From positions 1 to 34,367 of the forward strand of contig CADCCR010000037.1 in NCBI GenBank assembly GCA_902799985.1: a stretch of DNA of 34,367 bases, written 5' to 3'. The notes beneath the pieces are model-generated. The model made no database searches. It had not been told where the DNA came from and saw nothing but the letters and a program-made list of their open reading frames with translations. The DNA is from an uncultured Bacteroidales bacterium. Lineage in GTDB: Bacteria > Bacteroidota > Bacteroidia > Bacteroidales > Bacteroidaceae. The position numbers were made by a program, and so were the translations under genes. This document shows positions 1 through 34,367 of the stretch, in pieces. The number at the start of each line of letters is the position of its first letter. The first letter of the stretch is position 1.

Positions 1-1026
1 AGGGCGTTTGCCGGCACGTTCGACGGCCAGGGACACGTCATCAAGAACCTGAAGGTCTCTGTTGACAAGCCCCAAGAGGCCGGTCTCTTCGGCCGTTGCA
101 GCGAAGCCACAATCCAGAACCTCGGACTTGTAAATGTCAGTGTCGTCAACACGATGGCATCTGGTGGCTCACGTCTCGGCGGTCTGCTTGGCGAAGCAGT
201 CAGCCAGACGACCATCAAGAATGTCTTTGTGGTTGGTGACATTGAGCTCGAGACAACTCATGCTCAGAAGGGCGCTATCGCAGGCGAGGCTGCAGGAGGA
301 CATCTGACGAACTGCTACACTACCTACCCCACCTTGGTGGCTTCTCTGGGCACAAAGACCAATTGCTACGAGGGTGAAGATGCAATCGCAAAGGGCGCCA
401 CAGGTGAGCTCTGCTACCTGCTGAACGGCGGCACAACCGTCAATCCCATATGGCGTCAAACGATTGGCGAGGATACCTATCCTCTGTTCGACACAACCCA
501 TGGCATCGTGAAGCAGATGAATGAGACAGGCTATGCTACCCTCTATATCCCGACTAACGACGTAACACTCTCGGCAGGTGTCGAAGCTTATGCCGGCATC
601 ATAACCAGCGACATGCTCCAGCTAAAGGATGCTCTCCAGACAGTACCCGCAGCTACGGCTGTAGTGCTGAAGGGCAGCGGATACTACAGCATCACGCCCA
701 CCACAGGCGCAGAGGCTTTGGCCGAGAACGACCTGAAGGGTACAGCCGAGCCTCTCGAAGCCACAGGCACGCAGTACGTGCTGGCCGAGAAGGACGGCGT
801 GGTAGGCTTCTATAAGGCTACTGGCACCATACCAGCCGGAAAGGCATACATAGAGTACGGCGTCGCACCAGTGAAGGCATTCCTCTTCGGTAATAATGCC
901 ACAGGAATTGCCGATATCAAGAATGCCACCGATACCAATGCCACCATCTACGACCTTAGTGGTCACCGTGTGGAGAAGGTGCAGAGGGGAATCTATATTG
1001 TGAACGGAAAGAAAGTATTGAAGTAA
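1..1026 (+). CDS. GLUG-repeat surface protein, 5' end missing
   Basis: The reading frame is open from the first base of the window, so the gene starts upstream and at least 341 codons are visible. The visible N-terminal part is a GLUG-type module: a GTFDGQGH motif, then NLKV, AGLFGR, NLGLVNVSV, GGLLGEA, and a closing WRQTIGEDTYPLFD segment. About 150 residues without a recognised fold follow, and the protein ends in an IYDLSGHRV ... GIYIVNGKKVLK tail. Tails of this kind are common at the ends of secreted Bacteroidales proteins and resemble sorting or anchoring domains. The module is almost the same as the last module of the next large gene (about 5509-5990). A secreted or cell-surface adhesin-like role is inferred; no enzyme motif is seen. 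The first internal methionine is at 154, but the module clearly begins before it. Confidence 0.85.
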   Translation, partial: RAFAGTFDGQGHVIKNLKVSVDKPQEAGLFGRCSEATIQNLGLVNVSVVNTMASGGSRLGGLLGEAVSQTTIKNVFVVGDIELETTHAQKGAIAGEAAGGHLTNCYTTYPTLVASLGTKTNCYEGEDAIAKGATGELCYLLNGGTTVNPIWRQTIGEDTYPLFDTTHGIVKQMNETGYATLYIPTNDVTLSAGVEAYAGIITSDMLQLKDALQTVPAATAVVLKGSGYYSITPTTGAEALAENDLKGTAEPLEATGTQYVLAEKDGVVGFYKATGTIPAGKAYIEYGVAPVKAFLFGNNATGIADIKNATDTNATIYDLSGHRVEKVQRGIYIVNGKKVLK

Positions 1027-1027
1027 C

Positions 1028-1192
1028 ATGAAGAAGACATATGTATCGCCTTGGCTGGAAGTAACTTCCGGCGAGGCCACCGAGATGATGGCAGTCAGTC
1101 TGCCCATAGTCGACGACTCTGTAGATGGTGGCAACGCCTTAACAAAGGAAAACGACTGGGACATTTGGAGCGATGATTCCGCAGAGGAATGA
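1028..1192 (+). CDS. 54-residue acidic peptide of unknown function
   Basis: A short frame opens with ATG one base after the stop codon of the upstream surface protein gene and ends with TGA at 1190-1192. It reads MKKTYVSPWLEV at the start, has a middle EMMAVSLPIVDD, and ends NDWDIWSDDSAEE. It has no signal peptide or membrane segment and is strongly acidic in its second half. A strong terminator begins 18 bases later, so it is the last gene of the transcript of the large surface protein. The tight spacing and the terminator argue that it is real. Short peptides starting MKK-Y-SP and ending in an acidic, Trp-containing tail seem, from memory, to recur in Prevotella genomes, but I know of no assigned function. 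Confidence 0.7.
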   Translation: MKKTYVSPWLEVTSGEATEMMAVSLPIVDDSVDGGNALTKENDWDIWSDDSAEE

Positions 1193-1209
1193 CCCATTTT
1201 CCCCAATTC

Positions 1210-1247
1210 AATATCAAGGGGCATTCATTCGGGTGCCCTTTGATATT
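1210..1247 (+). terminator. Hairpin terminator after the small peptide gene
   Basis: A 14-bp stem with one G-U pair (1210-1223 with 1234-1247) closes a 10-base loop. It lies 18 bases past the stop of the 54-residue peptide gene. The T tract is weak (TTTCA), but the stem itself is long. Confidence 0.7.
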
Positions 1248-1345
1248 TCAGGCCTTTAAGGTTAGAGATGAGACCGAAGGAAGTAAATGTGCCCACTGCC
1301 GGAGGTAGGAGAAAAGAAACGATGGGCACACAGAATCACAGTACA

Positions 1346-4300
1346 ATGAAAGACAGATTACTAATTCTCCTAATTGGATTCTCCATTGGGTTGTCTTTGC
1401 AGGCCCTGGAGAAGGATGCCGACGGATATTATCTGATTGGTACGTCGGCGGACTTGGTTGCTTTCAGCAACATTGTAAATGAGGGGGAGTCTGGCGCAAA
1501 CGCCAAGTTGACGGCTGACATCGACATGAGCAGTGTGGAAAACTTCACCCCCATCGGACGTTACACAGACGACGGAACCCTGGCACAGACCTACCCGAAT
1601 CACGACTATCGTGGAACCTTCGACGGACAGGGACATATCATCCGGAACTTGACAATCATCATTGACAATGAGTTCGAGACAGGTCTCTTTGGACGAACGG
1701 TTTTTGCCACACTGAAAAACCTTGGTGTAGAGAACGCAACCGTTAGGAACAATGCGTATGTTCGTACTGGCGTTTTTGCCGGAGAGTTTCATCATTCAAA
1801 TATGACGAACTGCTTCACCGTGGGTGAGCTTGAGGTCTTCTCGGAAAAACCTGCTTACGCAGATGATGCCGCAGTGGAAGTTGGCGGTCTCACAGGTGAA
1901 GCAAACATGTCGAAAGTTCAGAACTGCTACACGACCTTTGAACGACTTTATGGCGGAAACAGCGAAGCGCCCATTAACTGTTACGCGGCAGCCGACGTTG
2001 AGGGTTCCATATCTACTGGCAAACTCTGCTATATGTTGAATGTCGGCCAAAGTGAAACCGTGTGGTACCAGACTCTGGGCGAAGATGAATATCCGATTCA
2101 GGACAACACACACATGCAGGTCTATGCTGTCGGCACTCTTCGTTGCGATGGAAAAGACAATGGTCAGTCCACCTACAGCAACGAGTTTTGTACTCCCATT
2201 ATCCCACCCCACGAATATAACGAAGAAGGATATTGCACCGTCTGCGGGCAGGAAGGCTATGTGGTAACACCGACGGCCGATGGCTGGTACGAGGTTACGA
2301 ACGCAATGGAACTTCGCTATGTTAGTCGCTACGTGAACCGCGGCAATCCTTCTATAAATATCCGCATCATGAACGACATCGACATGGACGAGATTCCCAA
2401 CTTCCCACCCATCGGAAGTTATTCAGATGAGCCGACTGCCCCGAAAGTATGTTTCAAAGGCACGATTGACGGTCAACACCACATACTGAATAACCTTAAT
2501 ATTGCTGTTGAAGATGGTACTGAGGCAGGATTAGTGAGTCGTGGAATTTCACCTTGCAGAGTAATGAACCTTGGTGTGGTGAATGCTACGATTCTCCAGA
2601 ATGGAGCCGTCCGCTGTGGCGTGTTTGCTGGGGAGATGAACGGCGGAACAATCGAGAACTGCTTCTCGACAGGAAACATATTTCTCACCACTGCCCATCC
2701 CCAAGCTGGAGGCATCTGTGGCGAGGCTGCTCAAGGCAAACTTGTAAACTGCTGGTCCACCTATGAAGGAATGGCTCAGGCTGCCGGAACACTCACAAAC
2801 TGCTTCTTCTACGATGAAAATGATTATCCCAACATCGCTGAAGAAGCTGAAACGGGTGCCCTCTGCTGGAAGCTGAACGGCGCAAGCGTCTTTGACGTCA
2901 TCTGGTACCAGACGATTGGAAAAGATCCTTATCCCGTCTGGGACAACACACACGGACTTGTGTACGAAACCACCGACGGCGAGTATCATAGTGCATTGAG
3001 CGAGGCAGATTTTCCGGAACTGATAAATTCTGTAATCGAGAATGAGATAATGAAGTGGAGCACGACACTCGTAGAACGAAAGTTAGTGGAGGAATACGCA
3101 ACAGAATTGAGAGACCTAAAAGAACTCAGTTTCCAAGAGTTCCTCAAAGCCTACGACAATCTCAAGCACACACGTACTGCTCTTGAAAATTCCAAGACTG
3201 CCTATGAAGCATACATAGCCGTCGTTGAGCAACTTACGGCCGACCTTGAAGCCAACGATGATTTCGCAGGTGAATCACGCGACTTGCTCGAGGACTATCT
3301 GAGAGAAGTAATCGAACCCAACGAGGCGTTCCCCCATGGAAGCTATTTCTACATCATCGAGACGTGCGAAATGAACGCTGCCGACATTGGCCTTGAAATT
3401 GAGTTTGCGAAGCAACTCTTTAATAATGCTGTTGCCATGGGCTACGGACCGGGGGCAGACCTAAACAAACTGCTCGTAAACCCGGACTTCAGCCAAACGG
3501 GTTTCAAAGGATGGACATCTCAGCCCATGCCTTCTGTCTTTTCTACCCCGAACGCCGAAACAACGAAGTATCTGGTGAACTACAATAAGACGAGTTACGA
3601 GTTCCGCCAGTCGATACATGGTTTGAAGCCTGGTATATACGAATTGATACTCCCGGGCTACACCGAAATAGCCAATGGCATAGCGTTGGGCACCTACAAC
3701 TACGTGGGTAACATTTTCGCCAACGACATGCAGAACCTCGTGAAGACTCAGTACAGCGACCTTATTGCCGAAGAGGAGATTTCCGAAGGCGGAGTGCTGG
3801 CAGAAAAAGCCGACCACTTCGCTGTGCGCCTCAGCAGTGCGGGCGAAGTTTTGGGCTATGCACCTTCGGTTGTGGAAGGCGTCTCTAATGCCATTGACGC
3901 CGGACACTACGACAACCGCATCGTCGTAAACATAACGGGCGACTCGCTGACCATCGGTGCGCGCAACATTGGAGCGTATGGCCTCGACAACATTTCCTAC
4001 TACGGCAATCTCCATCTCTACTATCTGGGCGAAATGGAGAACGATCTTGCACTGGAAGGAATGGACGAGGTGCTCGCCTCCATGCAGGAAATGGGATTGA
4101 ATCTGACTGAGGATTTCATGCCCGATGTCTTCGACTACCGCGAGGCTCCGAACTTCTCACAAGACCTGAAGGACGAGCTGGCTGCATGCATCAACGAAGT
4201 GCCAACGGCCGAGACGGGTGCACAAAAGTATGCCCTCATCAAGAGATTCTCTGACCTGTATCCTGCAATCGTTTCTTGCAAGCGTGCCTACGCACAACTG

Positions 4301-6922
4301 GTGGAGGTGTACAACAACCTTCATGATGCCTATGATAAGTATGCCAGTGACGAAAAGTATATAGCCATTCAAAGCAAAATCAACAACATGATTGACATCT
4401 TCCTCAATGGCAGTGCCAGTGAGGAGGAGGTGCTCGCACTCATCAACGAAGCAAAGGACGACATCTACTACCAGATCTACATCGGTATTGAACCTGAACT
4501 CGTCGACGGGTATTACCAGATTGCGTCGGCAGCCAATCTGGTCTGGTTTGCCGAGAAGGTGAACAGCGGCAGCACGAATATAAACGGTAAGCTGACAGCC
4601 GACATCGACTTGGCTGTCATCAGCAACTTCGAACCAATCGGTTACTATTCTGAGGAACCAGACGCAAAGCAAATGTCCTATCGCGGCAAGTTCGACGGTC
4701 AGGGCTTTGTTGTCAAGAACCTGAAGATAGAGCGCTCCGACGGTTGTGAGGCTGGTCTCTTCAGCCGTACCATCCAAGCCGAGCTCAGTAACATTGGTAT
4801 CGAAAATGCCACAATCATCAGCAATCCTTGCAAAGACGGCAGATCCTACCGTGCAGGCGTGTTGGCAGGCGAGGCACACCTCACCCCAGTCACCAACTGC
4901 TTCACTTGTGGTGAAATTATTGTTCAAACGGAACATCCTGATTGCCACGGTCTCTGTGGTGAGACAGCAGGTTCAATTGTTACCGGCTGCTGGACAACCT
5001 ATCCTTCATTGACCGGAGCTGGTATCGTAACCAGCTGCTTTGCAGGAGTCTCCGAGGAGGACCTTACGAGCGGGAAGTTATGCTACGACATCAACAATGC
5101 CCTGGGTGAAACGAGATGGTACCAAACCCTCGGCGAAGATGACTACCCATTGCTCGACAGCACCCACAAGCAGGTCTATGCTACCGGCATGGAAAATTGT
5201 GATGGGACGCCGAAGGGTTCTATGATTTATTCTAACACGGAAGGCACCACCATTCGCGACCCGCACATCCTCAATGATATAGGCATCTGCACCGTCTGCG
5301 GTTACGATGCTGGTGCAATGTCTCCCGTTAATGACTGGTACGAAATCAGCACTCCCTACAACCTACGCTACTTCAGCACACTTGTGAAAAATGGGAACCA
5401 ATTTATCAAGGGCAAGCTGATGAACGACATCGACATGTCAAGCATGTCCAATTTCTACCCCATTGGCGAGTGGGCTGACGACACATCATGCGGCGTCGGA
5501 CATATGGTATTTGGCGGTACCTTCGACGGACAGGGACATATCATCAGGAATTTGAAGGTTTCTGTCGACAAACCCCAAGAGGCAGGTCTCTTCGGCCGTT
5601 GCGGAGGCGCCACAATCAAGAACCTTGGACTTGTAAATGTCAGTGTGGTCAATACGATGGAATCTGGTGGTTCACGTCTCGGCGGTCTGCTTGGCGAGGC
5701 AGCCGGCACAGTCATCACGAATGTCTTCGTTGCCGGCGACATTGTGCTCAAGACGACTCATTCTCAGACTGGCGGCATCGCAGGCGAGGCTGCTGGAGCA
5801 AAACTGACGAACTGCTATACTACCTACACGACCTTGTGCGCACAAGGCACAAAGACCAATTGCTACGAGGGTGACGAAGCCATCGCAAAGGGTGCTACCG
5901 GTGAACTCTGTTATCTGCTCAACTGCGGCAACACTAATGACCCAGTGTGGCGTCAAACGTTAGGCGAGGATGAGTGGCCTATGTTCAACGAGAACAGTCG
6001 CATCGTCTATTTGGACGACGATGGTGCTTCCTACACAAATGAGATTCCGAACAAACAGAAGTTGCACGACCTCATTGCCGAGGCAAAAGCACTCTCCGAG
6101 TCCACGAAGAGCTACGACCAACTGATTACGTCGGCTTCCCAGCTCTCGGCCAACTGCGGATGGGAAGAACAAGGCTCTCTCGACAATCTGCTTGATGGTG
6201 ACCTGAATACTTATTTCCACTCTAATCCCCAAATAACCTTATCCAGTGGTACAGAGTATCTTCAGGTGAACTTCAATGAGCCAGTCGAAGAATTCAGCCT
6301 TGAGTTCACTGGTCGCTGCGACGGAGCCGGTACAGGAAATTCCTGGCACGACACTCCCAACCAGATTAAATTCAAGGTAAGCTTTACTCCCGAAAGCGAA
6401 TTCTCTTGGATAGAGTATGGGACGCAGAATTACGATTTGCCCAACGCTGATGGTACGTACTACATGAGTTCCGAACCCATCAACCTTGGCGGCCAGTACA
6501 GAGCCATACGTCTATACGTTCTCCACACCACCTCCAATATGGAGTACTGGAACCTGAGCGAATTGCAGATGTATTCGGCAGAGATGAATGATACCTGCCA
6601 GTATATGACGGTCGAAGGGCTGGCCGATGCTGTGGACCAAATGGACGGCCTCGTTTCCGCCGACGAAGCAATACTCGCCGACGGAACTGCCGTCACCCAG
6701 GACGTACTGGATGAACTTAGCCATGCCATCGAAAACGTAAATGCAATCCTGGCCGGAAGTATCGACGGCATCGAAGTGGTAAGCAGCGATGTAACACGCA
6801 AGACGGACGATGTCTACACCCTGACCGGCACGAAGCTTAGCAGCCGTGCAGGGTTGATGAACGTACGTAGCCTTCCGAGAGGCATCTACATCGTCAAAGG
6901 CCAAAAAGTGTTGGTCAGGTAG
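1346..6922 (+). CDS. Giant GLUG-repeat surface protein with discoidin-like domain
   Basis: The protein has 1858 residues from the ATG at 1346, chosen because it opens a clear signal peptide (MKDRLLILLIGFSIGLSLQA); the frame also has ATGs at 1268 and 1322. Four GLUG-type modules are seen, at about residues 26-261, 312-538, 1054-1280 and 1330-1552. Each starts with a Y-[YW]-like strand, then DIDM, F-PIG, a FDGQGH-like motif, AGLF, paired Asn-Cys turns, and a W-QT-GED-YP close. CTVCG Cys pairs sit before modules 2 and 4. Residues about 700-900 look like a jelly-roll carbohydrate-binding domain (NPDFSQTGFKGW ... GLDNISYYG). Residues about 1597-1750 resemble an F5/8 type C (discoidin) domain, with LDNLLDGDLNTYFHS. 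The tail, VYTLTGTKL ... GIYIVKGQKVLVR, is of sorting-tail type. An extracellular adhesin or glycan-binding role is inferred. No promoter box is seen in the 98 bases upstream. Confidence 0.85.
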   Translation: MKDRLLILLIGFSIGLSLQALEKDADGYYLIGTSADLVAFSNIVNEGESGANAKLTADIDMSSVENFTPIGRYTDDGTLAQTYPNHDYRGTFDGQGHIIRNLTIIIDNEFETGLFGRTVFATLKNLGVENATVRNNAYVRTGVFAGEFHHSNMTNCFTVGELEVFSEKPAYADDAAVEVGGLTGEANMSKVQNCYTTFERLYGGNSEAPINCYAAADVEGSISTGKLCYMLNVGQSETVWYQTLGEDEYPIQDNTHMQVYAVGTLRCDGKDNGQSTYSNEFCTPIIPPHEYNEEGYCTVCGQEGYVVTPTADGWYEVTNAMELRYVSRYVNRGNPSINIRIMNDIDMDEIPNFPPIGSYSDEPTAPKVCFKGTIDGQHHILNNLNIAVEDGTEAGLVSRGISPCRVMNLGVVNATILQNGAVRCGVFAGEMNGGTIENCFSTGNIFLTTAHPQAGGICGEAAQGKLVNCWSTYEGMAQAAGTLTNCFFYDENDYPNIAEEAETGALCWKLNGASVFDVIWYQTIGKDPYPVWDNTHGLVYETTDGEYHSALSEADFPELINSVIENEIMKWSTTLVERKLVEEYATELRDLKELSFQEFLKAYDNLKHTRTALENSKTAYEAYIAVVEQLTADLEANDDFAGESRDLLEDYLREVIEPNEAFPHGSYFYIIETCEMNAADIGLEIEFAKQLFNNAVAMGYGPGADLNKLLVNPDFSQTGFKGWTSQPMPSVFSTPNAETTKYLVNYNKTSYEFRQSIHGLKPGIYELILPGYTEIANGIALGTYNYVGNIFANDMQNLVKTQYSDLIAEEEISEGGVLAEKADHFAVRLSSAGEVLGYAPSVVEGVSNAIDAGHYDNRIVVNITGDSLTIGARNIGAYGLDNISYYGNLHLYYLGEMENDLALEGMDEVLASMQEMGLNLTEDFMPDVFDYREAPNFSQDLKDELAACINEVPTAETGAQKYALIKRFSDLYPAIVSCKRAYAQLVEVYNNLHDAYDKYASDEKYIAIQSKINNMIDIFLNGSASEEEVLALINEAKDDIYYQIYIGIEPELVDGYYQIASAANLVWFAEKVNSGSTNINGKLTADIDLAVISNFEPIGYYSEEPDAKQMSYRGKFDGQGFVVKNLKIERSDGCEAGLFSRTIQAELSNIGIENATIISNPCKDGRSYRAGVLAGEAHLTPVTNCFTCGEIIVQTEHPDCHGLCGETAGSIVTGCWTTYPSLTGAGIVTSCFAGVSEEDLTSGKLCYDINNALGETRWYQTLGEDDYPLLDSTHKQVYATGMENCDGTPKGSMIYSNTEGTTIRDPHILNDIGICTVCGYDAGAMSPVNDWYEISTPYNLRYFSTLVKNGNQFIKGKLMNDIDMSSMSNFYPIGEWADDTSCGVGHMVFGGTFDGQGHIIRNLKVSVDKPQEAGLFGRCGGATIKNLGLVNVSVVNTMESGGSRLGGLLGEAAGTVITNVFVAGDIVLKTTHSQTGGIAGEAAGAKLTNCYTTYTTLCAQGTKTNCYEGDEAIAKGATGELCYLLNCGNTNDPVWRQTLGEDEWPMFNENSRIVYLDDDGASYTNEIPNKQKLHDLIAEAKALSESTKSYDQLITSASQLSANCGWEEQGSLDNLLDGDLNTYFHSNPQITLSSGTEYLQVNFNEPVEEFSLEFTGRCDGAGTGNSWHDTPNQIKFKVSFTPESEFSWIEYGTQNYDLPNADGTYYMSSEPINLGGQYRAIRLYVLHTTSNMEYWNLSELQMYSAEMNDTCQYMTVEGLADAVDQMDGLVSADEAILADGTAVTQDVLDELSHAIENVNAILAGSIDGIEVVSSDVTRKTDDVYTLTGTKLSSRAGLMNVRSLPRGIYIVKGQKVLVR

Positions 6923-6970
6923 AAAATAGAGAGGAGAGATAGAAGTCCCTCCATCCCTATGCATTTCAAG

Positions 6971-7018
6971 GGGTGTGTCAAAATATATATTGCTTTTTGA
7001 CGCACCCTTTTTTTTTCT
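6971..7018 (+). terminator. Intrinsic terminator of the giant GLUG gene
   Basis: A 13-bp stem (6971-6983 with 6995-7007, one G-U pair) is followed by an 11-base T run. It is about 50 bases past the stop codon, a textbook rho-independent terminator. It opens the 626-base gap before the BspA-like gene, which further holds the 22-bp array, the G-rich tract and a promoter; bases 7019-7183 show no recognisable element. Confidence 0.9.
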
Positions 7019-7183
7019 CCTGTCGTCAGAGAGTAAGAGGCCAGGGCTGTATTGGAGCTCACGCTTTCAGTGGGGATATGCTCGCCCGAGAGCTCGAGGC
7101 CTTTCATGCGTGCTAATCTCAGCTTCACGCAGAATTATACACTGAATCGAAAAGCTTTTCCTGGAGGCGCAGGAGGCATGTTT

Positions 7184-7276
7184 GGAAGGCGCGTGCTCTT
7201 ATTTCGGAAGCGCTGGGCGCTTATTCCGGAAGCGCTAGGCGCTTATTTTGGAAGCGCTGGGCGCTTATTTCGGAAG
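7184..7276 (+). repeat. 22-bp palindromic tandem array, copy A
   Basis: Four head-to-tail 22-bp units start at 7184 (degenerate), 7206, 7228 and 7250, and a broken fifth begins at 7272. The unit is GGAAGCGC-N3-GCGCTTATTTC. The arms AAGCGC and GCGCTT are reverse complements around a variable 3-nt centre, here TGG, TAG and TGG. The same unit in the same orientation recurs near 17.5, 25.9 and 32.2 kb. An unrelated terminator lies upstream, so this copy is not needed to end the preceding transcript. Confidence 0.9.
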
Positions 7277-7379
7277 GGCAAGGAGGTTTGGATGGGGTTG
7301 CGTGGAGGTTTGGGTGGGAGTGTGGGGTGGTTTTGGGGGAAATGCGGGGTGTTGTGGTGGTTTGGGAAAGGTTTTTGGG
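7276..7379 (+). other. G-rich tract with a canonical G-quadruplex motif
   Basis: This stretch is very rich in G on the given strand and holds at least nine runs of three or more G. The runs at 7312-7314, 7316-7318, 7324-7327 and 7335-7339 are separated by 1, 5 and 7 bases, which satisfies the usual four-run quadruplex rule. It lies about 110 bases before the -7 box of the BspA-like gene. Whether it folds, or matters, cannot be told from sequence. Confidence 0.6.
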
Positions 7380-7466
7380 TGGTGATGATGTGCATTTTTC
7401 TGTATAAATATGCTGTGAAGGGGTTTTTTATGCTTATTTTGGGGCAAAAATGCGAGTTTTGGGTAC

Positions 7467-7497
7467 TTGCACGTATTCGGGAAAATACTTACCTTTG
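7467..7497 (+). promoter_or_regulatory. Bacteroidetes-type promoter of the BspA-like gene
   Basis: A TTG at 7467-7469 and a TACCTTTG -7 box at 7490-7497 are separated by 20 bases, matching the Bacteroidetes housekeeping promoter layout. The expected transcript start near 7502 gives a leader of about 45 bases. Confidence 0.75.
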
Positions 7498-7548
7498 CGG
7501 CGGTGATATTATATTTAGTGTACAAACAACAACTAAAACAATACAATT

Positions 7549-10500
7549 ATGAGAAGAAACAGTCTATTTCGTTTGCTGGCGATACTGCCGGCATCGGTAA
7601 CGGCATTTGTGCTTACATTCATGTTGGCGGTATTGCCGACGACAAGGGTTTATGCTGGGTACATTCATAACACGTTTATCAATCCTAACCTCGAAGATGT
7701 CAAGATTGGCGACCTGTATTACGACCTAAACACCAAAACCCACAAGGCAGCAGTGACATATCAACATAATAGTCCTGATTTGGAGAATTATAAAGGTCTG
7801 ACAAGTGTTGTTATACCTGAAAAGGTTAAATTCGCATTACCACTGCAAGAAGAGATTACTTATGATGTGGTAGAGATTGGAGAAGAGGCATTTAGGTTTA
7901 ATACTACAATCACATCTATATCCATCCCCTCATCAATAATCTGTATTAGCTCTGATATATGGAGTTCTGGAATTATAAGTGGATATTACATGGAACAGAA
8001 TCCTAATGGTTGGTACAAGGATGGCTATTATGTGGATGGCTGTTTAGTATATACGAAACATGATTCGTACGGAAATCCTGCAAATCGAGACAATTTTTAT
8101 GTCAAGGAAGGAACAAGGCTCATTGCATCGGATATTTTAAGAGCCGAACATGTTCATTTCCCCGAAGGGAAAATTATTCTTAGCCTTAATGTACAATACA
8201 CACTTCACTCAAATAGTTTTAATAAAGCCACACTTTGGGGTACTACAATTGACGGATATCTGAAAAGCAGCAAGGAGGGTGATTTGACTATCTACAACTA
8301 CAGCGGTGAGATTGATTACTCGACGAACACATACAAATCAATGAAGAAGATGTATGTGACGCGCGATGTGGCTCGCTATCATACGACCGGAAGGAATGTG
8401 CAGTGGAAAGACAAGGTGGAGCTGTTCCGCTTCAAGGTCGGCGACTTGTACTACGAGTTGCTGAACAAAGATGAGGCGGTGGTGGCTTACGATGCTTCCT
8501 ATGCTTCGCTCTCAAAGGAAATAGTCATTCCCGACAAGGTAACCGACAATGGACACACTTTCACGGTGACGAGGATTGACAACGAGGCGTTCAAGGGCGC
8601 TGCCTTTACCAAAGTGACTCTGCCAAGTACCATCACGACTGTGTCGGAGGGTGCTTTCTCCGGCTGCACGAAACTGACTGATGTGGCGTTTGCAGACGAG
8701 GTGACGACCATCGGCAAGCAGGCTTTCGTAGGCTGCACCGCCCTCAAGGAACTGGACTTGAACAAGGTGGCCAACATTGCTGCCGAGGCGTTCAAGGGCT
8801 GTACGTCTTTGGCTACGCTAACAACGAGTTACGCGGGTGTGGTGAATGCCCACGGCATGGCATTCGACGGCCTGAACAAGGGCAACATCACTTTGCAGGT
8901 GGCAAGCAATATGGTCAGCAGATACGAGCAAGACAGCTTCTGGAAGGACTTCCATATTGCAGCCAATCGCTATAAGTTGGAGGGCATCTGGTACGAACTT
9001 TCCGGCAACAATGCAATGGTGGTGAAGGAGAAGAGCGGCGAAGGCAACTACTCGGAGCTGACGGGCAAGGTGACGATTCCGAAGGATGTGGTGATAAATG
9101 GCAAATACTATACGGTGACCTCCCTCGAGGTCGGTGCCTTCCAATATGCGCCGTTCGAGGAGTTGGACATCCGTTGTCAGGTGACCATCCTGCCGGAAGG
9201 CTGCTGCTTCGCAATGTCTAACCTTACTAAGGTTGGGCTACCCGAGACGCTGGTGAAGATTGATGTTGATGCCTTCAACTCGTGCTCGGCATTGAAGTAC
9301 TTTAATGGATTGGAAGCATTCCGTTGTGCCGACTTCCCCAGTCTTACGACGATAGGCGAGTCGGCTTTCGCCAACAGCAGACTGAATACCGCATATTTGA
9401 ACGGCAGCGTCACCAATGTAGGCGAGTATGCATTCTTTAATTGCACCAATCTTCAAGATTTGATTTTGGGTGAAAAACTAACGACAATAGGCAAGTACGC
9501 TTTCAGCAATTGTCAAATAAGTAGACTTCATAATTATGCCGCCAAACCGCAGCCGTTCACGACGGGTATGTTTGAAGGTATGAGTAAATATCAATTAATC
9601 AGAGTGCCATTCAACAGTCTGGACGCGTATAGGACTGCCGATGGTTGGAAAGAATACCGCTACTATGCACAGCCGTGTAAAAATTGGTTGGACGATGACA
9701 GATATTTGTATTTCTATCCCGATAATGCGACCCTGACCGCCACTATCACATCAGATGATGATGCCAGTTCAGAGACAGACAACTACAAAGCCCTCGGCAA
9801 CACCGTTTTGGAAATACCACGGGAGATAGAGTCCGACGGCAAGACCTACACCGTTGTTGCCATCGACGATGCGGCGTTGAAGTATGCTCCTATTAAGAAA
9901 CTTGTTCTTCCTGCCACCATCAAGAGTATCGGCGACGAGGCATTCAGCTTCTCGGCTATAGAAGAGGTTGATTTCGACAATATATCGGGTCATGAGTGCA
10001 AACTTGGCAAGTATGCTTTCTCGCATTGCGTGAACCTGAAGGAGATAGAGATAAAGGGCGGTACGGTGCGCATCAGCGAAGGTGCGTTTGCCGACTGCTT
10101 CGCCTTGGAGAAAGCCGTCATACCCGGCGGCGTGCAGGAGATTGGCAAGGACGCTTTCAGCAACTGCGCCAAGCTGGAAGACCTGCAGTTGCCGAGCAGC
10201 CTCACCACCATCGGCGAGAGCGCTTTCTGGAACTGTTCCATCAGTTCGGGTACTTCCGCCGTCATCGGGCAGATGTCCGGATGCAGCTTTTTGGCGATGC
10301 GCTTGCATTCCTCGGCGGACATGATAACGGCCAATGTGTTCGAGGGCCTGACGCTGAGCAAGATTAACCTCTATGTGCCGCCTACACGCAAGAGCGCCTA
10401 CGAGGCGAAGGATGTGTGGAAGAACTTCAACGTGAAGGAGTCGAAGGCTGTGGTGGGCGGACTGTGCTACATGGTGAACCCCGCCACGAGGACGGCACAG

Positions 10501-13500
10501 CTGACCTTCGACGAACTCGTGCCGATGCCCTACGCCGGTCTGAGCGGGAAGGTGACCGTGCCCGCCTCTATTATATATAATAATGTGTCCTACGATGTGA
10601 CGGAGATAGGCAACTATGCCTTCCAGGGCAACACCACTATCACGGAGATTGTCTTGCCCGAAGGCATCAAGACCATCGGCGCCGACTGCTTCGAGAGGAT
10701 GACGAAACTGACGAAGGTGAACATCCCGCAGACGGTGGAGAGCATCTTCCGCTTCGAGTCGAGCGGCAACGGCATCACGCAGAACGAGAGCAACTACCGG
10801 GGCGGCCTGCTCATCATCGACAACTGCCTCCTCAAGGTCAAGAAGGAACTGACTGGCCAGGTGGATGTGCCGGAAGGCACGCGCCTGGTGGCAGGCAACG
10901 CCTTCTGCGGCTGCAAGGAGTTAACCCGCATCAGTCTGCCCGAGACAGTCACCGAGGTAGGCCCCTATGCATTCGAAAGCTGCAAGAAGCTGGGCGAAAT
11001 CAATTTGCCGAAGGGTCTGAAGGTCATCCACAAAGGAACATTCAACAGCTGCGAGACCTTAGGTACCTCTACGCTGACGCTGCCCGAGAGCCTGCTGGAA
11101 ATCGAGGACTACTCGTTCTGGAAAACTGTCCGTCTGACCGAACTGCGCTTCCCCGAGGGTTTGCGCAAGATAGGCGACCAGGCCTTCTGGCAGTCCGGCC
11201 TCAAGCGTATCTGGCTGCCCGAAAGCGTCGAGAGCATCGGTGCGTGGGCCTTTGCCGACCTCACCGTGCTGGAGGAGGTACACATCGCAGCTCCCGACCC
11301 GTCGGCCATCACGCTCGGCAACGGTGTGTTCGACTCAGCGCCTGCCGGAGCCAAGCTCTACGTGCCCTACGGGAGCCGGACGCTCTACGAGTCGGCACCG
11401 CAATGGTCGGCCTTCACCATCGAAGAGGACAACCCGTGCATCGACGGCTTCTACTATGTGCTGGACCAGTGGAACCACACCGCCACCCTCACCTACGAGA
11501 CGTATGAGGAGGACGGCGCCTACAACCATACCAACTACAGCCGGCTCAACACCACGGAGTGGACCATCCCGGCCCAAGTGGTGCAGGACGGACAGGTCTA
11601 TGCCGTGACCGCCATCGGTGACTATGCCTTCGCAAACACCAACGTGGAACAGATAAACCTGCCCGAAGGCATCGAGAGCATCGGCACGTCGGCCTTCGAC
11701 GGCAACGGGAGCCTGAAGCGAGTCATCCTCCCCTCCACCCTGACCAGCATCGGGCAGTTCGCCTTCTACGAGTGCCGCAGCCTGAGCGTCATCTACAACA
11801 ATGCAGCCCAGCCGCAGGACATCAAGGACAAGGGTGTGTTTGCCGACGGCACGTACGGACGCCTGGATGTGGCGAACATCGAACTGTATGTCCCCTTCGG
11901 CAGCGAGGAGCTATATGCTGCTGCCGACGAGTGGAAGGACTTCAACATCGTGGAAATGCCTGTCTGCATCGATGGCGTGTACTACGCTCTGCACGATAAT
12001 AATAATACGGCTGCCGTTGTGGCACAATACAAAAACAGTTCTTCCAACTATGCCGACCTTGTACGCGAACTGCTTGTTATCCCTCAGGCAATAACGGTGA
12101 ATGGCAAGGAATACAAGGTAACGAGTGTGCATACCCATGCCTTCGCATATTGCCAGGGTGTGAAGGTTCTCTCTCTGCCCGAAGGTCTGGAACAGATATG
12201 GGACAATGCGTTCAGCAACAGTGGATTCATGATGATTACGCTGCCTTCCACATTGACTCTGATAGTAGATAATGCCTTTGTAGGCTGCGACAACCTTTTC
12301 TACATCAACAACTTTGCCGACGAACCATTGCCCGTGGAGAACTTCATCGGCTACACGAAGCACGTCTTATATGTGCCCTACGGCAGCAAGGCGGCATACG
12401 AAGAGGCTGAGGTTTGGAAAGACTTCACCATTCATGAATTGCAAGTCTGCATCGACGGTATCTATTATTGGCCGAACGACGAGACGGGCACGGCTCAGGT
12501 GACGGTCGACTACTCGTACAACTCATACCGTAACCTCGGAACGGAGATTGTTATCCCCGAGCAGATTACCGTAGGGGACAATACCTACACCGTGACGGGC
12601 ATCATAAATGAAGCCTTCATAAACAACACCGTGCTGGAGAAGATAACGCTGCCGTCGCGCCTGACAAACATCAACTGGCAGGCCTTCAGCGGCTGCACCG
12701 CCCTGCGCACCATCATCAACGAGCGCACGGTACCCGCTTCGATTGACGCCACCGTCTTCGAAGGAGTGAGCCTCTCTGCCATCACGATGTACGTGCATCG
12801 CGAGGCAGTGAACGTATATAAAGAAACAGACATCTGGAAGCAGATGGGCATCGTCTCCATCGAGACACCCATCATGATAGCCGGTCAGCCCATCCGCCAG
12901 GAGCAGTACGGCAAGCCGCTGCCGGGCTTTCCGGGCGTCATAGTGACAGCCAATAGCGTAAGCATAGACGCGGGTTGGCGCATCGATAGTGAAGGTGTGC
13001 CTGCCATCGAACTGTATGCCGAGGGCTTGGTAAACACCTTCTTCATCAGCGGCAAGGCCGCCCATCTTTACAGTACCGGCAGTCCTGCTATACGCATCAA
13101 CGGCAACTCGCCTGTGACGTTGTGCATCAACACACACTTCAACGGAGACGAGACCACAGAAGGACTGGACTTGCGCATTGACTCCGACAGCGAGGAAGGC
13201 GGCATCGCCTTGGGCAACGGCATGGAGGTGACGCTGTACATCAACTCCACAGGTCAGCCTTCCACCAATGTCACCAACATTGTGGCAAGCACCGCAATAG
13301 GCATACCGCCCAGTGCACACTGCGACATACACGCAGCAGGCGAAGTGGGCCTTGTCAGCAACGAAGACATATGCCCGATAGGTGTGTTCGACACGCGAAG
13401 CCTGACGTTGCACGGCACCACGGTGGTACTGCCCTACGGCGGTGATGTGAAGGACGAAGGTATCTTCGATGCCTACGGCAACGACTGCTTCCGCCTGCAT

Positions 13501-14895
13501 CTGTCGCCCGTCACCACACAGAGTGGCAAGGCTTATCCTGTGGAACTGGCCGGCATGACCGTGACGGACGGCAACAAGGATGACATCCTGGGCGACGGCA
13601 AGGCATCGTATGAGCCTTCGACCAACACGTTGACGCTCGAAGACATCAACGTGACAGATACTTGCGGACAGGTGCTGAAAGCTACGGCCGGACTGCGACT
13701 GGAAGTCAAGGGCGAGAATTATGTCAAAGCTAATAGTAAACGTCCGACGGCAGAAGTACAGGGCGGTGACTTTGTAATCTTCGGTTCCAAGGACTCCTGG
13801 CTGAAACTCTGCGGTTCAAGCGGTGTGCAGTGCGACCAGACAGAACAATACCGCATGGAGGTGAAACGTTGCAACGTGGAGATTTATTCGTGGGGCTGTG
13901 ATTACGCCCTTCAGACCGACAGCCTCTGCGTGAATGCTGCATATCTTGAACTTGGAGGAGGTATGGACTGCCCACTTGCCTGGCTCTCGTGGAACGCGGC
14001 CGATGACGGAGGACTCGTGCTGAAACATGCCAACAAGACTTACGGCGAGGTGAACCAGGATGAATACATGGAGTTCGAACGCCAGGACCCGCTGCTCTTC
14101 AAGGTGGATGTAGCTGTTGACGAAGAGACACACGGTAGCGTCACAGGCGGCGGCTGGTACGAGGACGGCACTCAGGCCACCCTCACGGCAATCGCCAAGG
14201 AAGGCTTCAGGTTCGACCGCTGGAGCGACGACGTGACGGACAACCCGCGCCTGCTGACCGTGGACGACGACCTGACCCTTACCGCAATCTTTGCCGCTTT
14301 GGACAAGTACACCGTCACCTTCGTGGGCATGAACGGTGCCGTGATAGGCTACGACTACGTCTACGAGGGCCAGGCCGCCACAGCGCCCGAGGTGCCGGAA
14401 GTGGAAGGCTACACCTTCGTCGGCTGGGACCAGGACTTCAGCAACGTGACCTCGGACATGACCGTCACGGCCCAATACGAAATGACCGTGAAGATGTACA
14501 GTCTGAAGCTTGAGGTGGAAGGCGGCGGCAAACTCTACTTTGGCAGGTACAACGCTTTCGGCGAGCTGCAGGAAGTGGAGGCGACCGAATCCGAATATAC
14601 TTTCCAGGAAGGCACGCAGTTCATCCTCATTGCCAAGGCCGACGAGGGCTGGGTGTTTGCCCAGTGGAACGATGGCGAAACCAAGAACAAGCGTAACATT
14701 ACGGTGGCTTCCGACCTCACGTTGAAGGCCATCTTCACGGACGACCCCGACGGCATCCACAGCCCCAACGGCACCGCATCCGATGAAGAGAGCGTGAAGA
14801 TAGTCCGCAACGGAAAGGTTTACATCCTCCGCGGCGACAAAGTCTTCACGGTGGACGGCTATGAAGTGAGCAAGAAGAAACTTGGTCGTCAATAA
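7549..14895 (+). CDS. BspA-like leucine-rich repeat surface protein (2448 aa)
   Basis: A signal peptide spans about residues 1-36. Residues about 50-1770 are BspA/TpLRR-type leucine-rich repeats (LRR_5 family) with the usual pattern of AF-G/NC, L-LP-TL-TIG and EAF. They form eight blocks that each begin with a GDLYYEL/IDGxYY strand at about residues 52, 296, 477, 711, 970, 1297, 1473 and 1634 and mostly end with a YVP-GS-xxY ... W-DF-I segment. Residues about 1775-2180 form a beta-rich region resembling carbohydrate-binding beta-solenoids. Three InlB B-repeat-like domains follow (about 2186-2245, 2252-2312 and 2315-2395), marked by F-RW, F-GWD and FAQWNDG motifs. The tail VRNGKVYILRGDKVFTVDGYEV is a typical Bacteroidales terminal segment. 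The BspA family is known for adhesion to host proteins and to other bacteria; that role here is inferred. The gene has its own promoter and is followed directly by a two-component system. Confidence 0.93.
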   Translation: MRRNSLFRLLAILPASVTAFVLTFMLAVLPTTRVYAGYIHNTFINPNLEDVKIGDLYYDLNTKTHKAAVTYQHNSPDLENYKGLTSVVIPEKVKFALPLQEEITYDVVEIGEEAFRFNTTITSISIPSSIICISSDIWSSGIISGYYMEQNPNGWYKDGYYVDGCLVYTKHDSYGNPANRDNFYVKEGTRLIASDILRAEHVHFPEGKIILSLNVQYTLHSNSFNKATLWGTTIDGYLKSSKEGDLTIYNYSGEIDYSTNTYKSMKKMYVTRDVARYHTTGRNVQWKDKVELFRFKVGDLYYELLNKDEAVVAYDASYASLSKEIVIPDKVTDNGHTFTVTRIDNEAFKGAAFTKVTLPSTITTVSEGAFSGCTKLTDVAFADEVTTIGKQAFVGCTALKELDLNKVANIAAEAFKGCTSLATLTTSYAGVVNAHGMAFDGLNKGNITLQVASNMVSRYEQDSFWKDFHIAANRYKLEGIWYELSGNNAMVVKEKSGEGNYSELTGKVTIPKDVVINGKYYTVTSLEVGAFQYAPFEELDIRCQVTILPEGCCFAMSNLTKVGLPETLVKIDVDAFNSCSALKYFNGLEAFRCADFPSLTTIGESAFANSRLNTAYLNGSVTNVGEYAFFNCTNLQDLILGEKLTTIGKYAFSNCQISRLHNYAAKPQPFTTGMFEGMSKYQLIRVPFNSLDAYRTADGWKEYRYYAQPCKNWLDDDRYLYFYPDNATLTATITSDDDASSETDNYKALGNTVLEIPREIESDGKTYTVVAIDDAALKYAPIKKLVLPATIKSIGDEAFSFSAIEEVDFDNISGHECKLGKYAFSHCVNLKEIEIKGGTVRISEGAFADCFALEKAVIPGGVQEIGKDAFSNCAKLEDLQLPSSLTTIGESAFWNCSISSGTSAVIGQMSGCSFLAMRLHSSADMITANVFEGLTLSKINLYVPPTRKSAYEAKDVWKNFNVKESKAVVGGLCYMVNPATRTAQLTFDELVPMPYAGLSGKVTVPASIIYNNVSYDVTEIGNYAFQGNTTITEIVLPEGIKTIGADCFERMTKLTKVNIPQTVESIFRFESSGNGITQNESNYRGGLLIIDNCLLKVKKELTGQVDVPEGTRLVAGNAFCGCKELTRISLPETVTEVGPYAFESCKKLGEINLPKGLKVIHKGTFNSCETLGTSTLTLPESLLEIEDYSFWKTVRLTELRFPEGLRKIGDQAFWQSGLKRIWLPESVESIGAWAFADLTVLEEVHIAAPDPSAITLGNGVFDSAPAGAKLYVPYGSRTLYESAPQWSAFTIEEDNPCIDGFYYVLDQWNHTATLTYETYEEDGAYNHTNYSRLNTTEWTIPAQVVQDGQVYAVTAIGDYAFANTNVEQINLPEGIESIGTSAFDGNGSLKRVILPSTLTSIGQFAFYECRSLSVIYNNAAQPQDIKDKGVFADGTYGRLDVANIELYVPFGSEELYAAADEWKDFNIVEMPVCIDGVYYALHDNNNTAAVVAQYKNSSSNYADLVRELLVIPQAITVNGKEYKVTSVHTHAFAYCQGVKVLSLPEGLEQIWDNAFSNSGFMMITLPSTLTLIVDNAFVGCDNLFYINNFADEPLPVENFIGYTKHVLYVPYGSKAAYEEAEVWKDFTIHELQVCIDGIYYWPNDETGTAQVTVDYSYNSYRNLGTEIVIPEQITVGDNTYTVTGIINEAFINNTVLEKITLPSRLTNINWQAFSGCTALRTIINERTVPASIDATVFEGVSLSAITMYVHREAVNVYKETDIWKQMGIVSIETPIMIAGQPIRQEQYGKPLPGFPGVIVTANSVSIDAGWRIDSEGVPAIELYAEGLVNTFFISGKAAHLYSTGSPAIRINGNSPVTLCINTHFNGDETTEGLDLRIDSDSEEGGIALGNGMEVTLYINSTGQPSTNVTNIVASTAIGIPPSAHCDIHAAGEVGLVSNEDICPIGVFDTRSLTLHGTTVVLPYGGDVKDEGIFDAYGNDCFRLHLSPVTTQSGKAYPVELAGMTVTDGNKDDILGDGKASYEPSTNTLTLEDINVTDTCGQVLKATAGLRLEVKGENYVKANSKRPTAEVQGGDFVIFGSKDSWLKLCGSSGVQCDQTEQYRMEVKRCNVEIYSWGCDYALQTDSLCVNAAYLELGGGMDCPLAWLSWNAADDGGLVLKHANKTYGEVNQDEYMEFERQDPLLFKVDVAVDEETHGSVTGGGWYEDGTQATLTAIAKEGFRFDRWSDDVTDNPRLLTVDDDLTLTAIFAALDKYTVTFVGMNGAVIGYDYVYEGQAATAPEVPEVEGYTFVGWDQDFSNVTSDMTVTAQYEMTVKMYSLKLEVEGGGKLYFGRYNAFGELQEVEATESEYTFQEGTQFILIAKADEGWVFAQWNDGETKNKRNITVASDLTLKAIFTDDPDGIHSPNGTASDEESVKIVRNGKVYILRGDKVFTVDGYEVSKKKLGRQ

Positions 14896-14927
14896 TTTGC
14901 AGATGTCGGAGGAATGTAGTACCTTTG
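14896..14927 (+). promoter_or_regulatory. Promoter of the histidine kinase gene
   Basis: TTTG at 14896-14899 and TACCTTTG at 14920-14927 are separated by exactly 20 bases. The TTTG begins on the base after the stop codon of the BspA-like gene. The start codon of the kinase is only five bases past the -7 box, so the transcript would begin at or next to the ATG. Confidence 0.75.
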
Positions 14928-14931
14928 CTCT

Positions 14932-16776
14932 ATGAAGACAACATTCTGCACCTTCATAGGCCTGATATTCTCCCTTGCGCTGGTGTTGCCGGCGCAAGGG
15001 CAGAATGTTTTGGCCGACCCGACGGTGTATGTCGACAGCGCCTATTCGCTGGCGATGCAGGGACACTTGCAGGAAGCAGTGGCCCTCAACTACGAAGCGT
15101 TGGAGAACATCCCGGAGGACTCTGTGGCCACGCGCTGTGAGTTCTATTCCTGTCTGCTCTATTGCTACCATCGCCTGGGCGACTACGAACAGGCACTCCA
15201 CTATGGCGAACTGTGTCTGCTCTACGACGAAGAGCATGGCACGAAGGAGGACCTCAGTGTGTCGCTGGGCAATCTGGCCGGCATCTACTCCTCTGCGGGC
15301 AAGCAGGATGTGGCCATCGAGTACCTGCGGCGTTCCATCGACATCGAGACGGCACTCCTGGCATCCGACACCACGCATACGGCAGTCTCCCTTGCCATCC
15401 GCAAAGCCATGCTGGGCGAAGTGCTGGTGGCCAAGGCGAAGTCGGCCTTCCCGCAGTCCCCCGATGGGGAGAAGACAGCGGGCGGCGGACTGAATGCCAA
15501 TGGTCTGTCGCTGCTGGACGAGGCCTTGCACCTGACCGACGATGCGCTGCAGATTGAGCGGTTGCTTGGCCGGCGCACACAAGAGGGCATCCGGCTGGCG
15601 CAGCTGGCGAACATCTACGATGCCCTGGGACAGAAGGAACGTGCCAAGGAGTGCAACCATGAAGCCCTTGAGATAGCCCGCGAAACGGGCAACCGCCCCT
15701 CCGAACTGATTATTCTGCTGCAGGACGGCCAGCTGCAGGAGGCCATCGTCCTGGCGCAGGAACTGGGAATGCGCAAGCAGGAGTACGAGGCATGCGACCG
15801 CCTCTACCGTCAGGCTCAGGCAGCAGGCCGCAGTGGCGAGGCGCTTGCCTGGCTCGAGAAGGCCCGCGTGCTGCACGAACAGATGCAGAGCGAAGAGACG
15901 CAGCGCCAGCTGACTATCGCCCAGGTGCGGTACGACTCGTATCGCAAAGAGCAGCAGCTGAAGGCTCAGCAGCGTGCCATTCAGGAAGAGCGCTCGCGAG
16001 CACGGATGCTACTCATGCTCTCTGCCCTCTCGCTCATCATTGTGCTGCTGCTCGTCCTGCTGTTGGTCCAGCTGCGTCGCCGCAAACGCATGGTCGAAGA
16101 GGCTGCAGCGTACAAGGAGCGGCAGTATATCATCCTGACGCACGACCTGACGAACCCGATGGTGGCCCAGCAGCAAGTGCTGCGGATGTTCTACCGCGAC
16201 TTCTCGAACTATACGCCCGAACAGATAAGAGCCCTCACGGGACAGTTGCTTGCCGGCAGCGACAGCCAGTTGTCGCTGTTGCGCAACCTCGGCGAGATGG
16301 CGCAGCTGGAGCAAGGCAAGCGAACGATGCAACCCACACGTCTGGACCTCGGCAGCCTCATCGCCGACAGCATCGTGCTCATGCGCAGCATCGCCGACCT
16401 GAAGGATGTGACGATCAGCCTCAAGTCCGAGCGTATGCTTGTGACGGCCGACCGCGAGGCGCTGCGCACCATTCTGCGCAACATCATCAGCAATGCCATT
16501 AAGTTCTCGCCCAAAGGCGGCGTGGTGGAAGTAGGGACGAAGGCGCCCAGCAGCTTCTACGTCCACAACGACGGCGAATACCTCCCGCAGGAAAAGATAG
16601 ACGAAATCATGCATGCCAAGACACGTGTGGAGAGTCGCGTAGGCACCAGTGGCGAGAGCGGCACAGGTGTCGGCCTGCTCCTTTGCCGTGAGCTGGTGGC
16701 CCTGAACCACGGCACCATGCAGATACTTTCTGCCCCGAACGAGGGAGTGACAATGGTAATAAACGTGCCGAGATAA
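14932..16776 (+). CDS. TPR-containing sensor histidine kinase
   Basis: The protein has 614 residues. A signal peptide (about 1-24) leads to a periplasmic sensor of tetratricopeptide-type helical repeats to about residue 350 (for example LGDYEQALHYGELCLLYDEEH). A transmembrane segment at about 358-381 is followed by basic residues. The cytoplasmic kinase core shows an H box THDLTNPM with the phospho-acceptor His404, an N box NIISNAIKFSPKGG around Asn517/Asn521, and a G2 box GESGTGVGLLLCRELV. The G1 box is degenerate (HNDGEYLP), so ATP binding relies on a less common form. The kinase presumably phosphorylates the response regulator encoded 87 bases downstream. The signal sensed is unknown; the position right behind the BspA-like gene suggests an envelope or adhesion-related role, which is inference. 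Confidence 0.92.
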   Translation: MKTTFCTFIGLIFSLALVLPAQGQNVLADPTVYVDSAYSLAMQGHLQEAVALNYEALENIPEDSVATRCEFYSCLLYCYHRLGDYEQALHYGELCLLYDEEHGTKEDLSVSLGNLAGIYSSAGKQDVAIEYLRRSIDIETALLASDTTHTAVSLAIRKAMLGEVLVAKAKSAFPQSPDGEKTAGGGLNANGLSLLDEALHLTDDALQIERLLGRRTQEGIRLAQLANIYDALGQKERAKECNHEALEIARETGNRPSELIILLQDGQLQEAIVLAQELGMRKQEYEACDRLYRQAQAAGRSGEALAWLEKARVLHEQMQSEETQRQLTIAQVRYDSYRKEQQLKAQQRAIQEERSRARMLLMLSALSLIIVLLLVLLLVQLRRRKRMVEEAAAYKERQYIILTHDLTNPMVAQQQVLRMFYRDFSNYTPEQIRALTGQLLAGSDSQLSLLRNLGEMAQLEQGKRTMQPTRLDLGSLIADSIVLMRSIADLKDVTISLKSERMLVTADREALRTILRNIISNAIKFSPKGGVVEVGTKAPSSFYVHNDGEYLPQEKIDEIMHAKTRVESRVGTSGESGTGVGLLLCRELVALNHGTMQILSAPNEGVTMVINVPR

Positions 16777-16863
16777 AGAAAGGTGAAAAAGGAAAAAGGT
16801 TAAAAGGTTAAAAGGTGAAGAAGTAAAAAAGAAAAAAGTTAAAAGGTTAAAGGTTATGAGGTT
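16777..16863 (+). repeat. A/G-rich low-complexity spacer
   Basis: The gap between kinase and regulator genes is almost pure purine, with recurring AAGGTTAA-like units. No promoter box or terminator is seen, so the two genes are probably co-transcribed. Confidence 0.7.
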
Positions 16864-17490
16864 ATGAACATAGGAATCCTTGACGACCATGAGCTGATAC
16901 GCATAGGCGTAAGCAGTGTGCTGCACGACACGACGCACGTCGTCAGCATCAGTGCGGCCTGTGCCGAAGACCTGTTCGAGGCTTTGGAATCGGGCACGTC
17001 CTGCGACCTGCTGCTGCTGGATATCCTCATGCCTGGAACCAACGGCTTCGAGGTGGCCAAACGCATGCGTACGGAGTATCCCGACATCAAGATTATCGTT
17101 CTCTCGGTCGACACGAAGGAATACGTCATCACGCGGCTCATGCAAATCGGCATCGACGGCTTCATCAGCAAGAACGGCCCGCTGGAGGAGGTGAAGCTGG
17201 CCATCGACTCGGTGGCGGAAGGTGTGCCGTTCTATGGGCGCGACCTTGCCGTGCTGGTGCGCGACATCGTGGATGCACAGCCCAACAAGAGGTCCTCGGC
17301 CCTGCTCACCAAGCGCGAGCTGGAAATCATCGAGGCCTGTTGTGCCGGCCTGCTGGGCAAAGAGATTTCCGAGAAGTTCCACATCTCCCTCAGGGCCGTG
17401 AACAGTCACAAGACGAACATCTTCAACAAGCTGGGCATCTCTTCCTCTGTCGAGATGGTGCGCTTTGCCTTGGAGCACGGCATCATTTAG
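16864..17490 (+). CDS. NarL/LuxR-family response regulator
   Basis: The protein has 208 residues. The N-terminal receiver domain (about 1-120) has the acidic pair Asp7/Asp8, the phospho-acceptor Asp53 in LLLLDILMPG, the switch residue Ser81 and Lys103 in ISKNG. All key residues of an active receiver are therefore present. The C-terminal part (about 143-208) is a LuxR-type helix-turn-helix: LTKRELEIIEACCAG, EISEKFHIS, then VNSHKTNIFNKLGI. It should act as a DNA-binding transcription factor paired with the TPR kinase encoded just upstream. Targets cannot be told from the sequence; the neighbouring surface-protein gene is a candidate. A 22-bp array begins eight bases after the stop codon. Confidence 0.95.
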   Translation: MNIGILDDHELIRIGVSSVLHDTTHVVSISAACAEDLFEALESGTSCDLLLLDILMPGTNGFEVAKRMRTEYPDIKIIVLSVDTKEYVITRLMQIGIDGFISKNGPLEEVKLAIDSVAEGVPFYGRDLAVLVRDIVDAQPNKRSSALLTKRELEIIEACCAGLLGKEISEKFHISLRAVNSHKTNIFNKLGISSSVEMVRFALEHGII

Positions 17491-17497
17491 TTTGGCC

Positions 17498-17607
17498 GGA
17501 AGCGCCCCGTGCTTATTCCGGAAGCGCAAGGCGCTTATTTCGGAAGCACTAGGCGCTTATTCCCGAAGCGCAGGGCGCTTATCTCGGAAGCGCAAGGCGC
17601 TTATTTT
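17498..17607 (+). repeat. 22-bp palindromic tandem array, copy B
   Basis: Five contiguous 22-bp units start at 17498, 17520, 17542, 17564 and 17586. The 3-nt centres are CCC, AAG, TAG, AGG and AAG between the AAGCGC and GCGCTT arms. The third unit has an AAGCAC arm and the first a GTGCTT arm, the latter keeping a G-U pair in RNA. The array starts eight bases after the response regulator stop. Confidence 0.93.
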
Positions 17608-17610
17608 TTT
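17588..17610 (+). terminator. Last array unit acting as a terminator-like hairpin
   Basis: The arms of the fifth unit of array B form a 6-bp G+C-rich hairpin with a 3-base loop, followed by A and seven T. This matches a short intrinsic terminator for the kinase/regulator transcript. Other units end in TTATTTC, a weaker T tract. Confidence 0.55.
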
Positions 17611-17624
17611 CTTGCCTGCAGTTC

Positions 17625-17655
17625 TTGGCTATGTGAAATAAAAGTATTACCTTTG
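17625..17655 (+). promoter_or_regulatory. Promoter of the nitroreductase gene
   Basis: TTG at 17625-17627 and TACCTTTG at 17648-17655 with 20 bases between them. The leader would be about 32 bases. It supports the ATG at 17692 over an upstream in-frame ATG at 17509 that lies inside the repeat array. Confidence 0.75.
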
Positions 17656-17691
17656 CTGCGTGAACAATCAAACAGACAAAAACGTTATTCT

Positions 17692-18201
17692 ATGAAGCAG
17701 TTAATAGACTTGGTAGGCAGTCGGTACAGTTGTCGCGGCTACCAGGCGCGAGCCGTTGAGGAAGAGAAACTGAATTACATAATGGAATGTGTGCGCCTGG
17801 CTCCGTCGGCGGTGAACCGTCAGCCGTGGAAGTTCCGCCTGGTCCGCAGCCAGGAGGGCAGGGAGAAGTTGCAGTCCTGCTACCAGCGTGAATGGTTCAA
17901 CAGCGCTCCGATGTACATCCTTGCTTCCGTGCTCCACGATGAGGAATGGGTGCGTGCCGACGGCAAGCCTCATGGCAACATCGACGTGGCCATTGCCGTG
18001 GAGCATCTGTGCCTGGCCGCCACAGAACAAGGCCTCGGGACATGCTGGGTATGCAACTTCGATGCCCAGCGCTGTCACGAGGTCTTCCAGATGCCGGAAG
18101 GGGAAGAGCCGGTCGTCATTATTCCCATCGGCTATTCAGCCTCCCCCGAGGTTCCTGCCAAGAAGCGGAAGGAACCGCAGGAAGTGTTCAGTTCTCTTTA
18201 G
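17692..18201 (+). CDS. Nitroreductase-family FMN oxidoreductase
   Basis: The 169-residue protein is a compact nitroreductase. Near the N terminus is the FMN-contacting SRYSCRGY segment, then APSAVNRQPWKF (residues about 39-50) and, later, EHLCLAATEQGLGTCWVCNF. These are the usual landmarks of the family, which uses FMN and NAD(P)H to reduce nitro compounds, quinones or similar acceptors; the natural substrate is not known. The start at 17692 was chosen because it follows a promoter and gives the usual family N terminus; the longer frame from 17509 would translate the palindromic array. It is a single-gene transcript. Its TAG stop overlaps the TAA stop of the opposing pyrH gene (bases 18198-18201), so the two genes are convergent with no terminator between them. 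Confidence 0.92.
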   Translation: MKQLIDLVGSRYSCRGYQARAVEEEKLNYIMECVRLAPSAVNRQPWKFRLVRSQEGREKLQSCYQREWFNSAPMYILASVLHDEEWVRADGKPHGNIDVAIAVEHLCLAATEQGLGTCWVCNFDAQRCHEVFQMPEGEEPVVIIPIGYSASPEVPAKKRKEPQEVFSSL

Positions 18202-18905
18202 TTGTGCACGAGGGTGCCGATGTCTTCGCCGCTGAGGACGCGCTTGAGGTTGCCCACGATGTCCATGTTGAAGACGTAGATGGGCAGGTTGTTCTGCATG
18301 CACATGGCGGTGGCGGTGATGTCCATCACCTTCAGGCCGCGGGCAATGACCTCCTCGTAGGTGATGTCGTGGAACTTCGTAGCGGTGGGGTCCTTCTCGG
18401 GGTCGGCGGTGTAGATGCCATCCACGCGGGTGCCCTTGAGCATCACGTCGGCCTCTATCTCAATGCCTCGCAGCGATGAGCCGGTGTCGGTGGTGAAGTA
18501 GGGGCTGCCAGTGCCTGCGCTGAAGATGGCCACTTCGCCCCTCTGCATGGCTTCGATGGCTTTCCACTTGCTGTAGAACTCGCCAATGGGCTCCATGCGG
18601 ATGGCCGTCAGCACACGGTTCTTCTGCCCAACGGCATCGAGCGCGCTGCTCAGTGCCAGCGAATTGATGACCGTTGCGCACATGCCCATCTGGTCGCCCT
18701 TGACGCGGTCGAAGCCCTTGCCGGCTCCCGTCAGGCCGCGGAAGATGTTGCCGCCGCCGATGACGATGCCAATCTCTATGCCCATGTCGGCGGCTTCCTT
18801 AATCTGCTGGGCATACTCGGCGAGACGTGTTTCGTCGATGCCATAGCCCTTTTGTCCCATCAGGCTCTCGCCCGACAGCTTGAGAAGAATACGTTTGAAT
18901 TTCAT
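18198..18905 (-). CDS. pyrH: UMP kinase
   Basis: The 235-residue protein is a bacterial UMP kinase of the amino-acid-kinase fold, which makes UDP from UMP and ATP in pyrimidine nucleotide synthesis in the cytoplasm. Family landmarks are the N-terminal KRILLKLSGESLMG, the glycine-rich GIVIGGGNIFRG, AIFSAGTGSPYFTTDT, and DGIYTADPEKDP; the protein ends GEDIGTLVHN. Length and motifs are complete. The ATG overlaps the TGA stop of birA in an ATGA, which suggests coupled translation from the birA promoter. The 3' end overlaps the nitroreductase stop by four bases. Confidence 0.98.
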   Translation of the reverse strand: MKFKRILLKLSGESLMGQKGYGIDETRLAEYAQQIKEAADMGIEIGIVIGGGNIFRGLTGAGKGFDRVKGDQMGMCATVINSLALSSALDAVGQKNRVLTAIRMEPIGEFYSKWKAIEAMQRGEVAIFSAGTGSPYFTTDTGSSLRGIEIEADVMLKGTRVDGIYTADPEKDPTATKFHDITYEEVIARGLKVMDITATAMCMQNNLPIYVFNMDIVGNLKRVLSGEDIGTLVHN

Positions 18906-19672
18906 ATTATATATTTTAGCTGTTTGAACTCATAGCGTCGTCGGTTGCCTTCCGTGTCCTGAAGGATGAGGTGCCCCGACTGTTCAACATCGACAATCGA
19001 GGCGCAAAACATCCCCGTGTCGTCGATGAATTTATGCTCTTCGCCCATTCGGTAGAGCCCCTCCTTATAGTGTACGTGCAGCGCATCAAGGGCGTCGTCT
19101 TTGCCTTCGTCGAGTGCCTTCATGTAGTGCATGACACGTTCCATGAACCGCTCCAGCACCAAGTGGCGCTCTATGTCGCGGCCCACGATGTCCGCCAGGG
19201 AACGCGGATTGGGCGCATCGCTCAGGAAGCGTCGCTGGTTGATGTTAACTCCGATGCCAATCGTAGAGCACCTGATCTTCGCTCCCTGCAAGTCGTTCTC
19301 GATGAGTATGCCAGCCACCTTGCAGTCCTCATAGTAGATGTCGTTGGGCCACTTGATGCAGAAGCCAGGGGCAGACGCATTGAGGGCATCCCGAACGGCA
19401 AGGGCTGCCACTTCCGAGATGGCGAACATCCGTCGGGCCGGCAGGGACTTGGGCATCAGGCGAAGGCTGAAAAGGAGGTTCTTGCCCCTTTCCGATTCCC
19501 ATCGATTCGTGTCGGCTCCCCTTCCAGCGCTCTGGAACTCAGCCGTCACGAGCACGGGGCGTTGGTCGCCCTGCACATCGAGCCGCCGCAGGTAGCTGTT
19601 CGTGGAGTCCACCTCGTCGAGCTCTATCAAGCGATAGCTCGGCGAATTATTCTGGCTGAAATGCATCTCCAT
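18902..19672 (-). CDS. birA: Biotin--[acetyl-CoA-carboxylase] ligase
   Basis: The 256-residue protein attaches biotin to the carrier protein of biotin-dependent carboxylases by way of biotinyl-AMP. Visible motifs are DEVDSTNSYLRR, the biotinyl-AMP loop AGRGADTNRW, KWPNDIYYED with the catalytic Lys, and GIGVNINQ. There is no N-terminal DNA-binding domain, so it is a single-function ligase, not a BirA repressor. The frame runs open to 19762, but a TATCTTTG promoter box sits inside that extension (19699-19706), so the start is placed at ATG 19672 (MEMHFSQNN); ATG 19666 is an alternative. Its TGA stop overlaps the pyrH start. Confidence 0.93.
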   Translation of the reverse strand: MEMHFSQNNSPSYRLIELDEVDSTNSYLRRLDVQGDQRPVLVTAEFQSAGRGADTNRWESERGKNLLFSLRLMPKSLPARRMFAISEVAALAVRDALNASAPGFCIKWPNDIYYEDCKVAGILIENDLQGAKIRCSTIGIGVNINQRRFLSDAPNPRSLADIVGRDIERHLVLERFMERVMHYMKALDEGKDDALDALHVHYKEGLYRMGEEHKFIDDTGMFCASIVDVEQSGHLILQDTEGNRRRYEFKQLKYII

Positions 19673-19698
19673 TGCTCTTTTGTCACGAAAGAATAGTG

Positions 19699-19706
19699 CA
19701 AAGATA
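19699..19706 (-). promoter_or_regulatory. -7 box of the birA-pyrH transcript
   Basis: TATCTTTG is read on the minus strand. Transcription should begin near 19693, about 20 bases before the ATG at 19672. A clear TTTG partner at 20 bases is not seen; TTTG occurs 16 and 22 bases upstream. Confidence 0.65.
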
Positions 19707-19802
19707 GTAAACTTTTCCCTTTCAAAGGCAAAGACAAAGGGAAAAGAGCAAAAAAAAGACAAGTTTTTAGGCCATAGGCTTCATAATGTGCAAACTTTTA
19801 TC

Positions 19803-19810
19803 TATCTTTG
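19803..19810 (+). promoter_or_regulatory. -7 box of the GH105-GH2 operon
   Basis: TATCTTTG lies 35 bases before the GH105 start codon. The upstream -33 element is weak. It is divergent from the birA promoter about 100 bases away. Confidence 0.6.
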
Positions 19811-19845
19811 CATGGAATTGGAAGAAAACTCATTAAATAATTGAT

Positions 19846-20958
19846 ATGAAACAGGAACTATTGACGATTTTTGCTCTGCTGCTTTCCTTGACGGTAAATG
19901 CAACGAAGAATGATGTACTGAAAGACTTTCCTTCCGGCAGCACGCCGCAGGAAGTAGGACGGCGTCTCGCCTACCACTTCATCGACGGCAAGCATGCCAC
20001 ATGGAGCGACACTAAGAATCTGGGCTACCACGAGGTGTGCACCTGGAACGGCGCCATCATGTGGGGACGAGCCATGGGCGACGATGTGATTATCCGCAAA
20101 ATGAAGGAACGCTTCGATGACCTCCTGGCGAATCACAAGGAGAACATCCCAGCGAAGAACCACGTGGACTTCAACATGTTTGGCTCTCTGCCGCTCAGTC
20201 TCTACAAGTCCTTCCCCACTGAGGAGAGCTACAAGCAGATGGGACTCTCGTATGCCGACACGCAATGGGAACTGCCCGCTAATGCGAAGGAAAGCGAGAA
20301 ACGCCTCGCACGTCAAGGCTACACTTGGCAGACACGAATGTGGATCGACGACATGTACATGATAACGATAGTGCAGTCCTGGGCCTACCGCACGACTGGC
20401 GACCGCAAGTACATCGACCGCGCCGCACACGAGATGGTGAAGTATCTCGACGAGCTTCAGCGACCCAACGGCCTCTTCTATCATGCACCCGACGTACCCT
20501 ATTACTGGGGACGAGGCGACGGCTGGATGGCAGTCGGACTCACAGAAGTATTGAAAGCCCTGCCCAAGGACAGCCCATACTACAAACGCATCATGAAGGG
20601 CTATCGGAAGATGATGAAGAGCCTCCTGAAGTATCGCAACGATGAAGGCCTCTGGAATCAACTCATCGATCAGCCCGACTTCTGGACCGAGACATCAGGT
20701 TCCGCCATGTTCACCTACGCTTTTATTCGTGGCGTGAAGGAGGGTTGGTTGCCTGCTGGGACGTATGCCCCTGCCGCTCGCAAAGCATGGCTTGCACTTA
20801 TACCTTATATTAATAGTAACGACGACGTCACCAACATCTGCGTCGGCACTGGCAAGAAGAACGACTTCAACTACTATCTGGACCGTCCCAAGATGACCGG
20901 CGATTATCATGGACAAGGGCCGTATCTGTGGTGCGCGGCAGCTTTATTAGAAGAATAA
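19846..20958 (+). CDS. GH105 unsaturated glucuronyl/rhamnogalacturonyl hydrolase
   Basis: The 370-residue protein matches the GH88/GH105 family (alpha/alpha-barrel), which removes the 4,5-unsaturated uronic acid left at the non-reducing end of oligosaccharides by polysaccharide lyases. Visible landmarks are the YHEVCTWNGAIMWG segment, the MWIDDMYM motif with the catalytic Asp168/Asp169 pair, PYYWGRGDGWMAVGL, and the close GQGPYLWCAAALL. A short hydrophobic N terminus (MKQELLTIFALLLSLTVNA) looks like a signal peptide, so the enzyme probably works in the periplasm. The substrate is most likely an unsaturated rhamnogalacturonan or similar uronan product, which is inferred from the family. It is the first gene of an operon; the GH2 gene begins 27 bases after its stop. 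Confidence 0.9.
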   Translation: MKQELLTIFALLLSLTVNATKNDVLKDFPSGSTPQEVGRRLAYHFIDGKHATWSDTKNLGYHEVCTWNGAIMWGRAMGDDVIIRKMKERFDDLLANHKENIPAKNHVDFNMFGSLPLSLYKSFPTEESYKQMGLSYADTQWELPANAKESEKRLARQGYTWQTRMWIDDMYMITIVQSWAYRTTGDRKYIDRAAHEMVKYLDELQRPNGLFYHAPDVPYYWGRGDGWMAVGLTEVLKALPKDSPYYKRIMKGYRKMMKSLLKYRNDEGLWNQLIDQPDFWTETSGSAMFTYAFIRGVKEGWLPAGTYAPAARKAWLALIPYINSNDDVTNICVGTGKKNDFNYYLDRPKMTGDYHGQGPYLWCAAALLEE

Positions 20959-20985
20959 TTACTAAGAGACACACAACATAAACTA

Positions 20986-23679
20986 ATGAAATACTTCCTC
21001 TTCTCTATATTGACACTTGTCGCAATGTTGCCCGCCGTGGCTGGCGACAGGCAGGACTACATCACCCTCGACTCACGCCTCGGGCATGGCGGCAACATCG
21101 TGTGGCACATGATTCGCGACGGAGAGACGAAGGCCACCGCCAGGGAAATCTCCATGCCAGGCTTCAAGCAGGAAGGATGGGCGGAAGCCATCGTGCCTGC
21201 CACCGTTCTGACGAATCTCGTGGAGCAAAAGGTCTACCCCGAGCCCTACTACGGGCAGACGAACAAGCTGGCGAACAACATCATCCCCGACATTTCCAAT
21301 GTGGGGCGCGAGTTCTACACCTATTGGTTCCGCACCGAGTTCACCGTGCCGGCAGAGTACAAAGGCAAGCGCATCTGGCTCGAACCGATGGGCATCAACT
21401 ATAGGGCCGAAGTATGGGTCAATGGTTACATGATAGGCACGATGGCCGGCATGTTCAACAGTCAGCCCTTCGACATCACCGACCGTGCCGTGCAACCCGG
21501 ACAGACGGCAGCCCTTGCCATCCGCGTCTTTCCGGTCGATGTGCCGGGAACAACCGCTCCGAAGTACTGGGGCGCAGTGGGCGAGTGGCACAACGGTGGC
21601 GACGGCTGGATGGGGCAGAACGTGTCGCAGCTCATGACGGTGGGCTGGGACTTCACCTTCGAGGACGGCATACGCGACCGCAACACCGGCATCTGGCGCT
21701 CCATTCGCCTCTATGCCACGGGCGGCCAACAGTTGCGCAGTCCCTTCGTCCGCTCCGAGCTCTCCCATCCGAACTACGATGAGGCTCGCGAGACGGTGAG
21801 CGTCGAGGTGTGGAACCCCAATACCGGCGGCGGCGAATGCACCGTGACGGGCACCATCGAAGAATTCCCCCAGAAGGAGGGTAGGGAGTCTGTCACGTTC
21901 CGCAAGGAGAAGCTGAAGCTGCAACGCGGCGAACACATCACGGTCAGCTTCTCGCCGAAGGACTATCCGCAGCTCGTCATCAAGAACCCCCGCCTGTGGT
22001 GGCCCAAGAATAAGGGTCCGCAGAACCTCTATACCCTTCGCCTGACGCTCACCGACGGCAAGGGCAACGTGATGGACAGCCTCTCCACGCGCTTCGGCAT
22101 CCGCGAAGTCGTTGCCACCCGCGAGACGCCCGACAAGTCGAAGCTCTTCCTGGTGAACGGCCACAAGACCTTCGTGCGCGGCACCAACTGGATTCCCGAG
22201 GCGATGCTCCGCACCAACGACAGTCGCATGGAGACCGAGCTGGCCTACACCGACCAGTGCGGCGTCAACCTGCTGCGTCTATGGGGAGGCGGCATTGCCG
22301 AGAGCGACCGCTTCTACGAACTGTGCGACGAGTACGGCATCATGGTGTGGCAGGAGTTCTGGATGACCGGCGACACGAAGCATCCCATGGACGAGCCGCT
22401 CTACCTCGCCAACGTAGAGAACACCATGAAGCGCATCCGCAACCATCCCAGCATCGTCATCTATGTGTCGAGCAACGAGAGCACTGCCGTCACGGGCGCC
22501 GAAGAACTCATCAGGAGCCTGGCTCCCGACATCCCCTACCAGATGCAGAGCGAGTGCGACGGCGTGCACGACGGCAGTCCCTACAAGCAGGTCAATCCCA
22601 TGCGGCACTACGAGAACACCGCCTCCGACCGCGGCAGCCGTGTCGATGGCTTCAATCCCGAGTACGGCGCTCCGACCCTTCCCATCGTGGAGGACCTCTA
22701 CGATATGATGCCCCGCGAGGACCTCTGGCCCATCAACAAGGCCACGTGGGACTACATGGACGGCAACGGCTTCCACCTGATGACGACGCTCTACAAGGAC
22801 ATGGTGGACCAGTACGGCGAATCGAAGAGCATCGAGGAGTTTGCCCGCAGGGGACAGATGGTGGGCGCCATCAACTCGAAGAGCATCTGGGAAGTGTGGA
22901 ACGAGAACAAGCTCGGCTACGGCGACCGCTGGTGCTCAGGCCTACTCTTCTGGTACCACAACTGTGCCAACTGGCAAGTATGTTCCCGTCTGTGGGACTG
23001 GTTCCTGGAGCCGACCGCATCGCTCTACCACACCATGCATGCCCTCGAGCCTATACATATACAATATGACTACCTGAAGGGCACCGTGAGCGTGAGCAAC
23101 GATTACGTCGAAGCGCAAAACGGACTCTTGGCCAAGGCCGAGGTCTATGACTTGCAGAGCCGCAAGGTGAGCACCGTCAAGACAAAGGTCGATGTGCCTG
23201 CCGACGGCGTGGCCAACGACGTGCTCTCCGTCAGCATACCCGACGACATCACGCCCGTCTATTTCATTGCCCTCGAACTGACCGACGCCAAGGGTAAGGT
23301 CGTGAGCAAGAACTTCTACTGGTGCTCGACAAACAAGTACGAGGGGAAGAGCACCCTGACCGGCCCTTGCACGGCCGGCTTCGAGCCCCTCGCCTCCCTG
23401 CCCGAGGCAAAGCCCATAGTCACAGCCCGCTTCCTTTCTGTCGGCGAAAAGGAAGTGACGGTGAAGAACAACGGACGGCGCATCGCCTTCTTCTGCCAGC
23501 TCCTCCTGACCGACAAAGCGCTCAAGCCCGTGCACGGCACCTACTACAGCGACAACTTCTTCTCCCTGTTGCCAGGCGAGAAGAAGACCATCATCGTCCG
23601 CACATCCCGCCGCGGCTTTGAATATCGCCTCCGCTTCTGCGAGAATATGGGAACCATGCAGAACATAACAGTAAAATAA
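20986..23679 (+). CDS. GH2 glycosidase (exo-beta-glucosaminidase/mannosidase-like)
   Basis: The 897-residue protein has a signal peptide (about 1-20), a sugar-binding beta-sandwich (FRTEFTVP, WLEPMGINYRAEVWVNG), an immunoglobulin-like domain, and a GH2 TIM barrel. In the barrel LVNGHKTFVRGTNWIPEAML leads to a LRLWGGGIAES motif. The acid/base glutamate is Glu498 in SSNES and the nucleophile is probably Glu559 in FNPEYGAPTLP, so both catalytic residues are present. The overall layout, with GTNWIPEA and LWGGG, is closer to the beta-mannosidase and exo-beta-glucosaminidase branch of GH2 than to beta-galactosidase. The true sugar released is unknown. It probably acts in the periplasm beside the GH105 enzyme. 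A triplicated 18-bp repeat follows its stop codon. Confidence 0.88.
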   Translation: MKYFLFSILTLVAMLPAVAGDRQDYITLDSRLGHGGNIVWHMIRDGETKATAREISMPGFKQEGWAEAIVPATVLTNLVEQKVYPEPYYGQTNKLANNIIPDISNVGREFYTYWFRTEFTVPAEYKGKRIWLEPMGINYRAEVWVNGYMIGTMAGMFNSQPFDITDRAVQPGQTAALAIRVFPVDVPGTTAPKYWGAVGEWHNGGDGWMGQNVSQLMTVGWDFTFEDGIRDRNTGIWRSIRLYATGGQQLRSPFVRSELSHPNYDEARETVSVEVWNPNTGGGECTVTGTIEEFPQKEGRESVTFRKEKLKLQRGEHITVSFSPKDYPQLVIKNPRLWWPKNKGPQNLYTLRLTLTDGKGNVMDSLSTRFGIREVVATRETPDKSKLFLVNGHKTFVRGTNWIPEAMLRTNDSRMETELAYTDQCGVNLLRLWGGGIAESDRFYELCDEYGIMVWQEFWMTGDTKHPMDEPLYLANVENTMKRIRNHPSIVIYVSSNESTAVTGAEELIRSLAPDIPYQMQSECDGVHDGSPYKQVNPMRHYENTASDRGSRVDGFNPEYGAPTLPIVEDLYDMMPREDLWPINKATWDYMDGNGFHLMTTLYKDMVDQYGESKSIEEFARRGQMVGAINSKSIWEVWNENKLGYGDRWCSGLLFWYHNCANWQVCSRLWDWFLEPTASLYHTMHALEPIHIQYDYLKGTVSVSNDYVEAQNGLLAKAEVYDLQSRKVSTVKTKVDVPADGVANDVLSVSIPDDITPVYFIALELTDAKGKVVSKNFYWCSTNKYEGKSTLTGPCTAGFEPLASLPEAKPIVTARFLSVGEKEVTVKNNGRRIAFFCQLLLTDKALKPVHGTYYSDNFFSLLPGEKKTIIVRTSRRGFEYRLRFCENMGTMQNITVK

Positions 23680-23681
23680 TC

Positions 23682-23735
23682 CCTCAGAATACTCAGAACC
23701 CTCAGAATACTCAGAACCCTCAGAATACTCAGAAC
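23682..23735 (+). repeat. Three perfect 18-bp tandem repeats before the kinase gene
   Basis: Three identical copies of CCTCAGAATACTCAGAAC span 23682-23699, 23700-23717 and 23718-23735. Each copy is itself built of two related 9-10 base halves. They fill nearly the whole gap and end three bases before the ATG of the sugar kinase, so they form its ribosome-entry region. Confidence 0.95.
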
Positions 23736-23738
23736 CCC

Positions 23739-24908
23739 ATGAAGTGCCAAGAAAAATTCCATGAGATTTACAAGCGTGAGTCGGAAGCGCTTGCCTTTTG
23801 TCCCTACCGCGTCTGTCCCATCGGCGCACACAGCGATGCCAACCTGGGCAAGATAACCGGTCTGGCCATCGACAAGGGCATCCACATTGCCTACAGTCCC
23901 AAGCTCAACGGTGTGGTAGAGCTCTGTTCGCTCCAGTTCGACAAGCGCGCACAGTTCCATGTCCGCGACGTGCCTCGCCACAAGCAGGACGACTGGGCCG
24001 ACTACCTGCGCGGCGCCACCCTCAAGCTGGGCGAACGCTATCCGCTCACCTACGGACTGAGCGGCGTCATCGAGGGCAGCCTGCCCATCGGCGGACTCTC
24101 CTCCTCGGCGGCCGTGGCACTGGTCTACCTCAAAGCCCTCTGCCACGTCAACCTCATACAGCCCGAGCCGCTGGAGCTGATACAGATATCCGTAGCTGCC
24201 GAGAACGACTATGTGGGCGTCAGCAGCGGCAAGCTCGACCAGAGCTGCGAAGTGTATTCCAAGAGGAACCACTTGCTCTACCTCGACACGAAGACCGACG
24301 AGTATGAGCTCATCCCCACCAACCCCAAGATGAAGCCCTACCGCATCGCCATCTTCTTCAGCGGCATCGAGCGGACGCTGGCTGGCAGCACGTTCAACAT
24401 GCGCGTCGACGAAGCACGCAGCGCCGCCTACGCTCTGCTGGCCTACGCCGGCATGGAGTACGGCAAGTTCCGCGAAGCCAACCTGCGAGCCGTGCCCCGC
24501 GACGTCTATGAGCAGTACAAGGACCGTCTGCCCGAGACGTGGCGCCGCCGTGCCGAACACTGGTACACGGAGTTCGACCGCGTGGAGAAGGGTGCCGAGG
24601 CCTGGCGACGGGGCGACCTGGAGATGTACGGGCGCCTCAGCTTCGAGAGTGGACAGAGCAGCATCGTGAACTGGGAGACCGGTTCGCCCGAGCTGAAGAC
24701 GCTCTACGACATCATGCGCCACACCGACGGCATCTACGGCGGGCGCTTCAGCGGTGCCGGCTTCAAGGGCTGCTGCATGGCCCTCATCGACCCGGCCTAC
24801 GAAGCATCCATCACCCGTCAGGTCACCGACGAATACCTTGCCGCTTTTCCCCAGCTCAAAGGCAAGTACAGCGTCCACATCTGCGAGAGCGCCGACGGAC
24901 TGATATAA
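23739..24908 (+). CDS. GHMP sugar-1-kinase, galacturonokinase-like
   Basis: The 389-residue protein is a GHMP kinase that phosphorylates C1 of a sugar. Residues 21-35 (CPYRVCPIGAHSDAN) replace the galactokinase signature GEHTDYN, with Ala in place of the sugar-binding Glu. The ATP loop is GGLSSSAAVAL (about 118-128), the likely base is Asp167 in GKLDQS, and the third motif is GRFSGAGFKGCCMALID (about 334-350). From memory, the CP-GAH first motif, KRAEH-like segment (RRAEHWYTEFDRV) and SGAGFKGCC are closer to plant galacturonokinase than to GalK. That would give galacturonate + ATP to galacturonate-1-phosphate. Sits between a GH2 gene and a broken nucleotidyltransferase gene. Automatic annotation would likely say galactokinase; the kinase fold is certain, the substrate is not. 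Confidence 0.85.
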   Translation: MKCQEKFHEIYKRESEALAFCPYRVCPIGAHSDANLGKITGLAIDKGIHIAYSPKLNGVVELCSLQFDKRAQFHVRDVPRHKQDDWADYLRGATLKLGERYPLTYGLSGVIEGSLPIGGLSSSAAVALVYLKALCHVNLIQPEPLELIQISVAAENDYVGVSSGKLDQSCEVYSKRNHLLYLDTKTDEYELIPTNPKMKPYRIAIFFSGIERTLAGSTFNMRVDEARSAAYALLAYAGMEYGKFREANLRAVPRDVYEQYKDRLPETWRRRAEHWYTEFDRVEKGAEAWRRGDLEMYGRLSFESGQSSIVNWETGSPELKTLYDIMRHTDGIYGGRFSGAGFKGCCMALIDPAYEASITRQVTDEYLAAFPQLKGKYSVHICESADGLI

Positions 24909-25083
24909 AAAAATGAAAGAATGAAAGAATGAAAGAATGAAAACTCATTCTCAGTCTCTTTGTCATTCATTCTCTCATTCTTTCATTCTTGCAAAACCTT
25001 TCATTTCTTCATTCTTTCATTCTTTCATTTCTTCATTCTTTCAGTATTTCATTCTTTCATTCTTTCATTTTTTCATTCTTTAT
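24909..25083 (+). repeat. Inverted low-complexity AATGAAAG / CTTTCATT repeats
   Basis: Bases 24911-24942 hold about four copies of the 8-bp unit AATGAAAG. Bases 24963-25080 hold many copies of its reverse complement, broken by variants such as TTTCTTCATT. In RNA the two halves could pair into a long, imperfect stem. They fill the whole 175-base gap between the kinase and nucleotidyltransferase genes. No promoter box is seen. Confidence 0.85.
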
Positions 25084-25832
25084 ATGAAGTGTTTAATCCT
25101 TGCCGCGGGCTATGCTACCCGCCTTTATCCCCTCACCGAGAACTTCCCCAAGCCGCTCCTCAAGGTGGGCGACAAAGCTATCCTCGACTGGCTCATCGAC
25201 GACATCGACGGCGCCGGACTCGTGGACGAATACATCGTCATCTCAAACCATAAGTTAACCATAAGTTCGCCCATCACTTCGAGGAGTGGGCTGCCACAAA
25301 AACACAGAAAGTCACCGTCGTGGATGACGGCACGTCCACCAACGAGACACGCCTCGGAGCAGTTCGCGACATACAGTTCGCCATCGACAAGCTTCATCTC
25401 GACGACGACATGCTGGTCATCGCCGGCGACAACCTGCTCGATTTCAGCTTGCAGCAGTTCGTCCGCTATGCCCACGAGAAGCAGACCTCCTGCATCATGC
25501 GTTTCTGGGAGAAGGACGAACAGCGGCTCCTGAAGTGCGGCGTCGTCACCGTGGATGATAACGACCGCATCCTGCGCATGACCGAGAAGTCGCCTACACC
25601 CGAGACCCACTGGTGCACCCCGCCCTTCTACTTCTACACGCGTCAGGATGCCCGCCTCGTCCAGAAAGGCATCGAGAGCGGCTGCGGCGTAGATGCCCCG
25701 GGCAGCTACATCGCCTGGCTCTGCACGCAGACTCCCGTCCACGCCATGGAGATGCCCGGCCGCCGCTACGACATCGGCAACCTCCAGAGCTACGAGCAAG
25801 TGCAGCGCGACTATCAAGGCATCACCGTCTGA
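25084..25832 (+). pseudogene. Sugar-phosphate nucleotidyltransferase, frameshifted
   Basis: The start MKCLILAAGYATRLYPLT followed by NFPKPLLKVGDKAI is the nucleotide-binding signature of the NTP_transferase family (RfbA/GlmU-like), which joins a sugar-1-phosphate to a nucleoside triphosphate. The frame is correct to about residue 57 (IVISNHK). An exact duplication of 11 bases (25246-25256 and 25257-25267) then shifts it. The correct frame resumes as KFAHHFEEW, continues VVDDGTSTNETRLGA and VIAGDNLLDF, and ends RRYDIGNLQSYEQVQRDY at 25832. With one copy removed the gene would be 245 codons, a normal length for a minimal member. The rest is undamaged, so the break is recent. It may be inactive, or a reversible switch. 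A downstream ATG (25320) could start the second part but would lack the nucleotide-binding loop. Confidence 0.9.
25246..25267 (+). repeat. Exact 11-bp duplication that shifts the reading frame
   Basis: AACCATAAGTT occurs twice with no bases between. Eleven is not a multiple of three, and taking out one copy restores an uninterrupted coding frame that keeps the family pattern on both sides. Consistent with slipped-strand replication. Confidence 0.95.
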
Positions 25833-25842
25833 AGCATATCCC

Positions 25843-25996
25843 GGAAGCGCCCTGCGCTTATAGCCGAAGCGCCCCGCGCTTATTTCGGAAGCGCCTTGCG
25901 CTTATCGCCGAAGCGCCCCGTGCTTATTTCGGAAGCGCCTCGCGCTTATCGCTGAAGCGCCCTGCGCTTATTTCGGAAGCGCCCCGTGTTGTTACA
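25843..25996 (+). repeat. 22-bp palindromic tandem array, copy C (seven units)
   Basis: Seven contiguous 22-bp units start at 25843 and every 22 bases to 25975. The 3-nt centres are CCT, CCC, CTT, CCC, CTC, CCT and CCC. The link between units alternates between TTATTTCGG and TTATCGCCG/TTATAGCCG forms, so there is a hint of a 44-bp double unit. The last unit is degenerate. The array starts 10 bases after the nucleotidyltransferase stop. The remainder of the gap to the rimP promoter (25997-26133) shows no recognisable element. Confidence 0.95.
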
Positions 25997-26133
25997 AAAG
26001 CGGCCGCAGATTATAGATAAAGGTAAATGTTGTTCTGACACGGACAAACAAGGAAAAAGAGGCATGCTTACCGCGCTTTGGCCCGGTGACCGATTGGGTT
26101 AGAACAAAATAACGGCATTTTTCGGCGCATTTA

Positions 26134-26165
26134 TTTGCACGTTTCGCAGAAATGGCGTACCTTTG
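26134..26165 (+). promoter_or_regulatory. Promoter of the rimP-nusA-infB operon
   Basis: TTTG at 26134-26137 and TACCTTTG at 26158-26165 are separated by exactly 20 bases, the clearest match to the Bacteroidetes promoter in the window. The transcript would start near 26170 and have a leader of about 70 bases. Confidence 0.8.
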
Positions 26166-26178
26166 CACGCGAAAGATG

Positions 26179-26210
26179 AAAGTGAGGGGCTCTGAAGGTT
26201 CCTCACTTTT
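26179..26210 (+). promoter_or_regulatory. Leader hairpin before rimP
   Basis: Bases 26179-26187 (AAAGTGAGG) pair perfectly with 26201-26209 around a 13-base loop, and T and CG follow. It starts about 10 bases into the predicted leader. The run of four T at its 3' side makes a weak attenuator possible, or a site for a protein or ribosome; the operon codes for factors often under self-control. No known riboswitch is recognised. Confidence 0.55.
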
Positions 26211-26239
26211 CGTTATAAACCATTAAAAAGCTAAGATAC

Positions 26240-26707
26240 ATGATCAGCAAAAGTGCAGTGCAGCAGGCCGTAGAAGAGTGGCTCGAAGGTAAGGAGTATT
26301 TCCTGGTTGACATCAATATCAGTCCGGACGACCGCATCGTGGTGGAGATAGACCATGCCGACGGAGTGTGGATAGAGGACTGTGCCGACCTGAGCCGTCA
26401 CATCGAGTCGCGCCTGAGCCGCGACGATGAGGACTACGAGCTCGAGGTGGGCAGTGCAGGCCTGGGTCAGCCCTTCCGTGTGCATCGCCAGTACGAGATA
26501 CATGTGGGCAAGGAGGTGGAGACACAGCTGCACGACGGACACAAGTTCCGCGGCACCCTGCTCAGCGTGAGCGACGAAGGCTTCCAGCTCAGCATCCTGC
26601 AGAAGGTGAAGGAAGAAGGGAAGAAACGTCCCGTCACAAAAGAAGTGACAACCGACTTCCGCTTCGACGACGTCGCCTACACAAAGTACTTGATAAAAGT
26701 AAAATGA
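26240..26707 (+). CDS. rimP: Ribosome maturation factor RimP
   Basis: The 155-residue protein assists assembly of the 30S ribosomal subunit. The N-terminal domain carries the DINISPDDRIVVEID strand pair and the family motif LEVGSAGLGQPF (the equivalent of the more usual VSSPGLDRPL). The C-terminal Sm-like domain has a VETQLHDGHKFRGTLLSVSDEGF segment, and the length is normal. It is the first gene of the operon; its TGA overlaps an ATG at 26704 that is in the nusA frame. The gene order rimP-nusA-infB is widely conserved in bacteria. Confidence 0.96.
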   Translation: MISKSAVQQAVEEWLEGKEYFLVDINISPDDRIVVEIDHADGVWIEDCADLSRHIESRLSRDDEDYELEVGSAGLGQPFRVHRQYEIHVGKEVETQLHDGHKFRGTLLSVSDEGFQLSILQKVKEEGKKRPVTKEVTTDFRFDDVAYTKYLIKVK

Positions 26708-26739
26708 GTGGTGAGAGAAATCAAATAACAAACAATATA

Positions 26740-27882
26740 ATGGCCAAGACAACAAAATCAAAAGAGGCGATAAACATGATAGAGGTTTTCGCCGACTTCA
26801 AAGAGAAGAACAACATCGACCGCGCCACGCTGGTGAGCGTGCTCGAGGAGTGTTTCCGCGGTGTCCTCGCCAAGCTCTATGGCTCCGACGAGAACTACGA
26901 CATCATCGTCAACCCCGACAAGGGTGACTTCCAGCGCGTCAATATGTCCGACTTCGGCCGCCGCGCCATACTCACCCTGCGGCAGACCCTCTCCGGCCGC
27001 ATCATGGAGCTGGAGTACGACTCGCTCTACAACCAGTACAAGGACCGCGTGGGCGAAGTCATCAGCGCCGAAGTCTATCAGACATGGAAGCGCGAGACGC
27101 TGCTCATGGACGAGGACGGCAACGAACTGCTGCTGCCGCGCCAGGAGATGATACCCGGCGACTTCTTCCGCAAGGGCGACAACGCCCGTGCCGTGATAGC
27201 CAGCGTGGAGAGCACCGGCGGCAAGCCTCGCATCATACTGAGCCGCACGTCGCCCACCTTCCTGCAGCGCATGCTCGAGGCCGAGGTGCCTGAGATACAG
27301 GACGGACTCATCACCATCCACAAGATAGCACGCATCCCGGGCGAACGCGCCAAGATTGCCGTGGAGAGCTACGACGACCGCATCGACCCCGTAGGAGCCT
27401 GCGTGGGTGTGAAAGGAAGCCGTCTGCGTGGCATCGTCCACGAACTGCGCGGCGAGAACATCGACGTCGTCACCTGGACCTCCAACACGCAGCTCATGAT
27501 AACCCGTGCCCTGAGCCCCGCACGTGTGAACAGTGTCGTGCTCAACGAAGAGGAGCACAAGGCCGAGGTCTTCCTCGACCCCGACCAGGTTTCGCTTGCC
27601 ATCGGTAAGAGCGGACTCAACGTCAAGCTGGCCAGCATGCTCGTGGGCTACACCATCGACGTCTTCCGCGAGGTGGACAACGAAGCCGACGACGACGACG
27701 TAAGCCTGGACGAGTTCACCGATGCCATCGAGCCTTGGATTATCGACGAACTCAAGAAGATTGGCTTCGAGACAGCAAAGGACGTGCTGGGTGCTCAGCG
27801 CGACATGATTGTGAAGAACGCCGACCTCGAAGAAGAAACTGTCGACGAAGTGCTGCGCATCCTGCAAGCAGAGTTCGAATAG
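26740..27882 (+). CDS. nusA: Transcription termination/antitermination factor NusA
   Basis: The protein binds RNA polymerase and nascent RNA and controls pausing, termination and antitermination. The N-terminal domain holds IEVFADFKEKNNIDR, followed by an S1 domain (about residues 120-190, around GDFFRKGDNARAVI) and two KH domains (about 215-330) with DPVGACVGVKGSRLRGIVHEL and VSLAIGKSGLNVKLA. A short acidic and helix-hairpin-like end finishes in EILRILQAEFE-like residues. The start is set at 26740 (MAKTTKSKEAINM), which agrees with the usual family N terminus; ATG 26704, overlapping the rimP stop, would add 12 residues. It is 380 residues long by the chosen start. The C-terminal acidic repeats of E. 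coli NusA are absent, which is normal outside the gammaproteobacteria. Confidence 0.96.
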   Translation: MAKTTKSKEAINMIEVFADFKEKNNIDRATLVSVLEECFRGVLAKLYGSDENYDIIVNPDKGDFQRVNMSDFGRRAILTLRQTLSGRIMELEYDSLYNQYKDRVGEVISAEVYQTWKRETLLMDEDGNELLLPRQEMIPGDFFRKGDNARAVIASVESTGGKPRIILSRTSPTFLQRMLEAEVPEIQDGLITIHKIARIPGERAKIAVESYDDRIDPVGACVGVKGSRLRGIVHELRGENIDVVTWTSNTQLMITRALSPARVNSVVLNEEEHKAEVFLDPDQVSLAIGKSGLNVKLASMLVGYTIDVFREVDNEADDDDVSLDEFTDAIEPWIIDELKKIGFETAKDVLGAQRDMIVKNADLEEETVDEVLRILQAEFE

Positions 27883-27951
27883 TTCACAAGACATCAGAGC
27901 GGTAACATATTCTTTAATCTTAATTCTTCATTCTTCATTCAAAGCTTATAT

Positions 27952-30867
27952 ATGAGCATCAGATTAAATAAAGTAACCAAGGAATTCAACATCGGACTGC
28001 AGACGGCTGTTGAGTACCTCCAAAAGAAAGGCTTCAGCGAGGTTGAGGCCAATCCCAACTATAAGATTACCGAAGAGCAGTATGCGCTGCTGCAGGGCGC
28101 GTTCAGTTCCGACAAGGGACTGCGCAAGGAGGCTTCGCAACTCATCCAGCAGCACATCGACCAGGCCAAGGAGCGCAAGGAGACAACCAAGGCGAAGGTC
28201 GTGGAGGAAGTGAAGGTGGAAGCGCCCAAGATGGCCGGCCCCAAGATACTGGGCCGCATCGACCTGGGCGGCACACGCACCGAGGCTCCCAAGGCTAAAA
28301 AGGCATCTGCCGCTAAGTCTGAGCCAAAGGCTGAGGTGAAGAAGCCCGAACCGAAGCCCGTAGAGGAGAAAGTGCAGACTGCCGAGCCTGCACCGGCTCC
28401 GAAGGAAGAACCCGTGGCAAAGGCTCCGAAGGCTGAGCCGGCTCCTGCTGCCCCTGTGCAGACCGAGCCCGCCGCACCTGCTCCTGCCAAGCAGAAGAAG
28501 GAGAAGCCCGCCGTGGCTCCCGCTGCAAAGGCTGAGCCGGCAGCTCCCGCACCGGTGGAAGAGAAGAAGGCCAAGAAGGAAGAGGTACCTGCAGAACCTG
28601 CTCCCGAAGAGAAGAAGGAAGAAGAGGTGTTCCGCCTGACACCTGCAACGAGCGTCGCTCCGGGCTTGACCATCAAGGGCAAGATAGACCTGAGCAGCCT
28701 GAACCAGACCACACGCCCCAAGAAGAAGTCGCACGAGGAACGTCGTCGCGAACGCCTGGAAGGACAGGGCGGCGACCGCAAGAAACGTGTTCGCGTGGGC
28801 AAGGAACGTGTCGACGTCAATGCCGTTGCCAACCAGCCGCAGAATAACGGCGGACAGAAGAAGAACGGCGGCAACAGTCAGCAGCAGAACCAGCAGGGCA
28901 GCGGCAAGAGCAAGAAGCAGAAGAACCGTCCCAAGCAGACCGTCGTCCAGCCCGAGGTAAGCGACGAGGAAGTGGCAAAGCAGGTACGCGAGACCCTGGC
29001 ACGCCTCACCAACAAGTCGGGCAAGATGGGCAAGGGCGCCAAGTATCGCCGCGAGAAGCGTGAAGCCATCCGCCAGGGAATGGAGGAGGAGCTGGCTAAC
29101 GAAGCAGCAGAGAGCAAGGTACTCAAGCTGACAGAGTTCGTGACGGCCAACGAGCTTGCCACGATGATGAACGTGCCTGTCACGAAGATTATCGCCACAT
29201 GCATGAGCATCGGCATCATGGTCAGCATTAACCAGCGCATGGATGCCGAGACCATCAACCTCATTGCCGAGGAGTTCGGCTTCACCACAGAATACGTCAG
29301 TGCGGAGGTCAGCGCCGCTGTCAGCGAGGAGGAGGACGATGAGGCCGACCTCGTGCCCCGTGCTCCCATCGTCACCGTCATGGGTCACGTCGACCACGGT
29401 AAGACGTCGCTGCTCGACTACATCCGTCAGACCAACGTCATTGCCGGCGAGGCAGGCGGCATCACGCAGCACATCGGTGCCTACAACGTGACGCTCGACG
29501 ACGGACGACACGTCACGTTCCTCGATACGCCAGGCCATGAAGCCTTCACCGCCATGCGTGCCCGTGGTGCTCAGGTCACCGACATCGCCATCATCATCGT
29601 GGCAGCCGACGACGACATCATGCCGCAGACGAAGGAGGCCATCGCGCATGCCACGGCTGCCGGCGTGCCCATCGTCTTCGCCATCAACAAGATTGATAAG
29701 CCCAGCGCCAACCCTGACAAGATTAAGGAAGGCTTGGCTGCCATGAACTTCCTCGTCGAGGAATGGGGCGGCAAGTACCAGAGTCAGGACATCAGTGCCA
29801 AGAAGGGTATCGGCGTAAGCGAGCTCCTGGAGAAGGTGCTCCTCGAAGCCGAGATGCTCGACCTCAAGGCCAACCCCAACCGCAAGGCGACGGGCTCCAT
29901 CATCGAGTCCAGTCTGGACAAGGGTCGTGGCTACGTGGCTACGGTGCTCGTCAGCAACGGCACGCTCCATGTGGGCGACATCCTGCTGGCCGGAACGAAC
30001 TATGGTCGTGTCAAGGCCATGCTCAACGAACGTGGTCAGCGCGTGCAGACCATCGGTCCGGCACAGGCGGCTACCGTCCTTGGCCTGAACGGTGCACCGC
30101 AGGCCGGCGATGCCTTCCACGTGATGGACTCCGACCAGGAGGCGCGCGAGATAGCCAGCAAGCGCGAACAGCTGGCGCGCGAGCAGGGACTGCGCACCAT
30201 GAAGCGCCGCGGACTGGAAGAGCTTGCCCACAACATCGCACTGGGCGGCGTGCAGGAGCTCAACCTTATCGTCAAGGGCGACGTGGACGGCTCCATCGAG
30301 GCCCTCAGCGACTCCCTCATCAAACTCTCGACAGAGAAGGTTCAGGTCAACGTCATCTACAAGGCCGTCGGCCAGATCAGCGAGAGCGACGTCAACATGG
30401 CTGCTGCTGCAAGCAACTGCTTCATCGTCGGCTTCCAGGTGCGTCCCTCGGCTGCCGCACGTCGTCTGGCCGACCAGATGGACGTCGACATCCGCCTCTA
30501 CAGCGTCATCTACGATGCCATCGAGGAGGTGAAGGATGCTATGGAGGGCATGCTTTCGCCGGAAATCAAGGAGGAGGTGACGGCTCAGCTCGAGGTGCGT
30601 CAGGTGTACCACATCACGAAGGTGGGCACTGTGGCCGGCGCTTACGTCGTAGACGGCAAGGTGAGCCGCTCGAACAAAGCGCGTGTCATTCGCGACGGTA
30701 TCGTCATCTTCACCGGTGCCATCAATGCCTTGAAGCGCTTCAAGGACGATGTGAAGGAGGTCAGCACCAACTTCGAGTGCGGCATCTCGCTGGTGAACTA
30801 CAACGACCTGCGCGAGGGTGACATGATAGAGACCTTCCAGGAGATTGAAATCAAGGCAACACTCTAA
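27952..30867 (+). CDS. infB: Translation initiation factor IF-2
   Basis: The 971-residue GTPase brings initiator tRNA to the 30S subunit and promotes subunit joining. The N-terminal domain ([16 protein letters not shown]) is followed by a long Ala/Pro/Glu/Lys-rich linker (about residues 60-230) and a basic Asn/Gln-rich stretch (about 240-330). The second IF2-N domain precedes the G domain, with G1 GHVDHGKT at 478-485, G3 DTPGH from Asp525, G4 NKID at 579-582 and G5 SAKKGIG. The C-terminal domains with [14 protein letters not shown] end in EIEIKATL. The gene lies 69 bases after nusA without a promoter box and is probably read from the rimP promoter. A full-length mirror frame on the other strand is only a shadow. 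Confidence 0.98.
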
Positions 30868-30872
30868 AGCAA

Positions 30873-30980
30873 AATTCATAATTCACAATTCATAATTCAT
30901 AATTTTGGGGCAGCGGCTTGTCTTTCTCATGGCGTAGCCTAATTATGAATTATGAATTACGAATTATGAATCATGAATTA
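30873..30980 (+). repeat. Inverted AATTCATAATTC repeats between infB and cvpA
   Basis: Bases 30873-30904 hold repeated ATTCATAATTCA units, and bases 30941-30980 hold repeated reverse complements (AATTATGAATT-like). A non-repetitive 36-base loop with GGGGCAGCGGCTT lies between them. The RNA could fold into a long A-U stem. There is no T tract, so termination is not certain. Confidence 0.85.
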
Positions 30981-30985
30981 ATTGA

Positions 30986-31525
30986 ATGGATATTCTCCTG
31001 CTCATACTGTTGGCTGTGGGCTTCATCAGCGGCATTGTCTCGGGAGCCGTCAGGCAAGTTATCTCGCTTGTGGCTTTCGTCCTGGGCTTTGTCATAGCCT
31101 GCTTCTACTACCAGCAGCTTGGGGCTGTGCTGGGCAGTGTTCTGCCTCTGCCGGCCTTCTGCAATGTGGTGGCGTTTATCCTGTTGTGGGTCGTTGTGCC
31201 CATCGTGGCGCGACTGGCCGGCACGTTGCTCACGTCGCTGCTCGACGGACTGTTTGCCGTCGGGTTGCTCAACCGCTTGTTGGGCGGTATTCTCGGTGTG
31301 GCGAAGTACGGACTTGTGCTCGGTGCATTTATCTGGCTTTTCTCCTCCATGCAGGTTATCAGCGAGGAGACAATGCAGCAGTCACGTCTGGCAAGGCCCC
31401 TCAAGGCTGTGCCGGAGTTCATCTACAATCTTATTGGCAATAAAATGTCGGTCTCTTCGCCGCAGGAGCCGGTTCCGTCGGAGGAACAGGCTGGGGAAGA
31501 GATGCGCGAATGCCTGCTCAGGTAG
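30986..31525 (+). CDS. cvpA: CvpA-family membrane protein
   Basis: The 179-residue protein has four hydrophobic segments within its first 125 residues, starting MDILLLILLAVGFISGIVSG, then VRQVISLVAFVLGFVIACFYY, an internal segment around VVAFILLWVVVPIVARL, and a fourth around GLLNRLLGGILGVAKYGLVLG. The Gly-rich first helix, VRQ motif and LNRLLGG segment mark the CvpA (colicin V production) family. The family is tied to envelope stress tolerance and colicin export in other bacteria, but the mechanism is not settled. The acidic tail is cytoplasmic. Its stop is three bases from that of the convergent yhcH-like gene. Confidence 0.88.
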   Translation: MDILLLILLAVGFISGIVSGAVRQVISLVAFVLGFVIACFYYQQLGAVLGSVLPLPAFCNVVAFILLWVVVPIVARLAGTLLTSLLDGLFAVGLLNRLLGGILGVAKYGLVLGAFIWLFSSMQVISEETMQQSRLARPLKAVPEFIYNLIGNKMSVSSPQEPVPSEEQAGEEMRECLLR

Positions 31526-31528
31526 CTA

Positions 31529-31993
31529 TCAGGCCTTGACTTTGATGATGGCCTTGTGCAGTCCTGTGGGTGTGATGGCCGGTGCGTGTCCGTCCTCTGG
31601 GAAGAAGATGGCGAACTGCCCCGGGTGGAGCATGAAGTAGGTCTGCGTCACGTCCTCGGAGGTCTTGGGGGCAGCCGGGTCGTGCATCGTCATGTCGCAG
31701 CCCTCGTTGTATGTGCCGTTGGGCAGAGCGGCGGTCGGTGTCCAGCCATATTCCTCGCTGTCGCTGAGGGGAACCTGGATGTCAATCATGCGTCGGTGCG
31801 ACTCGAAGCGAGCCTCCTTGCGTGACTTGGCAGGCGCCTCCTGCACGTTGATGAAGAGGTCGTCGCCCAGAATCTTTGTGATACCCGTTGGGAGGGAGTT
31901 GAGGTCCGTCGTGCGCAGGAATTCTGCGACGGCCGGGAAGAGCGGGTTCAAGCCGGCATAGCGGTCGAACTCCTTGATGTCGTCGATAATCAT
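31529..31993 (-). CDS. YhcH/YjgK/YiaL-family (DUF386) cupin-like protein
   Basis: The 154-residue protein shows the family landmarks: an FESHRRMIDIQVPLSDSEEYGW core, FINVQEAPAK, the metal-binding-type HPGQFAIFFPEDGHAPA and a final HKAIIKVKA. The family is a cupin-like barrel that is thought to act on sugars such as sialic acid breakdown products, but function is weakly known. It is alone on the minus strand between cvpA and sufB, has its own promoter, and its stop is three bases from the cvpA stop. Confidence 0.9.
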   Translation of the reverse strand: MIIDDIKEFDRYAGLNPLFPAVAEFLRTTDLNSLPTGITKILGDDLFINVQEAPAKSRKEARFESHRRMIDIQVPLSDSEEYGWTPTAALPNGTYNEGCDMTMHDPAAPKTSEDVTQTYFMLHPGQFAIFFPEDGHAPAITPTGLHKAIIKVKA

Positions 31994-32021
31994 ATTAAAT
32001 CGTGTTCATGATATAGTGCTG

Positions 32022-32029
32022 CAAAGTTA
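32022..32029 (-). promoter_or_regulatory. -7 box of the yhcH-like gene
   Basis: TAACTTTG on the minus strand, 28 bases before the ATG at 31993. A TTTCC-like element lies near the -33 position. Confidence 0.65.
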
Positions 32030-32097
32030 CGAAAAAATGAGGAAAGTAGAGCGATGAAGCACGAATTATTAATGTCGGAGGGGAGAAATCTTTTGTT

Positions 32098-32309
32098 TGA
32101 AGCGCCCTGCGCTTATTTCGAAGACCCCTACCAAACCTCCCCGAGGGGAGGCTTTCTTTTGCCGCAGCATTCACTCCCCCTCGGGGGAGACGGAGAGGGG
32201 TTGCTTTCGGAAGCGCCCTGCGCTTATCTCCGAAGCGCCTCGTGCTTATTTCCGAAGCGCCTTGCGCTTATTTCGGAAGCGCCTTGCGCTTATTTTGGAA
32301 GCGAAAGCC
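32098..32309 (+). repeat. 22-bp palindromic tandem array, copy D (interrupted)
   Basis: One unit lies at 32098-32119. A foreign 78-bp segment follows, and then four further units start at 32209, 32231, 32253 and 32275, with a broken unit from 32297. The 3-nt centres are CCT, CCT, CTC, CTT and CTT. This array sits between two divergent promoters (yhcH-like and sufB), so it does not follow the end of any gene. The rest of the 462-base gap, apart from the promoters, holds A+T-rich sequence without recognised elements. Confidence 0.93.
32124..32201 (+). mobile_element. MITE-like inverted-repeat insertion in array D
   Basis: The segment starts ACCCCTACCAAACCTCCCC and ends in the partly matching reverse complement (GGGGAGACGGAGAGGGGT). 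Two G+C-rich palindromes, CCTCCCCGAGGGGAGG and CTCCCCCTCGGGGGAG, lie inside it. Near-copies of the flank, TTTCGAAG on the left and TTTCGGAAG on the right, could be a target duplication. It has no coding capacity. Confidence 0.6.
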
Positions 32310-32427
32310 GGATAAGGACTCAATCCGCAGAACTATTCCCGGACAGGAAGGGCGTGTCTTGATGTATAAAAAGAACCGAACCATGAAATTATGAAGGGCG
32401 AATTAATGAATTATGAATAAAATTTCG

Positions 32428-32435
32428 TACCTTTG
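32428..32435 (+). promoter_or_regulatory. -7 box of sufB
   Basis: TACCTTTG lies 20 bases before the sufB ATG, so the leader would be about 15 bases. A good TTTG partner at -33 is not seen. Confidence 0.6.
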
Positions 32436-32455
32436 CAGCCACTAAGGAAAGAAGC

Positions 32456-33919
32456 ATGGAAGAGAGAAACAGTTTTGTGCGTGAGGTGGCGGAGAAGAAG
32501 TACGAGTACGGCTTCACCACCGACGTGCAGACGGACATCATAGAGAAGGGACTCTCGGAGGACGTGGTGCGCCTCATCTCCAGGAAGAAGGGGGAGCCGG
32601 AGTGGCTGCTCGACTTCCGCTTGAAGGCGTACCGCTACTGGCTCACTCTGGAACAGCCCACGTGGGGGCACCTCAAGATGCCTGAGATTGACTATCAGGC
32701 CATTTCCTACTATGCCGACCCCACGCGCAAGGGGCAAGGGGCAGGGAGCAAGGGGCAAGAGGGAGAGAAGGAGATTGACCCTGAACTGATGAAGACCTTC
32801 GACAAGCTGGGTATCCCCTTGGAGGAACGCATGGCGCTGGCCGGTACGGCTGTCGATGCCGTCATGGACTCGGTGAGCGTCAAGACAACCTTCCGCGAGA
32901 AGCTCCGCGAGAAGGGCATCATCTTCTGCTCCATCAGCGAAGCCGTGCGCGAGCATCCCGACCTCGTGCGCGAATACCTGGGCAGCGTCGTTCCCTATCG
33001 CGACAACTTCTTCGCGGCACTCAACTCCGCCGTCTTCAGCGACGGCTCCTTCGTCTATATCCCCAAAGGCGTACGCTGCCCCATGGAGCTTAGCACCTAC
33101 TTCCGCATCAACGCCCGCGGCACAGGGCAGTTCGAAAGAACACTCATCGTGTGCGACGACGATGCCTACGTCTCCTACCTCGAGGGCTGTACCGCCCCCA
33201 TGCGCGACGAGAACCAGCTGCACGCCGCCATCGTGGAAATCGTGGTGAAGGAACGGGCCGAAGTCAAGTACTCGACCGTGCAGAACTGGTACCCGGGCGA
33301 CAGCGAAGGCAAGGGCGGCGTGCTCAACCTCGTGACGAAGCGCGGCCATCTGCGCGGCAAGGACAGCCGGCTCTCCTGGACGCAAGTGGAGACGGGCAGC
33401 GCCATCACCTGGAAGTACCCCAGCTGCGTGCTCTCGGGCGACGGCAGCCAGGCAGAGTTCTACAGCGTGGCCCTCACCAATAACTTCCAGCAGGCCGACA
33501 CCGGCACCAAGATGATACACCTGGGCAAAAACACCCGGAGCACCATCATCTCGAAAGGCATCAGCGCCGGTCGCAGCCAGAACGCCTACCGAGGCCTGGT
33601 CCGCGTGGCTCCCACAGCCGACGGCGCACGCAACTACAGCAGCTGCGACTCGCTCCTGCTGGGCAGCCATTGCGGCGCACACACCTTCCCCTACATGGAT
33701 GTGCAGAACGAGACGGCCGTCGTAGAGCACGAAGCCACCACCAGCAAAATCAGCGAGGACCAGCTCTTTTACCTCAACCAGCGCGGCATCAACACCGAGG
33801 AAGCCGTCAGCCTCATCGTGAACGGCTATGCAAAGGAGGTCATCAACAAGCTGCCGATGGAGTTCGCCGTCGAGGCACAAAAGCTGCTTGGCGTGAACTT
33901 GGAAGGAGCCGTAGGGTAG
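32456..33919 (+). CDS. sufB: Fe-S cluster assembly scaffold SufB
   Basis: The 487-residue protein is the scaffold subunit of the SUF system, which builds iron-sulfur clusters with SufC and SufD. Visible family features are the N-terminal [18 protein letters not shown], the beta-helix core [51 protein letters not shown], and the C-terminal [21 protein letters not shown] with conserved Cys, and [18 protein letters not shown]. The start follows the promoter and fits the family. A Gly/Lys/Gln-rich stretch ([17 protein letters not shown], about residues 91-107) is coded by repeats of a GGGGCAA-like unit and sits where other family members have a short linker. It is followed at once by a terminator, and sufC and sufD are not next to it, which is unusual. 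Confidence 0.97.
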
Positions 33920-33921
33920 AG

Positions 33922-33950
33922 AAAAGTACAGATATCTGTACTTTTTTTTT
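33922..33950 (+). terminator. Intrinsic terminator after sufB
   Basis: A perfect 24-base palindrome (33922-33945) begins two bases after the stop codon and runs into a continuous T tract to 33950. It strongly suggests that sufB is read as a single-gene transcript. Confidence 0.9.
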
Positions 33951-34061
33951 GCTTTTTGCTAAAAATTATGATGATACCGCCAATACGATAATGATAACTA
34001 ATACTGACATAATTCTAAAAATTAATGGTTCTTTTGGGGGGTAAAGTTACAAATTATTTCG

Positions 34062-34089
34062 TAACTTTGCAAGAATTTTTGTACTTTTG
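34062..34089 (+). promoter_or_regulatory. Two -7 boxes before the last gene
   Basis: TAACTTTG at 34062-34069 and TACTTTTG at 34082-34089 are spaced 20 bases apart. The second fits transcription starting about 20 bases before the ATG at 34113, and the TTTG of the first could serve as its upstream partner. Confidence 0.5.
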
Positions 34090-34112
34090 CAGCGGAAATA
34101 CGTAGCTTTCAC

Positions 34113-34367
34113 ATGTACGATCATCAGATACAGGAAGATTTTTTTTATATGATGCTCTATGGAGCAGTGGCAATGATGTCCTTGATGGCCAGTTGTTATC
34201 TGCTGTTTCGGCGGGCCAACGCCATTGCGCCCGACGTCACATCGTCCGTACGCCTGCGTCGGTGGACAGCGGCTTTCTTTGCCTGCATGACGCTGAGCCA
34301 CCTGTGGTATCTGCCGGTCGCTTTTCACACCTCAAGCGTGGAAATATTGCAGAGCTATCTTGTAGGT
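34113..34367 (+). CDS. Membrane protein N terminus (possible membrane-bound regulator), 3' end missing
   Basis: Eighty-five codons are visible and run off the window. The first hydrophobic segment is FFYMMLYGAVAMMSLMASCYLLF (about residues 10-32), followed by a polar stretch with Arg/Arg-Trp and a second hydrophobic segment, WTAAFFACMTLSHLWYLPVAF (about 54-74). The visible part predicts a multi-pass membrane protein. From memory, similar N termini are found in Bacteroidales proteins that end in an AraC- or LytTR-like DNA-binding domain; that cannot be checked here. The start follows a promoter-like pair of boxes. Confidence 0.55.
   Translation, partial: MYDHQIQEDFFYMMLYGAVAMMSLMASCYLLFRRANAIAPDVTSSVRLRRWTAAFFACMTLSHLWYLPVAFHTSSVEILQSYLVG

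Follow-up and report, generated by a model that had tools for sequence, protein, structure and literature searches.

The stretch of DNA analysed here (34,367 nt; hereafter the window) carries four arrays of a 22-bp unit, which belong to a non-coding tandem repeat family present at several loci with local homogenisation. The initial annotation had described a single dispersed family; the family is real, and it proved to be one of a genus-wide class. Arrays in congeners share the period and have different, often palindromic units, and each unit family is confined to a few species. One period with species-specific sequences is a hint that the cell reads the spacing and not the letters. From these sequence comparisons we tentatively favour an intergenic element that would act at the DNA level as a helix-phased binding lattice with satellite-like sequence turnover, a mechanism that we infer.

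Table 1. Arrays of the window and adjoining features
Feature	Position	Strand	Composition or remark	Neighbours
Array A	7184..7276	+	22-bp units: 1 degenerate, 3 good	1884-aa ORF on one side, BspA-type LRR gene on the other
LuxR-type response regulator gene	16864..17490		stop codon 7 bp before array B	
Array B	17498..17607	+	5 units of 22 bp	
Array C	25843..25996	+	7 units of 22 bp; higher-order pattern of 44 bp	10 bp past the stop of an NTP-transferase ORF; rimP-nusA-infB downstream
Array D, unit 1	32098..32119	+	separated from the other units by an inserted dispersed repeat	
Interrupting element in array D	32124..32208	.	edges approximate	
Array D, 4 more units	32209..32296	+		YhcH-type gene (minus), sufB (plus)

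The four arrays were present where they had been placed (Table 1). Searching the window for AAGCGCN3GCGCTT with up to two mismatches gave 20 matches against 2.6 expected, a number reached by 0 of 100 shuffles, and 19 of the 20 lay inside arrays A–D. The unit counts of four, five, seven and five also stood, with the qualification that one unit of array A is degenerate, that array D is split into one and four units, and that array D ends at 32296, short of the end first given. The initial annotation had named two findings that would argue against a selected element, no further copies in the genome and equal substitution rates in arms, centre and linkers, and neither was found. The genome carrying the window (G000, a 3.05-Mb draft) contained 603 matches at up to three mismatches, with 0 in the reversed control. 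The unit consensus of G000 is GGAAGCGCN3GCGCTTATTTC, and its information content differs by region, with 1.29–1.85 bits per column in the arms (one arm column, 0.88), 0.07–0.70 in the centre and 0.42–1.41 in the linker. A CRISPR array, in which unique spacers separate the repeats, was rejected because this 7-nt linker is conserved.

The centre is not as free to vary as had been proposed. It is mostly a pyrimidine triplet (Y; CTC, CCC, CCT) or the reverse complement of one (R; GAG, GGG, AGG), and its type follows the arm variant: Y-centres occurred with GTGCTT in 118 units and R-centres with AAGCAC in 30, and the minority combinations were Y with AAGCAC alone (1), R with GTGCTT (2) and Y with both (2). 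This coupling indicates that a 15-bp core occurs in two orientations and the linker in one. The contiguous 6-bp arms of the window unit were significant (p 0.03); by whole-unit dyad score the unit was not significant (p 0.53). Since 45 unit clusters of G000 taken together had no dyad excess (mean arm 3.44 vs 3.38), the dyad is not general. Dyad pairs exceeded shuffles at p ≤0.05 in 13 of 29 units hand-picked among those of the repeat survey and the sufB gap, and several congener units were palindromes without a loop. Two units of G000 were also listed; the list leaves out variants of one unit and a 23-bp unit of G082, and its G012 consensus was written by hand from matches.

In 1.17 Mb of G000, 70 arrays of at least two units were found, of which 65 were intergenic according to a simple custom gene caller. 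The common orientation reported for the arrays holds for A–D and is lost elsewhere in G000, where just 20 of 37 comparisons of neighbouring arrays agree. Between two flanking genes of the same direction, 17 arrays lie with the genes and 9 against them, and the share of R-type units varies weakly with gene context (0.14–0.47; 65 of the 70 arrays used).

The period is nearly invariant. Among successive cores up to 70 bp apart, 249 of 252 in G000 and 112 of 114 in the sister species G073 had a spacing of exactly 22 bp, and none had 21 or 23. The 363 units of G000 carry 943 substitutions relative to the consensus; orthologous array-free intergenic DNA (24 regions) had 101 indels vs 681 substitutions. 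Intergenic complex arrays of G000 with a period of at least 12 (n=146) comprised 112 of period 22, 28 of period 21 and none of period 23, and the corresponding numbers in 495 kb from six congeners, coding DNA included, were 31, 4 and 0. No array of period ≥16 was found in 277 kb from eight other genera of the order. Exceptions were a period of 23 in G082 and one of 21 in G121. Low-complexity repeats had been removed by a 3-mer filter in the array surveys and in the cluster, sufB-gap, flank and congener-placement analyses. As an indel control, two other dispersed repeats of G000 had 1 gap per 55 mismatches and 10 gaps per 52. Since one of these is also indel-poor, a scarcity of indels is by itself no proof that the spacing is selected; it could result from homogenisation or youth instead.

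The sequence of the unit, by comparison, is replaced between species. Of 139 genomes in the genus, 3 carry the window unit family in abundance. The gap upstream of sufB holds 22-bp arrays in eight species, with about seven unit types; among congener loci with sufB, 7 of 14 had an array of other sequence in this gap (a count that includes a G070 array absent from the filtered listing) and the other 7 had none, indicating that no single site is needed. Array C has no counterpart at the corresponding gap in G073, G060 and G013. Between G000 and G073, occupancy could be judged for 8 of 74 arrays of G000 and for 7 arrays of at least two units of G073 (34 arrays called), whose regions came from contigs already known to hold arrays; in 6 cases on each side the orthologous gap of the other genome was occupied too. 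By title or abstract opening, no report of 22-bp species-specific arrays in this group was recognised within a mostly non-subscription literature.

Placement was tested in G000 with 61 of the 65 arrays of at least three units. The median distance from array to gene 3′ end was 22 bp, vs 124 bp for random positions. Convergent gaps held 25 of the 61 arrays against 10.5 expected and divergent gaps 10 against 20, and of 21 arrays expected less than 100 bp from a gene start only 6 were seen there. In congeners the adjacency to 3′ ends was seen again (median 29 bp vs 49, P 0.017) and was the only clear trend among 40 arrays; convergent enrichment was weak (8/40 arrays vs 25/167 intervals), and gene starts were not clearly avoided (9/32 within 60 bp). 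The arrays of G000, the one genome so tested, are evenly spaced at about 10.7 kb when those within 500 bp are merged first (CV 0.48 vs 0.80). None of 2000 simulations gave as low a CV, and both halves of the data agreed. The even spacing may stem from deletion between close repeats.

One genus with many species, one architecture and different sequences makes period, position and sequence separable. Constraint apparently acts on the period, on proximity to gene 3′ ends and, in the single genome tested, on even spacing, and it spares the sequence. This pattern suggests a role at the DNA level that depends on spacing. Twenty-two base pairs make nearly two helical turns, which puts all units on one side of the DNA. 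Under the reading that we prefer, the arrays would form a genus-wide class of intergenic mini-satellites repeating every 22 bp, with dyad-symmetric units in the dispersed families. A dimeric protein or complex may bind them as DNA, filling the units side by side, at points of the chromosome that would collect supercoils from converging transcription. The unit sequence could drift along with the putative binding protein, which the spacing could not. Because higher-order repeats of 44 and 66 bp are present and adjacent units are most alike, growth would occur locally through slippage or unequal exchange, and spread to new loci presumably takes some further route. A more specific version, which we regard as rather doubtful, is that dyad arrays phased at 22 bp, placed roughly every 10 kb at the ends of transcription units, are read by a protein or complex that organises the chromosome and whose recognition sequence diverges between species. 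It is similarly doubtful that this divergence is rapid enough to exchange all arrays of a genome, with the period and some gaps kept. The purpose of palindromic intergenic repeats (REP, BIME, MITE-derived) is a long-standing question, and comparisons within this genus would allow a search for a partner that co-varies with the unit. Even spacing, if true of closed genomes, would bear on the division of bacterial chromosomes into supercoiling domains.

Alternatively, the arrays may be selfish REP- or MITE-like repeats moved by a trans-acting transposase, their placement reflecting tolerated insertion and their even spacing the loss of DNA between close copies; we consider this possible, if on the unlikely side. 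Species-specific bursts are consistent with it, as are the presence/absence differences between the sister species and the lack of array C in three relatives. The first units of arrays are mostly of Y type (54/65) and the last ones half of R type (33/65), giving an inverted-repeat-like outline. Other dispersed repeats also adjoin arrays: one has 5 of its 12 copies no more than 60 bp from an array, and another has 6 of its 10. The latter repeat is the separate element that interrupts array D; it is present before other arrays too, and the 10 copies, each aligned over 35 bp or more, include the one in array D (1.17 Mb of G000 searched). The sequences TTTCGAAG and TTTCGGAAG, which mark its edges, may reflect either duplication of the target or simple homology between repeats. 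On the other hand, no common leader or tail surrounds the 65 arrays of G000 on either flank: 28 left and 11 right flanks resembled that of another array, and on reading the resemblance was largely due to a related subfamily of 22-bp units and to two other repeats. Selfish spread also leaves one period across unrelated sequences unexplained. The Y1 transposase model PF01797 had two matches in G000, with E values of 2.8e-6 and 8.1e-5, and none in the array-rich G012 and G024, in drafts 72–86% complete. The first match adjoins a different palindromic repeat, and no AAGCGC core was found in the 1910-bp stretch around it (L140; best, 3 mismatches of 12). A REP/RAYT system was rejected on these grounds.

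REPs and BIMEs are RAYT-associated palindromes, and BIME-2 of E. coli is cut by gyrase. In the available parts of the sources, REPs are described as palindromes of 20–40 bp in high copy with a GTAG or CGTC tag at one end (PMC3733652), frequent between convergent genes and binding gyrase, IHF and Pol I (PMC1525189). The arrays of G000 likewise consist of short intergenic palindromes in high copy number, enriched in convergent gaps and depleted upstream of genes, but they run head-to-tail with a rigid 22-bp period, their consensus lacks a GTAG or CGTC tag, and the unit is replaced between species with period and site retained. In what Pfam matches indicate is the same order, the accessible part of one account describes intergenic minisatellite MITEs of direct repeats in Porphyromonas gingivalis, BrickBuilt (23 nt) and PgRS (41 nt), and refers to tandem repeats of 22 nt in strain W83 (PMC4596501). 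BrickBuilt, with 19 elements in ATCC 33277, has leader and tail segments and IS5-like inverted ends (PMC4596501). Its consensus as given there differs from the unit here, whose arrays are more numerous, without common leader or tail, and keep their period across species with different units; with BrickBuilt TIR-like 8-mers in only 2 of 130 flanks, a BrickBuilt MITE was rejected. The placement thus resembles that of BIME/REP, and the tested features of REP/RAYT and BrickBuilt were not found.

It is improbable that the arrays are purely mutational satellites, in which replication or repair would duplicate any DNA in 22-bp steps to no function. Many single-locus 22-bp arrays have neither a common sequence nor a dyad excess, which fits such an origin, as do the 44- and 66-bp periods and the local homogenisation (unit identity 0.781 within arrays vs 0.726 between). 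However, dispersed families of hundreds of copies require spread besides local birth, and the 3′-end preference, even spacing, start avoidance and convergent enrichment in G000, as well as the dyad excess of congener units, argue against it. Leptospira interrogans and Methanocella conradii also have non-coding tandem-repeat families scattered through their genomes; the available part of that account lists units of 37–69 nt in families of 3–6 satellites and describes no fixed short cross-species period, palindromic unit or 3′-end placement (PMC6749651).

The initial annotation had suggested that selection maintains either a hairpin or a dyad DNA-binding site. The dyad is kept and the spacing locked; the hairpin part fared worse. 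A role as transcribed hairpins, in transcription termination or in the protection of mRNA 3′ ends, would explain why arrays lie close behind stop codons, also between co-directional genes, and the window arrays fold better as RNA than their shuffled versions (z −1.8 to −3.8). However, arm covariation was absent from the 363 units of G000, with 3 alternative Watson–Crick pairs over six pair positions. GTGCTT has the same share in Y units read with or against the flanking genes (32/61 and 17/31), and the G-U share at pair 7-13 is independent of the direction of the adjacent genes. A mispairing arm variant has spread in G060 (at least 13, among the 28 matches listed), units such as AATGCTTAACCATT hardly fold, and hairpins have no need of a fixed 22-bp spacing. 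Several arrays are preceded by terminator-like hairpins separate from the units (seen by eye). RNA elements are therefore an unlikely explanation, and an intrinsic terminator was rejected on the same pairing and strand evidence and on the ATTTC, in place of a U run, after the hairpin. RNA-templated synthesis, for which yeast telomeric repeats are the model, was set aside in view of the 44/66-bp higher-order structure and the graded units.

A scan of the window against Rfam at gathering thresholds gave no match, nor did a search of IMG/VR for exact GCGCTTATTTCGGAAGCGC. The 1884-aa ORF beside array A has F5/8-type C and M26-N matches, both sub-threshold, and the G-rich stretch that follows the array (7285-7351) has a weak periodicity of 22 bp.

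The four arrays of a 22-bp unit (dyad core AAGCGCN3GCGCTT plus a 7-nt linker) that the initial annotation described in the window were all recovered (Table). With up to two mismatches, AAGCGCN3GCGCTT gave 20 matches in the window against 2.6 expected, a number reached by none of 100 shuffles, and 19 of the 20 fell inside arrays A-D. The window spans one entire contig of G000, a 79%-complete draft genome of 3.05 Mb in 215 contigs. Further copies genome-wide, for which the initial annotation had proposed a search, were abundant: a 25-base unit pattern had 603 matches at up to three mismatches and 459 at up to two, and its reversed control had none. In 1.17 Mb of this genome, 70 arrays with at least two units and 11 singletons were counted.

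Table. Positions of the arrays and accompanying features (L, stretches of G000)
Feature	Position	Remark
Array A	window 7184-7276	
Array B	window 17498-17607	
Array C	window 25843-25996	
Array D	window 32098-32309	interrupted
G-rich DNA with degenerate 22-bp period	window 7285-7351	directly 3' of array A
NTP-transferase gene	window 24937-25832	divided between two ORFs that overlap and differ in frame
8-bp tandem repeat TTCATTCT	window 24966-25081	near start of split NTP-transferase gene
AAGCGC units followed by CACGTG-type units of different sequence	L032:1490-1650; L112:5300-5570	22-bp phase kept
AT-rich palindromic element of 21-bp period	L079:16646-16966; L083:17946-18429; L069:10272-10854	also at other G000 loci
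Palindromic repeat of AAATGCTTATATT..GGATTACAAATCC type	L140:189-540	adjoins Y1-transposase-like gene (RAYT candidate)

Within the G000 arrays, 280 of 282 steps were 22 bp and the remaining two were 44 bp. When successive cores no more than 70 bp apart were counted separately, the distance was 22 bp in 249 of 252 cases in G000 (the others at 18, 44, and 57) and in 112 of 114 (the others at 44) in the congener G073 (RGIG4863). Across 363 G000 units, the information content per column was 1.29-1.85 bits in the arms (one column 0.88), 0.42-1.41 in the linker, and 0.07-0.70 in the centre. The 3-nt centre had been described as free to vary; its type is instead tied to the arm variant. A pyrimidine centre was combined with GTGCTT in 118 units and a purine centre with the reverse complement AAGCAC in 30, the crossed combinations were found once and twice, and two pyrimidine-centre units had both arm changes. 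Because of this pairing, the 15-bp core occurs in two orientations and the linker in one. Among 65 arrays of at least three units, 28 consisted of pyrimidine-centre (Y) units only, nine of purine-centre (R) units only, and four were mixed; a single Y-to-R change was present in 23 and a single R-to-Y change in one. Unit identity was 0.781 within and 0.726 between arrays, and was highest (0.803) for neighbouring units. The interruption of array D is a separate dispersed repeat. Counting alignments of at least 35 bp, it has 10 copies in the 1.17 Mb, and for six of these an array is no more than 60 bp away.

Many other array families accompany the AAGCGC family in the same DNA. TRF detected 146 complex intergenic arrays (period at least 12) in G000, with a period of 22 in 112, 21 in 28, and 23 in none. 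The 140 arrays of period 21-23 clustered into 45 units: AAGCGC (56 arrays), one AT-rich palindromic 21-bp element (26), a CACGTG-type unit (11) that is in phase with AAGCGC arrays in several places, four units of 2-3 arrays each, and 38 single-locus units. Taken together, these 45 units showed no dyad excess (mean arm 3.44 versus 3.38 in shuffles). The in-phase passage from AAGCGC to CACGTG-type units suggests a succession of subfamilies within a single array. The inspected 21-bp elements had single-locus 22-bp arrays on one or both sides. The sequence of these flanking arrays was unique to each locus, and some of their units had by eye a loose GAAGGAAATTGTGTCC-like theme in common. The 21-bp element contains three GAAATATATTTC cores and, in the copies printed, has AAAACT/AGTTTT-like edges; 20 strict core clusters were present in the 1.17 Mb.

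At up to two mismatches, the AAGCGC unit was present in 6 of 139 genomes of the genus (459 matches in G000, 362 in G073, 161 in G060, 7 in G013, 6 in G113, and 1 in G020). An exact 19-mer scan of GTDB contigs returned 38 stretches, 32 from RGIG4863, two from UBA4336 (G060), and four from unrelated records, which had either no core or scattered two-mismatch cores and no arrays. In G060, AAGAGC..GCGCTT and its reverse complement AAGCGC..GCTCTT, with one mispair each, accounted for 13 among the 28 matches listed. Other congeners have arrays of equal period and different unit sequence. A two-unit AATGGTTAACCATT pattern matched 191 sites in G012, 160 in G024, 23 in G020, one each in G120 and G146, and none in the remaining 134 genomes; TTGCTTCATCGCGATGAAGCAA was found at 91 places in G013 and at 1-2 in eight other genomes, and was absent from 130 genomes searched. 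Six congeners, sampled over 495 kb with coding regions included, had 31 arrays of period 22, four of 21, and none of 23, and eight further genera from the order had no array of period at least 16 in the 277 kb examined. Among 20 syntenic regions (4-20 kb, one per congener), 13 had a period-22 array and that of G082 a period of 23; those of G060, G074, G113, G051, G109, and G128 had none at the threshold used. Dyad pairs exceeded shuffles (p ≤0.05) in 13 of 29 hand-picked units, and by whole-unit dyad-pair score the G000 unit of this set was not above shuffles at p ≤0.05.

The gap before sufB was compared in fourteen congener loci in which this gene is present. TRF detected arrays in six (G013, G079, G121, G117, G024, G012), and an array in G070, with 43 of 44 positions matching at a lag of 22, had been left out of the TRF list by the low-complexity filter or score. 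With G000 included, eight species had arrays of, as read, seven unit types in this gap: GGAAGCGC in G000, TTGCTTCATCGC in G013, AAGTACACGGACTT in G079, AATCGCCGCACGCG in G121, CAACGCGGCGTGCC in G117, ATAATGCTTAACC in G024 and G012, and ATGCAATTGCATGTAC in G070. No array was found there in G060, G074, G152, G082, G109, and G128, and G051 had one degenerate copy. In G103, of which the piece ends before sufB, a AAACCCACGCGCG-type array lies 3' of colV. In the GH2-galactokinase gap, 5 of 13 loci that include both genes (G070, G121, G092, G024, G012) had arrays, which belong to four unit types and lie 11-34 bp past the end of the GH2 match. Array C was absent from the corresponding gap in G073, G060, and G013. 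Mapped arrays of G000 were occupied in G073 in six of eight cases and those of G073 in G000 in six of seven, the G073 regions having been drawn from array-bearing contigs.

Gene positions in these draft genomes came from our own gene caller, and most placement statistics refer to one genome, G000, in which 61 of the 65 arrays of at least three units were flanked by a called gene on both sides. Convergent contexts were found for 25 of them (10.5 expected) and divergent contexts for 10 (20 expected). The nearest gene 3' end was a median of 22 bp away, compared with 124 bp for random intergenic placement and 49 bp for placement in the same gap, and six arrays, against 21 expected, had a gene start at a distance of 100 bp or less. 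Forty congener arrays from 13 species were also closer to 3' ends (n=33, median 29 bp versus 49, P 0.017). They were scarcely enriched between convergent genes (8 of 40 arrays; 25 of 167 intervals) and did not clearly avoid gene starts, with 9 of 32 at 60 bp or less. By eye, terminator-like hairpins were seen just upstream of several arrays (G000 contigs C6, C9, C10, C15, C18, C26, C30), which places the array between the terminator and the neighbouring gene. The common orientation reported for the arrays holds in the window, but the orientation of neighbouring arrays in G000 is random, with agreement in 20 of 37 cases. Spacing between the G000 array loci was even: 36 gaps averaged 10.7 kb with a CV of 0.48 versus 0.80, none of 2000 simulations had so low a CV, and two gaps were shorter than 4 kb versus ~10. 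Even spacing was seen in both halves of the contigs (P 0.0075 and 0.003) and in ten gaps between other 22-bp arrays (P 0.0025). In even spacing and 3'-end placement the arrays resemble gyrase-binding BIMEs (PMC1525189) and topological domains; both features could also arise via deletion between close repeats.

A proposed lattice of proteins bound along one side of the helix would need a constant spacing of about two helical turns with changing sequence. The spacing of the arrays is constant: 943 substitutions relative to the consensus were accompanied by no 21- or 23-bp step, and orthologous array-free intergenic DNA had 0.148 indels per substitution. The main alternative to such a lattice is homogenisation that purges off-length units, which may equally account for the constant spacing. 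Of two other dispersed G000 repeats used as controls, one had 10 gaps per 52 mismatches and the other 1 gap per 55 mismatches, the latter indicating that young or homogenised repeats can lack indels too. Selection on a hairpin, one of the two targets initially suggested, is less compatible with the data. For hairpins formed in RNA, covariation and a dependence on the strand would be expected. Over six pair positions in 363 units, three alternative Watson-Crick pairs were found, and at pair 7-13 both G-U (120) and A-C (31) were present. The use of GTGCTT did not depend on the strand (17 of 31 Y units against the flanking genes, 32 of 61 with them). Compared with shuffled sequences, RNA of the window arrays folds better, with z scores from -1.8 to -3.8, as is expected of any palindrome.

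A RAYT-REP system was rejected on the tests made, a Y1 transposase search and the reading of one locus. The search gave no match in array-rich G012 or G024 and two weak matches in G000; the stretch around the first of these (L140) had no AAGCGC core and contained another palindromic repeat. Copies of the latter type were seen beside arrays on G000 contigs C7, C11, C16, and C30, and 5 of 12 copies found with a related query (at least 35 aligned bp, 1.17 Mb) had an AAGCGC array at a distance of 60 bp or less. A BrickBuilt-type MITE (PMC4596501) was rejected since the arrays share neither a leader nor a tail and 2 of 130 flanks contained TIR-like 8-mers. The flank resembled that of another array in 28 of 65 cases on the left and in 11 of 65 on the right. 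In PMC6749651, only 2 of 261 species surveyed are reported to have non-coding satellite families that were transposed and consist of long repeats. Among the papers listed by literature searches, judged by titles and the openings of abstracts, none was recognised as reporting this class of 22-bp arrays.

Apart from the arrays, the split of the NTP-transferase gene in the window may be due to a frameshift, an assembly error, or phase variation.
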